Source of the DNA: Paraflavitalea sp. CAU 1676
Lineage (GTDB): Bacteria; Bacteroidota; Bacteroidia; Chitinophagales; Chitinophagaceae
Length of the DNA: 51,441 nucleotides
Direction of reading: 5' to 3'
Assembly (NCBI RefSeq): GCF_029223285.1
Contig: NZ_JARHUJ010000016.1
Location: 1-51,441 of the forward strand
The notes beneath the pieces were generated by a model. It saw nothing but the letters and a program-made list of their open reading frames with translations. It was not told where the DNA came from and did no database searches. A program made the translations under genes and the position numbers. Positions 1-51,441 of the stretch are shown here, piece after piece (within the stretch, counting starts at the first letter, position 1; each line of letters opens with the position of its first letter).

Positions 1-1
1 C

Positions 2-115
2 CTGTAAAGCTATATCCGTACAATCTGACAAACTGTAAAGCTATATCCGTATCATTGTGAACGACTGTAAAGCTCTCCCAGTAATAAGCTACCCACCTGT
101 AAAGTTTTTTCAGTA
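2..115. repeat. Four direct 19-bp repeats at 31-32 bp spacing (probable operator array)
   Basis: Four copies lie at 2-20, 33-51, 65-83 and 97-115. The first two are identical (CTGTAAAGCTATATCCGTA); the last two keep CTGTAAAG and end in CAGTA. Each unit contains two direct half-sites, CTGTA and C(C/A)GTA, 14 bp apart, so half-sites fall at 2, 16, 33, 47, 65, 79, 97 and 111. The spacing is close to three helical turns, which suits cooperative binding of a dimeric regulator. Direct-repeat half-sites are known for MocR-type GntR regulators, but that assignment is a guess. The array may continue beyond the left edge. Confidence 0.75.
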
Positions 116-176
116 CAAGACATCCTGATTACCAGCGTATTTGAAGCATAGTAACCAGTGGGAGAGTTTTGTAATA

Positions 177-231
177 TACCAGAGATAAACCACAGATAAT
201 CCAGAGATATTCCAGATATATACCACATCAA
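177..231. repeat. 11-bp imperfect tandem repeat, about five units
   Basis: Units of the type CCAGAGATAAA start at 179, 190, 201, 212 and 223, a strict 11-bp step. The sequence is A/T-rich and purine/pyrimidine patterned. The period is close to one helical turn, so each unit shows the same face of the DNA. An open frame across it on the minus strand shows an 11-residue repeat simply because three units equal 33 bp; I do not regard that as a gene. Confidence 0.6.
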
Positions 232-653
232 AAAGGCCCGGTATATCTCTGTTTTATCTCTTTTATTATTATTTTTCATCTCCAATTTAATAACAAATTC
301 ACTATCAGGCTACTATGCTCTCACTCAGGAGCTGCTCTGCCATACCTCCATGTTCCATCGACCCGTCATTATTCCATATCCCTTTCCCAGGCAGGCTTAT
401 AAATGATCAGCATAAAAGTGGTTCAAATCATGCCGGCTAAACGCTGGAAACTTTGATTATGACATATCTAAAAAATAATCGAAGAGCACAACAACTTACT
501 AACGGCAACGACTACGACATTTCGCAAACTCACGATATTTCGTAACGGCATTTCGTGAACAACAACAAAACAGGACATCCGGTACCGGTACATAGTACAA
601 TTGCGTAATTTTAAGGTAGGTATGCTTCTATTACCGATCTTAACCACGCAACG
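232..653. other. Non-coding stretch upstream of the kinase gene
   Basis: No convincing gene is seen on either strand. The right half contains three similar stretches around ATTTCG (519-524, 537-542, 550-555) spaced 18 and 13 bp, and an AT-rich segment TAATTTTA near 606-613 that resembles a degenerate Bacteroidota -7 element ahead of the gene at 654. The rest shows no structure I can name. Confidence 0.5.
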
Positions 654-1679
654 ATGAACCCACACCTTCCGCTTTTGATCGCTCTGATGGCCTGTTGCGC
701 CACGACGGGCGCCAGGCAGGCGGGCGACTCAATAACGCCGGCCGGGAATAAAGCGGCCCGGCTGAACCATCTGGCACAAACGAAGCCAGATACCGGCATG
801 GCAGAGGCCGCGTTGATCGCACGTACTGCCGGTTCTACAGATGTTCATGAGCAAATAAACCAGTTGCGACGTCAAAACGCACAACAAGCCAAGCTCATCA
901 GGAACATTACGTGGGCCGGCGCCATCCTGCTGCTGGCATCCGCAGGCTTGCAGTACTGGCAATACCGCCAGAAACAACGCGCCAACCTGCTGGTGTCCAC
1001 ACAAAACGACCAGTTACAACACCTGAAGCATGAAAAGGAGTGGCTGCTCAAAGAAGTGCATCACCGGGTAAAGAACAACCTGCACACCATTATCAGCCTG
1101 TTGGAATCGCAGGCGGTATTCCTCGAGAACGATGCGCTCAAGGCTAATGAAAGTAGTCAGCACCGCATCTATGCCATGTCGCTGATACACCAGAAACTTT
1201 ACCAGGTAAACAATGTGAAGACCATCGAGATGAACAATTACCTGCCCGAGTTTATCCAATACCTGAAGGAAAGTTTCGGCAGCACGAACAAGATCCACTT
1301 CGTCACCAACATCGAACCCGTAACACTCGACGTTTCCGTGGCGATACCCATTGCACTCATCGTGAATGAAGCCGTTACCAATTCGATCAAATACGCGTTT
1401 CCCGGCGACCGTAAAGGTTCCATACAGGTAGCCATGTACCGCACCGCCGGCGACACCGTACTGGAAGTGACCGACGACGGCATCGGTATCAATGAAAATA
1501 TTAAAAATCAAACACTCAACTCACTCGGCGTGGAACTGATGAAAGGTTTAAGTGAAGACATCAACGGGCAAATTGATTTTGTCTGCGCAGCAGGCACAAA
1601 GATCACCGTACGATTTACTACCGGTGCCCTTTTCTATCCTATCTTAGCAGCAGCAAATGAAAAGGAGGCACTTGTATGA
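654..1679 (+). CDS. Sensor histidine kinase, HisKA_2 type, single membrane segment
   Basis: A 341-residue sensor kinase. The N-terminus looks like a signal peptide (residues 1-20), followed by a short linker, a predicted coiled coil (about 63-83), a membrane segment (about 84-103) and a second helical linker. The HisKA_2 phosphoacceptor motif EVHHRVKNNL lies at 134-143 (H136/H137). The ATPase has an N-box around NEAVTNSIKYAF (238-249), a G1 box DDGIG (274-278) and a G2-like SLGVEL (290-295). Relatives often carry a long TPR sensor domain; here only about 60 residues precede the membrane, so the sensing part is very small. The stop codon overlaps the start of the response regulator (ATGA, 1676-1679), so the two are translationally coupled and very probably partners. 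Confidence 0.9.
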   Translation: MNPHLPLLIALMACCATTGARQAGDSITPAGNKAARLNHLAQTKPDTGMAEAALIARTAGSTDVHEQINQLRRQNAQQAKLIRNITWAGAILLLASAGLQYWQYRQKQRANLLVSTQNDQLQHLKHEKEWLLKEVHHRVKNNLHTIISLLESQAVFLENDALKANESSQHRIYAMSLIHQKLYQVNNVKTIEMNNYLPEFIQYLKESFGSTNKIHFVTNIEPVTLDVSVAIPIALIVNEAVTNSIKYAFPGDRKGSIQVAMYRTAGDTVLEVTDDGIGINENIKNQTLNSLGVELMKGLSEDINGQIDFVCAAGTKITVRFTTGALFYPILAAANEKEALV

Positions 1680-3076
1680 GCGCAAAGATCCTCATCGTAG
1701 AAGACCAGTTCATCGAGGCCAATAACCTCAAGCATACCTTGCTGGGCGCCGGCTATGCCGTGTGCTCAATTGCCCGCTCGGTGCCCATTGCGCAGACGAT
1801 CATCGAAAAAGAAAAGCCCGACCTCGTACTGCTCGACATTTTCCTGCAGGGCCCCCTCACCGGTATCGACCTCGCCCGGATCCTCGAAAAACAAAACATT
1901 CCCTTCGTATACCTTTCGGCCAATTCGAACAAAGACGTGCTCGATGCCGCCAAAAGCACCAAACCTTATGGATTCCTGGTGAAGCCCTTCCGCAAAAGCG
2001 ATGTGTTGGTGATGCTCGATGTGGCCTGGTACCTGCACCAGGAAAAACTGGCCGGTATGGAGGAATCCAAACCAGTGCCGAGCCGCCATACCGACGCTGC
2101 CATCGGCAGCATCATTGGTAAAAGCGAAGCACACCAGGAACTGATGAAGAACATCCGGATCGTGGCGCCCACCAATACTTCCGTATTGATCACCGGCGAA
2201 AACGGTACTGGCAAAGAACGCGTGGCCCAGGCGATCCACCAGTCCTCTTCACGGCGCGCTCAACCCTTCATTACGGTAAACTGTGGCGCCTTGCCGGCCA
2301 ACCTCGTCGAGTCGGAACTGTTTGGCCATGAAAAAGGAGCCTTTACCGGTGCCCTGCAAAAGCGGGTGGGTAAATTCGAACAGGCCGATGGCGGCACCAT
2401 CTTCCTCGATGAAATAGGGGAGCTGCCCCTCGATGCCCAGGTGAAATTCCTCCGGGTGTTGCAGGAACGCGAAATTGAAAGCATCGGCGGTCCGGTCAAA
2501 AAGATCAACGTACGCATCATTGCCGCCACCAACCGCGACCTTGAGCAGGAAGTAGCCACCAACCATTTCCGGGTTGATCTGTATTATCGCCTCAATGTAT
2601 TCCCCCTGCATTTGCTGCCTTTGCGTGAACGCAAAGACGATATTCTGCCGCTCGCCCAGCACTTTCTCACTCTGCATGCCCGCGAAGCAGGCAAACTGAT
2701 CAACGGCTTCTCGAAGGACGTGATCCAAACGCTGATGCAGTACGACTGGCCCGGCAACGTGCGCGAACTGCAAAACATCATAGAACGCACCGTATTGCTC
2801 ACAGAAGGGCAGGAGATCGGCTACCTGCCCCTCAGGAACATTTCGCGGCAGGTCGATAACCCCGCCATCTCCGATGAAGCCAAAACCAAGACGATGGCCG
2901 ATAATGAACGGGATCATATACTGGCGGTGCTGGAGAAGGTCAATTGGAAAATATCCGGCAAGGGCGGTGCTGCCGAACTGCTCGACATCAATGCCAACAC
3001 GCTCTTTTCCCGCATGAAGAAGCTGGGCATCGAGAAATCGGTAAGCGCCCGCAAGAACGGGGGAGGGCAGGGGTAA
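1676..3076 (+). CDS. Sigma-54-dependent response regulator, NtrC family
   Basis: A 466-residue transcription activator. Residues 1-120 form a receiver domain with phosphoacceptor D54 (LVLLDIF) and K103 (LVKPF). Residues about 143-385 form the AAA+ domain, with Walker A GENGTGKE (174-181), the sigma-54 contact loop GAFTGA (221-226), Walker B TIFLDE (241-246) and likely arginine-finger residues near R299/R305. Residues about 410-453 form a Fis-type helix-turn-helix. All motifs needed to activate sigma-54 polymerase are intact. The gene overlaps the kinase by 4 bp and ends before a strong terminator. The targets are not evident: I found no convincing -24/-12 promoter next to it. Confidence 0.95.
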   Translation: MSAKILIVEDQFIEANNLKHTLLGAGYAVCSIARSVPIAQTIIEKEKPDLVLLDIFLQGPLTGIDLARILEKQNIPFVYLSANSNKDVLDAAKSTKPYGFLVKPFRKSDVLVMLDVAWYLHQEKLAGMEESKPVPSRHTDAAIGSIIGKSEAHQELMKNIRIVAPTNTSVLITGENGTGKERVAQAIHQSSSRRAQPFITVNCGALPANLVESELFGHEKGAFTGALQKRVGKFEQADGGTIFLDEIGELPLDAQVKFLRVLQEREIESIGGPVKKINVRIIAATNRDLEQEVATNHFRVDLYYRLNVFPLHLLPLRERKDDILPLAQHFLTLHAREAGKLINGFSKDVIQTLMQYDWPGNVRELQNIIERTVLLTEGQEIGYLPLRNISRQVDNPAISDEAKTKTMADNERDHILAVLEKVNWKISGKGGAAELLDINANTLFSRMKKLGIEKSVSARKNGGGQG

Positions 3077-3100
3077 CGGGCTAAATGATTCTTCCTATAG

Positions 3101-3129
3101 GCGGGTATGTATTTACCCGCTATTTTTTT
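3101..3129 (+). terminator. Rho-independent terminator after the two-component operon
   Basis: A 7-bp perfect stem GCGGGTA/TACCCGC (3101-3107, 3114-3120) with a 6-nt loop, followed by a run of T. Confidence 0.88.
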
Positions 3130-3182
3130 ACCATCCATCCAGAAAAATGCCTCCGGGCCTTGTTTTTATGAAAGCGACCCAT

Positions 3183-3201
3183 TAACTTTGAATTACAAAG
3201 T
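3183..3201 (+). promoter_or_regulatory. -7 promoter element overlapping a 17-bp palindromic operator
   Basis: TAACTTTG (3183-3190) matches the Bacteroidota -7 consensus TAnnTTTG. It overlaps the inverted repeat ACTTTG-AATTA-CAAAGT (3185-3201). The same palindrome, with a different 5-bp centre, recurs at 4193-4209. Lying on the promoter just ahead of a gene coupled to a winged-helix regulator, it is the probable repressor site. Confidence 0.75.
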
Positions 3202-3210
3202 ACTTTTATA

Positions 3211-3828
3211 ATGAAGGATGAACAGGAATATATAAAGGATATTGCCGAGATGCGCTCCATGATGGAGCGATCTTCGAAATTCATGTTCCTTTCGGGTCTC
3301 TCGGGCGTACTGGCCGGGGTATTTGCTCTGGTAGGTTCCTTTGTGGCGTACAAGCTCTGGGGCTTTAATCCGCAGCAAACCGTATATGATGCGGCCAGTC
3401 CCGTACCTCAGTTGAAGAACATCGTCATACTCGGGGCTGTCGTCCTCGTGCTGTCATTGGGCACTGCTTTCGCGTTCTCTTATAAGAAGGCCTGGAAAAA
3501 AGGTGAAAGAAGCTGGAATGCCACCACCCGCCGACTGCTGATGAGCATGGCGGTACCCCTGGTAACCGGCGGTTTGCTGATACTGGTGCTCATCGATAGG
3601 GGATTAATAGGATTGCTGGCGCCCATTACCCTCATTTTTTATGGACTGGCATTGTTTGGCGCCAGTAAGTATACTTATGAAGAAGTGAGAAGTTTAGGGC
3701 TCATCCAGATCATATTGGGACTCGTTGCCGCTTATTATGTGCAATATGGCCTGTTGTGCTGGGCAGTTGGCTTTGGATTGGTCCATATCGTTTATGGCAT
3801 TTATATGCATTACAGGTACGAAAGATGA
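3211..3828 (+). CDS. Six-helix membrane protein of unknown function
   Basis: A 205-residue inner-membrane protein. After a short cytoplasmic N-terminus (about 23 residues, acidic and helical) there are about six hydrophobic segments: near 24-46, 70-90, 110-128, 132-150, 160-176 and 178-196. I recognise no catalytic motif. Its stop codon overlaps the start of the winged-helix regulator (ATGA, 3825-3828), an arrangement I recall as common in Bacteroidota, which implies the membrane protein and regulator act together, perhaps with the membrane part sensing or sequestering. The promoter and palindromic operator end 9 bp before the start codon, so the leader is very short. Confidence 0.8.
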   Translation: MKDEQEYIKDIAEMRSMMERSSKFMFLSGLSGVLAGVFALVGSFVAYKLWGFNPQQTVYDAASPVPQLKNIVILGAVVLVLSLGTAFAFSYKKAWKKGERSWNATTRRLLMSMAVPLVTGGLLILVLIDRGLIGLLAPITLIFYGLALFGASKYTYEEVRSLGLIQIILGLVAAYYVQYGLLCWAVGFGLVHIVYGIYMHYRYER

Positions 3829-4130
3829 AACTGATAACTGATGGTTTACACAAGGCATTCGAGAACCGGACGAGGCTCGGCATCATGTCGGCCCTGTCGG
3901 TGAACAGTATGCTCGACTTCAATGCACTGAAGGAGTACCTGGACATCACCGATGGCAACCTGGCTACTCACCTCAAGTCGCTCGAAAGCGAAGCCTTCAT
4001 CGGTGTCAAGAAGTCTTTTATAGGGAAGAAACCGAACACCAAATACTTTATGACAAAGGCCGGAAAGAAAGCTTTCGACGATCACTTAAAGGCATTAGAG
4101 CTGTTAATTAAAATACGCAAGCAGTCATGA
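3825..4130 (+). CDS. Small winged-helix transcriptional regulator (MarR/ArsR-like)
   Basis: A 101-residue DNA-binding protein, almost wholly one winged-helix domain. The start chosen is the ATG overlapping the previous stop codon; a longer reading frame begins inside the upstream gene, but that part matches no fold. The sequence LKEYLDITDGNLATHLKSL (about residues 34-52) is the recognition region of the single-domain winged-helix family in which FxGKKPNTKY and a following helix form the wing. No effector domain is visible. I infer that it binds the ACTTTG-N5-CAAAGT palindrome found upstream of its own operon and of the next gene. A terminator follows. Confidence 0.88.
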   Translation: MKLITDGLHKAFENRTRLGIMSALSVNSMLDFNALKEYLDITDGNLATHLKSLESEAFIGVKKSFIGKKPNTKYFMTKAGKKAFDDHLKALELLIKIRKQS

Positions 4131-4159
4131 ATACAAACATTTTCTTCAATGCGCACAAC

Positions 4160-4184
4160 GGCCTTTGGCAGGCCCCCTTTTTTT
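4160..4184 (+). terminator. Terminator after the winged-helix gene
   Basis: Stem GGCCT/AGGCC (4160-4164, 4170-4174) with a 5-nt loop, then CCC and seven T. It separates the regulator operon from the DUF4153-type gene, which therefore needs its own promoter. Confidence 0.7.
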
Positions 4185-4192
4185 GCCCTGTC

Positions 4193-4209
4193 ACTTTGAA
4201 ATACAAAGT
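4193..4209 (+). promoter_or_regulatory. Second copy of the 17-bp palindromic operator
   Basis: ACTTTG-AAATA-CAAAGT. Both 6-bp arms and the 5-bp spacing are identical to the copy at 3185-3201. It also contains a -7-like TCACTTTG. The downstream gene starts at 4282, so the leader here is much longer (about 70 nt) than for the first copy. Confidence 0.75.
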
Positions 4210-4281
4210 TCTTTTAAATAGCACTATCAATCAACAAACTATAAACGCTCCGGCAATTCTTCCACCCAATAAAACACAGTT

Positions 4282-5526
4282 ATGAAAGAACAGATATTAT
4301 CCAACCTCGACCATCCCGATCAGCTCGAAAAGCTGTACCGGGCCGATAAATCAGGCTTCAGGCGTTCGTTCAATACGCTGTACCCTGAGTTAAAGGACAA
4401 CACCCTGGCTTCCTTTTGGTATGCCCGGCTCAATTATGCCAAAGATGAAATATCCTGGGGCCAGTCCAGAGACCTGCTATTTGTTGTCATTGCCTCGCTG
4501 ATAGCTGCCCTCATTGCAAAACTGCCTGCCATCTTCTCGCTCGATGAGGAGCAATACTATATGCGCAACGCGGGCTTCATTGTACTGCCGGCACTCATCG
4601 CCTGGTTTGCCTGGAAGAACAAGCTATCGCTCAATAAAACAGCCTTTATTATCGGGAGTATGCTTCTGGCCGTATTCTATATCAACTTCCTGCCACAGAG
4701 AAGCTCCAGCGATACCTTGATCCTTTCCTGTCTGCATCTGCCCATCATCCTGTGGTCGCTACTGGGATTTGCTTTTGTAGGGGAAGCCGGCAACCAGGTC
4801 GACAAGAGACTGGGTTTTCTCAAATACAATGGTGACCTGCTCGTGATGACCGCCCTCATCGTCATCGCCGCCGGCATCCTCTCTGCCATCACCAACGGAC
4901 TGTTCTCGCTGATTGGCATTAACATTGAAAAGTTCTATTTCCAGTACATCATCATTGGCGGTTTACCGGCAGCCCCCATCCTGGGCACTTACCTCACGCA
5001 AACAAATCCCCAACTGGTAGGCAAAGTGTCGCCCGTCATCGCGCGTATCTTCAGCCCCATCGTGCTCGTCATGCTGGTGATATATCTTGTTGCCATCATC
5101 TACTCCGGAAAAGATCCTTATAACGACCGCGAGTTCCTGCTGCTATTCAACGCGTTGCTGGCAGGTGTAATGGCCATCATCTTCTTCTCAGTGGCAGAAT
5201 CCTCCAAAAAGGAAAGGAACGTCGCAGAAACCTATATCCTGTTGCTGCTGTCGATCGTAACGATCCTGGTGAATGGCATCGCGCTCTCGGCCATCCTGTT
5301 CCGCATCTCTGCCTGGGGTTTTACGCCCAACAGAACGGCCGTATTGGGCAGCAACGTGCTCATGCTCGGCAACCTGTTGCTCGTAACGGCACAACTCTTC
5401 AAAATGCTGTCGAGGAAAACAGATATCGACGGCGTAGGAAAAGCGATCTCCCGGTACCTGCCCCTGTATTTTGCCTGGGCAGTCATCGTCACCTTCCTGT
5501 TCCCCGTATTGTTCGGTTTCAAATGA
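4282..5526 (+). CDS. DUF4153-like polytopic membrane protein
   Basis: A 414-residue membrane protein. The first 60 residues are soluble, with SFWYARLNYAK as a recognisable block. About ten to eleven hydrophobic segments follow from residue 65 to the C-terminus. From the overall pattern and the neighbouring small membrane protein and winged-helix regulator I place it in the DUF4153 group; no biochemical role is established to my knowledge. It shares the operator palindrome of the preceding operon and so is likely co-regulated with it. No signal peptide or catalytic motif is seen. Confidence 0.75.
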   Translation: MKEQILSNLDHPDQLEKLYRADKSGFRRSFNTLYPELKDNTLASFWYARLNYAKDEISWGQSRDLLFVVIASLIAALIAKLPAIFSLDEEQYYMRNAGFIVLPALIAWFAWKNKLSLNKTAFIIGSMLLAVFYINFLPQRSSSDTLILSCLHLPIILWSLLGFAFVGEAGNQVDKRLGFLKYNGDLLVMTALIVIAAGILSAITNGLFSLIGINIEKFYFQYIIIGGLPAAPILGTYLTQTNPQLVGKVSPVIARIFSPIVLVMLVIYLVAIIYSGKDPYNDREFLLLFNALLAGVMAIIFFSVAESSKKERNVAETYILLLLSIVTILVNGIALSAILFRISAWGFTPNRTAVLGSNVLMLGNLLLVTAQLFKMLSRKTDIDGVGKAISRYLPLYFAWAVIVTFLFPVLFGFK

Positions 5527-5600
5527 TCTTTCTGAAAACTTCCTAAAGGGAAAGTATAGCCATCACAAAAACCAGCCTGTATCGCTTAAACAGTAAAACC

Positions 5601-7280
5601 ATGAACAAACAGATTGCCCGCTTTGCACCGGTAGCCATTGTGCTGCTAACCGGATCGGCCTCTTACGGCCAGGACAAAACCACGGAGATCGATAAGATCT
5701 TCAGCTGGGCCAAAACCGGAACACCTGGATGCGCCTGCGCTATTTCACAAAATGGGAAACTGGTTGTGAACCGGGCTTATGGATCGGCCGACCTCGAGCG
5801 CGACGTCCCCATCTCCAGCAACTCGATCTTCGACGCCGGCTCGCTCACCAAACAGTTTGTAGCTGCCGCCACCCTTATGCTGGTGGAAGAAGGAAAACTA
5901 TCGCTCACGGAAGACATCCGCAAGTACATTCCCGAATTACCCGACTATGGTCAAAAGATCACCCCCGATCATTTGCTCACGCATACTTCGGGACTGCGCG
6001 ACTGGACCGGACTGCTACCATTTTCCGCCAACAAACCCGATGCACTTACCATGGTATTACGCCAGCGCAATACCAACTTCGCGCCAGGGGAGGAGTGGGC
6101 TTATTCCAACAGCGGTTACGTTTTGCTGAAAGAGATCATAGCCCGCACAACGGGCAAACCTTTTGGAGAATTTGCCGCCAAACGTTTATTTGAGCCATTG
6201 GGCATGGCATCGACCAGCTACCGGGATGACCTGCGCGATATCATCAAACAACGCGCCCTTGCCTACGAACAGGAACAGGGACGCTGGAAAATGACCATGC
6301 TGCTCGACAACGACCGTGGCGGCGGAGGCGCATTACTCACAACCGCTACCGACCTGCTGATCTGGAATGAAGCGCTCAACCAGGTGAAATTAGGACGCTT
6401 TGTTACCGACAAATTGCAGGAACCGGCCCGCCTCAACAACGGGCGGCAACTCGACTATGCACGGGGACTCATGCTGGATACTTATCGCGGCAGCAAAGAG
6501 ATATGGCACTCCGGCAGCGCCGCAGGCTACAAGGGATGGCTGGGCCGTTATCCCGAACAAGGGCTCTCTATCGCTATACTCTGCAACTCGGGTGATGGCA
6601 CCAACCGCATTAACTTCGCGCATCGCATCTTCGACCTGTTTGTTCCGGCAACCAATACACCAGGAGAACAATCAGCAAAAGCGCCCGCATCAGCCACCGA
6701 CACGAATCTCGTAAAGGTTGCTGTAACCAGCTTTGCCGGCATTTATTTCAACGAAAGCAATGGAGAAGCCTTGCGCCTGGTGGCTGATGGTAACAAACTA
6801 CGCATTGGTGGCGGAGCGTTGTTGGAAACTGTTTCCACCAATCATTTCCGCTGGACGCAGCCTGTGTTACAATTCATGTCGCAGAGTATCTTTGACATAC
6901 AGGTCACATCGAATGACCAGTTTGAATTGACGACTAAAGAAGGAAAGGTAACGCGCTATCGCCGCGCCAAAGACTATACGCCCACTGCCGAAGAGCTGAA
7001 GGCATTTGCCGGCCGCTACGAAAGCGACGAGATAGGAACCGTATTTGAGCTCATCGCCGGAGACCGTGGACTTGAAGTGCGGATGGAACATGCTCCCACC
7101 AAGAGAGTGCCGCTACGGCCGGTGGACTTTGAGACCTTCAATACCAGCCAGATGTTCTTCCGCTTCATTCGCGATAAAGCAGGTAAAGTGGTCGCTTTCG
7201 ATTACACCAATCCCGTTGCACGGCATGTCGCATTCAAGAAACTATCGGAAAAACCGGCAGCCCTTGTACGCAAAAGATAA
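5601..7280 (+). CDS. Exported serine hydrolase, beta-lactamase (class C)/DD-peptidase fold
   Basis: A 559-residue periplasmic enzyme with a signal peptide (about 1-23, ending SYG-QD). The serine beta-lactamase-like domain spans about 27-345, with the nucleophile motif SLTK (81-84), YSN (168-170) and HSG (303-305, in the KTG position). These are the three motifs of the class C/esterase EstB/DD-peptidase superfamily. HTSGLRDW (128-135) is also typical. Residues about 365-555 form a C-terminal beta-rich region that may hold lipocalin-like units. Whether it acts on peptidoglycan, D-peptides or esters cannot be told from sequence; a true beta-lactamase role is unlikely to be its main one. It lies alone, with no clear promoter motif. 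Confidence 0.88.
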   Translation: MNKQIARFAPVAIVLLTGSASYGQDKTTEIDKIFSWAKTGTPGCACAISQNGKLVVNRAYGSADLERDVPISSNSIFDAGSLTKQFVAAATLMLVEEGKLSLTEDIRKYIPELPDYGQKITPDHLLTHTSGLRDWTGLLPFSANKPDALTMVLRQRNTNFAPGEEWAYSNSGYVLLKEIIARTTGKPFGEFAAKRLFEPLGMASTSYRDDLRDIIKQRALAYEQEQGRWKMTMLLDNDRGGGGALLTTATDLLIWNEALNQVKLGRFVTDKLQEPARLNNGRQLDYARGLMLDTYRGSKEIWHSGSAAGYKGWLGRYPEQGLSIAILCNSGDGTNRINFAHRIFDLFVPATNTPGEQSAKAPASATDTNLVKVAVTSFAGIYFNESNGEALRLVADGNKLRIGGGALLETVSTNHFRWTQPVLQFMSQSIFDIQVTSNDQFELTTKEGKVTRYRRAKDYTPTAEELKAFAGRYESDEIGTVFELIAGDRGLEVRMEHAPTKRVPLRPVDFETFNTSQMFFRFIRDKAGKVVAFDYTNPVARHVAFKKLSEKPAALVRKR

Positions 7281-7376
7281 TCTGCCGGTAATGGTAGAAC
7301 GCATCAGCAGCAATGCTGAATATAGTTGTCCACTCCGGGTGAAGGTTACTAATTCAATGCTATAAACAGCACCTCA

Positions 7377-7787
7377 TCAATGTTGCACCGGAAAGAAGGT
7401 CCTTAACAGGAACATCAACAAATATGGTGCGGCGGCCACGAGGATCGCCCCGGCAAACGCTTTTTGTTTGTTGGGGTGATTGTTCCAGGCAGTTTCAAAT
7501 TTGTTATAGATCTTCTCGTCGTAGCTGTTGACGATAAAAATGCGGTGAAAAAGCATGGTGGTGCCTAAGAATACACCCATGGCAAAAGCCATGGCAACTT
7601 CCTGCGAGGAAAACCAGGCATTGCGTACAAACCGGAGCACCAGGGCCTGCGCCAATAACACCCAGCCGCCCATGGATACAGAAGCCACATACATGGTTTG
7701 CATGCGCGGCGCCATAGTGGTAAGTGCCTGATTGCGTTGGTGGTAATAGTGGTAGATCTGAAAATAAGCGTACTCTAAACGTTTCAC
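7377..7787 (-). CDS. Small membrane protein of unknown function (GTG start)
   Basis: A 136-residue protein with three hydrophobic segments (about 31-52, 63-82 and 112-131) and a basic, tyrosine-rich N-terminus (YAYFQIYHYYHQRNQ). The open frame begins with GTG at 7787; the first in-frame ATG would give a protein 24 residues shorter and lose the amphipathic N-terminus. It is convergent with the upstream serine hydrolase and has no obvious partner. I do not recognise the family. Confidence 0.6.
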   Translation of the reverse strand: MKRLEYAYFQIYHYYHQRNQALTTMAPRMQTMYVASVSMGGWVLLAQALVLRFVRNAWFSSQEVAMAFAMGVFLGTTMLFHRIFIVNSYDEKIYNKFETAWNNHPNKQKAFAGAILVAAAPYLLMFLLRTFFPVQH

Positions 7788-7939
7788 GGGTTGGGGTCTT
7801 TAGGGTTTACGGATAGCTGATACTATCTATAAACGTTTTAGACGAACCTGCTGGTATGCCAAACGGCCGAAAACCCGGCGATATATAACGTTTTTAGTAG
7901 GCATCATAGTAGAAATTACCTAAATATCTACAATGCCGC

Positions 7940-8446
7940 TCACTTCAACTTTTTAAACAGTTCATCGAGGGTAAAATCCTGTTCGGTAAACCCATCCTGT
8001 GGCTCAAAATAATAGATCGTGTGATTGTCATCGCCAGCCTGGATGCCGATATAGGCATTTTGATCGCTCAAGGTAGCCAGCGGCAGAAAAAATACGCCCT
8101 CATCATAATAGCCATCGTTGCTGTAATCGAGCAACATGCTCAGTTTGGCGATGTCGATCTCCAGGGGGGCGCCCTCATCGAACGGATAGCCGTCCAGCAA
8201 ATTGGTGATCTCCTGTTGGTCGAGCTGTTTGTATTCGCCCGATTCAAAATACTGGCGGGCGCGGGCTGGTACGGCGGTTTCGGCAAGCTCTTCGAAATAA
8301 TCCAGGTACTGGCTGATCTCGCCAGGTTTTAAAGTAACGGTCTTTAACATAGAATACGTGATTTCCAATCCATAACGTAAATAATAGGCCTTTATGGTTT
8401 TCAGGTGGCCCAATTGTACGAAATAAGGAGCGAGCTGAATTAACAT
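7940..8446 (-). CDS. Conserved-looking hypothetical protein
   Basis: A 168-residue soluble acidic protein with no signal peptide or membrane segment. The N-terminal 60 residues look helical. The C-terminal half, rich in Asp, Tyr and aromatic residues (SNDGYYDEGVFFLPLAT, then DDNHTIYYFEPQDGF), recalls the strand pattern of SMI1/KNR4 (SUKH) domains, but the match is too weak to claim. It is transcribed divergently from the YtxJ-like gene, with 54 bp between them. An internal ATG (residue 33) is an alternative start. Confidence 0.6.
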   Translation of the reverse strand: MLIQLAPYFVQLGHLKTIKAYYLRYGLEITYSMLKTVTLKPGEISQYLDYFEELAETAVPARARQYFESGEYKQLDQQEITNLLDGYPFDEGAPLEIDIAKLSMLLDYSNDGYYDEGVFFLPLATLSDQNAYIGIQAGDDNHTIYYFEPQDGFTEQDFTLDELFKKLK

Positions 8447-8488
8447 ACCTTAAGGAGGTCGCAAGTAGCCCGTGTGACCTCAAATGCG

Positions 8489-8496
8489 TACATTTG
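8489..8496 (+). promoter_or_regulatory. -7 promoter element almost touching the start codon
   Basis: TACATTTG matches TAnnTTTG exactly. Only 4 nt separate it from the ATG at 8501, so the transcript is predicted to be leaderless or nearly so. Confidence 0.65.
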
Positions 8497-8500
8497 CAGG

Positions 8501-8839
8501 ATGAATAACTGGATATCCGTACAGGAAAAAGACGATTTCTATACCCTTTTGGAAAAGTCGAGCGAGAAACCCCAGATCATCTTTAAGGACAGCACTACCT
8601 GCGGCATTAGCGCACATGCCAAATACAGGCTGCAACAGGGTTTTGAACTGATCGAAGGAAAGGCCGATTTCAACTACCTCGACCTGCTGGCCCTGCGTCC
8701 CATCTCGAACCTGATTGCCCAGGAACTGAAAGTGACACACCAATCGCCCCAGATCATATTGGTGAAGGACAAACAGGTAGTGTATACTTCCTCGCACCAC
8801 GCGATCGATCCTGCTGTCATAGCAAGGCACCTGTCGTAA
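8501..8839 (+). CDS. ytxJ: YtxJ-family thioredoxin-like redox protein
   Basis: A 112-residue monothiol thioredoxin-fold protein of the YtxJ family, which is linked to bacillithiol redox chemistry. The signature is the single active-site cysteine in FKDSTTCGISAHAKYRL (residues about 29-45), with the cis-Pro region near QSPQIILVKD (about 82-91) and a C-terminal helix ending in HLS. The start chosen is the ATG at 8501, not an earlier in-frame one at 8474, because the -7 promoter element TACATTTG lies between them and family members begin just before the WISVQEKDDF-like region. Likely role: reduction of mixed disulfides between protein and bacillithiol. Confidence 0.85.
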   Translation: MNNWISVQEKDDFYTLLEKSSEKPQIIFKDSTTCGISAHAKYRLQQGFELIEGKADFNYLDLLALRPISNLIAQELKVTHQSPQIILVKDKQVVYTSSHHAIDPAVIARHLS

Positions 8840-8949
8840 GGCAAGCGCCCCGCACGTGAATGCAACATACTTCCGACCCACAACCGGTAGAGTATAGCCC
8901 TGTCCGTTGTTTAGCGAAAAAGCCGTATTTTAAAGGCTAAACCAATCGC

Positions 8950-10251
8950 ATGCAGTTTCCTGCTTCCCTAAACAGCCCCTGGACCTGGTGGCAAAAAACC
9001 GGGTTCCGTTTCTTCTTTCTTTTCTACGTGATCTTCCTTGGTCCCTGGGATCTGCTGTCCATTATACCCGGCTTTAATTTCATCGCCCAATACTATTACA
9101 TCGCCGCTGAAGCCGTCGTAAACTTCTTCAACAAAGTATTGTTCCACATACCGCCGGCCACCAAATCGCCCAATGGCAATGGCGATTATCCCGAGCAATG
9201 GATGCAGGTAGCCACCTGTTTGTTCCTGGCGCTAACAGGTACCCTTATCTGGTCGATACTCGATCGCAAACGGAAGGAATATACCAAACTCAATTATTGG
9301 TTCTCGCTGGGCATCCGATACTTCATCATATCCATGGGTTTCGCTTATGGCATTATCAAACTTTTTTGTCTGCAGATGCCCTTTCCCAGCATCAGTCAAA
9401 TGGCTACGCCTTTAGGAGATTACCTGCCCATGCGATTCTCCTGGATGTTTGTGGGCTACTCGTCTACCTACCAGATGTTTTCCGGCGGTATCGAAGTGCT
9501 GGCCGCATTGCTGTTGTTGTTTCGCCAAACGGCCACCCTGGGTATACTCGTAGCCACCGGTGTATTCTTCAACGTCATGATGCTGAACCTCAGCTACGAT
9601 ATTCCGGTAAAGATCAATTCCATCTCCATCACGATATTGTGTTTTTACCTGCTGGCCCAGGAAATGCCTCGCTTGTACCGTTTCTTTTTCCTGCAGCAAG
9701 CTACTCCCAGTGCGCTTTTTGTATGGCCCTTCGAAACAAAGCGGGGGCGCATCATCGCCATCAGTGCCAAATGGCTCTTTGTAGCATTGACCATATACCA
9801 ACAGCTCGATTATTCGATACCCGCCTATACAAGCCGCAAGTCTCCCAAAGGAGGACCGGTCCCCGCCGGCATCTACGACGTAATTACCCAAATCAGGAAT
9901 GGCGATACGGTCACGAGCCGCCTGTCGGATTCGGTGTATTGGCAGAACATCGTATTTGAAAAAACATACGACGGCAGTATCCAAACTTCCGACAGCCGTT
10001 TTCGTAAACGTTACGGCCGGGCTTATTTCAATATCAAGTACGACAGTGCCACGCAGGTGCTGGGCTTTCGCCGCGGTTTCAACGATTCTACTTTTCTGGC
10101 GCAATTCACCTGGCATGCTAAAGACAGCGTTTGGCTGGAACTGAACAGCTATCCTAATAAAGACTCTATGTACCTGCTGCTGCGACGCAGAGTCCAGGCA
10201 TTCCCGCTTTCAGAAAAACAATTTCATTGGGTGAGCGAAACGAACCGGTAA
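8950..10251 (+). CDS. Large DoxX-like membrane protein with C-terminal soluble domain
   Basis: A 433-residue protein. About eight hydrophobic segments cover residues 18-290, including FFFLFYVIFLGPWDLLS, GIRYFIISMGFAYGIIKL, EVLAALLLLFRQTATLGIL and INSISITILCFYLLAQ. The block SGGIEVLAALLLLF followed by ATGVFFNVMMLNLSYD is reminiscent of DoxX/quinol-oxidase-subunit-like proteins. The last 130 residues form a soluble beta-rich domain, probably on the periplasmic side. No enzymatic motif is evident. It stands alone between the YtxJ-like and NTF2-like genes. Confidence 0.7.
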   Translation: MQFPASLNSPWTWWQKTGFRFFFLFYVIFLGPWDLLSIIPGFNFIAQYYYIAAEAVVNFFNKVLFHIPPATKSPNGNGDYPEQWMQVATCLFLALTGTLIWSILDRKRKEYTKLNYWFSLGIRYFIISMGFAYGIIKLFCLQMPFPSISQMATPLGDYLPMRFSWMFVGYSSTYQMFSGGIEVLAALLLLFRQTATLGILVATGVFFNVMMLNLSYDIPVKINSISITILCFYLLAQEMPRLYRFFFLQQATPSALFVWPFETKRGRIIAISAKWLFVALTIYQQLDYSIPAYTSRKSPKGGPVPAGIYDVITQIRNGDTVTSRLSDSVYWQNIVFEKTYDGSIQTSDSRFRKRYGRAYFNIKYDSATQVLGFRRGFNDSTFLAQFTWHAKDSVWLELNSYPNKDSMYLLLRRRVQAFPLSEKQFHWVSETNR

Positions 10252-10262
10252 AGGGAATTCGA

Positions 10263-10270
10263 TACATTTG
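10263..10270 (+). promoter_or_regulatory. -7 promoter element for the GH43/GH97 operon
   Basis: TACATTTG matches TAnnTTTG, 29 nt before the ATG at 10300. It probably drives 10300-14757. Confidence 0.6.
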
Positions 10271-10299
10271 GTACCACAAATCAAATAGTACCATCCTTT

Positions 10300-10728
10300 A
10301 TGAGTCAGCAACACCCGAATCTGGACATCATCGCTAAATTCTTTGAAGCCTACTCGAAATTCGACCTCGAGGCCATGCGGCTGGTGGTAGACGAGCAGGT
10401 AAAATGGACAATTCCCGGGCATCATCCTTTAAGCGGAACTAAAACAGGTATTGAAGAGGTAATGGCTTTTTTTGGACATTTAGGAAAGTCAAACTTCAAG
10501 GCCGACCCCATCGTGCTGGGCGTAAATGACCAGTATGTGGTCGATTGTCATCGTGGATGGAGCAATCGCGAAGATGGCAATAATGTCGACATGCTCTGGT
10601 GCCTGTTGTGGAAGATCAGTAACGGCAAGATCGTTGAAGTAGTCAATTTTGCTGCCGACCAGCATGAAGCTGATCGTTTCTTTTACAAAGCTTACCAGCT
10701 TAAACCCATTCAGGAGAGAGTAGTTTAA
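10300..10728 (+). CDS. NTF2-like (SnoaL-type) protein
   Basis: A 142-residue protein with the NTF2/SnoaL cone fold: N-terminal helix (IAKFFEAYSKFDLEAMRLVV), then TIPGHHPLSGTKTGIEEVMAFFGHL, then strands ending in GKIVEVVNFAADQHEADRFF. Such proteins are small hydrolases, isomerases or binding proteins, and the motif set does not decide which. No signal peptide, so cytoplasmic. It begins 29 nt after a -7 promoter and ends 14 bp before the GH43 gene, so it is probably the first gene of the glycan operon. Confidence 0.8.
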   Translation: MSQQHPNLDIIAKFFEAYSKFDLEAMRLVVDEQVKWTIPGHHPLSGTKTGIEEVMAFFGHLGKSNFKADPIVLGVNDQYVVDCHRGWSNREDGNNVDMLWCLLWKISNGKIVEVVNFAADQHEADRFFYKAYQLKPIQERVV

Positions 10729-10742
10729 CGATCAACACCGAC

Positions 10743-11762
10743 ATGAATCCCCGCGACACCATGAAACATTATCGATTGCTTGCTTTTTTACTTTGCCTGC
10801 AGCCCTTCGGCTCATTTTCGCAAAAACAAACCTTCATCAATCCCGGCGCCGTGTGGCCCGATAAGGACGGCAACCATATACAGGCGCACGGCGGCGGCAT
10901 CATCCGCATTGGCAAAACCTATTATTGGTATGGCGAACAACGATCGAAGGGACTCGATACCAATTACCGGTATGTGAGCGGCTATCGCTCCAACGACCTC
11001 ATCAACTGGACCTTCATGGGCAATGTGCTCCAGATCACCGATCCCGAAAACCTCGGGTATCGCTGGGTATTGGAGCGTCCCAAAGTTTTTTACAACAAGG
11101 CATCGAAGACCTACGTCATGTATTTCCACCTCGACGATCGCCCGTATAAACTCGCCCGGGTAGGAGTGGCCACCAGTAAAAAGCCCGAAGGCCCCTTTAC
11201 GTATGTGAAGAGTTTTCGTCCGCTCGGGTATGAGAGCCGCGACATTGGCCAGTTCATCGACGACGATGGTACACCTTACCTCGTATTCGAAAGCCGCCCA
11301 TCGAAAGGCTTTTACATCGCAGCCCTTTCTGCCGATTATATGGATGTCACCGCAGCAGTGAGCTTCATCAATGCACCGCTTGAAGGAGGCGCTATCGTGC
11401 ATTATAAGGGATTGTATTACTCAATCGGCTCGGCCCTCACCGGCTGGCGCCCCAATCCCAACAAATACTCCACCGCGACTAGCTTGGCAGGCCCCTGGAG
11501 CGAGTTCAAAGACATCGCACCACCCGAAACGGATACCTATGGTTCACAATCGACCATGCTGATCAAGGTAGAAGGGGCGAAGCAAACTACCGTCCTTTTC
11601 CTCGCCGATCAGTGGAAGCCCGGCTCACAGTGGGATTCGCGTTATTTATGGATGCCTTTGGAAATAGGTGACGGAAAATTGTGGCTACCCAAACCACAGC
11701 CCTTCACCCTGAATGTAAAAACAGGGGAGTGGAAGCTGACTGATACTACTCAAGTTCATTAA
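10743..11762 (+). CDS. Exported glycoside hydrolase family 43 protein, exo-galactanase-like subgroup
   Basis: A 339-residue five-bladed beta-propeller hydrolase with a signal peptide (about 7-26, ending SFS-QK); the ATG at 10761 (residue 7) is an equally good start. At the usual general-base position of GH43 it has IQAHGGG (46-52) instead of an Asp motif. As I recall, this is typical of the GH43_24-like subgroup of exo-beta-1,3-galactanases, which lack the canonical base. WVLERPKV (108-115) and LEGGAI (213-218) carry the expected acidic residues, with E214 the likely acid. It lies 15 bp before the GH97 gene. Substrate inference: galactose-containing side chains; not certain. Confidence 0.85.
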   Translation: MNPRDTMKHYRLLAFLLCLQPFGSFSQKQTFINPGAVWPDKDGNHIQAHGGGIIRIGKTYYWYGEQRSKGLDTNYRYVSGYRSNDLINWTFMGNVLQITDPENLGYRWVLERPKVFYNKASKTYVMYFHLDDRPYKLARVGVATSKKPEGPFTYVKSFRPLGYESRDIGQFIDDDGTPYLVFESRPSKGFYIAALSADYMDVTAAVSFINAPLEGGAIVHYKGLYYSIGSALTGWRPNPNKYSTATSLAGPWSEFKDIAPPETDTYGSQSTMLIKVEGAKQTTVLFLADQWKPGSQWDSRYLWMPLEIGDGKLWLPKPQPFTLNVKTGEWKLTDTTQVH

Positions 11763-11777
11763 TCGAACCTGCTGCAC

Positions 11778-13589
11778 ATGAGATATTTCAAACGCATCAT
11801 TGCCGTATTATGCCTGTTGCATACACTGCACAGCCAGGCGCAAGTAAGGACGATAGTCACCTTATCGTCGCCCGACAAACAAACCGCTTGCCTCATCGGC
11901 CACGGACCACAGGGGGAGTTACGTTATAAGATAACCTACGGAAAGAAGACGATCCTCGACTGGTCGGTCCTTGGATTGGTGGTAAATGACACCTACCTGC
12001 TCGAAAACATCCAGGTGAACAGTGGCGCGCTCAAATTGGTGAAGGAAAGCTTTGCCTGGCCACTGGGCGAAGACGATCACATCGACAATCATTACTGGGA
12101 GATCACCTTGCACTGCCGGCCGCAGGGAACGTCCTTCAATATCATCATACGCGCCTATAACGGCAGCATCGCTTTCCGCTACGAACTGCCACGTAATGAG
12201 CAGGGAACCATCCAGGCGGAGCTAACGACCTTTGAGTTGCCGGCTACGTCAACGCTCTACCAGTACAACCACGAGTCGGTCTTTACCCCCACTGCGCTCG
12301 ATACCTTCAGCAATACCTGCGATTTACCGGCCACCCTCACCAACGCACAAGGTTACCTGAGCATCGGCGAGGCCGACAATATCCATTACACCAAAGCGGA
12401 ATTGAAGAAGGGAAAGAATCCCAATAGTCTCGCCATCACCTTTGCCCGCGATAAGGTGGTAACCTTTGCAGGCGCTTACCGAACACCCTGGCGCACGATC
12501 AGTTGTTCGGAAAAAGCCATTGGCTTGCACACTTTCAGTCAGCTGTACCTGAAACTCGCCTCCAATCCGGTGCGGGAAGTGCCGGCCTGGATCAAACCCG
12601 GCAAACTCATCCGCGCCCAACTCACGACCCAGGCGGGTCTTGACTGCATCGACTTTGCCGCGAAGCATCATTTTCAGTACATCATGTTCGACGCAGGCTG
12701 GTATGGAGCCGAATTCCGTTCCAGCTCCGATCCTACGCAGGTAATACCAGCTATCGACATGCCCAAGGTGATCAGTTATGGTAAAGAGAAGGGGATAGGG
12801 GTAATTCTCTATGTGAACTATGTAGGACTGCAGGCTAAGCTCGATACGATATTACCGCTCTATAAGCAATGGGGCGTAGCCGGCCTTAAATTTGGCTTCG
12901 TGGATGGCCTCACGCAAAAGGGACTCAGCTGGCTGTCCCAGGCCATACCTAAAGTATATAACCATGGCTTTATCCTGAACATTCACGACAATTACAAACC
13001 AACAGGCCTGAGCAGAACCTGGCCCTCGCTGCTCACGCAGGAAGGCATCCGGGGCGACGAGAACAGTCCGGACGCATTTCACAATACCGTATTGCCCTTT
13101 ACCCGCTTCCTCGCTGGACCCGCAGACTTTACCTTCTGCTATCCCAATACGACCAACAGTTACAGCAAGAATATCAAAGTGAGTATGGCCCAGCAACTGG
13201 CATTGACGGTGGTAAACTTTAGTCCGCTCCAGTCGATGCTGTGGTACGGCAAGCCTACGGAATATACCAATGAAGAAGAGATAGAGTTCTTTGCCTTCGT
13301 GCCTACCGTTTGGAATGAATCGCACTACCTCGCGGGTGAGATCGGGAAAAACATATCTGTGGCCCGCCGCCATGGCAACACCTGGTTTGTGGGGAATGTA
13401 GCCGGACCGGAAGCCTTTAATGGTTCATTGCATTTCGACTTTCTGACAAAGAAGAAAACCTACACTGCTACCATCTATGAAGATGATGGCAATGGCAGTA
13501 TTCGCAAACGTACGCTGCCAGTTAAACGAGGCGACCGGATGCCTTTCAGCATTGCGGCCAAAGGCGGACAGGCGATGATAATCAGGTAA
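11778..13589 (+). CDS. Exported glycoside hydrolase family 97 (alpha-glucosidase/alpha-galactosidase)
   Basis: A 603-residue enzyme with a signal peptide (about 1-21, HSQAQ). GH97 layout: beta-sandwich N-domain (about 23-270), TIM barrel (about 275-520) and a C-terminal beta domain. Family landmarks include YIMFDAGWYG (301-310) and the block HDNYKPTG (403-410) followed by TQEGIRGDE (420-428). GH97 holds retaining and inverting enzymes; retaining members use an Asp nucleophile in a K-x-D-F strand, and here the equivalent strand reads GLKFGF (369-374), with Gly where that Asp would be. I therefore lean towards the inverting (SusB-like) mechanism. It sits between GH43 and an exported Gfo/Idh protein in one probable operon. 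Confidence 0.9.
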   Translation: MRYFKRIIAVLCLLHTLHSQAQVRTIVTLSSPDKQTACLIGHGPQGELRYKITYGKKTILDWSVLGLVVNDTYLLENIQVNSGALKLVKESFAWPLGEDDHIDNHYWEITLHCRPQGTSFNIIIRAYNGSIAFRYELPRNEQGTIQAELTTFELPATSTLYQYNHESVFTPTALDTFSNTCDLPATLTNAQGYLSIGEADNIHYTKAELKKGKNPNSLAITFARDKVVTFAGAYRTPWRTISCSEKAIGLHTFSQLYLKLASNPVREVPAWIKPGKLIRAQLTTQAGLDCIDFAAKHHFQYIMFDAGWYGAEFRSSSDPTQVIPAIDMPKVISYGKEKGIGVILYVNYVGLQAKLDTILPLYKQWGVAGLKFGFVDGLTQKGLSWLSQAIPKVYNHGFILNIHDNYKPTGLSRTWPSLLTQEGIRGDENSPDAFHNTVLPFTRFLAGPADFTFCYPNTTNSYSKNIKVSMAQQLALTVVNFSPLQSMLWYGKPTEYTNEEEIEFFAFVPTVWNESHYLAGEIGKNISVARRHGNTWFVGNVAGPEAFNGSLHFDFLTKKKTYTATIYEDDGNGSIRKRTLPVKRGDRMPFSIAAKGGQAMIIR

Positions 13590-13656
13590 AAAAGTGTACA
13601 TTTAGATACCAGGATCCTCTCTCCCGGTTGATTGTTCATATTTAAAACACTTGGCT

Positions 13657-14757
13657 ATGCATTCAACATCTCGCAGAGACGCGATCAAAAAGATCGCTGC
13701 CGGCAGCGGCATTATCCTGTTATCACCCAACTCTTTATTTTCAACGCCACGCGTACGCAAAGACCGGCTGGGCATTGCCCTGGTGGGCCTGGGCTATTAT
13801 AGTACCGACCTGCTGGCGCCGGCCCTGCAGCAAACCAAACGCTGCTACCTGGCCGGTATCGTTACCGGTACACCCGCTAAAGCGGAGGCCTGGAAAAAGA
13901 AATACAATATTCCCGATAAGAACATTTACAACTACCAGAACTTCGATTCCATTGCCAACAACCCCGATATCGATGTGATATACGTGGTGTTGCCGCCCTC
14001 CATGCACAAGGAATACGTGATCCGTGCCGCCAATGCTGGCAAACACGTATGGTGTGAAAAACCCATGGCCATGACCGTGCAGGAATGCGAAGCTATGATC
14101 GATGCCTGCCGTAAGAACAAACAATCGCTGGCCATCGGCTATCGCCTGCAGCACGAACCCAATACCAAGGAGTGGCGCAACATTGTACAGAAACAATTGC
14201 TGGGGAAGGTAAAGCAGGTGAACTGCGCGGCAGGTTACCGCGATAACCGCACCGATCACTGGAAGCAGAAAAAGGAAATGGGCGGCGGCGTATTGTACGA
14301 TATGGGTGTGTACTCCATCCAGGGAGCCCGTCTGGGAACGGGCATGGAGCCCATTGCGATCTTATCCGCTACCACCTCTACTACAAGACCCGAGATCTAC
14401 AAGAACGGACTCGATGAAACGACGGTGGCTAAACTGGAATTCCCCGGTGGCGTCATCGCCGATATCAAGACCAGCTTCGGCGAGAACATTAACTTTCTCG
14501 ATATCACCTGCGAAAAAGGCGTTGTCAAAATGAATCCCTACTCCGCCTACAACGGTCAAAAAGGCACCAGTCCGCTCGGAGAGATCAACCATCCCTACCA
14601 GGTACCCTTTCAGCAGGCCTCCCAAATGGACGACGATGCCTTGTCGATCTTGCAGGGAAAACCCATGCAGGTGCCCGGCGAAGAAGGATTAAGGGATATC
14701 AAAGTGGTGGAAGCTATTTACAAGGCGGCAGCTACGGGCAAGCGGGTAAGTTTGTAA
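13657..14757 (+). CDS. Tat-exported Gfo/Idh/MocA-family oxidoreductase
   Basis: A 366-residue NAD(P)-dependent oxidoreductase. The start is the ATG at 13657; a TTG two codons earlier is unlikely. The N-terminus carries a twin-arginine-like signal, TSRRDAIKK (4-12), and a hydrophobic stretch, suggesting export folded with its cofactor. The Rossmann motif is ALVGLGYYS (41-49) and the dinucleotide-side Lys is in CEKP (133-136). The C-terminal half is the GFO_IDH_MocA alpha/beta domain. Exported members include glucose-fructose oxidoreductase and GH109 glycosidases, which hydrolyse through a keto intermediate. Beside GH43 and GH97, a glycan role is likely. Confidence 0.88.
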   Translation: MHSTSRRDAIKKIAAGSGIILLSPNSLFSTPRVRKDRLGIALVGLGYYSTDLLAPALQQTKRCYLAGIVTGTPAKAEAWKKKYNIPDKNIYNYQNFDSIANNPDIDVIYVVLPPSMHKEYVIRAANAGKHVWCEKPMAMTVQECEAMIDACRKNKQSLAIGYRLQHEPNTKEWRNIVQKQLLGKVKQVNCAAGYRDNRTDHWKQKKEMGGGVLYDMGVYSIQGARLGTGMEPIAILSATTSTTRPEIYKNGLDETTVAKLEFPGGVIADIKTSFGENINFLDITCEKGVVKMNPYSAYNGQKGTSPLGEINHPYQVPFQQASQMDDDALSILQGKPMQVPGEEGLRDIKVVEAIYKAAATGKRVSL

Positions 14758-14820
14758 AGCCAGAGACGGTTGCAACATCCTGCAACGAACGCCTTTCCAC
14801 GACTGTCAAAGTCATAAACA

Positions 14821-14845
14821 GCAAAGCCCCTCGCGGGGCTATTGC
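14821..14845. terminator. Probable bidirectional terminator
   Basis: Stem GCAA-AGCCCC/GGGGCT-(A)-TTGC around a TCGC loop, between two convergent genes. The T tract is weak on the plus strand (CTTTC) and modest on the minus strand (CTTTGCTGTTT). Confidence 0.65.
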
Positions 14846-14880
14846 TTTCATTGGTCTCCATAGGTTCAATATCCTGCCGG

Positions 14881-15936
14881 TTAGTACAATGCCTTCCTGA
14901 TCACTGCCGCAGCCTGCAAGAGCGCCGTTTGTACAGCGGGCACCTGCGCCAGCGGGTTCAGTAAACCATAGTCATGTATCAAGCCTTCATACCGCGTAAG
15001 GGTAACCCGTACACCGGCCTCATTCAGTTTCCGTGCATAGGCTTCGCCCTCATCACGTAAAACATCGTTCTCTGCTGTTTGCACCAAAGCCGGTGGTAAC
15101 CCTTTCAACTGCTCCAGCGAAGCCAGCAGGGGTGAAGCATATATCTGTTGACGCTCGGTGGCATTGGTTGTATAGTTATCCCAGAACCAGATCATCATAT
15201 TCCTCGTCAGGAAGCGATCGTCCGCATAGGTTTTGTAGGAGCCCGTTTCGAAATTAGCATTCGTCACCGGCCACAGGAGGATCTGCGCCCTGATCTCCGG
15301 TCCCATTTTATCTTTCGCCATCAGCGACACTACGGCCGCCATATTACCACCCACACTGTTACCGGCCACTGCCAGTACTTTGCCATTGACACCAACCTCA
15401 TGACCATGCAGCGACACCCACTTCGTAGCGGCATAGGCCTGGTTGATCGCAACAGGATAATGTGCTTCGGGCGATGGTGTATAGTCGGGAAACACGGCTG
15501 CCGCGCCACTCTCTACTACCAGGTCTCGAACCATCCTGCGATGGGTAGGGTAATCGCCCAGCACCCAGCCGCCACCATGGAAGAACATGAAAACCGGTAT
15601 ATCTCCTTTGGCGTCTTTGGGTTTTACAATATGGATCGTTACATCGATCCCGTCCTGACTGATCTTCTTTTCCGTTTCTTCGATACCCGAGTAGTCGACC
15701 GTAACCGATTTTTGTGCACCCACCAATACCTGCCTGGCTTCGGCAGGCGTCAGTTGTTCCATGGGTTTGCCGCCGCCAGCATTGAGGGCTTTGAGGAATT
15801 GGCGGACTTCAATTAGAATTTTCGGATCGTTTTCCGCTTTAACGGAATTGTTTGACTGTGCCATGATCGTTGAAGTATTTAAAATGGATAATAAAAGGGA
15901 GGCTGGCAATAAATGCCTGCGTAATAACTTTTGCAT
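14881..15936 (-). CDS. Exported alpha/beta hydrolase, hormone-sensitive-lipase family
   Basis: A 351-residue esterase/lipase with a signal peptide (about 1-27, TSTIMAQS). The oxyanion-hole motif HGGGW is at 120-124 and the nucleophile elbow GNSVG at 192-196 (S194). The catalytic Asp is in AENDVLRDEGEAYARKL and the His in GLIHDYG near the C-terminus, both canonical for the HSL/bacterial esterase family. Substrate inferred only as short acyl esters. It is the last gene of a leftward group of three, with 80 bp to the next gene upstream, so co-transcription is possible but unproven. Confidence 0.88.
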   Translation of the reverse strand: MQKLLRRHLLPASLLLSILNTSTIMAQSNNSVKAENDPKILIEVRQFLKALNAGGGKPMEQLTPAEARQVLVGAQKSVTVDYSGIEETEKKISQDGIDVTIHIVKPKDAKGDIPVFMFFHGGGWVLGDYPTHRRMVRDLVVESGAAAVFPDYTPSPEAHYPVAINQAYAATKWVSLHGHEVGVNGKVLAVAGNSVGGNMAAVVSLMAKDKMGPEIRAQILLWPVTNANFETGSYKTYADDRFLTRNMMIWFWDNYTTNATERQQIYASPLLASLEQLKGLPPALVQTAENDVLRDEGEAYARKLNEAGVRVTLTRYEGLIHDYGLLNPLAQVPAVQTALLQAAAVIRKALY

Positions 15937-16016
15937 ATTGATGAAGTTGAAAGGTGAAGAAAGTCAACAATGAGGTTGCGTTTGAACGCAGGGGAGGATA
16001 CGAATAACAGATACAC

Positions 16017-16805
16017 TTAGCGATGCGCAGCAGCGCCTACAGCGGCAGCACTGATCAAACCGGCCACTTCGCGGGGATGCGATACATAGATCGCATGGCT
16101 GCCGTCTTCAATTTCCTGCACCATGCTGCCCGCACGTTTGGCATACAACCGCTCAAGGTCGGGATTGATAATACGGTCGGCTTTCGCCACCATATACCAG
16201 GAAGGTTTCTTCTTCCAGGCAGGATCGTGGATCACCGCATGAAAAGCCTCATCCGCTACCGGCATTTGCGCCATTGCCATAAACCGGGCCTTCGTAACCG
16301 GCAGATCACCGGCAAAATCGGCAGGGAATTGTTCAGGATCAATCCTGTCAAACCCATCAGCCCCTTTCAGTAAGGAACGATATGCCGAAGGATGCTGCTT
16401 ACCATTATCGGCTTCCGACTCACCCTCATCCGGCGCATGGGCCGCTATGTACACCAGCCCCACTACTTTAGGATCATTGCCTGCCACCGTGATCAAAGCA
16501 CCGCCATAACTATGACCCACCAGTATACAGGGGCCCTCTACCTGTCCAATCACTTTTTTCACTGCTGCCACATCCGCCTCGAAAGAGGTGAGCGGCTGTT
16601 GCGTAACCCACACATGATATCCTTTGTGCGTGAGGATATCGTACACCGGCTGCCAGCCCGATCCATCCACAAAAGCGCCATGCACCAGCACGATGTTTTT
16701 AACGGCGCCCTTGTCTTGCGCCTGCACACTGCCAATTTGGGAAACCTGAAGGCCTACCACGACAATGGAGAACATTTTCACGCGAGTGAGGTAATTTGTT
16801 TTCAT
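16017..16805 (-). CDS. Exported alpha/beta hydrolase (EstC/salicylate-esterase-like)
   Basis: A 262-residue serine hydrolase with a signal peptide (about 1-29, GSVQAQ). It has the N-terminal oxyanion motif LVHGAFVDGSGW (40-51) and nucleophile elbow GHSYGG (97-102, S99). The acid is probably in KADRIINPDLER and the His in DGSHAIYVSHP near the C-terminus. LVHGAFxDGSxW and the compact 235-residue core resemble the plant-esterase-like branch common in soil bacteria. No substrate can be deduced. It lies 34 bp downstream of the Dps gene on the same strand. Confidence 0.85.
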   Translation of the reverse strand: MKTNYLTRVKMFSIVVVGLQVSQIGSVQAQDKGAVKNIVLVHGAFVDGSGWQPVYDILTHKGYHVWVTQQPLTSFEADVAAVKKVIGQVEGPCILVGHSYGGALITVAGNDPKVVGLVYIAAHAPDEGESEADNGKQHPSAYRSLLKGADGFDRIDPEQFPADFAGDLPVTKARFMAMAQMPVADEAFHAVIHDPAWKKKPSWYMVAKADRIINPDLERLYAKRAGSMVQEIEDGSHAIYVSHPREVAGLISAAAVGAAAHR

Positions 16806-16839
16806 GACTATCTATTTAATAGTTAACCGGTAAAAGGAA

Positions 16840-17313
16840 TTACTTCAAATGCGCCCTGAGCATCCAGGCCATCTTTTCATGCGTTTCCAGCAAGCTGGTC
16901 AGGAAATCACTGGTACCCACATCTTTTAGTTCGTTGGCAATAGGAATAATGTTTTCCCGTAAGTGAATGATGATGCTTTCATGGTCGCCCAGTAATTCTT
17001 TGATAAAGCCCGGACCGTCATTGGCCGCTCTCGACTGCTCGGAGAGATGCGTCAGCTGTAGATAATCCGAGAGGGTAGCAGGCGCATAATGCCCCAGCGT
17101 ACGGATGCGCTCGGCCACATCGTCCATCACTTCATCCAGTTGTTCATACTGTGCTTCGAAAAACTTATGCTTGTTATAAAAATCAGCCCCCTCCACATTC
17201 CAGTGGGCTTTGCGGGATTTCAGGTAAAGGAGGAACTCATCTGCCAGGATGCCGTTGAGCGCTTGTGCTACTTTCAGCAGGTGATCTTGCGTAATACCGA
17301 TGGAAGGTTTCAT
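16840..17313 (-). CDS. dps: Dps-family ferritin (DNA protection during starvation)
   Basis: A 157-residue four-helix-bundle mini-ferritin that oxidises Fe(II) with H2O2 and stores iron as a dodecamer. The intersubunit ferroxidase ligands are all in place: H37, H49, E53, D64 and E68, with the same spacing as H31, H43, D47, D58 and E62 of Listeria Dps (E replaces the third Asp). KAHWNVEG (35-42) is the family signature. There is no long basic N-terminal tail, so direct DNA binding may be weak. Probably induced by oxidative stress or stationary phase, though I see no clear operator in 17314-17474. Confidence 0.95.
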   Translation of the reverse strand: MKPSIGITQDHLLKVAQALNGILADEFLLYLKSRKAHWNVEGADFYNKHKFFEAQYEQLDEVMDDVAERIRTLGHYAPATLSDYLQLTHLSEQSRAANDGPGFIKELLGDHESIIIHLRENIIPIANELKDVGTSDFLTSLLETHEKMAWMLRAHLK

Positions 17314-17474
17314 ATATTTTGTTTTAGGTAAATGATCGTTGTTTCCTGGTGCAAACTACTTTCAATACCAGGGCATCGAATGGGCTAAACGACCGGCAGG
17401 CAAAACCTGTCGACGGGAAGGACGTACCGGGTCATTGCCACTGCCGGCGCCCATGAAAACACCGCTCAATGCTG

Positions 17475-17482
17475 TATATTTG
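17475..17482 (+). promoter_or_regulatory. -7 promoter element 4 nt before a start codon
   Basis: TATATTTG matches TAnnTTTG. The ATG is at 17487. It has the same geometry as the element at 8489-8496 and predicts a leaderless transcript. It also argues against the longer reading frame that starts upstream at 17469. Confidence 0.65.
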
Positions 17483-17486
17483 GATC

Positions 17487-18179
17487 ATGAACGTTTTGAT
17501 CGTCGACGATAATGAAATAGCAAGAGATGCCCTGAGCCAGATAGCCGGCCGAATCAAAGACATCTCCATCACCGGCGAGTGTGCCGATGCCCTGCAGGCC
17601 TACAACCTGCTGCAGGAAAAACCGGTTGATGTGGTTTTGCTCGATATCGAAATGCCGGGCATGACGGGCCTGGAACTCACCCGCAACCTCGAAAAAGGTC
17701 CGGTCATCATCTTTACCACTTCAAAGAGGGAATATGCCGTGGAAGCCTTTGAACTCAATGTGGCTGATTATATCATCAAACCCGTAACGCCCGCCCGCCT
17801 CATCCAGGCCATCGATAAAGCGCGCGACCTGCTGGAAAGCAAAGAAGAGGAAATGACGATCAGCGACGACGAGTTCATATTTATCCGCGACTCAAACATT
17901 ATCAAACGCCTGCGGCTCGACGATATCCTGTTTGCGGAATCCATGCGTGATTATGTAAAGCTGCACACGGCCCAGCGGTTCTATGCCATTCACAACACCC
18001 TGAAAGCAGTGGAAGAAAGATTGCCTGCGGCCAGGTTCCTGCGGGTGCATCGTTCCTATATCGTCGCTATCGATAAGATCGATACTATCCGGGAAGGGGT
18101 GATCGTGATACAGGAAAAGGCCGTACCGGTCGCCGATGCCTACCGGGCTGCCCTCAATAAACGGATGAACGTGTTGTAA
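17487..18179 (+). CDS. LytTR-family response regulator
   Basis: A 230-residue regulator. A receiver domain (1-118) has phosphoacceptor D53 (VVLLDIEMPG) and the conserved Lys in IIKPV; a LytTR DNA-binding domain (about 130-228) has the typical FAESMRDYVKLHT and FLRVHRSYIVAIDKI blocks. Bacteroidota LytTR regulators usually pair with LytS-type HisK kinases; none is adjacent. The hybrid kinase downstream is a possible partner but is separated by a terminator. The start is the ATG at 17487, right after the promoter element, which removes a six-residue unsupported extension. Confidence 0.93.
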   Translation: MNVLIVDDNEIARDALSQIAGRIKDISITGECADALQAYNLLQEKPVDVVLLDIEMPGMTGLELTRNLEKGPVIIFTTSKREYAVEAFELNVADYIIKPVTPARLIQAIDKARDLLESKEEEMTISDDEFIFIRDSNIIKRLRLDDILFAESMRDYVKLHTAQRFYAIHNTLKAVEERLPAARFLRVHRSYIVAIDKIDTIREGVIVIQEKAVPVADAYRAALNKRMNVL

Positions 18180-18217
18180 ACGGTCGGGCCGGTTTTCCCA
18201 TTCGTCGACCGTTTTTC
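18179..18217 (+). terminator. Terminator between regulator and hybrid kinase
   Basis: 8-bp stem AACGGTCG/CGACCGTT (18179-18186, 18206-18213) with a 19-nt loop and a following T-rich tail. The stem includes the last A of the stop codon. Confidence 0.7.
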
Positions 18218-18258
18218 CTCAACCATAGCTTAACCCGCTGGTTCGCAGGGCCATTCGA

Positions 18259-18266
18259 TAATTTTG
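18259..18266 (+). promoter_or_regulatory. -7 promoter element of the hybrid kinase gene
   Basis: TAATTTTG matches TAnnTTTG, 24 nt before the ATG at 18291. Confidence 0.55.
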
Positions 18267-18290
18267 TTACCGCAATAAACACGTTACTCC

Positions 18291-20468
18291 ATGTCAGGCA
18301 AGCGGATCATCGTATACATCGTTGGCTCATTCATCATAGGCACTTTCTTATTGTGCTATCTTGAATACAATTCCACCAAACACGTCAATGCGCTGGTCAC
18401 GGCCAATAAGACCCTGCTCGACGAATTCCAGATCACCAAAAACCTCCTCGATGCCGCCAAAAGCAAAGTGGTGATAGAAAGAAAGATCAGGGGATTTATC
18501 GAATCGGGCGATACCACCTACCTCTCAGGGCTCGATACGGAATTTCATGAGATACAGTCTGCCCAGCAGTTCCTTAGTTCCATATCCGACGACTCCGTCA
18601 GCGTAACCCTTATCGCCGAACTGAACCATTCGATACAGCTTAAGGTCGATCTCTTCCGCAACATCCTCGAAGCCTGGCGGCGGCACGGCACCAAAGCTGC
18701 CGAAGACACCATCAATGCCAACCTGCCCGAATGGGTATCGTACGATATAGAAAGAAACGTGCGCAAGATCACCGACGCACGGGGCTATCAGTTGGGACAA
18801 ATTACCGGCGGCGTTCGAAAGAGCGGTCAGAAAGCGCTTGAGTTCAGTTATATTGTAATGGGCCTTGTACTGCTTGCCGCGGCCATCGTAGTCTTCTACA
18901 TCATACACATCATTCGAAAGCTTATCCGCTCCGAAAAGATGTTGCGCGATACTGCCCGGGTAAAAGAGAACTTCCTGGCCAACATGAGCCACGAGATCCG
19001 TACACCCATGAACGCCATCGTTGGATTTACCCAGCTGCTTGGCCAAAAGCAGCTCGATGAAGACGCCCGGCACTATGTACATACCATCGAACGGTCGGGC
19101 GAGAACCTGCTCGCCATCGTGAATGATATCCTCGATATCTCCAAGATCGAAGCAGGTATGATGCGCATCGAACATGTGCCCTTCAGTCTCCGCGGCCTGG
19201 TCAACTCCATCGAAACGATGGTGCTGCCCCGCGCCCACAGTAAAGGGCTGCGCCTGCAGGTAGAGATCGACAAAGGCACGCCCGATATCCTCGAAGGAGA
19301 TCCCGTACGCCTCACACAAATACTGCACAACCTGCTGGGCAATGCCCTGAAATTTACCGCCGAAGGCACCGTAGCCCTGAAGGTGCATGTTGCCGAGCAG
19401 CTGGGCAACAATGTAAAGATCAGGCTCGTCGTAAGTGATACCGGCATCGGCATCGAACCACAAAAGCTTAAACATATATTCGGCCGCTTCGAACAGGCCG
19501 ACGACACCATTACCCGTCAATATGGAGGAACCGGCCTCGGACTCTCTATCGTACGCGACCTTGTACAATTACAAGGCGGCACCATCGAGGTAGAAAGCAA
19601 TCCCGGCGCCGGCACGGTATTCCAGGTTACCATCCCGTACACCGTATCCACCAACCAGATTGCCGACTCGCACTCGATACCCGCATCACCCTTGCCAGGC
19701 ACGGGCAATGCAGCGGTAGAAGTGTTGATCACAGAAGACAATGAGTTCAACCAAAGTCTGCTAAGCCACTTATTCAAAAACTGGAACCTCCGTTTCGAGA
19801 TCGCTAATAACGGACTCGAAGCCATCGAAAAGCTGCGGCATAAGAAATACGATCTCGTGCTGATGGATATACAGATGCCCGTGATGGATGGATACACCAC
19901 CGCCCGAAAGATCCGCAATGAATTGCGCCTCGATATACCCATCATCGCCATGACGGCCCATGCCATGCCTGGCGAAAGGGAAAAATGCCTCAGCTATGGC
20001 ATGAATGAATACATCGCCAAACCCGTAAAACAGGAACAACTGAGCCGGCTCATCAGTAAGTTCACTGCCTTTGTAGAACCGGGCGTGCAGGAAACACCAC
20101 CGGAAGCAGAAGCACTGCAGCTAAGCTACCAGTTCATCAACCTCGAGTACCTGCAGGAAGTAAGCGCCGGCAATAAAGCCTATGAGAAGTTGGCCACCCA
20201 CAAATTTCTGCAGGCAGTACCCGCGGCATTGGAAGAATTAAAACAGGCCCATTCAAAAGGAGAAGAGCAACAAATGAAAGCAGTCGCCCATAACCTGAAA
20301 ACAACCATATCGGTCATGGGATTGAATGAATTGCTGAATCCATTGCTGGATGAAATCGAATACTACGAAGGAGATGAACGAAAACTGAACGACGCGCTGG
20401 CGGCCATCGAAGAGATCTCCCACAAAGCGATGGGAGAGGCGAGGTTGTTTCAGCAAACGCTGGTTTAA
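18291..20468 (+). CDS. Hybrid histidine kinase with receiver and Hpt domains
   Basis: A 725-residue membrane kinase. Order: membrane segment (about 5-24), CHASE3-like periplasmic helical sensor (about 28-184), membrane segment (about 186-208), HisKA with phosphoacceptor H234 (NMSHEIRTPMNA), HATPase with N-box at N351, G1 DTGIG (383-387) and G2 GGTGLGLS (412-419), receiver domain with D526 (VLMDIQMPVMDGY) and a C-terminal Hpt domain with H667 (AVAHNLKTT). All phosphorelay residues are present, so phosphate can run His-Asp-His to a separate receiver. The neighbouring LytTR regulator is a candidate acceptor; that is inference. Confidence 0.93.
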   Translation: MSGKRIIVYIVGSFIIGTFLLCYLEYNSTKHVNALVTANKTLLDEFQITKNLLDAAKSKVVIERKIRGFIESGDTTYLSGLDTEFHEIQSAQQFLSSISDDSVSVTLIAELNHSIQLKVDLFRNILEAWRRHGTKAAEDTINANLPEWVSYDIERNVRKITDARGYQLGQITGGVRKSGQKALEFSYIVMGLVLLAAAIVVFYIIHIIRKLIRSEKMLRDTARVKENFLANMSHEIRTPMNAIVGFTQLLGQKQLDEDARHYVHTIERSGENLLAIVNDILDISKIEAGMMRIEHVPFSLRGLVNSIETMVLPRAHSKGLRLQVEIDKGTPDILEGDPVRLTQILHNLLGNALKFTAEGTVALKVHVAEQLGNNVKIRLVVSDTGIGIEPQKLKHIFGRFEQADDTITRQYGGTGLGLSIVRDLVQLQGGTIEVESNPGAGTVFQVTIPYTVSTNQIADSHSIPASPLPGTGNAAVEVLITEDNEFNQSLLSHLFKNWNLRFEIANNGLEAIEKLRHKKYDLVLMDIQMPVMDGYTTARKIRNELRLDIPIIAMTAHAMPGEREKCLSYGMNEYIAKPVKQEQLSRLISKFTAFVEPGVQETPPEAEALQLSYQFINLEYLQEVSAGNKAYEKLATHKFLQAVPAALEELKQAHSKGEEQQMKAVAHNLKTTISVMGLNELLNPLLDEIEYYEGDERKLNDALAAIEEISHKAMGEARLFQQTLV

Positions 20469-20513
20469 CCCAACCTGGCTAGCACCCGTTGGGCCAGTCT
20501 AAGGCATCCTGAT

Positions 20514-21374
20514 TCAGGCTGCCTTGGCTTTCCGGAAGGCTGCCGGACTCACACCTGCATATTTTTTGAATTGGGTGCTTAGATGACTCTCATCGGTAAA
20601 GCCCAGTTCTTCGGCTATCTGGCTGATCGTGGATTGACTGTACAGTAATTTATACTCCACCAACCGCATCTTGTAAACGGTAACATAGCGCTGTAAACTT
20701 TCGCCCGTCATCTTCTTAAAATACTCGCCCACGTAGTTGGAAGAGAGATGGAACGCGCCGGCGAGGTAAGAGATCGTCAGCTTATCTTTCGCATGGATGT
20801 GCTCTTTAATGTGCAGCAGCATCTTGTTGATCAGCGGTTCCTCCTCCTGCGAAGCAGGCCTTTTCGCTGTACTAACCGATATATTTCGCGCCAGCGTATT
20901 CAACATCAAGGTAATGAGGTGTTGGATATTGTCTTCAAAATACGCCTGCTTTCTGTCGAACTCCTGCACCAGGTTCGCGATCAATCCGGTCACCATGGCA
21001 CGATCCGTTTCGTCCCTGATCACGAACTGCTCAAAGCGATTGTGCTGATAGAACAGCTGCTCGAGTTGCTTTAGCCAGCTCGAAACCGTGTGCCTTTCTG
21101 CCACATTCTTATAGCCGGTTAGAAATACTTCCGAAAAACGGATCGAGCAAAACCTGGTGGGCGTATTACTCTTGAAACCGCGGCAATCCAATGGCGTAAA
21201 CAGAAAAATGTCTCCGGTCCGATAGGGGAAATGGTTCTCATTCACCTCCCGCACCCCTTCACCATCCAGGATCTGTACGATCTCGAAGAAATGATAGACA
21301 AGGATACGCTCTTCCAAATCGCCCAGGTCCGACACATACAGTTCAAACGGCTGATGCAGGTTCTTTTGCTTCAT
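20514..21374 (-). CDS. AraC-family transcriptional regulator
   Basis: A 286-residue regulator with an N-terminal cupin-like ligand domain (about 10-150; EVNENHFPYRTGDIFLFTPLD is the jelly-roll part) and a C-terminal double helix-turn-helix (about 185-283; ISYLAGAFHLSSNYVGEYFKK and ISQIAEELGFTDESHLSTQFKK). It is transcribed divergently from a 3-oxoadipate-lactonase-like hydrolase 93 bp away, its most likely target. Its own -7 element (21382-21389, minus strand) sits only 7 nt from the start codon. Confidence 0.92.
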   Translation of the reverse strand: MKQKNLHQPFELYVSDLGDLEERILVYHFFEIVQILDGEGVREVNENHFPYRTGDIFLFTPLDCRGFKSNTPTRFCSIRFSEVFLTGYKNVAERHTVSSWLKQLEQLFYQHNRFEQFVIRDETDRAMVTGLIANLVQEFDRKQAYFEDNIQHLITLMLNTLARNISVSTAKRPASQEEEPLINKMLLHIKEHIHAKDKLTISYLAGAFHLSSNYVGEYFKKMTGESLQRYVTVYKMRLVEYKLLYSQSTISQIAEELGFTDESHLSTQFKKYAGVSPAAFRKAKAA

Positions 21375-21381
21375 AAACCTT

Positions 21382-21389
21382 CAAAGTTA
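21382..21389 (-). promoter_or_regulatory. -7 promoter element of the AraC gene
   Basis: Read on the minus strand it is TAACTTTG, matching TAnnTTTG, 7 nt upstream of the ATG at 21374. Very short leader predicted. Confidence 0.55.
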
Positions 21390-21435
21390 CAGCACAAACC
21401 CTTGTTTTTAAAAGTCTGCCCCGACAGCCTGCCAG

Positions 21436-21443
21436 TAGTTTTG
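21436..21443 (+). promoter_or_regulatory. -7 promoter element of the lactonase-like gene
   Basis: TAGTTTTG matches TAnnTTTG, 24 nt before the ATG at 21468, back to back with the AraC promoter. Confidence 0.55.
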
Positions 21444-21467
21444 CAGAACAATCAATTGTAAAAGATC

Positions 21468-22283
21468 ATGAATACAGTCACCCATCAGGCCAGCCTCCTG
21501 CAATATTTTACCACCGGCGACGGTGTACGTATTGCTTACCGCCTCGAAGGCCCCGTTGGCAAACCCGTGCTCGCATTATCCAATTCCATCGCTACCACAC
21601 TGCACATGTGGGACGATCAAATCCCCGTATTCACCCAGCACTTTCGCGTACTGCGTTTCGATACACGCGGTCATGGAGCCTCCGGCGCCCCGGCCGGAGA
21701 TTATTCAATAGACCGTATGGGACACGATTTGATCGAGCTGCTGGATCACCTGCAGCTGGAGAAGGTGCACTTTTTGGGGCTTTCACTCGGCGGCTTTATT
21801 GGACAATGGCTCGCTATCCACGCCGGGCATCACGTTGACAAACTCATCCTCGTCAATACCTCTCCTTATTTGGCTCCGCACAATACATGGAACGAACTGA
21901 TTAAATCACTACGCACCGAGGGCAACATGCAACCTTTTGGCGAGATGTTCATCCGCAACTGGTTTCCGGAAAACTACCAACACCAACACCCTGCAGTGAT
22001 TGCTACATTCAAGGCCATGGTGTTGACCACTGATCCGCAGGGACTCGCCGGTTCCTTTGCCGCCGTTCGTGATGGCGACTTCCGTAAAACCAATGCACTG
22101 ATCACCAACCCAACCCTGGTCATTGGAGGATTATATGATGGCGTAACCTTGCCCACCCACAGTGAGGATATCGCAACCACCATCCCGAAGGCCAAACTAT
22201 TGTTGCTGCCTGTTGTACATATGTCGAATGTGGAATCGGCTGAACCGTTCAATAAAGCGGTCATGGATTTCCTGGTAGGGTAG
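21468..22283 (+). CDS. Alpha/beta hydrolase, 3-oxoadipate enol-lactonase-like
   Basis: A 271-residue cytoplasmic hydrolase. The nucleophile elbow is GLSLGG (104-109, S106), with probable acid D224 (GLYDGVTLP) and base H251 (VVHMSNVE). FDTRGHGASGAP and LSNSIATTLHMWDDQIP are strong hallmarks of the PcaD/BioH-like branch, where the enol-lactone of 3-oxoadipate is opened. No other protocatechuate-pathway gene is nearby, so the true substrate may differ. Control by the divergent AraC regulator is likely. Confidence 0.82.
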   Translation: MNTVTHQASLLQYFTTGDGVRIAYRLEGPVGKPVLALSNSIATTLHMWDDQIPVFTQHFRVLRFDTRGHGASGAPAGDYSIDRMGHDLIELLDHLQLEKVHFLGLSLGGFIGQWLAIHAGHHVDKLILVNTSPYLAPHNTWNELIKSLRTEGNMQPFGEMFIRNWFPENYQHQHPAVIATFKAMVLTTDPQGLAGSFAAVRDGDFRKTNALITNPTLVIGGLYDGVTLPTHSEDIATTIPKAKLLLLPVVHMSNVESAEPFNKAVMDFLVG

Positions 22284-22291
22284 CAGCGCCC

Positions 22292-23572
22292 CTATTCAAA
22301 GAACGGCACACCCGGTATCGCATATTTCTTCATACCGGCCTCATTGATCTCTACACCGATGCCCGGCTTGTCGCTTACAGTGATGAAGCTATCTTTCACC
22401 CATTCACCCTCGAAGGTGATGATCTCTTTGAACATGGGTTGCGTGTGAAAATACGACTGCCACTCCATGATCATAAAGTTGGGCACCGTGGCACACACAT
22501 GCGCACAAGCCATCGCTCCCAAAAAGGAGGCCACCATATGCGGCGCAAAAGGAACATAGTATAAGTTGGCCAGGTTGGCAATGCGCTGTCCTTCACCCAG
22601 TCCGCCACATTTTTGCAGATCGGGCATCACGATATCGACCGCGCCGATCTCCAGCATGCGCCGGAATCCATAGGCCAGGTAATGGTTTTCTCCGGCACAG
22701 ATGGGCGTACTCGTCGATTCGGTGATCAGCTTGTAGGCCTCCACATTTTCTGCCGGGATAGGTTCTTCCAGCCACATCAGGTTCAACGGCTCCAGGCGTT
22801 TTGCAATGGTTTGCGCCGTCACCGCATCATAGCGTCCGTGCATATCCGCACAGATGTCGATATTGGGTCCCACGGCCTCGCGCGCTGCCGACAGCTGGTC
22901 GTACATGCGTTGCAATTCGGCCGGGCTCGCCGTCCAGTTATAAAAATCATATTTATTGGGGTCGTTGGCCTGGTCAAGGTCGAACTTGATGGCATTAAAG
23001 CCCATTTGCTTTGATTTCTTCGCTGCTTCGGCAAAATCGGAAGGCTGGGGCAGGTTGCGCTGGTACAAAGCCGTATCGCAATACACCCGCACCTTGTCGC
23101 GGAACTTGCCACCCAGCAATTGGTACACGGGCAGCTTCAACGCTTTGCCGGCTAAGTCCCACAAGGCTGTTTCAATGGCCGACAATACGGCAATGTACAT
23201 GCCCGATTGCGCACCCTGGAAAAAGCCCGATTTACGGATATCCTCAAACAAGCGGTGCACGTTCAGCGGGTTCTTTCCTTTAATGCGCTCTCCAAAGTTC
23301 TTTACCAGGTGATAAGTACCAGGAATGGCGTCCACGCCTTCGCCGCAACCCCAGATATCCTGGTTACTATATATTTTCACAAAAAGGCTACCGCGTATAT
23401 AGCCGCATTTGATATCGGTGATCTTCAGATCGGAAGGGGGAGAAGCCATCGGCGTCCTCTCCACCGCGGCTTCGTATTCCCTTCCAAAAGCAGATAATCC
23501 GGCCAGTGGCGTCATCGCAGCCGCCACCGCCGCCTTGCTGATAAAATTCCTTCTTGAGTGATGAGCCGTCAT
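22292..23572 (-). CDS. Tat-exported enolase-superfamily sugar-acid dehydratase
   Basis: A 426-residue mandelate-racemase-subgroup enzyme. The N-terminus has a twin-arginine signal (HSRRNFISK, 5-13) and a hydrophobic stretch. Metal ligands are D243, E269 and E295; catalytic candidates are K196 and D198 (KFD), H245 and H345. The block ADMHGRYD (242-249) resembles galactonate/gluconate-type dehydratases, which turn an aldonate into its 2-keto-3-deoxy form by removing the C2 proton and C3 hydroxyl. Export of a dehydratase is unusual. It is the last gene of a leftward operon, 43 bp after a RraA-fold gene, and a paralogue of the gene at 25752-27311. Confidence 0.88.
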   Translation of the reverse strand: MTAHHSRRNFISKAAVAAAMTPLAGLSAFGREYEAAVERTPMASPPSDLKITDIKCGYIRGSLFVKIYSNQDIWGCGEGVDAIPGTYHLVKNFGERIKGKNPLNVHRLFEDIRKSGFFQGAQSGMYIAVLSAIETALWDLAGKALKLPVYQLLGGKFRDKVRVYCDTALYQRNLPQPSDFAEAAKKSKQMGFNAIKFDLDQANDPNKYDFYNWTASPAELQRMYDQLSAAREAVGPNIDICADMHGRYDAVTAQTIAKRLEPLNLMWLEEPIPAENVEAYKLITESTSTPICAGENHYLAYGFRRMLEIGAVDIVMPDLQKCGGLGEGQRIANLANLYYVPFAPHMVASFLGAMACAHVCATVPNFMIMEWQSYFHTQPMFKEIITFEGEWVKDSFITVSDKPGIGVEINEAGMKKYAIPGVPFFE

Positions 23573-23615
23573 AGCAAATAGTTTTATGATGTTCAGGTAT
23601 ATTCAAAACCCACTT

Positions 23616-24572
23616 TTACCAGGTCCTGCCTTTCAAGAGTTCCTGGATCTGGCTTTTCGGCACCGGCAGTTTGTCGATATGATCATTGAGCCATTTAGAA
23701 AAGTCTTTTTCAATATCATCACTCCAGCGGTTATCGATCTGCCCCGGCGTATATTTGCCTTCGCGCAGCCGCTGGTGGCCAAACATGTCCCGCAGCCGCA
23801 CGATCTCCGAGGTCTTGATCACTTTTTCGGCGAGGTGTGGGGGAATGAAGATGACGCCGCCATCACGGCCCAGTACTACATCGCCCGGCATTACTGTAGC
23901 CTTACCGATGCGCGTGGGTTGATTAATGCCCACCAATGTGGTATTGAGATCGCCGGCGGGATTGTTGAGGTGATGCGAAGGATGGTAACTGCGAAAGAAA
24001 GACGTGAAACCGCCAATCTCTTTCAGTCCCTTGATATCCCGCACCGCGCCGTCGTATACGATACCATTGCCTGTTTTAGCATAAATAGAATTGCCGAGGT
24101 TGTCGCCAATGGTAGGACCATCCTCATACGCATCGAACTGATCCACCACATACACATCGCGCTTCACCAGCAGATCAATGGGCCAGGAGTTCTGCGACTT
24201 GACACGTTTATCACGCACGCCAAACTGATCGATGACGCGATGAATATCCGGTCTCCCGGGCATAAAGATGGCTGTCACGGCACGCCCCACCAGCACACTG
24301 TCGGGATTTACCGTTTGCCAGCCTCCATCATATTGGTGTTTGTAGTTCTCATTCTTCAGCACCGCCCAGGCCTCCTCCAAAGTCACCAGCTTCATACGAT
24401 CGAGCAAACTATCCGGCACTTTGGGCCTGCCATCGGCAAAGCGATCGCCTTTCCACTCGGGCGTAAGCGCGATCAATTGATCGCGGGATATCTGCTGGGA
24501 GTAGAGTGTGACGCCATAACTCATCAGGCACGTCGCGAGCACCATTCCCTGCCAGTATTTTAGTAAGTGCAT
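23616..24572 (-). CDS. Exported RraA-fold protein (aldolase-like), copy 1
   Basis: A 318-residue protein with a Sec-type signal peptide (about 1-26, TLYSQQ). The core (about 90-260) is the RraA/HMG-aldolase fold: PTIGDNLGNSIYAK (153-166) and YDGAVRDIKGL (173-183), with R178 and D179 corresponding to the metal/substrate pair of 4-hydroxy-4-methyl-2-oxoglutarate aldolases. N- and C-terminal extensions (TPEWKGDRFADGRPKVPD and FGHQRLREGKYTPGQID) are shared with the paralogue at 27372. Likely reaction: metal-dependent cleavage or decarboxylation of a 2-oxo acid. An RNase E inhibitor role is excluded by the signal peptide and active site. It lies 11 bp after the BASS gene. Confidence 0.85.
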   Translation of the reverse strand: MHLLKYWQGMVLATCLMSYGVTLYSQQISRDQLIALTPEWKGDRFADGRPKVPDSLLDRMKLVTLEEAWAVLKNENYKHQYDGGWQTVNPDSVLVGRAVTAIFMPGRPDIHRVIDQFGVRDKRVKSQNSWPIDLLVKRDVYVVDQFDAYEDGPTIGDNLGNSIYAKTGNGIVYDGAVRDIKGLKEIGGFTSFFRSYHPSHHLNNPAGDLNTTLVGINQPTRIGKATVMPGDVVLGRDGGVIFIPPHLAEKVIKTSEIVRLRDMFGHQRLREGKYTPGQIDNRWSDDIEKDFSKWLNDHIDKLPVPKSQIQELLKGRTW

Positions 24573-24583
24573 AACCTAGCAGT

Positions 24584-25720
24584 TTAAGAGTAAGAAGATT
24601 GTTGTTGATCATTCGTGGCAGGTTGTGTTGTTTTACCAGTTGAAGCCTCTTCAGCCGGTGGGTGGTTGTGCCACCAGCTCGCCAGCGATGAGCCCGTGAT
24701 GTTCATGACCGGACCAAAGATCGCGGGCGCCAAACCGGCCGTAGTGAGCTTGCCCATTGCCAGCGCCAGCCCCGAAGCCAGTCCGGCATTCTGCATACCC
24801 ACCTCCAGCGCAATGGTCCTGCAGTCACGTTCATGAAAGCGCAGCAAGCGCGCACTCCAGTACCCCATAAAGTAACCCAACACGTTGTGCAGTACGGTAG
24901 CGATCAGCAGCAGCGCGCCCACCTGAAGCAGGTTGTCTCTGCCCGCAGCCGTGATGATGGTAAGGATGATCGCAATACCCGCCATCGACACCAGGGGCAT
25001 CGCTTTATCGAGCCACTTGAATTTGCCATGCACGAGATAATGAAACCCTAAACCAGCGGCCGTAGGTATGATCACGATCTTGGTGATATCCCATACCATG
25101 CCCCAGAAGTTGATATCGACAAAGCTGCCGCCCAGCAAACGCATGAGCAGCGGTGTTAAGAACGGAGCAACCATGGTGGAGATTGTCGTTACTGAAAACG
25201 ATAAGGCGAGATTCCCCTTGGCGAGGTAACACATCACATTCGAAGCAAGACCACTCGGACAGCATCCCACCAGGATGATTCCGGCCGCAATTTCATTGGG
25301 AAAATTAAAGGCCTTCGCTACGGCGAAGCCTACCAGCGGCATGATGATATAATGGCAAACAACGCCAACAATAATTCCCTTGGGCATGCGCAGCACGTTC
25401 GCAAAGTCCTTTAAACTTAATTCCGTACCCATACCAAACATGATGATCTGCAAGAGTGGAATGATCAACCCCGATAATTTAAAGTCGCCAACTGTTTTGA
25501 AGTGCCAGGGATAGTAAAGTGCCAGGCTCACCACAGCCATCACCATCAGGGTATAAGAGAGGCCCTTTAGTAATCGGTGTTGCCGGAAGGCGAGTGCCAG
25601 GCAAAGGAAAAACAGCAGCAGGATCCAGCCACCCCAGCTGTGCTGCCCCTGTATCGCGAGCACCCCATAGACGACCAGGGTGGCCGCGGATAACAAGTAA
25701 AACAAAGTCGATCGTTTCAT
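24584..25720 (-). CDS. BASS-family sodium:organic anion symporter
   Basis: A 378-residue membrane protein with about ten helices. Family motifs are GCCPSGLASNVMCYLAKGN (about 152-170) and EVGMQNAGLASGLALA (about 311-326), which form the crossover sodium-binding region of the bile acid:sodium symporter family. Bacterial and plant BASS members carry bile acids, pantothenate precursors, pyruvate or other 2-oxo acids. Sandwiched between two exported dehydratase/RraA pairs, it most likely imports the organic acid they make (inference). The C-terminus is a hydrophilic, Thr/Gln-rich tail. Confidence 0.9.
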   Translation of the reverse strand: MKRSTLFYLLSAATLVVYGVLAIQGQHSWGGWILLLFFLCLALAFRQHRLLKGLSYTLMVMAVVSLALYYPWHFKTVGDFKLSGLIIPLLQIIMFGMGTELSLKDFANVLRMPKGIIVGVVCHYIIMPLVGFAVAKAFNFPNEIAAGIILVGCCPSGLASNVMCYLAKGNLALSFSVTTISTMVAPFLTPLLMRLLGGSFVDINFWGMVWDITKIVIIPTAAGLGFHYLVHGKFKWLDKAMPLVSMAGIAIILTIITAAGRDNLLQVGALLLIATVLHNVLGYFMGYWSARLLRFHERDCRTIALEVGMQNAGLASGLALAMGKLTTAGLAPAIFGPVMNITGSSLASWWHNHPPAEEASTGKTTQPATNDQQQSSYS

Positions 25721-25751
25721 ATGGAAATCGTTATTGAATTAAATATGGGAC

Positions 25752-27311
25752 TCAACTCCAGATCCTGTCATGTGAGCGCACATCGTTCCACTGCGGGGTA
25801 GGAGCGAAGTACGATTTATCGTTGGCATGCAGGTGCTGCTTTACCACTTCATCATTCAGTTCTATGCCCAATCCCGGCGCCGTCAACGGCAGGTTGGCAA
25901 ACCCTTTCGTGATCAGCTTCCTGCCATCGGTCGTTTTCACCAGGTCTTCCCACCAGGGAAGGTCGATCGAGTGATGTTCGAGCGAAAGAAAGTTTTGTGT
26001 AGCCGCCGCACAATGAACGCTTGCCATAAACGAAATGGGAGTACCCGCCTGGTGCATCGCCATCGCCACGCCATTCTCCTCGGCATAGTCGCCAATGCGC
26101 TTTGTCTCCAATAAACCGCCCGAAGACGCCAGATCGGGATGCACGATATCCACCGCCCGCTTATCGATCAGCGGCTTGAAGTATTTAAGCAGGTAAATAT
26201 CTTCACCCGTAAGACAGGGCGTTTCCAACGCGTCGCTCAAAGTCTTCCATTGGTCGGTCAACTCCCACGATACGATATCTTCCAGCCAGGCCAGCCGGTA
26301 CTTTTCGATCGCTCTTCCTAAGCGGATCCCATTATTCAGATCGAAGTGGCCGTAGTGATCGGAAGAGATCGGCGTTTCATAGCCCACCATGCTGCGTACA
26401 TTTTCTACAATGCGCGCCAGTTCCTCCAATCCCTTATCCGTGATCTGGATCTGCGTCATCGGATGCAGCGTATTGGCGTACGACATGGAGTTGCGCATGT
26501 CACCCCACTGTGCCAGGTTGCCCTGCGCATTGCGCCACGCATCCGCATTGACCAGGGTGCCCGGCTTATCTTTCAGTTCATTGATCGATATATCCATCTT
26601 TAACCAGGTGTATCCCTGGTCTTTCAGGCGGTATTGGATCAGGCGCTTTTGTTCTTCCGGCGAACTGGCCTCGGGCGTATCGGCATACAAGCGCACTTTA
26701 TCACGGTATCGACCACCCAGCAACTGCCAGGCCGGTACATTGTATGCCTTGCCGCACAAGTCCCACAAAGCCATCTCCACGCCACACACGCCACCGGCCT
26801 GCCTCGACTGTCCGCCGAATTGCCTGATCTTCTTGAATAGCATCTCCACATTGCAGGGATTCTCACCCAGTATGCGGCTCTTCAACATCAGGGCATAGCG
26901 TTCATCGGCGCCATCGCGCACTTCGCCCAATCCGTAAATACCCTGGTTGGTATCAATCCGAATCATCGCCGTGCGACCCAGTACCGTGGTAACACAATAT
27001 CGCATGTCGGTAATCTTAAGGTCAGAAGGTGTCGAGAACCGGCGCACCTTTTGAGTGCTTTGCGCCACCACTTCTTCAATGGGCAACATAGCGCTCGCCG
27101 CGCCAAGGGCAATACCACCGAGGGTGGTTCGCTTCAGGAAAGAACGGCGGCTGTTCTGTGCAGTATTTTCCAACTCTCCATTCTCATCAACGCCAGACGT
27201 CATCGATGATGCATGGCTGCCAACGCTCCCCGTTGCAACAGGTTGAGCTATTTCAACAGGTACGGGGTCCTGCAACCCCAGTTTGTTCAGGATCTTTTGA
27301 GATGGTGTCAT
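25752..27311 (-). CDS. Tat-exported enolase-superfamily dehydratase with unusual 50-residue N-terminal extension
   Basis: A 519-residue paralogue of the gene at 22292. Metal ligands are D318 (PISSDHYGHF), E344 (AWLEDIV) and E370 (LTGEDI); catalytic candidates are K238 and D240 (LKMDIS) and H420 (AMHQAGTP). The twin-arginine motif NSRRSFLKR is at 53-61, preceded by about 50 residues (beginning MTPSQKILNKLGLQDPVPVE) that are longer than a normal Tat n-region. The start ATG is clear and no better start lies just before the signal. The active-site blocks differ from the first copy (SDHYG in place of ADMHG), suggesting a different sugar acid. It lies 60 bp after RraA copy 2 and 31 bp before the BASS gene. 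Confidence 0.88.
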   Translation of the reverse strand: MTPSQKILNKLGLQDPVPVEIAQPVATGSVGSHASSMTSGVDENGELENTAQNSRRSFLKRTTLGGIALGAASAMLPIEEVVAQSTQKVRRFSTPSDLKITDMRYCVTTVLGRTAMIRIDTNQGIYGLGEVRDGADERYALMLKSRILGENPCNVEMLFKKIRQFGGQSRQAGGVCGVEMALWDLCGKAYNVPAWQLLGGRYRDKVRLYADTPEASSPEEQKRLIQYRLKDQGYTWLKMDISINELKDKPGTLVNADAWRNAQGNLAQWGDMRNSMSYANTLHPMTQIQITDKGLEELARIVENVRSMVGYETPISSDHYGHFDLNNGIRLGRAIEKYRLAWLEDIVSWELTDQWKTLSDALETPCLTGEDIYLLKYFKPLIDKRAVDIVHPDLASSGGLLETKRIGDYAEENGVAMAMHQAGTPISFMASVHCAAATQNFLSLEHHSIDLPWWEDLVKTTDGRKLITKGFANLPLTAPGLGIELNDEVVKQHLHANDKSYFAPTPQWNDVRSHDRIWS

Positions 27312-27371
27312 AACAGATAATTTTAGATGGTTTGTGTAAGGAGAAGAACAGCGTAGCCCGCAGGCAACGCC

Positions 27372-28295
27372 TCACCAGGTTCGTTGCTTCATGAATTCAT
27401 CCAGCTCCTGGCGGCTCATCGGCAGTTTATCGGGATTGGCATCCAGCCATTGCAGAAAATCCTTTTTGATAGCATCTGTCCATTGTGTGTCGATCTGTCC
27501 GGGTGTATACTTCCCTTCGCGCAGCCGTTGATGGCCAAAGGCATCGCGCAAGGAAATAAACTCTGCATTCAATACTACTTCTTCCAACAGGTGGGCAGGA
27601 ATGAAGACCACGCCGCCCTTCTTGGCCAGTACTGCATCACCGGGCAAAACAGTGGCACGCCCGATACGAATGGGCACATTGATGCCCCCCAGCATCATCT
27701 GTTGTATGTAAGAGGGATCATAACCTTTGATCCAGCCATTGAAACCTTTGATCTCTTCCAGACCTTCTATATCACGAACCGATCCATAAAAGATCACCCC
27801 GCGGGCCGATTTGGCATAGATCGCATTGCCGAGGTTATCGCCGATCAGCGTACCATCCACCACTTTTCCATAACTATCGGCCACATAGATATCGCCATTC
27901 TTCAACACATCGATGGGCCAGCTATTGGGCGCCCCAATGCGGGCTTCGGCTTTTCCCTTGTCTTTAATGATCTTGTCTACATCAGGACGCAAGGGCATAT
28001 ACTGAGCTGTAACGGCCCGGCCCGTCATCACCGAATCGGGATGGATCACCATCCATTCGCCTTCAAACTGGTTCATGTATCCTTTGTTGCGCAAAATGCC
28101 CCAGGCCTCTTCGAGGTGCACGCCTTTCAACCGTTCCAGTAGCTTATCAGGCACCTGGGGCCGGCCATCGGCCGATCGTTCGCCCTTCCACTCTGGCGTT
28201 AGTGCTTTGAGCTGCTCAGCCGTAAGGCTAACCTGTTGCGCCTGCACACAGGCACACGCTATCGTTAGTAACAGGAGAAAGAAGGTCCTTTTCAT
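27372..28295 (-). CDS. Exported RraA-fold protein (aldolase-like), copy 2
   Basis: A 307-residue paralogue of the protein at 23616, with a clear Sec signal peptide (about 1-19, CVQAQ). The RraA core has LIGDNLGNAIYAKSARG and FYGSVRDIEGL (169-179), with R174 and D175 in place. It shares the N-terminal TPEWKGERSADGRPQVPD region and C-terminal extension with copy 1. The pairing RraA then enolase repeats the order of the other pair, so a duplication of the two-gene unit is likely, with the BASS gene now between the pairs. Confidence 0.85.
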   Translation of the reverse strand: MKRTFFLLLLTIACACVQAQQVSLTAEQLKALTPEWKGERSADGRPQVPDKLLERLKGVHLEEAWGILRNKGYMNQFEGEWMVIHPDSVMTGRAVTAQYMPLRPDVDKIIKDKGKAEARIGAPNSWPIDVLKNGDIYVADSYGKVVDGTLIGDNLGNAIYAKSARGVIFYGSVRDIEGLEEIKGFNGWIKGYDPSYIQQMMLGGINVPIRIGRATVLPGDAVLAKKGGVVFIPAHLLEEVVLNAEFISLRDAFGHQRLREGKYTPGQIDTQWTDAIKKDFLQWLDANPDKLPMSRQELDEFMKQRTW

Positions 28296-28332
28296 ATAGC
28301 AGGTTTAAATTGTTGGCAATCGTTGGTTGGCT

Positions 28333-29892
28333 TTATAATTTGATCTTTTGTTTCGGGGGCGCTTCCGGCACCGCGTGTTTCTGTTGCAAGTTGCCGATGG
28401 CCTCAAACTCGTCGAATAGTTTGGTACTGAGCTTTTCAAAAATGCTGTAGTAATCTGCATACACCGCATGATGCTTCTTATTAGGCTTGTATACATCTGG
28501 TAATTCGACCGTGTCGGCTGCTTCGTCCAGCGTTTTGAAGATGCCCATCTCTGTTGCACTCAGCAGCCAGGCGCCATAACTCACGCTGTGCGACTGCTGC
28601 CTTACGCGTACCGGCTTATTGAACATATCGGCGATCAATTGTGTGCAGAAGGGGATGGTACCAAAACTGCCGTTTACCGACAGGCTCCTGATATTCCGCT
28701 GCTCGGCCAGCGAGCGGCCGATGCTGTAGATTTCATATAAAATACCTTCGATCGTAGCGCGTACAAAATGCTTGCGCTCATGTTTGATGTTCAATCCGAA
28801 GTAGGCACCCCGGGCGTTTGCATTCCAGATCGGCGCCCGCTCACCCAACAGGTAGGGGAGAAACAACAACCCATCTGCCCCCACTGGTACCTTCGAAGCC
28901 TCTTCGATCAATTGCTGCATGCTTTGTTCTGCATCGAAGGGATTGGTGAAATCGCCAAACTGCCTGGTGAACCATTCGAAAATATTACCGCCATTATTCG
29001 TAGGGCCACCCGATACATAACTATTCTCTGTTAGCAGGTAGTTGAAGAAACGCATCTGCTCATCCTGTAGAACCGCATCCCCCATCACGCGCACCGCGCC
29101 GCTGTCTTCGATCGTGATCGTAGCATGGCCTTCTCCTTTCACGCCGTCACCCAGGGTCGCCAGGCAACCATCGCTCGAGCCAATTAAGATCTTCGTATCG
29201 GCCCCAAGACCCAACGATTGCTGGTAAGCCCGCTTCAGTTTGCCCGCCTGAGCAAATACCGGTGCCAGCTCGGGCAGCCGGGATGCATTGATGCCCGCGT
29301 ACTGTAAGGCGTCAGGTTCCCAGCTGATCGTATGAATGTTCAACAACCCAGTAGCCGAAGCAATACTGTGATCGATGAGGTACTCACCCGTTAGCTGGTG
29401 AATGATATAACTCTTAATGGAAAGGAACTTGCTGGTTTGTTTGAACCGCTCTTTATCAAGGCTCCTGATCCACGCGATCTTCAACAGCGGGCTCATCGGA
29501 TGTATCGGCGTACCCGTAGCCGCATAGATCGACCGGCCCAAAGCCGACTGGCGCAGCTCCAAAGCTTCCTTTTTAGCACGGTTATCACTCCAGGTGATCG
29601 CATTGCCCAGCGGATTACCATTCTTATCCACCGCCAGCACACTGTGCATCGCCGCACTGAAACAAATGGATACTACTTTGTGCTTTTTCGGATGAATGCA
29701 TTCATTCAACAGGTTCTTCAACACATACAGGGTGGTGATGAAGATCTGCTCCGGATCCTGCTCGCTATGGTCTGGCTCAGTATGAAAAGTTGGATAATAC
29801 CCCTTCAGGGAACCGATAACACGCCCGTTGAGATCGAAGGCGAATACCCTGATCCCATTGGTTCCTAATTCTATCGTAATAATGCATTTCAT
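28333..29892 (-). CDS. FGGY-family carbohydrate kinase, gluconokinase-like
   Basis: A 519-residue sugar kinase of two actin-like ATPase domains. The first phosphate loop reads ITIELGTNGIRVFAFD (5-20), where FGGY kinases usually have DIGTT: the metal-associated Asp is Glu (E8). FSAAMHSVLAVD and ITWSDNRA match gluconokinases, and LIGSSDGCLATLGDG carries the catalytic Asp. GGPTNNGGN and LLGERAPIWNANARGAY are further family blocks. Likely reaction: ATP-dependent phosphorylation of gluconate or a related aldonate to its 6-phosphate. It lies 11 bp after the AraC gene and heads the leftward sugar-acid operon. Confidence 0.85.
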   Translation of the reverse strand: MKCIITIELGTNGIRVFAFDLNGRVIGSLKGYYPTFHTEPDHSEQDPEQIFITTLYVLKNLLNECIHPKKHKVVSICFSAAMHSVLAVDKNGNPLGNAITWSDNRAKKEALELRQSALGRSIYAATGTPIHPMSPLLKIAWIRSLDKERFKQTSKFLSIKSYIIHQLTGEYLIDHSIASATGLLNIHTISWEPDALQYAGINASRLPELAPVFAQAGKLKRAYQQSLGLGADTKILIGSSDGCLATLGDGVKGEGHATITIEDSGAVRVMGDAVLQDEQMRFFNYLLTENSYVSGGPTNNGGNIFEWFTRQFGDFTNPFDAEQSMQQLIEEASKVPVGADGLLFLPYLLGERAPIWNANARGAYFGLNIKHERKHFVRATIEGILYEIYSIGRSLAEQRNIRSLSVNGSFGTIPFCTQLIADMFNKPVRVRQQSHSVSYGAWLLSATEMGIFKTLDEAADTVELPDVYKPNKKHHAVYADYYSIFEKLSTKLFDEFEAIGNLQQKHAVPEAPPKQKIKL

Positions 29893-29903
29893 GTTTAACG
29901 AGG

Positions 29904-30791
29904 TTATTTATTACGCAAATGATTATTCCTGAATTCGCTCGGCCGGTAACCAGTCAGTTTTTTAAAGGTGGTCGAAAAATGTTGTGACGAATAGAAGCCG
30001 GTGTCCAGCGCAATGTCGGTAACACTGATATCAGGCCGTTTCAACATTTTAATAGCTTCCGAAATACGGATGTTAATGAGGTAATTGATGGGCGAAAAAC
30101 CGGAATAGCTTTTCACCCGCTCCGTAAAAAGGGTAGTACCCATACCTACCAGCGCCGCCATTTCTTCTACTGTCCATTGATGGGCAAGGTTTTCCCGCAA
30201 TACTTCTTCCAGCCGCATAAAGGTTTTGGGAAAGTCGCGCCCGGGATGACTTTGCCGCGTCATATGCCGTGTGATCTGAATCAGTAGTTCGTCGATGAGG
30301 TGATTGATACGCGCCTGGTAGCCGATCTCATGGCCAAACAATTCAGTCTGAATACTCTTGAGGATCTTACCCGCATCCTGGAAATGAGAAAGCACCGGCG
30401 AACTGCTGAGCGATAACAACTTACCGATGGCAGCGCCTTCCGCTTCCGATAATCCGCTCCATTTACCCGGCAGGATATGACCATTCTCCTGTTTCTGAAT
30501 ATTAAGATGCACCCAGGTAAAAGAACCGATCTCCAGCACACCATGGTCGCTGCCAAACGATGTGCCGGGCATTATCAAAACCACATCGCCGGGGTATAAG
30601 ACATATGCTTCGTGGTTGAGGCGCCACTCGAACTTGCCTTCTATTATATAATATATGCGGATGCCTTCGGTGGCAGTGGAGGGGAATGCGTGTAACTGAA
30701 TGGAGCCATTCTTTTTTGCGCCCACTTCCAGCAGGTGCGGAAACAACCGCAGCTCAGGAGATTTACCGTGTTGGAGCACAAATTGATTCAT
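29904..30791 (-). CDS. AraC-family regulator of the sugar-acid locus
   Basis: A 295-residue regulator. The start is the ATG at 30791; an upstream TTG at 30818 is less likely. The N-terminal cupin domain (about 15-140; YYIIEGKFEWRLNHEAYVLY, then PGDVVLIMPG) should bind a ligand, and the C-terminal double helix-turn-helix (about 195-290) includes TVEEMAALVGMGTTLFTERVK and VTDIALDTGFYSSQHFSTTFKK. It sits exactly between the two divergent operons, upstream of the kinase and 174 bp from SusC, so it is the obvious regulator of both, probably with a sugar acid as inducer (inference). Confidence 0.92.
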   Translation of the reverse strand: MNQFVLQHGKSPELRLFPHLLEVGAKKNGSIQLHAFPSTATEGIRIYYIIEGKFEWRLNHEAYVLYPGDVVLIMPGTSFGSDHGVLEIGSFTWVHLNIQKQENGHILPGKWSGLSEAEGAAIGKLLSLSSSPVLSHFQDAGKILKSIQTELFGHEIGYQARINHLIDELLIQITRHMTRQSHPGRDFPKTFMRLEEVLRENLAHQWTVEEMAALVGMGTTLFTERVKSYSGFSPINYLINIRISEAIKMLKRPDISVTDIALDTGFYSSQHFSTTFKKLTGYRPSEFRNNHLRNK

Positions 30792-30913
30792 ATGGCTTAA
30801 GCAGTTAGGCTGAAACAATCGCTAAAAACGGAACCTCTATAAAGAAAGGAAATTTATTCGTGTCAGATGTACAAAATTCAACGCAGTTTTATTTTGGTAG
30901 TTTTTGAGGCGAA

Positions 30914-30945
30914 TAGCAGATAATTTGCTACCGTAACGATTATCT
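30914..30945. promoter_or_regulatory. Overlapping inverted repeats upstream of SusC
   Basis: TAGCA-N7-TGCTA (30914-30930) overlaps AGATAAT-N14-ATTATCT (30918-30924, 30939-30945). Both are perfect in their arms and end 20 bp before the SusC start, in the divergent AraC/SusC interval. Candidate operator; no exact TAnnTTTG element was found here. Confidence 0.45.
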
Positions 30946-30965
30946 CACCAAAACAACTTGCCGGT

Positions 30966-33900
30966 ATGAAAAAGCTCACCAGCGGCAGGCCATCCCGCAT
31001 CGCGGGACCATGGCTGCTTTTCATCTTTCTTTTTCTACAATCCGCCGCCCACGCCCAAACCATCACAGGAACCGTATCGGATGAAAAAGGTACGAAACTT
31101 TTCAACGTATCTGTGTTGATAAAAGGAACCTCACAGGGAACCACCACCGATAGCGTTGGCAAATACAGCCTTGCTGCTGCAGCCGACGTTGTACTTGTAT
31201 TTAGTTCCGTAGGTTTTAAGAGTTCAGAAATACCAGTTGGCGGCCGCCGGGTCATCAATATTACGCTTACTTCCGATGGACAGGATCTCGGCGAAGTGGT
31301 GGTTACCGCACTCGGTATCAAAAAGCAATCCCGCGCACTCGGTTATTCAGCCACCAGCGTAAAACCAGAAGAACTCACAGTAAACCGCACCAGCAATGTA
31401 ATGAACTCCCTGCAAGGAAAAGTGGCCGGGGTCAATATCTCCTCGCTGGGTACCGGCCCGGGCGGCACGTCCAAAATAAGGATACGCGGACAATCGTCGC
31501 TGGCCGGACAAAACAATCCGCTCATTGTTATTAATGGTGTACCTGTCGACAATACCAACTTCAACGACAACACCATTTCCGTAAAAGGAGGGGGCGTGTA
31601 TGCGGATGGTGGTGATGGCCTTTCCAGCATCAACCCTGACGATATCGAGAGCATGACCATCTTAAAGGGGGCACCTGCATCGGCCCTCTATGGATCGCGT
31701 GCAAAGGATGGGGTAATAATGATCACGACTAAAACAAGGGGAAAAACAAAAGGCATTGGAGTTACTTACAACCTCAATTATACCAACGATACACCGCTTG
31801 ACTTCACCGAATACCAAAGCGAATACGGACAGGGAGAGAACGGTGCAAGGCCAACAGCGCCCAATCCCACGTCGGGCCAATGGTCCTTTGGCGAAAAGTT
31901 TGCCGGCCAGTCACACATACTCTTTAACAACCTCACGGTTCCCTATCAGCCACAGGGTAGTCGCATCAAGGAGTTCTACCGGAACGGACAAAACATAGCG
32001 AATACCATCGCTTTCGAAGCAACCAGTGAAAAAGGAGGTTTAAGACTTTCACTGAACAATACCGATAACCAGGGGATCATGCCCAATAACTCCTTCAACA
32101 GGAAAAGCATCAATCTCGGTTTTAGCTACAATCTCACGGAAGAGTTCCTGGTGTCGGGTAGCGTTAATTATTCGAAGGAGTATAATAAAAACCCGCCCAA
32201 TATTGCCAACCAGGACAACTCCATTCCAACCACACTCATGGCCATGTCTACCTCCATGCCATTGAGTGTACTGGATGCCAACAAATTCAATGCAGCCGGT
32301 AACGAATATCCCTGGTCACGGTTTACCAACCGAACCAATCCGTACTGGGTATTGGCCAGTCAATTCCACAATATCAGGCGCGACCGCTTATTCGGCAACG
32401 TCGCCTTAAAATATAACTTGTTACCCTGGCTTAGTGTGCAGGGCAGGATGGGGCAGGACTATTGGTCGCGCGATGAGGACGTGAACAATTTCCCCACGGG
32501 CCAGGCATCGCGTGCTGCGGCGCCTCCCGGTTTTGTCAATGGTATATTTACCCAGGAGAGCCGTCGCTTTCGTGAAACCAATCTGGACTTCCTGATTAAT
32601 GCCAACAAAGAATTTGGCGATATCGGAGTAAACCTGACAGCCGGTGGCAACCGTATGCGCAAGCGCTCGGATATCAACAATGTGGTGGTCACCGATTTCA
32701 TCATTCGCGACCTCTACACTGTACAGAATGGCCGTGCCAAGGACCCTGTGTACACGCTAATAGAACAGGGCGTTAATTCTTTATACGGATCGGCCGAAAT
32801 CAACTGGCGGCAAACCGTCTACCTCACCGGAACGGCCCGCAACGATTGGTTCTCGACCTTATCACCGGCCAACAGGAGCATCCTCTATCCATCGGCATCG
32901 GCCGCCTGGGTATTCTCCGAACAACTCAAAACTTCCAGCTGGCTCAACTTTGGCAAACTACGGCTCGGCTATGCAGAGGTAGGCAGCGATGGCGATGTAG
33001 CGCCCTATGCCGACCAGTTGTTCTATACCCCAAATGCCAACTTCATCAATAACCCCAGTGGCACACCCGTACCCGTTGGTACCAGCAATATCGCCAATGG
33101 AGCCACCGGTACCACATTGCCCAATCCTAACCTAAAGCCAAGCCGCGTGTCGGAAGCAGAAGTCGGCCTGGAATTGCGGATGTTTAACAACCGGGTAAAT
33201 ATAGACGTTGCTGCATACAGAAAGATCACCAAAGATCAAATCGTTTCCGTGCAGATATCCGACGCCTCCGGTTATTTCAATACCCCGATCAACAGCGGCA
33301 AGAGCCGTAACTATGGTTTCGAAGCGATGGTCAACCTGGTCCCCATCAGGAACCGGCACTTTAGCTGGGAGTTTACCGCCAATACCTCCTATAATATCAC
33401 CAAAGTATTAAGCATCATCACCGACAAACCCGGCGAACGCATCACTACCGGCACCCACGTATTCAATGGCGAAACCCGCCAGGTAGTAGGAGAAGAGATC
33501 GGTCAGATAGCCGGCTATGCCTATGCCCGCGACGCCAAGGGCCAACGGATATTTCAATCGAATGGATTGCCCTTACGTACCGGAGATTTTGTATTGTTTG
33601 GCAGCGCACTTCCTAAATGGGTTGGCGGCTTTATGAATACGTTCAACTATAAGGGCGTACACCTGATCGTTTTCGTGGATTATAAATTGGGCAATAAAGT
33701 ACTTTCCGGCACCAACTTCAATGCGGTGCGGCACGGCCTGCATCAGATGACCCTCGAAGGCAGGGTTAGCGGTGTCAAAGGAAATGGCGTAGATGCAAAC
33801 GGTAATCCCAACAATGCAGTAGCGCCGGTACAAACCTATTGGGAACACCTGCGTTCTCAGCAGATCGTTGAACCTGTGATCTATGATGGGGGCTATTGGA

Positions 33901-34133
33901 AGCTGCGGCAATTGTCGCTGGGGTACGACTTCACCAAACACCTCCCGGCCAAATGGCCCATCAAGGGTGTGAAGCTTGACTTTGTAGCCATGAACGTATT
34001 CATCATCAAGAAGTGGGTCGATAATATCGATCCCGAAACCTTTGGTTTTGGGTCCGACAACCAGGTAGGGCTCGAATCGCCGGGCCTGCCTACGACACGC
34101 AGTCTTGGTTTGAACCTGAACATCAGGTTTTGA
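30966..34133 (+). CDS. susC: SusC-family TonB-dependent outer-membrane transporter
   Basis: A 1055-residue protein of normal SusC length. Signal peptide (about 1-30, SAAHAQ); carboxypeptidase-regulatory-like domain (about 33-110); TonB-box-like GEVVVTALG (about 109-117); plug domain (about 125-260, with VAGVNISSLGTGPGG, then PLIVINGVPVD); 22-strand barrel to the terminal aromatic-ending strand (SLGLNLNIRF). It forms the channel that, together with the SusD lipoprotein, takes up oligomeric ligand with energy from TonB. Unlike most SusC genes it is followed by catabolic genes for sugar acids rather than secreted glycosidases, so its ligand is probably an aldonate or an aldonate-bearing glycan. 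Confidence 0.96.
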   Translation: MKKLTSGRPSRIAGPWLLFIFLFLQSAAHAQTITGTVSDEKGTKLFNVSVLIKGTSQGTTTDSVGKYSLAAAADVVLVFSSVGFKSSEIPVGGRRVINITLTSDGQDLGEVVVTALGIKKQSRALGYSATSVKPEELTVNRTSNVMNSLQGKVAGVNISSLGTGPGGTSKIRIRGQSSLAGQNNPLIVINGVPVDNTNFNDNTISVKGGGVYADGGDGLSSINPDDIESMTILKGAPASALYGSRAKDGVIMITTKTRGKTKGIGVTYNLNYTNDTPLDFTEYQSEYGQGENGARPTAPNPTSGQWSFGEKFAGQSHILFNNLTVPYQPQGSRIKEFYRNGQNIANTIAFEATSEKGGLRLSLNNTDNQGIMPNNSFNRKSINLGFSYNLTEEFLVSGSVNYSKEYNKNPPNIANQDNSIPTTLMAMSTSMPLSVLDANKFNAAGNEYPWSRFTNRTNPYWVLASQFHNIRRDRLFGNVALKYNLLPWLSVQGRMGQDYWSRDEDVNNFPTGQASRAAAPPGFVNGIFTQESRRFRETNLDFLINANKEFGDIGVNLTAGGNRMRKRSDINNVVVTDFIIRDLYTVQNGRAKDPVYTLIEQGVNSLYGSAEINWRQTVYLTGTARNDWFSTLSPANRSILYPSASAAWVFSEQLKTSSWLNFGKLRLGYAEVGSDGDVAPYADQLFYTPNANFINNPSGTPVPVGTSNIANGATGTTLPNPNLKPSRVSEAEVGLELRMFNNRVNIDVAAYRKITKDQIVSVQISDASGYFNTPINSGKSRNYGFEAMVNLVPIRNRHFSWEFTANTSYNITKVLSIITDKPGERITTGTHVFNGETRQVVGEEIGQIAGYAYARDAKGQRIFQSNGLPLRTGDFVLFGSALPKWVGGFMNTFNYKGVHLIVFVDYKLGNKVLSGTNFNAVRHGLHQMTLEGRVSGVKGNGVDANGNPNNAVAPVQTYWEHLRSQQIVEPVIYDGGYWKLRQLSLGYDFTKHLPAKWPIKGVKLDFVAMNVFIIKKWVDNIDPETFGFGSDNQVGLESPGLPTTRSLGLNLNIRF

Positions 34134-34180
34134 TTAGCTACCGCTATAGCCACAATGCTATCATTCTAAAAAGAAAACAA

Positions 34181-35722
34181 ATGAAAAAGATATTCCGCTA
34201 TATAGTACCGGTATTCCTTGTCTTCGCGATTAGTTCCTGCGAAAAGGGATGGTCGGACCTCAACGTGAACAAAACAAGCCCTACGTCATTAGATCCGGCC
34301 CTGTTGCTCAACCAGGCGGTGATCAACAGTTCATGGCCGGTAAAAACGCTCGTATTCGATGTGGGCATCGTGCAACAAATGATAACGCCCAATGGCGGTG
34401 TACTGGCAGGCGCCAATTTTAACCAGGATAGCCGGGACATCACTACCCAGCCACTTTGGACGGCCTATTATCAAAGTGTGATCAAGAATACCTACGATGC
34501 CCTGACCCGCTCCAAAGACCTCACGGCGCGTCCCAACATGTACCAGATGGCACGCATCTACCAGGCTTATGTGTTTATGATCCTCACCGATGCCTATGGC
34601 GATATCCCTTATACTGAAGGGGGCGCCGGCCTCACCAGCCGCATCCTCTTTCCGAAATACGACAAGCAGCAGGACATCTATCCCAAGCTCATCCAGGAGC
34701 TCACAGAAGCAGCAAACGCTCTCAATGCCACTGCCACCATTGAAACCGGTGATGTATTATATGCAGGCGAAGTGGCCAAATGGAGGAAGTTTGCCTATTC
34801 ACTCTTATTGCGCGCGGGTATGCGCCTCGTGAAGATAGACCCGGCCAAGGCACAAAGCACCGTACAGGCAGCAGTAGCCGGTGGCGTTATCACCACCAAT
34901 GCCGACAATGCTTATATCCGGCACGACGCCAACTTTACGCAACCCATCGGCGGTACGCTTAATGGCAGCGAAGCTGCCAACTTCTATCTTACCAAACCAT
35001 TTGTTGATCAACTGAAGAACACCAACGACCCACGCCTGCAGGCCATCGCCATCCGATATGTGGGAGCCGCCAGCGGTGCGGGTCAAACAGTGGCCGTCGG
35101 CAGCACCGATCCCGCCAAGCAGATCGGTATGCCCATGGGGAAAGACAATGGCACCATTGCCGCAGCGGCCACAGCCGACGGCCTCGTGAGTTTCTATGAT
35201 TATAGCCAGGTCGACCGGCGCCGCATGGTAAAAATATCTTCCCCGGTATTTCTCGTCACCGCCGCGCAAACTAACCTGCTGCTCGCCGAAGCCCGCCACC
35301 GTGGCTGGATCACCGCTGGCACGGCCGCCCAGTATTTTGCTGACGGTATACGCGCCCATATGGACCAAATGGCCTTATACGATCCCAATAGCGCCGTGGC
35401 TGGATCTGCCCGTGATACCTATGTGGCCGCCAACCCGCTGAACGCCGGCACCGAGCTGCAACAGATCAATACACAATATTGGATCGCATCTTTTCTCATT
35501 GGTCCCGAAGCATTCGCTAACTTTAGAAGGAGCGGATACCCCGCCCTTACACCCAACCCCTACGGACAACCCAATAATCCCGATGTACCCAACGGCACCT
35601 TTATCAGGCGGCTCACGTATCCCACCTCCGAACTGAGTGTGAATACGGACAACGTGAACACGGCTATCAGCAACCAGGGGGCCGACAAACTGAGCACAAG
35701 GATTTGGTGGGATAAACAATAG
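34181..35722 (+). CDS. susD: SusD-family outer-membrane lipoprotein
   Basis: A 513-residue ligand-binding lipoprotein that forms the lid of the SusC barrel. The start is the ATG at 34181; a TTG overlapping the SusC stop would add 17 residues ahead of the signal. The lipobox ends ISSC (17-20), so C20 is lipidated. The N-terminal TPR-like helices include YQMARIYQAYVFMILTDAYG and WRKFAYSLLLRAGMRL; the latter block is a hallmark of SusD_RagB/SusD-like-2 proteins. It lies 47 bp after SusC and 4 bp before the dehydratase gene, so it is in the same operon. Confidence 0.94.
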   Translation: MKKIFRYIVPVFLVFAISSCEKGWSDLNVNKTSPTSLDPALLLNQAVINSSWPVKTLVFDVGIVQQMITPNGGVLAGANFNQDSRDITTQPLWTAYYQSVIKNTYDALTRSKDLTARPNMYQMARIYQAYVFMILTDAYGDIPYTEGGAGLTSRILFPKYDKQQDIYPKLIQELTEAANALNATATIETGDVLYAGEVAKWRKFAYSLLLRAGMRLVKIDPAKAQSTVQAAVAGGVITTNADNAYIRHDANFTQPIGGTLNGSEAANFYLTKPFVDQLKNTNDPRLQAIAIRYVGAASGAGQTVAVGSTDPAKQIGMPMGKDNGTIAAAATADGLVSFYDYSQVDRRRMVKISSPVFLVTAAQTNLLLAEARHRGWITAGTAAQYFADGIRAHMDQMALYDPNSAVAGSARDTYVAANPLNAGTELQQINTQYWIASFLIGPEAFANFRRSGYPALTPNPYGQPNNPDVPNGTFIRRLTYPTSELSVNTDNVNTAISNQGADKLSTRIWWDKQ

Positions 35723-35726
35723 CAAC

Positions 35727-37448
35727 ATGAGCGAACACAAACTACGCAGCCACGATTGGTTTGGCAGAAAAGACAAGGACGGCATTATTTACAGGAGTTG
35801 GATGAAGAACCAGGGCATGCCCAATGATATGTTCGACGGGCGGCCTGTGATCGGCATCTGCAATACCTTCAGCGAACTCACCCCCTGCAACGCCCATTTC
35901 CGCGATCATGCCGAAATGGTGAAGCGGGGTGTATTGGAAGCCGGTGGCTTCCCGGTGGAGTTTCCCATCATGAGCCTGGGTGAAACACTATTGAAGCCCA
36001 CCGCCATGTTGTTCCGCAACCTCGCCAGTATGGATGCCGAAGAAAGCATCCGCGGAAATCCCATCGATGGGGTGGTATTGCTCACCGGCTGCGATAAAAC
36101 CACGCCTTCAACGGTGATGGGCGCTGCCAGTGTAGGCTTACCTACGATTGTGGTACCCGGCGGCCCGATGCTGAACGGGCATTACAAAGGGCAACAGATA
36201 GGCTCCGGAACCCATGTGTGGAAATTCGACGAAGACATGAAGACGGGCAAAATGACGCAGGAAGATTGCGAGTTTGCGGAAAGCTGTATGAGCCGCAGCA
36301 TTGGTCATTGTATGACGATGGGTACGGCCAGCACGATGGCCTGCATGGTAGAATCGCTTGGCCTCACGCTGCCCGGTGCAGCAGCCATACCAGCGGCCGA
36401 TAGCCGCAAAAAGCAAATGGCCCAGCTCAGTGGCCGCCGTATCGTAGAAATGGTGCGGGAAAACCTCACGATCGATAAGATACTCACCCGCGAAGCCTTT
36501 GAGAATGCCATCAAGGTGAATGCCGCTGTAGGAGGATCGAGCAATTTCATCATCCACCTCATCGCGATCGCCGGCAGGATCGGCGTGCCCCTGCAACTCG
36601 AAGACTTCGACACGCTTGGCAGCAAAATACCCTTGCTGCTGAACCTGATGCCATCGGGCAAATACCTGATGGAAGACTTTTTCTATGCAGGCGGACTACC
36701 CGTGATATTGCATGAACTGCGGGAACACCTGCATAAGCAGGTGGTGACCGTTACCGGAAAAAACCACCACGATAACCTGCAAAAAGAGGTGAAATGTTAT
36801 AATGAAGAGGTGATAGCGCCGCTGTCGAAACCGTTTATGCCCGAGGCGGGCTGCATCGTGATAAAAGGAAACCTCGCCCTGCATGGCGCGGTAATGAAAC
36901 CCTCGGCTGCCACGCCGGCCCTGATGAAGCACCAGGGCCGGGCCGTGGTATTTGAAAGTATTGAAGACTATCATGCCCGTATCGATACACCCGACCTTGA
37001 TATCGATGCCAGTTGTGTGATGGTATTGAAATACGTGGGGCCAGTGGGTTATCCCGGCATGCCCGAAGTGGGCAATATGGCCCTTCCCAAAAAGCTGCTG
37101 CAGCAGGGGGTAACCGATATGGTGCGCATCTCAGATGGCCGCATGAGTGGCACCGCCTATGGCACAGTGGTGTTGCACGTCGCCCCCGAAAGCGCCATCG
37201 GCGGCAACCTGGCCCTGGTAGAGAACGGTGATATGATCGAACTCGATGTGGCGCAGCGCCGCCTGCACCTCGACGTACCTGAAGAAGAACTGGCGCGGCG
37301 CCGGGCAGCATGGACTCCCCCCAAACCCGCCGCCAGCCGCGGATACGTGAGCCTTTATATCAAACATGTATTGGGAGCCGATAAAGGGGCCGACCTTGAT
37401 TTTCTGCAGGGCAATTCAGGATCGGCCGTTACCAGAGATTCGCATTAA
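35727..37448 (+). CDS. IlvD/Edd-family sugar-acid dehydratase (arabonate/xylonate type)
   Basis: A 573-residue cytoplasmic dehydratase, close to the length of L-arabonate dehydratases. Fe-S cluster cysteines are C54 (LTPCN), C122 (TGCDKTTP) and C195 ([11 protein letters not shown]). K124 is the carbamylated-Lys/metal position, and [11 protein letters not shown] holds the catalytic Ser. The reaction should be aldonate to 2-keto-3-deoxy-aldonate. With the FAH-family enzyme that follows it fits the non-phosphorylated pentonate route to 2-oxoglutarate semialdehyde. Six-carbon aldonates (galactonate, gluconate) are also possible substrates of this subfamily. Confidence 0.92.
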
Positions 37449-37474
37449 ACCATCCCTGGATCACAACACGCCAT

Positions 37475-38302
37475 ATGAAATTATACAAAACAAGCTCGGG
37501 CCCCGTCGCAGAAACCGAGGGCCGGTATTACCGGATCATCGAGAACTGGGAAACCCTAGTCAATGACGACCAGCTATACGAGAAACTCGAACACCTCATA
37601 AAGGCAGCACCCGCCACTGAAGATGATATCATCGATGAGTTGCTGCCACCCATGGGCAGCCACCAGGAATTATGGGCCTGCGGCGTTACCTATTTACGCA
37701 GTAAGATCGGCCGGCAGGAAGAGAGTCAGGCCGCCGGCGGTGCAGACTTCTATGCCAAAGTGTATGAAGCAGAACGCCCCGAAGTATTCTTCAAATCCAC
37801 CTACCATCGGGTGGTTGGTTCAGGCGCACCCGTACGCATCCGCAAAGACAGCACCTGGGATGTACCCGAACCGGAACTCACCCTTGTGGTTACCGCAACC
37901 GGCAAAATAATCGGCTATACGGTGGGCAATGACATGAGTAGCCGCAGCATAGAAGGGGAGAACCCTTTGTACCTGCCACAGGCAAAGACCTATGATGGCA
38001 GTGCAGCAGTTGGCCCCTGTATATTTGTAACCCGTGAACCGTTACCACCTGACACCACGATCCACCTCGCCATTAGCCGTAATGGCCAGGAGGTATTTAC
38101 AGGTACTGTGCAGATCAGTCAAATGAAAAGGACACCCCAGGAACTGGTGTCCTTCGTATACCGGGAATGCAGCTTTCCGCATGGCAGTCTCATCATGACA
38201 GGCACAGGCATCGTGCCCGGGCACGACTTCACCTTGCAAAGTGGTGATCGCATCGCCATCACCATCGACGGCATTGGTACACTCCAAAACACCGTACAAT
38301 AA
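37475..38302 (+). CDS. FAH-family enzyme, 2-keto-3-deoxy-aldonate dehydratase-like
   Basis: A 275-residue cytoplasmic enzyme of the fumarylacetoacetase fold. Metal ligands are E132 and E134 (PEPELTLVV) and D153 (GNDMSSRS), with K171 in [13 protein letters not shown]. The N-terminal part, [18 protein letters not shown] (67-84), is typical of the members that dehydrate 2-keto-3-deoxy-D-arabinonate to 2-oxoglutarate semialdehyde; related members cleave or hydrolyse 2,4-diketo acids. The gene lies 26 bp after the IlvD-type dehydratase, whose product would be its substrate. A semialdehyde dehydrogenase would complete the route, but none is in the window. Confidence 0.87.
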
Positions 38303-38305
38303 CGC

Positions 38306-39622
38306 ATGACCATCCTCATCATCGTACTGGCCATCGGGTTACAGATATATCTTTCGGCCAAGAAAGTGAGTCCGTTCCTATCCTTATTGATAGTAGCCAT
38401 CCTGGCCGGGCTCAGCCTCGGCATGAAACCCGGCGAGCTGTTGCAATCCATCGAGAAAGGAGTGGGTAGTACCCTGGGCGGATTGGCGCTCATCATTTGC
38501 CTCGGCGCTTTTCTCGGTAAGATACTGGAGGTAACCGGCGCGGCTGAACAGATCACCACGACGCTTATTCGTGCATTTGGCATTAGTAATATCCAATGGG
38601 CTGTAATGCTCACCGGTTTTCTCATCGGTATACCGCTCTACTACAATGCGGGCTTTGTGATCCTGGTGCCGCTGGTGGTAGCGCTCACCCGTAAAACTGG
38701 CCTGCCCTTGTTGTACATCGTGATCCCGATGGCAGCCTCCCTCAGTACCACGCACTGTTTCCTGCCACCACATCCCGGTCCGGTCGTGCTCGTGAAAGCA
38801 TTCAATGCCGATATGGGCAAAGTGCTGCTGTATGGCATCGTTATGGCCATCCCGGCCGTCATCGTGGCCGGCCCCTTGCTGGGCAGGATACTTAAAAACT
38901 TAACCACTCCAGCGCAGGACCAGGCTTTGACGGCCGCAGCGGCAGCCAGCCGGCAACCGCTGCCTTCAGTAGGTGCCAGCTTGTTATTCGCCCTGATGCC
39001 GGTAGGGTTGATTGCCATGGGCGTATTGGCAGCGCAGTTGCTGCAAAAAGAAACAGCGCTGCACAGCGTCTTCCATTTCCTCGGCGATCCGGTGATCGCC
39101 TTATTAATAACCGTGCTATTGGCCGTTTACTGGCTGGGTATACGGGCTGGCCAAACCATGACGCAGATGATGAAACTGCTGTCGGATGCCATTGCAGGAA
39201 TCGCCATGATCCTGTTGATCATAACGGCAGGCGGCGTATTCAAGCAAGTACTCATCGATAGTGGAACGGGCAGTTATATAGCAGGTTTCAGCAGTCACTG
39301 GCAAATGCCGCCTTTGTTGTTTGCCTGGGTCATTACTGCCTTGTTGCGGGTGATGATCGGTTCAGCTACCGTGGCCGGCATCACGGCAGCGGGTGTTGTT
39401 GCGCCCTTGCTGACCGCGGGCAATGTATCGCCCGAGCTGATGGTGCTGGCCGTAGGGGCGGGGAGTGTCTTCGGCTCCCACATCAATGACTCCGGCTTCT
39501 GGATGTTCAAGGAGTTCTTCGGACTCACCCTTCCTCAAACCCTGCGTTCCTGGACGGTCATGGAAACCGTTATATCTGTCATAGGGCTGGCAGGGGTATT
39601 GGTGCTGGAAGCCATTTTATAG
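38306..39622 (+). CDS. GntP-family gluconate:proton symporter
   Basis: A 438-residue inner-membrane permease with about twelve hydrophobic segments. Motifs characteristic of GntP transporters are GIPLYYNAGFVILVPLV, MAASLSTTHCFLPPHPGPV, and GSATVAGITAAGVVAPLL with HINDSGFWMFKEFFGL near the C-terminus. It should bring gluconate or related aldonates from the periplasm to the cytoplasm for the IlvD/FAH pair and the gluconokinase-like enzyme. It starts 3 bp after the FAH gene and is the last gene of the operon. I see no clear terminator after it. Confidence 0.95.
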   Translation: MTILIIVLAIGLQIYLSAKKVSPFLSLLIVAILAGLSLGMKPGELLQSIEKGVGSTLGGLALIICLGAFLGKILEVTGAAEQITTTLIRAFGISNIQWAVMLTGFLIGIPLYYNAGFVILVPLVVALTRKTGLPLLYIVIPMAASLSTTHCFLPPHPGPVVLVKAFNADMGKVLLYGIVMAIPAVIVAGPLLGRILKNLTTPAQDQALTAAAAASRQPLPSVGASLLFALMPVGLIAMGVLAAQLLQKETALHSVFHFLGDPVIALLITVLLAVYWLGIRAGQTMTQMMKLLSDAIAGIAMILLIITAGGVFKQVLIDSGTGSYIAGFSSHWQMPPLLFAWVITALLRVMIGSATVAGITAAGVVAPLLTAGNVSPELMVLAVGAGSVFGSHINDSGFWMFKEFFGLTLPQTLRSWTVMETVISVIGLAGVLVLEAIL

Positions 39623-39687
39623 CCTGTGAATCTTTAGTCAGTCCCGAAAAATACGTTCAACAGCTTTCCCGCCTCGATTCGATCCGT

Positions 39688-39695
39688 TAATTTTG
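39688..39695 (+). promoter_or_regulatory. -7 promoter element of the ATP-grasp gene
   Basis: TAATTTTG matches TAnnTTTG, 39 nt upstream of the ATG at 39735. Confidence 0.55.
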
Positions 39696-39734
39696 ATTGT
39701 ACGGTATACACACAGCCGGCAAAGCATTCCTGTT

Positions 39735-40547
39735 ATGAACAAAGGCTATAACGACATCCAGTGGGTTATCCAGCGCAATCTTACCAATTCGAACGATCTA
39801 CAACAGCTGAAAACAGCCTGTTCAGCAATAGGTGTCGACGTCCTGGAGATCGACATTATCCCATTTACCAGTCAGCTACCCGATTTCTCAAAAGACAAGC
39901 AGAGCATATTCTATGGCTCCACTACCATGGGCAAACTGGTGATGGCCAACGCGGGCCTTCAGGCTGGATTCTTTTTCGACCCGGCGGCCTTCTCGATAGC
40001 CAATTACCTGGATAAATGGGGGACGCATATGTTGAATCATGGTGCTCAGGTTACCTCTTTTAACGAATTGATGTCGAAAGACTATGAGGCAGACAAACTC
40101 CTGTTCATCCGTCCCGATGACGACAGCAAATCCTTTTCCGGGGAGGTAAAGCAGTATAGTGAGCTCAGGCAATGGTTTGATCACCTGAAAACAGTGGAGA
40201 ACACAGACCTATCGCCAGATAGCCCGATCATTGTATCTGAGCCATATCATATTCACTTCGAATGGAGGCTTTGGATTGTCAATAAAAGGGTAGTGGCCGC
40301 CTCCAAATACCGGGAAGACTTCCGGCTGAAGAAGGAGCGGGGCTGTCCGCCCGAAGTGATCCGCTTTGCAGAACAACGTTGCCTGGAATATACACCGCAC
40401 GACCTGTTTGTGATGGACATCTGCGAAACAGGTGGCAACTATTACATTGTTGAATGCGGCTGCCTGAACAGCGCTGGTTTTTATAATGCTGATATAATTG
40501 TGATTGTCAGCGAGGTGACGGAAGCATTTGCAAGGAGGAATAAATAG
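39735..40547 (+). CDS. ATP-grasp protein of unknown substrate (DUF4343-like)
   Basis: A 270-residue cytoplasmic protein. The start is the ATG at 39735, placed after the promoter element; a TTG start upstream would overlap it. ATP-grasp features are a nucleotide-binding central region (KLLFIRPDDDSKSFSGEV), a substrate/ATP Arg in FEWRLWIVNKRVVAASKY, and acidic metal ligands near FVMDICETGGNYYIVECGCLNSAGFY. Members of this fold ligate carboxylates to amines or thiols using ATP. I cannot name the substrate. Its stop codon (40545-40547) lies inside the operator of the next gene. Confidence 0.75.
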   Translation: MNKGYNDIQWVIQRNLTNSNDLQQLKTACSAIGVDVLEIDIIPFTSQLPDFSKDKQSIFYGSTTMGKLVMANAGLQAGFFFDPAAFSIANYLDKWGTHMLNHGAQVTSFNELMSKDYEADKLLFIRPDDDSKSFSGEVKQYSELRQWFDHLKTVENTDLSPDSPIIVSEPYHIHFEWRLWIVNKRVVAASKYREDFRLKKERGCPPEVIRFAEQRCLEYTPHDLFVMDICETGGNYYIVECGCLNSAGFYNADIIVIVSEVTEAFARRNK

Positions 40548-40563
40548 ACAGACTTGTCTATTT
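40542..40563. promoter_or_regulatory. TetR operator, copy 1 (9-4-9 inverted repeat)
   Basis: AAATAGACA-GACT-TGTCTATTT, perfect arms. The 16-bp core TAGACAGACTTGTCTA (40545-40560) is repeated exactly at 41188-41203. It lies 17 bp ahead of the -7 element of the TetR gene, so it is the likely autoregulatory site. Confidence 0.85.
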
Positions 40564-40576
40564 CAGTCAAAACCCC

Positions 40577-40584
40577 TACATTTG
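40577..40584 (+). promoter_or_regulatory. -7 promoter element of the TetR gene
   Basis: TACATTTG matches TAnnTTTG, 17 nt before the ATG at 40602 and just downstream of the palindromic operator. Confidence 0.65.
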
Positions 40585-40601
40585 TTCTGAAATTGCCAGG
40601 T

Positions 40602-41171
40602 ATGGATAAACCAGGTCCCAAAGAACGAATACTCGAAACAGCTTCCCGACTGTTCCACCAACAGGGGTACAACAGCACCGGCATCAACCAGATACTGGAA
40701 GAAGCTAAAGTGGCCAAGGCCAGCCTCTACCAGCACTTTACCTCCAAAGACGATCTCGGCGTGCATTACCTGCAGGTAAGCCGGCAGGAGTGGTTCGCCG
40801 GCCTCGACCAATGGACCGGCAAAAAGAAATCAGCCCTGCAGAAACTACTGGCCTGCTTCGATTTCCTCGAATACGCCATGCAGCAGAACGGATTCCGTGG
40901 TTGTAAGTTCATCAATATGCTCTCCGAAATTGGAGATACCAGCCCCGTCATGTCAAAAGCGATCCTCGAGCATAAAGCACGCCTGAGAAACTACCTGAAA
41001 GCATTCATACAAGATGCCCTGACCAGCCAATCAGCGGCTACTATCGATCTCACCGGCGACGCCATCTACTTATTGTTTGAAGGCGCCATCGTAGAATCGA
41101 AGATCTATAAACAGCCCTGGCCCATCCAAAAAGCCAGGGACATGGCCAAACTTCTGCTAAGCCAGCGCTAA
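40602..41171 (+). CDS. TetR-family repressor
   Basis: A 189-residue regulator. The start is the ATG at 40602, downstream of the promoter; the longer frame from 40554 would begin inside the operator. The N-terminal helix-turn-helix (about 7-55) reads GINQILEEAKVAKASLYQHF, a standard TetR recognition region. The C-terminal ligand domain is all-helical with a single Cys near CFDFLEYAMQQNGFRGC. It resembles the NemR/AcrR-like group that senses electrophiles or small organics, but the inducer is unknown. It should repress itself and the downstream hydrolase through the two identical operators. Confidence 0.93.
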   Translation: MDKPGPKERILETASRLFHQQGYNSTGINQILEEAKVAKASLYQHFTSKDDLGVHYLQVSRQEWFAGLDQWTGKKKSALQKLLACFDFLEYAMQQNGFRGCKFINMLSEIGDTSPVMSKAILEHKARLRNYLKAFIQDALTSQSAATIDLTGDAIYLLFEGAIVESKIYKQPWPIQKARDMAKLLLSQR

Positions 41172-41187
41172 TTTTTTTAACCATAAA

Positions 41188-41203
41188 TAGACAGACTTGT
41201 CTA
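41188..41203. promoter_or_regulatory. TetR operator, copy 2
   Basis: TAGACA-GACT-TGTCTA, identical over 16 bp to copy 1, including the non-palindromic GACT centre. It lies 13 bp before the ATG of the metallo-beta-lactamase-fold gene. Confidence 0.85.
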
Positions 41204-41216
41204 CATCAAACCAGCC

Positions 41217-42296
41217 ATGCAAAGACGAACACTCGTAAAGAAACTTGCAGCCATCGCTGCGCTGCCGCTAACGGGGATACCTGTTGCCGCCATCGCTCAT
41301 AAAGGTGAACCAGCACCCGAAGCGATCGCGACTCCCCGGCCAGCCGCTGCACAAGCCACATTACTACAACCCGACGACCCCGCCAGCTCCCTGGTATTCG
41401 ATCCACCACAGGAAATCGCACCCGGCGTTTATTTCCTGAAAGGCAAAACCACCTATTTCGCCAGCGGCAATTTGCAGGAGGTGGAATGCAATAACGGCTG
41501 GATCATCTTCGACGACTTTGTGCTGCTCATCGATGCCAATTATCCGGCAGCCGGTCCCACCATCCTGCAGGAGGTTCGCAAAACGACCAACAAGCCCATT
41601 CGCTTTGTCTTCAACACGCATCACCATGGCGATCACCTCTACGGCAATGGCTACTGGGCACAGCAAGGCGCAACTGCCATCGCCTACGAAGGGTTGATCG
41701 GCGAACTGCAACGTTTTGAAACTGGCTATTATGGTACCAATCCCGGCCGCTGGGAACAGGTAGCACAAAAAAGAAGCGACCTGAAAGGCTTTACCTTATT
41801 GCCCCCGCCTGTCACCTTCAAACAAAGCATGGTGATAGAAGACAAACACCGGCGGGTAGAACTCTTGCACCTCGGCACCGGCCACACCATGGGTGATGGT
41901 GTTGTATGGCTACCCAAAGAAAGCATCCTCTTCACGGGTGATTCCTGCCTCAATGGCCCCTATAACCTATTTCGCGATGCCGACATCAAATCCTGGATTC
42001 CCACCCTCGATCGCATGGCCGCGCTGAAGCCTGCTATCCTCATACCCGGCCACGGCGCCCTGGGCAATGCTGAGACCCCCGAACGCCAACAACACTACTT
42101 CAGATCGGTATACGAATGGGTATCCGCAGCGAAGAAAGCCGGCAAAACCTTTGAACAAATCGCACCAACGATACCCGCGCTCCGGCAAATCATCGCCGCC
42201 GATCCCATAGCCGTCACCTACCTTATACCGGCACCCGAAATAGCTCCAGGATTCTCACTCGAAGCCCATGTAAAAAGAATATTCGAAACAATCTAA
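41217..42296 (+). CDS. Exported metallo-beta-lactamase-fold hydrolase
   Basis: A 359-residue metal-dependent hydrolase. The N-terminus has a Tat-like signal (MQRRTLVKKLAAIAALPL) and a Pro/Ala-rich linker to about residue 55. Metal-site motifs are NTHHHGDH (133-140), GTGHTMGD (220-227, H223), FTGDSC (239-244, D242) and IPGHG (276-280, H279), a complete binuclear zinc site. The inserted HHHGDHLYGN region matches broad MBL-fold enzymes such as alkylsulfatase-like, quinone-hydrolysing or lactonase members; the substrate is unknown. The TetR operator sits 13 bp upstream, and the DUF1348 gene begins 11 bp after it. Confidence 0.88.
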   Translation: MQRRTLVKKLAAIAALPLTGIPVAAIAHKGEPAPEAIATPRPAAAQATLLQPDDPASSLVFDPPQEIAPGVYFLKGKTTYFASGNLQEVECNNGWIIFDDFVLLIDANYPAAGPTILQEVRKTTNKPIRFVFNTHHHGDHLYGNGYWAQQGATAIAYEGLIGELQRFETGYYGTNPGRWEQVAQKRSDLKGFTLLPPPVTFKQSMVIEDKHRRVELLHLGTGHTMGDGVVWLPKESILFTGDSCLNGPYNLFRDADIKSWIPTLDRMAALKPAILIPGHGALGNAETPERQQHYFRSVYEWVSAAKKAGKTFEQIAPTIPALRQIIAADPIAVTYLIPAPEIAPGFSLEAHVKRIFETI

Positions 42297-42307
42297 AATA
42301 ATACGAG

Positions 42308-42721
42308 ATGGAAAAAAGATATCCCATACCGCCCTTTACGGCTGAGACCGCCCGTCAGAAAGTACAGGCCGCCGAAGACGCCTGGAACACCCGTAATCCC
42401 GAAAAAGTAAGCCTCGCCTATACCATCGATACCGAATGGCGCAACCGCGTCGATTTCGTACATGGCCGCGAAGCGGTGCAACAATTCCTCTCCCGCAAAT
42501 GGGAGCGGGAACTGGATTATAAGCTCAAAAAGGAACTCTGGGCCTTCACCGAAAACAAGATCGCCGTGCGCTTCGAATACGAGTGGCACGATGCCGCCGG
42601 ACAATGGTATCGTTCCTATGGCAATGAAATGTGGGAATTTAACGAAGACGGGTACATGCAGAAACGATATGCCAGCATCAATGATGCTCCCATCGAAGAA
42701 AAAGACAGAAGAGTATTGTAA
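42308..42721 (+). CDS. DUF1348-family NTF2-like protein
   Basis: A 137-residue cytoplasmic protein of the NTF2 superfamily. The strongly conserved family blocks are [52 protein letters not shown] and [19 protein letters not shown], so the assignment is firm, although no biochemical function is established. It is co-transcribed with the MBL-fold hydrolase (11-bp gap) under the TetR operator, which hints at a shared detoxification or small-molecule role (inference). A strong terminator follows within 5 bp of its stop. Confidence 0.9.
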
Positions 42722-42725
42722 AAGA

Positions 42726-42757
42726 AAGCCGGTCGCCCCACCAGGAGCAACCGGCTT
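42726..42757. terminator. Bidirectional terminator
   Basis: 8-bp perfect stem AAGCCGGT/ACCGGCTT (42726-42733, 42750-42757) with a 16-nt loop. T-rich on the minus strand (CTTTCTTT) and moderately so on the plus strand. It lies between two convergent genes. Confidence 0.8.
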
Positions 42758-42776
42758 CTTCGTTCGTTAAAGCCCG

Positions 42777-44102
42777 CTACAGGGTCTTCTTCAGCTTCAC
42801 TTCTACTTTATCGCCATCATTCTTGATCGTTACCGTCTTTTTAGCTACAGCCGTGGCATTGCCGCTTACATTATACGTCGTCGTATTGGCAGTAGAGCCC
42901 TGGAACATACCATTGATGTAATGGTCGGTATAACCCACCGTTTCTGTGCGGCTAGATGTGTGTACATAGCCAAACTCCGAATACAACAGGTATTCCCCCT
43001 CTGTGAGGTTGGTGAACTCGAAATGCCCTTCATTGTCGTACACCGTAGCCACCTTGATACAGCCCGCTGCGCCGTCGGGAAGGGGAATGGCGCGACCTTT
43101 CTTGCGGGCAGCATCATTCAGCTTGATCCACTCTTTAAAGAAATCGGTATGCGGGATCAGGATCACTGTAGTGCCTGCCCTGGCATGTTGCTTTTTATTG
43201 ATGTTCAGAATGGCCATCCCCTTCAACATACCTTCATTTTGATTGTCACGCGCAAAGGCCACACCCAGGATCACCGAATTACCACCTGTGATCATTTTCA
43301 TGGTGGCAACTTTGTCGAAGGTGGTAGTAAAAGGATTGAAATCGATCTCCCGGTCTACGAGCAGTAGCTGTTGTCCATTCGTTTCGATCTCCACCTTCCA
43401 CAGGCGCCTTGTTTCTTTATCGATATAATATGCATACCTGTCTTTGGTAGCTTCTTCATACACGTTAACCTTCCACACCTTGTGCTCGCCGGTCAGGCTA
43501 CTGGTGTAAATATTACTTTTCACTTCCTCGATCAGCGCTTTCTTCGTATTGCCAGCATTGCCGGGCTTATAATCGTACACTGGAAGCTCAGCCCTGTAAC
43601 CCGATGTAAGTGGCAGCGACCCCAGCAAGTACGGATAGGTATAGCTGTCGAAGAAATTATTGGCCACCGCCTCCTTGATAGCGTGACGTCTCTTCGTTTG
43701 CTTGTCGTAATAATGTCCCGTCACTTCCTTGCCATAATGCACTACCATTTGGCGTGCCTTACTGTTCGATGACCGGTAGATGGGGTGAAAAGTCTGCCCA
43801 TGTGAAATACTCGTATCGATCGACACCTCATCACCTCCCTTTACCTGCAGGGCAGTGATCACTTTCAACGCTTTGTCATCGGCATTGATCTTAATGGTAA
43901 ATGTGCTGATCTCCATTTGCTGACCACCTATATTCGCGTAACAACCCATTTCAAAAACACCGTTTTTGATCCACTGCTTGTCCAGCGCCTGACCGCCAGG
44001 CGCCACAACAGATTGGGCATTGCTACAAAGGGAAGCGGCAAGGAAAAAACCGGAAGCCAACAAGCGGGCCCGGAGACGATAGGTAAGATGTATATTTATC
44101 AT
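42777..44102 (-). CDS. Exported protein of unknown function with C-terminal beta-sandwich
   Basis: A 441-residue protein. The start is the ATG at 44102; a longer frame to 44189 places extra hydrophobic residues before the signal and is less likely. Signal peptide about 13-30 (ASLCSNAQ). The middle region is rich in beta-strand patterns with no catalytic motif I recognise. The last 90 residues (VATVYDNEGHFEFTNLTEG, then EYLLYSEFGYV) resemble the carboxypeptidase-regulatory/prealbumin-like beta domain common in exported Bacteroidota proteins. No lipobox or clear C-terminal sorting domain is seen. It has no obvious operon partner. Confidence 0.75.
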   Translation of the reverse strand: MINIHLTYRLRARLLASGFFLAASLCSNAQSVVAPGGQALDKQWIKNGVFEMGCYANIGGQQMEISTFTIKINADDKALKVITALQVKGGDEVSIDTSISHGQTFHPIYRSSNSKARQMVVHYGKEVTGHYYDKQTKRRHAIKEAVANNFFDSYTYPYLLGSLPLTSGYRAELPVYDYKPGNAGNTKKALIEEVKSNIYTSSLTGEHKVWKVNVYEEATKDRYAYYIDKETRRLWKVEIETNGQQLLLVDREIDFNPFTTTFDKVATMKMITGGNSVILGVAFARDNQNEGMLKGMAILNINKKQHARAGTTVILIPHTDFFKEWIKLNDAARKKGRAIPLPDGAAGCIKVATVYDNEGHFEFTNLTEGEYLLYSEFGYVHTSSRTETVGYTDHYINGMFQGSTANTTTYNVSGNATAVAKKTVTIKNDGDKVEVKLKKTL

Positions 44103-44252
44103 GAGGGTGAAAATGATCGGTGTAAAATAACCGGCAAATCCCGAAAAAAAAAACACCTCAAAATTAAATAGTCCCCTTACCAATACCATTCCCCGAAAAG
44201 AAGTAATTATTTCTACTGGTTTTCCAGTAGTATACTTTCACCGATCACAATC

Positions 44253-44924
44253 TTACTTCTTTGCCCGCATACCTAAGATCACCTGGTACACGAACAAAGG
44301 CACCGACCAGCCCATCCAAAACAGGGAAGGGGAGATCGCTTCAAATGTCCCAAACCCGATATGCAGCAGGAATTTAAGCACCAGGCCCGATACGATGAAC
44401 GCCAGCGTAACGATATAACTGCGCGTCATCCATTCCTGGTGCAATACGAATTTCTTACGCAGCGCCGCCCAATAAGCAATCACCGTAGAAATGATCCAGA
44501 CACTCACCCAAACCTGCAACGAGAAGGCATACGCCCAGTTTACTTCGTAGGCAGTTGTATAGCTGAGGATCAGCGCACCTACCGAACTCACCAGGATAGC
44601 CAGCAGGTACAGCACACCCAGCCAGCGATGCAGGTTAACATACCGGGTCCGCAACCGTCCCCAGAATTGCAGCGGACCAAGGATCAAAGCCCCGCCGCCG
44701 CCGGTGATATGCGCGATCAGCACCCAGCGCAGTGAAAAATACTTATCAAGCGCAGCAGGCGTCATTTCGAGGAAATGATCGGCGCCGCGCATAAAAAAAT
44801 GGGTGATTAAGAAAATACCGATCCAAAACAATAATTGTGGAATAGTGATCAGCTTGGACAAAGGATACTGCCTGGTGCTGCTACCGGTCCCGGAACCTTT
44901 TATCATCTGCGACATCTCTTTCAT
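44253..44924 (-). CDS. DUF2306-like membrane protein
   Basis: A 223-residue protein with about six to seven hydrophobic segments. The start chosen is the ATG at 44924 (MKEMSQMIKG); the upstream part of the open frame runs antisense through the HxlR gene and is not credible. The block RWVLIAHITGGGGALILGPLQFW, then RTRYVNLHRWLGVLYLLAIL, fits the DUF2306 family, with conserved His residues that could bind heme or metal. It is divergent from the HxlR regulator across a perfect palindrome, so HxlR control is likely. Confidence 0.8.
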   Translation of the reverse strand: MKEMSQMIKGSGTGSSTRQYPLSKLITIPQLLFWIGIFLITHFFMRGADHFLEMTPAALDKYFSLRWVLIAHITGGGGALILGPLQFWGRLRTRYVNLHRWLGVLYLLAILVSSVGALILSYTTAYEVNWAYAFSLQVWVSVWIISTVIAYWAALRKKFVLHQEWMTRSYIVTLAFIVSGLVLKFLLHIGFGTFEAISPSLFWMGWSVPLFVYQVILGMRAKK

Positions 44925-44999
44925 TTTTTGGGGATGAATAATGAGCCCGCAAATTCGCAACGGTATGTCGGCCATCCAATAACCGACTTGATAATCAGG

Positions 45000-45019
45000 T
45001 ACCGAAAAATTATTCGGTA
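45000..45019. promoter_or_regulatory. Perfect 7-6-7 palindrome, candidate HxlR operator
   Basis: TACCGAA-AAATTA-TTCGGTA. It is centred in the 123-bp divergent interval between the DUF2306-like and HxlR genes. A partial half-site (ACCGA) lies just upstream. Confidence 0.75.
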
Positions 45020-45047
45020 TGGCTGTCTGAAGGACCATCGCAGGGAA

Positions 45048-45485
45048 ATGATTAATTTTATCCCTAAAGCGTATAAGATGTACGAGAGAAAGATAAAGGA
45101 AGACCTCGATTGCGGCATTGTAGTGGCCATGAAGGTGTTTGGCTCCAAATGGAAACCCTGCATCATCGATGCCATTGGTCGCGGCATTAAACGCCCCAGC
45201 GAGCTGCACCGCGCTATTACCAGCACCAGTGCAAGGGTCATCGATATGCAATTGAGCGAACTGATGGCGCACGGCATCGTAACCCGGAAGATCCATGCAG
45301 GTTTCCCCCTTTTCGTCGAATACAGCCTTACTGCCGTAGGCGAAACGATATTGCCCATCCTGGAACAGTTGAATACCTGGGGGCTGAATAATAAGCATAT
45401 CCTCGACACCCCGGAAGAAAACGGGGCAACAGGAGAGGACGCCTTCCTTTCAAACAAACGCACACCCGTTAGCAGCATTTGCTAA
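45048..45485 (+). CDS. HxlR-family winged-helix regulator
   Basis: A 145-residue regulator. The start is the ATG at 45048, with the ATG at 45078 (MYERKIKEDLDCG) an equally plausible one because many family members begin there. The HxlR signature is DCGIVVAMKVFGSKWKPCIIDAI followed by RPSELHRAITSTSARVIDMQLSEL (recognition helix region) and the wing up to FVEYSLTAVGETILPIL. Cys residues (DLDCG and KWKPC) are placed where redox- or electrophile-sensing members of this family have them. It probably binds the palindrome at 45000-45019 and controls the divergent DUF2306-like gene and itself. Confidence 0.9.
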   Translation: MINFIPKAYKMYERKIKEDLDCGIVVAMKVFGSKWKPCIIDAIGRGIKRPSELHRAITSTSARVIDMQLSELMAHGIVTRKIHAGFPLFVEYSLTAVGETILPILEQLNTWGLNNKHILDTPEENGATGEDAFLSNKRTPVSSIC

Positions 45486-45662
45486 CTGCTCCCCACGGAA
45501 TAAAAGTCCCCCCCGATGCTTTGGCAGCTTACTGCCCTTCGATGCCTTGTTGCCTGGGCGCCTCCATTCCCCCCCAAAAAAATTCCATTTCCCCCTTTGG
45601 CCAATTTCAGTTAGATTCGTAGCAAAATCGGTATAGCTTATACACTTGCAAAGCACACACCC

Positions 45663-47822
45663 ATGCTAAAATTCACTAACCATTGCTCCAAAATTCTGGT
45701 GGCCAGTCTGTTCCTGTCAACAGCCGCCAGTAGCCAAACCAACAACGGCTACACCCAATACGTCAACACCTTTATCGGCACCGCCCCCATGAACGATCCT
45801 AAGATCCTTGGGTACGAATTGCCCCGCGGATGGCGCTCCTGGGCCGGACTTACCTTTCCCGGTTCCTCCCTGCCCAATGCCATGGTACAGCTGAGCCCTA
45901 TGACCGAATACGGATCCGGTGCCGGCTATGAATACGAAGACTCCGTCATACTCGGATTCACCCATACCAACAAAGGCCACTGGAACCTATGTAATATTCC
46001 CATCCTGCCCTTGTCTGGCGAAGGCGCCACCTTTGGCTCCCGTTTCTCCCATAAAAAGGAGAGTGCGGCGCCCGGCTATTACCAGGTTTATCTCGACGAC
46101 TACAACGTCAATGTTAAGCTCACCTCCACCTTACGTTGCGGCTATCACCAATATGAGTTTAAGAACAACACTGGCCGCAAGCTCCTTTTCGATCTCGGCA
46201 AAGCCAACAGTCGTCCCAATACCTGGCGCATAGAACAGGCTGGCACCAACGTGATCCAAGGGTTCCAGGGTGGTGAAAACGTGTACTTCTACGCCATTAT
46301 CAATACCAACATCGAAAAGATTGAAAGGAAAGACGAAGGCCAGCGCAACGGCTACGCCATCGCTTATCTCGCTGATGGCAGCACCGGTCCGGTAGAAATT
46401 AAGATAGGATTGTCGTTTGTTAGCATGGACAATGCCCGTCGCAACCTCGAACAGGAGATCGGCAACAAATCATTTACTGACATCCGAACTGAAGCCACCA
46501 ATGTTTGGGAAAAAACACTGTCCACCATCCAGATAAAAGGCGGAACCGGAAAACAGCAACAAATGTTCTACTCCTGCCTGTACCGCTCCTTGCTTTGGCC
46601 CGCACTGCGCAGCGACGTTACCGGCGAATACACCGATGCAAAAAGGAATGTGACCAAGGCCAACTTCAATTACTATACAGAACCCTCCTTGTGGGATACC
46701 TATCGCAACAAAGATGTGTTGTTAAGTCTGATCTCCCCGAAAGTAGCCAACGATGTCATCAAGTCGATGAAAGACGTAGGTGAGAAAACAGGTTTTATAC
46801 CCACCTTCTTCCACGGCGACCATGGCCAGTCAACCATCGCCGGCGCCTACCTCCGCGGTATCGGCGATTTCGACATCAACGCTACCTACCAGTTGCTTTT
46901 ACACAATGCCAATGTGGAAGGACGTGCACGTCCCCACCTCAACCAATACCTGAAACTCGGTTACATCCCCGATCCGGAGATCGCCAATCCTCATGTGGAA
47001 ACAAAGGCAGCAGCCGGTGTATCTAAAACCCTTGAATATTCCTACGACGACTATTCCCTGGCCCAGATCGCCAAAAAGCTGAAGGATACAGCCAACTATC
47101 GCATCCTGATGGAGCGATCGAAGAACTATCGCAACATGTTCGATCCCTCCACCCGCTTCATGCGCGGCCGGCTCGCCAATGGTAACTGGATTACCCCCTT
47201 CGATTCAGAATACCCGTATTACGAATATATGTACCGCGAAGCCAACGCCTGGCAGGTGTCGTTCTTTGCACCACACGATATGAAAGGATTGATCAAGTTA
47301 TACGGTGGTCCCAAAGGCTTCGAATCCAAGCTGGACTCTTTGTTCACCGTACCCTGGAATCCCAAACACATTGCGCGCAACGTAGAGTCAATGATCGGAC
47401 AATATTGCCATGGCAACCAGCCCGATCACGAGGCTCCCTTTGCCTATTACTTTATTGACAAACCCGCCAAATCACAGAAGATCATCGATACCATCCTGAA
47501 TACCTTGTATGGCATCGGCGACGACGGACTGGCACTTTGTGGCATGGATGATGCAGGGGAGATGTCGGCCTGGTATACCTTCACGGCACTTGGCCTGTAC
47601 ACGTTTTCGGCAACCGATCCCGAATACCTGGTCACCGTACCACTGTTTGATGAAGTGAAATGGAAAACCAGTACCGGACTAACGATCACGATCACTAAAG
47701 CAGGTAAAGGAAGAAACCTGAAGTCGATCAAAGTGAACGGTAAACCCATCAAAGGATACTTCGTACCGCACGAATTATTCATCAAGGGAGGAAAGATTGA
47801 AATTGGGGTGAAGCCGGCATAA
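45663..47822 (+). CDS. Exported glycoside hydrolase family 92 (alpha-mannosidase)
   Basis: A 719-residue calcium-dependent exo-alpha-mannosidase with a signal peptide (about 1-24, STAASSQ). Family landmarks are YVNTFIGT (33-40), FPGSSLPNAMVQLSPMT, GFTHTNKGHWNL and, near the C-terminus, GNQPDHEAPFAYYF and GMDDAGEMSAWYTFTALGLY, which carry the calcium and catalytic acidic residues. GH92 enzymes trim alpha-mannosides from N-glycans or yeast mannan. Two small differences from the common pattern (Met and Glu in GMDDAGEMS) may reflect specificity. It lies alone: no SusC/D or other glycosidase is adjacent. A terminator follows. Confidence 0.93.
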   Translation: MLKFTNHCSKILVASLFLSTAASSQTNNGYTQYVNTFIGTAPMNDPKILGYELPRGWRSWAGLTFPGSSLPNAMVQLSPMTEYGSGAGYEYEDSVILGFTHTNKGHWNLCNIPILPLSGEGATFGSRFSHKKESAAPGYYQVYLDDYNVNVKLTSTLRCGYHQYEFKNNTGRKLLFDLGKANSRPNTWRIEQAGTNVIQGFQGGENVYFYAIINTNIEKIERKDEGQRNGYAIAYLADGSTGPVEIKIGLSFVSMDNARRNLEQEIGNKSFTDIRTEATNVWEKTLSTIQIKGGTGKQQQMFYSCLYRSLLWPALRSDVTGEYTDAKRNVTKANFNYYTEPSLWDTYRNKDVLLSLISPKVANDVIKSMKDVGEKTGFIPTFFHGDHGQSTIAGAYLRGIGDFDINATYQLLLHNANVEGRARPHLNQYLKLGYIPDPEIANPHVETKAAAGVSKTLEYSYDDYSLAQIAKKLKDTANYRILMERSKNYRNMFDPSTRFMRGRLANGNWITPFDSEYPYYEYMYREANAWQVSFFAPHDMKGLIKLYGGPKGFESKLDSLFTVPWNPKHIARNVESMIGQYCHGNQPDHEAPFAYYFIDKPAKSQKIIDTILNTLYGIGDDGLALCGMDDAGEMSAWYTFTALGLYTFSATDPEYLVTVPLFDEVKWKTSTGLTITITKAGKGRNLKSIKVNGKPIKGYFVPHELFIKGGKIEIGVKPA

Positions 47823-47834
47823 TACAATTGCCTA

Positions 47835-48650
47835 TTAATATCTATTTACAGCCGGCCCGTTGGCCGGCTGTATTTTTGGGGGAAGGGCGCCAAACCGCTG
47901 CTCCTGCACAACATCATATTGCTTTACATAATCAGGATGCTCGGTCCTCATCCACCGGTCCCACCAGCGGAAATACAACCCGTAATTGCCTTTGAATTTG
48001 CTGTGGTGCAGATTGTGGTATACGGAAGTATTGAACACACCGAACCAATAAGAATGCCTGAAGCTGCGCGGCATGATCTCATAGCCCAGATGACCATATA
48101 CGTTGATCACAAATGAAGCCAGTGAAAACCATATTACCGCCGATCCGTTCATTGGCAACACAAAAGCCAGGATTACAACGATAAAAGCCTCCGCGATCGC
48201 CTCCAGCACATTAAACGAATAAGCCGCCCAGGGCGATGGATTGGTAGACCGGTGATGTGTAAGGTGTGTGAACCGAAAAACACTTTTGTGATGCAGCGCG
48301 CGGTGCATCCAGTAAAAATAAGTATCATGAACGATCAACGCTAACACTACCGATACCGGCATCCACCATACAGGATAACCGTTATTCTCCCTATACATTA
48401 TCGTATAAGAGCGGAAAGGGGTGAACCAAACCAGGCAGGCTATCAGCGTCAGCACAAAGCTCGATATGGAAGAGTGCAGCATCTCGCGCAGGAAGTCTTT
48501 AACACGGGCCGCGTTACTTTGGATCTTATGTCGTTTAAAATAAGCCTTCCCGATAATATAAAACACTACAAAAGGAATGCCTGCCATCACAAAGTAGCGG
48601 AGAAAAGTGATCCAGGTGAGTTCGCCAAGCAGTTTCCAGGACAATGACAT
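47835..48650 (-). CDS. Fatty acid hydroxylase/sterol desaturase-family membrane protein
   Basis: A 271-residue diiron membrane enzyme with four to five hydrophobic segments. The His clusters are HDTYFYWMHRALHH (108-121), HLTHH (129-133), GHLG (H187) and HNLHHSKF (212-219), the full set for binding the two irons. It inserts oxygen into, or desaturates, a lipid substrate that cannot be inferred from sequence; related bacterial members hydroxylate fatty acids, sterols or carotenoids. Convergent with the GH92 gene, 12 bp away; the GH92 terminator hairpin lies inside its last codons. Confidence 0.88.
   Translation of the reverse strand: MSLSWKLLGELTWITFLRYFVMAGIPFVVFYIIGKAYFKRHKIQSNAARVKDFLREMLHSSISSFVLTLIACLVWFTPFRSYTIMYRENNGYPVWWMPVSVVLALIVHDTYFYWMHRALHHKSVFRFTHLTHHRSTNPSPWAAYSFNVLEAIAEAFIVVILAFVLPMNGSAVIWFSLASFVINVYGHLGYEIMPRSFRHSYWFGVFNTSVYHNLHHSKFKGNYGLYFRWWDRWMRTEHPDYVKQYDVVQEQRFGALPPKIQPANGPAVNRY
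47847..47877 (+). terminator. Terminator of the GH92 gene, inside the 3' end of the opposing gene
   Basis: 10-bp perfect stem TACAGCCGGC/GCCGGCTGTA (47847-47856, 47863-47872) with a 6-nt loop, followed by TTTTT. It overlaps the last codons of the desaturase gene on the minus strand. Confidence 0.85.
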
Positions 48651-48713
48651 AGGTGGTCTGTTTAGGACCTAAAACTAACAGCCAATTATCCAAAAACGAT
48701 TAACAAAAGATAA

Positions 48714-49304
48714 TTACCGTTTGGAACGGGCAATGCGGGTGCGGATGCGACTCAGGGATACAGGCGTTACCCCCAATAGACTGGCCAGGTACTTGCCCGG
48801 GATACGTTGCACTACATGCGGCCGGTCGGTCACCAGTTTCCGGTAACGCTCTTCGGGCGACAACAGCACAAACGACTCTACCCGCTTAACAACCGCACCC
48901 AGCAACTCCATCAGGAAATAATGGCGCATGGCCTCGAACTCCGGATGCTTCGCGAACAAAGTCTCAATAGCATCGTATTCCATCACCAGCAGAGAAGTCG
49001 GTTCCATCGCTTCACATACAAACCGTGAGGGCTGCTTGAATATAATATTATCATGAGAACCAACGAACAGGTCTTCCCAGGTAATGCTCAGGGTCAGTTC
49101 TTCTCCCTGCTCATTGCAGAGCCAGGTGCGCATCAGGCCCGATTTAACATAGGCGATCTTCGACCCCATTTCACCTTCCCGGATAAAGACCTCACCGGCT
49201 TCAAGGTGCCGCTCCTTAGCCAGCGACAATACCTTGAACAGATCATCGACGGTCAGGGAAGGAAATAGCTTTAAATAAAAAGATAATTTGTCTGCGGTGA
49301 GCAT
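48714..49304 (-). CDS. Crp/Fnr-family transcriptional regulator
   Basis: A 196-residue regulator. The start is the ATG at 49304 (MLTADKLSFYLKLFPSLT); the longer frame to 49424 adds 40 residues that do not fit the family. The N-terminal cyclic-nucleotide-binding-like beta-barrel covers about 20-115 (EAGEVFIREGEMGSKIAYVKSG), followed by the dimer helix and a C-terminal helix-turn-helix (about 160-194, with IPGKYLASLLGVTPVSLSRIR). No Cys cluster, so no Fe-S sensing. The Bacteroidota group to which it belongs does not usually respond to cAMP. No target can be named. Confidence 0.9.
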   Translation of the reverse strand: MLTADKLSFYLKLFPSLTVDDLFKVLSLAKERHLEAGEVFIREGEMGSKIAYVKSGLMRTWLCNEQGEELTLSITWEDLFVGSHDNIIFKQPSRFVCEAMEPTSLLVMEYDAIETLFAKHPEFEAMRHYFLMELLGAVVKRVESFVLLSPEERYRKLVTDRPHVVQRIPGKYLASLLGVTPVSLSRIRTRIARSKR

Positions 49305-49422
49305 ATACGCAATATCCGAAATTTCAGGCAGGCGCACGCAACAAAGCCATAGTAATCGTTCCCGTTCACCCTGACAACTTTTACCGACAAAGATACCTTC
49401 AGGGGCCGACAGCCGCCTAAGC

Positions 49423-49448
49423 AAAAAAGCGTCCCGGTCAGGAGACGC
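49423..49448 (-). terminator. Terminator left behind downstream of a gene remnant
   Basis: Read on the minus strand: 5-bp stem GCGTC/GACGC (49448-49444, 49433-49429) with a 10-nt loop and six T (49428-49423). It follows the stop codon of the remnant at 49486-49644. Confidence 0.6.
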
Positions 49449-49485
49449 CTTAATGTTAGAATAGTAAACAATCCATCAGCACTTG

Positions 49486-49644
49486 CTAGGGGCAAACCAC
49501 CGTATAGGCGCCACCCGTATAATTCTTCCACACCCCATTACAGAGATAATTGATATTGACAGTAAAGACAGTGGGCGCTGCCGGCGGGCCTGGCGTACAG
49601 GAAATTACTGTAAAAGTGAGTGGGGTAGTACCCGCTTTTAATAG
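49486..49644 (-). pseudogene. 3' remnant of a secreted-protein gene, no start codon
   Basis: On the minus strand a 52-codon open stretch runs from just inside an in-frame stop (49645-49647) to a TAG at 49486-49488. It encodes residues such as TPLTFTVISCTPGPPAAPTV and NYLCNGVWKNYTGGAYTVVC, which look like the end of an exported beta-rich protein with two or three cysteines. There is no ATG, GTG or TTG start inside it. With a proper terminator 38 bp downstream it is best read as the leftover 3' end of a gene whose body has been deleted. Confidence 0.55.
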
Positions 49645-49647
49645 TTA

Positions 49648-49954
49648 AGAGATACGCAGGACCGGTCCGTGCAAAAGAAGTTACATGTAAGCGTTATTAA
49701 AAATAACCATAACGTTTTAATATACCCTTCCACAACCGCAGAAACTGTTTACCCTTATTCACCAGTATTAATCAACATTTACCCCGCCGTACCACCACGC
49801 GTCAATTGCGGCAAAAATTCTCCTCCGCTCATACCGGGTATTGAAGCATTCACCACCCGAATCAGGCGGCCCAGCCATTAGTCGCCCGCATCACCAAAAC
49901 AGCCCTGCCTCTTTTGCGTTAATACTAACTTATCCAAAGAAAATTTCCCCTACT
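49648..49954. other. Non-coding stretch before the TPR-like gene
   Basis: No gene seen on either strand. One perfect 10-bp palindrome, GGACCGGTCC (near 49659-49668). Nothing else that I can name. Confidence 0.5.
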
Positions 49955-51301
49955 ATGAAGACTGAAACTTCAACCTACCACTTTCCATTTATTGGGGCCG
50001 GCAATGCCGACTACTACGAATGGGCATCTATTACCATCCGCCTGAAACAGGAGCCAACCAAACAACAACAGCAACAGATTGCCAAATCCAGACCTGGGGT
50101 CTGGAAAACCGATGACGATATCTTCCACGGCAGGATCATCTCGGTGATCAGTGATCAGTTCGTCAACATGTGGATCCAGGAATCCTATGGCAATGATGAT
50201 GAGGAAATGGAAGACGATGCGGATGACTTTTTTGAAGACAATCCCGAGTTCTACGCCAGCAAAGCATCCAAGGCTGCATTTGAGAAAGATATTGAACGGT
50301 GGCTTCATGAAATACACGCCATCTGCCCCATCGAATTCGCCTTCCGCAACGAAGATGGTGAAGCCGGCGGTACTGAATTGTCACCCTGGCATGAACACAG
50401 TATTACCTTAACCAAAGAGCTGATCGCTACCTGGTCTGCCGATCCACAACTCGCGCACCAGGGCAAGGAGGAAGCGGAATACTTTCGGGAAGCAGTAGGT
50501 GGTATCCTCCATTATGCCGGCATCAGTGAAGGGGAGATCAGCGAACCATTAGCCAGCTACCTCCATCCCGATGGCGAAATAAAACAACTGCTCGAAGCTG
50601 CCGATCCCAATGCCATCGGCGACTATCTCCGCAAGATCAAATCTATGGATCACGACGCTGCCAGCCACGATGCCATTCAGGAGGCCATCGACGAGCACTG
50701 TATCCAGCTCTGTGTAGAAAGGGAGTATGCCACCATCTATAAGTTGCATTTCCTGTACAGGAAAAAGACCTTGCTGGAAAACCCCATCATCGGACCTTTC
50801 ATCTATGCAGCCTGGCTAAACAACGACAAACAGCTCATCAAAGAAACCCTGCAGCAGATTGGTCATCCTTGCGAAATGAACAACAACATCGGTCATTTTA
50901 TCGTAAGTGACCTGTTCCCGGAACAGAAATGGGTCGATACTATACAGCTGTTCACCCTCGCGCTCGACAACGAAGCACCAGCCTCCTGTGAATACCTCGA
51001 ATTGTACTGCAATGCACTCTATGTGTGCCAGAACGATAACACGGGATTACCCATCGACAAAGCCCTGAATGAACGGTTCCTGAACAAATGCCTGCCCTTT
51101 GCACCTGCCAATCCCGCCATCTATTTCAATGCGGCCTGCCTGTATGTGGAGATGAAAGATTTTGAAAAGACGCTCGAATGCATCCAACTCGCAAAGAAGC
51201 ATACATTCGACGGGTATGAAGGTATGATGGAAGCTATTGCTACAGGAAGCATATTCGCTGAATTTCTCGGGTATCCACCCTTTAAGAAGTGGAACAAATA
51301 A
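49955..51301 (+). CDS. TPR-like protein of unknown function
   Basis: A 448-residue soluble, acidic protein. The start is the ATG at 49955; the longer frame from 49841 begins with unsupported, Pro-rich residues. The first 170 residues have no recognised fold, with a strongly acidic patch (GNDDEEMEDDADDFFEDN, about 78-95) and a Gln-rich run. The C-terminal part contains TPR-type helices, clearest in NPAIYFNAACLYVEMKDFEK and the following helix ending in FDGYEGMMEA, similar to the end-of-array TPR motif. It has no signal peptide. I do not recognise a function. Confidence 0.75.
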   Translation: MKTETSTYHFPFIGAGNADYYEWASITIRLKQEPTKQQQQQIAKSRPGVWKTDDDIFHGRIISVISDQFVNMWIQESYGNDDEEMEDDADDFFEDNPEFYASKASKAAFEKDIERWLHEIHAICPIEFAFRNEDGEAGGTELSPWHEHSITLTKELIATWSADPQLAHQGKEEAEYFREAVGGILHYAGISEGEISEPLASYLHPDGEIKQLLEAADPNAIGDYLRKIKSMDHDAASHDAIQEAIDEHCIQLCVEREYATIYKLHFLYRKKTLLENPIIGPFIYAAWLNNDKQLIKETLQQIGHPCEMNNNIGHFIVSDLFPEQKWVDTIQLFTLALDNEAPASCEYLELYCNALYVCQNDNTGLPIDKALNERFLNKCLPFAPANPAIYFNAACLYVEMKDFEKTLECIQLAKKHTFDGYEGMMEAIATGSIFAEFLGYPPFKKWNK

Positions 51302-51317
51302 GCCATAAAAAAACAAG

Positions 51318-51349
51318 AGGGTGTCTCAAAATTTGAGGCGCCCTTTTTT
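51318..51349. terminator. Strong (possibly bidirectional) terminator
   Basis: 13-bp stem with one G-U pair and one mismatch: arms AGGGTGTCTCAAA (51318-51330) and TTTGAGGCGCCCT (51332-51344), then TTTTTC. An A run (51307-51313) lies on the other side, so it can also serve the minus strand. Confidence 0.85.
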
Positions 51350-51352
51350 CTT

Positions 51353-51441
51353 TTATGGCGCTGTGTGGAGTTTTACTGTGATGGTCTCGGGATTGGGCAG
51401 TAGTTTAATGTGAGGACCGGTTAACTCAAGTCTTTGAGGGA
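51353..51441 (-). CDS. Possible 3' end of a minus-strand gene, truncated by the window
   Basis: A 28-codon open stretch on the minus strand runs from the window edge to TAA at 51353-51355 and reads as plausible protein (ELTGPHIKLLPNPETITVKL). It would end just before the shared terminator and be convergent with the TPR-like gene. Too short to identify. Confidence 0.35.
   Translation of the reverse strand, partial: PQRLELTGPHIKLLPNPETITVKLHTAP

What the first reader, a model, noticed from the sequence alone, without database searches (positions are those of the whole stretch)
22292..39622. A 17-kb SusC/SusD locus aimed at sugar acids rather than neutral glycans
Seen: two divergent operons share one interval. 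Leftward: AraC, FGGY gluconokinase-like kinase, RraA-fold, enolase-superfamily dehydratase, BASS, RraA-fold, enolase-superfamily dehydratase. Rightward: SusC, SusD, IlvD/Edd dehydratase, FAH enzyme, GntP. Gaps within each are 3-60 bp. Known: IlvD/Edd and enolase-superfamily dehydratases act on aldonates, GntP carries gluconate-like acids, and SusC/D imports oligomeric ligands. Inference: this is a polysaccharide-utilisation-like locus whose ligand is an aldonate or an aldonate/uronate-capped oligosaccharide, with no secreted glycosidase in it. I do not know a described locus of this composition.
Basis: partly seen in the sequence, partly recalled or inferred. Interest (0 to 1): 0.9.

Follow-up and report, generated by a model that had tools for sequence, protein, structure and literature searches.

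The report
Xylan-linked locus with exported sugar-acid enzymes
A soil-type bacterium carries a gene cluster that probably feeds on sugars from plant xylan by an oxidative route, and part of that route, a dehydratase and aldolase pair, appears to work outside the inner membrane, which would be unusual for sugar breakdown.

Summary
Gene inventory and coordinates are confirmed. 'Aimed at sugar acids rather than neutral glycans' is only half right. (1) The rightward enzymes look like a pentonate oxidation limb: an L-arabinonate-dehydratase-type IlvD/Edd and an FAH protein closest in the PDB to 2-keto-3-deoxy-D-arabinonate dehydratase. Of 32 close FAH homologues in 195 family genomes (window included), 27 have this IlvD nearby, 19 the exported RraA, 13 a GH10 xylanase. 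So the SusC/D ligand is more probably a xylan oligosaccharide, with sugar acids as intermediates. RraA and enolase genes are neighbours in 75 of 80 named Bacteroidota loci, often with SusC/D and a BASS transporter. RraA keeps the aldolase residues R-D in 140 of 140 sequences reaching the site. Best reading: a periplasmic 'dehydrate then cleave' module for sugar acids, coupled to BASS uptake. Substrates, products and location are inferred. No description was seen in the literature searches made. New variant of a known kind.

The parts
22292..23572 (-). ENO2: Tat-signal enolase-superfamily (GalD-type) sugar-acid dehydratase
   Evidence: Pfam MR_MLE_N/C; best NCBIfam galactonate dehydratase 245.7 bits, cut-off 311; SRRNF Tat motif; D-x-H/E/E/H kept in 31 of 31 relatives labelled ENO2
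23616..24572 (-). RRA2: exported RraA-fold class II aldolase-like protein
   Evidence: Pfam RraA-like 2.1e-15; Sec-type signal; R-D motif
24584..25720 (-). BASS-family transporter (PanS-like), probable 2-keto-acid uptake
   Evidence: Pfam SBF; best NCBIfam PanS 254 bits, cut-off 400; TIGR00841 241 bits, cut-off 326
25752..27311 (-). ENO1: Tat-signal enolase-superfamily protein with a D-H-Y/F site
   Evidence: Pfam MR_MLE; TAT_signal_seq 23.8 bits, above cut-off 16.7; twin Arg in 88 of 88 full-length ENO1, window included
27372..28295 (-). RRA1: exported RraA-fold class II aldolase-like protein
   Evidence: Pfam RraA-like; AF2 model pLDDT 85.7; Foldseek matches to RraA fold and HMG/CHA aldolase 3noj
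28333..29892 (-). FGGY kinase, gluconokinase-like, substrate unresolved
   Evidence: NCBIfam gntK_FGGY 428 bits, cut-off 648.55; XylB 281.7, cut-off 380; PDB best 3gbt gluconate kinase
29904..30791 (-). AraC-type regulator
   Evidence: Pfam HTH_18/AraC_binding
30792..30965 (.). divergent regulatory region, conserved among close relatives
   Evidence: alignment of 9 sequences
30966..34133 (+). SusC-like TonB-dependent transporter
   Evidence: TIGR04056 629 bits, above cut-off 368
34181..35722 (+). SusD-like lipoprotein (SusD-like_2)
   Evidence: PF12771 3.7e-77
35727..37448 (+). ILVD: IlvD/Edd pentonate-type dehydratase
   Evidence: PRK06131 912.7 bits, above cut-off 539; L-arabinonate dehydratase model 865.3, cut-off 882; PDB 8ej0 and 5j83
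37475..38302 (+). FAH: 2-keto-3-deoxypentonate dehydratase-like (KdaD type)
   Evidence: PDB best 2q18, 2-keto-3-deoxy-D-arabinonate dehydratase, 5.9e-53, next best 4.9e-19
38306..39622 (+). GntP-family aldonate permease
   Evidence: TIGR00791 509 bits, above cut-off 292.75
10743..14757 (+). GH43, GH97 and Tat-type Gfo/Idh/MocA oxidoreductase run; possible supplier of xylose and xylonolactone, linkage to the locus not conserved
   Evidence: Pfam GH43, GH97, GFO; best NCBIfam D-xylose 1-dehydrogenase Gfo6 172.5 bits, cut-off 350; Gfo orthologues elsewhere in the two congeners

Best explanation
The locus is the oxidative, sugar-acid limb of xylan/pentose use in a Chitinophagaceae bacterium, split over two compartments. 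SusC/D bring xylan-derived oligosaccharides into the periplasm (inferred). Glycosidases and an exported oxidoreductase plus lactonase, encoded elsewhere in this genome or in the same run in some relatives, release pentoses and oxidise them to pentonates (inferred). Limb A, cytoplasmic: GntP imports the pentonate, IlvD dehydrates it to 2-keto-3-deoxypentonate, the FAH enzyme dehydrates that to alpha-ketoglutaric semialdehyde, and a semialdehyde dehydrogenase encoded elsewhere yields 2-oxoglutarate (Weimberg logic). Limb B, periplasmic: a Tat-exported enolase-superfamily dehydratase makes a 2-keto-3-deoxy acid, an exported RraA-fold aldolase cleaves it to pyruvate plus a short aldehyde, and BASS imports the 2-keto acid (Dahms/Entner-Doudoroff logic). 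Shown: gene families, gene order, conserved signal-like N-termini and active-site residues, co-occurrence. Inferred: compartment, substrates, products, direction of BASS.
For: FAH closest to 2-keto-3-deoxy-D-arabinonate dehydratase; IlvD closest to L-arabinonate-type dehydratases. In the 32 examined FAH loci, by BLAST label: an ALDH in 10, SMP-30 in 10, Gfo/Idh/MocA in 8, GH10 in 13. The two ALDHs tested have 2,5-dioxovalerate dehydrogenase as best NCBIfam model, far below cut-off (118 and 128 bits of 750). All 13 GH10 are borne out by the Pfam model; 11 lie within 2 kb of FAH, those of G161 and G172 13-20 kb away. The own genome has one match at E 1e-20 or better to a 260-residue piece of that ALDH, at C2, in what I read as a hydroxyproline cluster, and four GH10 ORFs. 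Exported signals: a hydrophobic stretch before the domain in 137 of 139 RraA, RRxF-type motif in 122 of 125 enolases. Rhizobium homologues without signal start where the extensions end and lie as an enolase-RraA pair beside a sugar ABC transporter; the own genome has TatC. RraA-enolase adjacency in 75 of 80 named loci; R-D in 140 of 140, aligned with HMG/CHA aldolase. In other loci exported RraA sits with exported SelA-like lyase, amidohydrolase and often RidA, a set resembling the GlcNAc1A-to-KDG pathway (PMC9537276, passages).
Against: No activity, localisation or expression data. No SignalP-type tool was available, and my crude signal score also flagged 16 of 23 FGGY kinases, so it is not specific by itself. 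Window and congeners lack GH10, lactonase and the ALDH in the locus, and 15 of 20 loci with window-type SusC/D show no labelled GH10/43/51/127 in the fetched stretch. ENO1 has Tyr or Phe where GalD-type enzymes have the acid His (role of that His recalled), so its reaction may differ. RraA family members include non-aldolases (recalled), and the aldolase models listed for RRA1 and RRA2 all stay below their NCBIfam cut-offs. The FGGY kinase profile points to gluconate, not pentose. Of two plasmid RraA neighbourhoods opened, only one has an enolase beside RraA.
Confidence: 0.5

Rival explanations
1. One reading: SusC/D imports aldonates or aldonate/uronate-capped oligosaccharides, and all enzymes serve that ligand.
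For: No GH within the 17 kb of the window or of the two congeneric loci; GntP and several dehydratases present; many RraA-enolase loci have SusC/D and no labelled GH nearby (labels from a short reference list).
Against: GH10 inside the orthologous run in some relatives and GH43/51/127 nearby; window-type SusC/D with GH10/43/51 in 5 of 20 loci; monomeric aldonates are small enough for porins (general knowledge).
Confidence: 0.2
2. Dehydrate-and-import: ENO makes a 2-keto-3-deoxy acid in the periplasm and BASS imports it intact for cytosolic FAH or KDG kinase; RraA does something else, such as decarboxylation or isomerisation.
For: In one Bacteroidales locus BASS adjoins a PfkB kinase whose best NCBIfam matches are an aldolase/sugar-kinase fusion and KDG/KDGal kinases, all below cut-off (L135); BASS closest to the ketopantoate transporter PanS; the G064 and G098 loci have FAH, ENO2, RRA2 and BASS with no IlvD in the fetched stretch.
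Against: The two IlvD-less genomes have a 64%-identical IlvD on another contig; RraA keeps R-D in 140 of 140 and is almost always beside ENO even without BASS.
Confidence: 0.25
3. Hexonate locus: gluconate or galactonate is the substrate; GntP plus FGGY gluconokinase feed 6-phosphogluconate, and ENO is a galactonate dehydratase.
For: FGGY best model gluconokinase, PDB best gluconate kinase; ENO best model galactonate dehydratase; YhcH, a family with an anomerase for largely cyclic 2-keto acids, beside some RraA-ENO loci (PMC8141875 passages).
Against: FAH and IlvD point to pentonates; xylan enzymes in orthologous loci; among the IlvD-FAH loci annotated, a YhcH label appeared only in G027.
Confidence: 0.2
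4. Signals are decorative and the enzymes work in the cytoplasm as in rhizobia.
For: The Rhizobium enolase-RraA pair has no such extension and lies beside ABC importer genes; ENO1 has an unusually long n-region of about 30-50 residues before the twin arginines.
Against: Signals kept in nearly all relatives, whose record titles span several Bacteroidota orders; both partners carry them; other neighbours (SelA-like, Gfo, part of RidA) carry Tat motifs too.
Confidence: 0.1

Closest known systems
Polysaccharide utilisation loci (SusC/D type) for xylan
   Same: SusC/D pair, AraC regulator; in 17 of 32 related FAH loci GH10, GH43, GH51 or GH127 in or beside the run
   Different: carries sugar-acid dehydratases and a GntP permease; no GH in the window's own 17 kb
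Weimberg-type pentonate pathway (reviewed in PMC9795676, passages)
   Same: pentonate dehydratase of IlvD/Edd type and FAH-type 2-keto-3-deoxypentonate dehydratase; part of the relatives add SMP-30, Gfo-type oxidoreductase and ALDH
   Different: embedded in a SusC/D locus; the Gfo and SMP-30 proteins of relatives mostly carry Tat-like or lipoprotein-like N-termini; in the window the ALDH is elsewhere
Dahms / non-phosphorylative Entner-Doudoroff cleavage
   Same: logic of dehydration then aldol cleavage of a 2-keto-3-deoxy acid
   Different: aldolase of RraA fold and both steps probably outside the inner membrane; known examples are cytosolic (recalled)
HMG/CHA aldolase (class II, RraA fold, PDB 3noj)
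   Same: fold, G-D and R-D motifs aligned
   Different: about 20% identity, exported, about 70 residues longer, substrate unknown
Rhizobial enolase-RraA pair beside a sugar ABC transporter (CP050515)
   Same: same two enzyme families adjacent
   Different: no signals, ABC importer instead of SusC/D and BASS
ong pathway for GlcNAc1A (PMC9537276, passages)
   Same: deacetylase, PLP lyase and RidA leading to KDG, roles also present in exported RraA clusters of relatives
   Different: cytoplasmic, PLP enzyme of another fold, kinase instead of aldolase; not in the window

Membership tests
SusC/D polysaccharide utilisation locus | tandem SusC and SusD | tested here: met
   TIGR04056 and PF12771
SusC/D polysaccharide utilisation locus | at least one carbohydrate-active enzyme in the locus | tested here: not met
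   none in 22,292-39,622; GH43 and GH97 7.5 kb away; GH10/43/51/127 in 17 of 32 related FAH loci
Weimberg pathway cluster | pentonate dehydratase | tested here: inconclusive
   PRK06131 above cut-off; L-arabinonate dehydratase model 865.3 against cut-off 882
Weimberg pathway cluster | 2-keto-3-deoxypentonate dehydratase | tested here: inconclusive
   closest PDB relative is KdaD; activity not testable
Weimberg pathway cluster | aldose dehydrogenase, lactonase and KGSA dehydrogenase in the cluster | tested here: not met
   absent from the 17 kb; one ALDH match elsewhere in the genome; present in part of the relatives
D-galactonate dehydratase (GalD) | D-x-H, E, E, H active-site set (recalled) and curated score | tested here: inconclusive
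   residues met for ENO2 in 31 of 31, not for ENO1; score 245.7 below cut-off 311
HMG/CHA-type class II aldolase | RraA fold with metal-binding Asp and pyruvate-binding Arg (recalled) | tested here: met
   R-D in 140 of 140, aligned to 3noj, fold
HMG/CHA-type class II aldolase | curated family score / aldolase activity | tested here: not met
   47-59 bits against cut-offs of 179 and 304.5; activity not testable. It is therefore not filed as a member
FGGY gluconokinase | TIGR01314 cut-off | tested here: not met
   428 against 648.55 bits
GntP gluconate:H+ symporter family | TIGR00791 cut-off | tested here: met
   509 against 292.75 bits
Tat-exported protein | twin-arginine motif followed by hydrophobic stretch | tested here: met
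   TIGR01409 above cut-off for ENO1, not listed for ENO2; SRRNF in ENO2; 122 of 125 enolases of relatives with RRxF-type motif

The most novel reading that the evidence does not exclude
Bacteroidota widely export a two-enzyme machine, an enolase-superfamily dehydratase plus an RraA-fold aldolase, that carries sugar acids through a non-phosphorylative Entner-Doudoroff/Dahms-type cleavage in the periplasm, so that pyruvate or another 2-keto acid, not sugar, crosses the inner membrane through a BASS carrier. The same aldolase-carrier core is fed by different exported front ends: dehydratases for aldonates, or deacetylase, PLP lyase and RidA for amino-sugar acids.
Probability: 0.4. Interest if true: 0.8.

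Novelty: new variant of a known kind. Interest (0 to 1): 0.6.

Why it matters
In described SusC/D systems the periplasm is where glycans are cut to sugars and the cytoplasm is where sugars are broken down (general knowledge). A conserved exported dehydratase-aldolase pair would move central carbon chemistry to the periplasm in many Bacteroidota. It is directly testable with two purified enzymes.

Tried and rejected
Expected a dedicated aldonate/aldobionate importer, and dropped this as first choice when GH10 turned up inside the orthologous run. Took the IlvD-less G064 and G098 loci for proof that ENO2 replaces IlvD; withdrew it as proof because each has a 64%-identical IlvD elsewhere, and those IlvD neighbourhoods were uninformative. 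Considered FGGY as the local xylulokinase: not supported, two other own-genome kinases score higher on XylB and none passes its cut-off. Considered the GH43-GH97-Gfo run at 10.7-14.8 kb as part of the locus: orthologues of the Gfo are on another contig (G162) or about 40 kb away (G085) in congeners, so it is only listed as possible. Signal scoring by hydrophobicity alone was not specific. ENO1 was modelled but not compared by structure.

Literature: searches returned no paper. Searches (12 papers, all listed; 1; 109, of which 15 listed; 24, of which 10 listed) showed none whose title or abstract start described such a locus; the unlisted ones were not seen. Searches gave the pathway papers used, of which I saw passages only. 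The library holds open-licence papers only.

Limits of the counts. The 32 FAH places (window and two congeners included) are the full-length ones at 64% identity or more among the 69 matches; one 123-residue fragment at 78% identity (G025) was left out, and the other 36 were not examined. Stretches differ in length (5-35 kb). Labels come from BLAST against a short reference list: they were tested by Pfam or NCBIfam for part of the proteins only and miss remote members; the window's own GH43 was missed by the labels, so one search counts the window as without GH43. One search merged loci of one contig and dropped five duplicates before counting. In one search identical sequences were counted once; one RraA without a recognisable domain start was left out of the signal count, and the two that fail lie just under my threshold. 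One of the three enolases without RRxF is a truncated ORF, and the other two are distant enolases (32% and 26% identical to ENO2) with twin arginines in another context.

Full report
What is there. The window is a whole contig (C8, 51,441 bases) of an 8.8-Mb genome. The twelve genes of the finding are present at the given coordinates. Leftward from a 174-bp divergent region run AraC, an FGGY kinase, RRA1, ENO1, a BASS carrier, RRA2 and ENO2. Rightward run SusC, SusD, an IlvD/Edd dehydratase, an FAH protein and GntP.

The rightward enzymes. The IlvD/Edd protein passes the PRK06131 cut-off and falls just short of the L-arabinonate dehydratase model (865.3 against 882 bits). Its nearest solved relatives are 8ej0 and the L-arabinonate-type dehydratases 5j83/9evv. 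The FAH protein is far closer to 2-keto-3-deoxy-D-arabinonate dehydratase (2q18, 5.9e-53) than to any other solved protein (next 4.9e-19). Together they spell pentonate to 2-keto-3-deoxypentonate to alpha-ketoglutaric semialdehyde; the review PMC9795676 (passages) places both families in that pathway. The missing last step has one candidate in this genome, at C2 (51% identity to a 260-residue piece of a relative's enzyme). Its neighbours read like a hydroxyproline cluster (my reading of the sequences), whose pathway shares that semialdehyde (recalled).

The xylan connection. In 195 sampled family genomes the FAH protein is found in 67, at 69 places. I examined the 32 full-length places at 64% identity or more, the window and two congeners included. 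By BLAST label, 27 have this IlvD nearby, 21 GntP, 21 SusC, 19 RRA2, 18 ENO2, 18 BASS, 13 GH10, 10 an ALDH, 10 an SMP-30 protein and 8 a Gfo/Idh/MocA oxidoreductase. The ALDHs of two loci have 2,5-dioxovalerate dehydrogenase as best model, far below cut-off. In G160 and G083 the order is ENO2-RRA2-BASS-FGGY-AraC / SusC-SusD-ALDH-IlvD-SMP30-(esterase in G160)-FAH-GH10-GntP with mostly short gaps. The 13 GH10 genes are all found again by the Pfam model, 11 of them within 2 kb of FAH, those of G161 and G172 13-20 kb away. Four GH10 proteins were also scanned singly (one of them from L101, outside this set). A Gfo oxidoreductase beside IlvD (L206) has D-xylose dehydrogenase Gfo6 as its best NCBIfam model, below cut-off. 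Of 18 genomes searched for GH10, 17 have it, with at most six matched stretches each. A GH10 within 2 kb of a given gene is then expected in under 1% of cases (my estimate) against 11 of 32 (the loci are not independent). This makes xylan oligosaccharides the likelier SusC/D ligand. Against it: the window and its congeners have no GH10 at the locus, and 15 of 20 loci with window-type SusC/D show no labelled GH10/43/51/127. The genome has four GH10 ORFs elsewhere, near sequences I read as alpha-glucuronidases (not tested by a family search).

The exported pair. RRA1 and RRA2 begin with Sec-type signals, ENO1 and ENO2 with Tat-type signals. Over the relatives collected, 137 of 139 RraA sequences in which the domain start could be found have a hydrophobic stretch before it, and 122 of 125 enolases have an RRxF-type motif. 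Rhizobium homologues without signal align from residue 49 of RRA1, 53 of RRA2, 96 of ENO1 and 47 of ENO2, so the extra N-termini are about the signals and linkers. The own genome has TatC. RraA and enolase genes are neighbours on one strand in 75 of 80 named loci; two of the five exceptions lack a right-hand neighbour at the contig end. SusC and SusD lie within six genes in 36, BASS in 34. Carriers include Dyadobacter, Mucilaginibacter, Chryseolinea, Pontibacter, Niastella, Flavisolibacter, Saprospiraceae and Bacteroidales records. RRA1 relatives are found in 47 of 195 family genomes, and the RraA profile matches 24 of 395 in a phylum sample.

What the pair could do. RraA keeps R-D in 140 of 140 sequences that reach the site and an Asp at the G-D position in 133 of 140; both align with HMG/CHA aldolase 3noj, whose use of these residues I recall. 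The AF2 model (pLDDT 85.7) matches RraA folds and 3noj. ENO2 keeps the D-x-H, E, E, H set in 31 of 31. ENO1 instead has D-H-Y (69) or D-H-F (19) of 88, so its chemistry may differ. In ten other loci (L057, L059-L065, L089, L091) the exported RraA sits with exported amidohydrolase and SelA-like PLP enzyme, with RidA in 7 and BASS in 9 of the ten, and in some with SMP-30 lactonase, PQQ dehydrogenase or GH20. The same roles, in part by different folds and in the cytoplasm, turn GlcNAc1A into KDG in Pseudoalteromonas (PMC9537276, passages). The shared denominator would be a 2-keto-3-deoxy acid. YhcH proteins beside some pairs (signal-like N-terminus in 3 of 4) fit too, as YhcH opens cyclic 2-keto sugar acids for an aldolase (PMC8141875, passages). 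It had no effect with the mostly open 2-keto-3-deoxyxylonate, which argues for hexonate substrates in those loci.

How it probably works. Xylan oligosaccharides enter by SusC/D; pentoses are released and oxidised; pentonate is either imported by GntP and burnt to 2-oxoglutarate, or dehydrated and cleaved outside by ENO and RraA with uptake of the 2-keto acid by BASS. AraC controls both operons from the conserved intergenic region (inferred). The role of the FGGY kinase is open.

Novelty. Each part belongs to a known family; the combination in a SusC/D locus and the exported dehydratase-aldolase pair were not seen in the searches made (two of these listed only part of their papers). I rate it a new variant of a known kind; if periplasmic cleavage is shown, it would deserve more.

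Noticed in passing
L057, L059-L065, L089, L091: Exported RraA with Tat-type SelA-like PLP enzyme and exported amidohydrolase in all ten, BASS in nine, RidA in seven, GH20 in two, SMP-30 lactonase in several: looks like a periplasmic route for amino-sugar acids.
   Followed up: partly
window 25752-27311: ENO1 proteins of many relatives start with a conserved MTPSQKxLxKLGL stretch some 20-40 residues before the twin arginines; purpose unknown.
   Followed up: no
window 10743-14757: GH43, GH97 and a Tat-type Gfo6-like oxidoreductase in one run 7.5 kb left of the locus; Gfo orthologues in the two congeners are not next to the locus.
   Followed up: partly
window 30792-30965: About 60 bp between AraC and SusC strongly conserved in nine aligned sequences, a likely regulator site and promoter.
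   Followed up: partly
L133, L135, L138, L141, L142, L151, L172 (mostly Bacteroidales records): RRA1-ENO1 pairs in another setting: a BASS gene nearby in these, beside a sugar-kinase-type PfkB gene in L135, and a polygalacturonase-like gene in L172.
   Followed up: partly
L243 (Rhizobium leguminosarum plasmid CP050515): Enolase-superfamily gene without signal next to 'ribonuclease activity regulator RraA' beside sugar ABC genes; the RraA name is probably misleading there too. A second plasmid region opened (L244) has no enolase beside its RraA.
   Followed up: partly
L094 (G000:C2): Semialdehyde dehydrogenase in a probable 4-hydroxyproline cluster, which may serve the window's pathway in trans.
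   Followed up: partly
window 21468-22283: 3-oxoadipate enol-lactonase-like alpha/beta hydrolase (242.2 bits, cut-off 255.85) with a divergent AraC gene, abutting the locus; not seen beside it in the congeneric loci.
   Followed up: no
window 45663-47822: GH92 glycosidase downstream of the locus, apparently unrelated.
   Followed up: no
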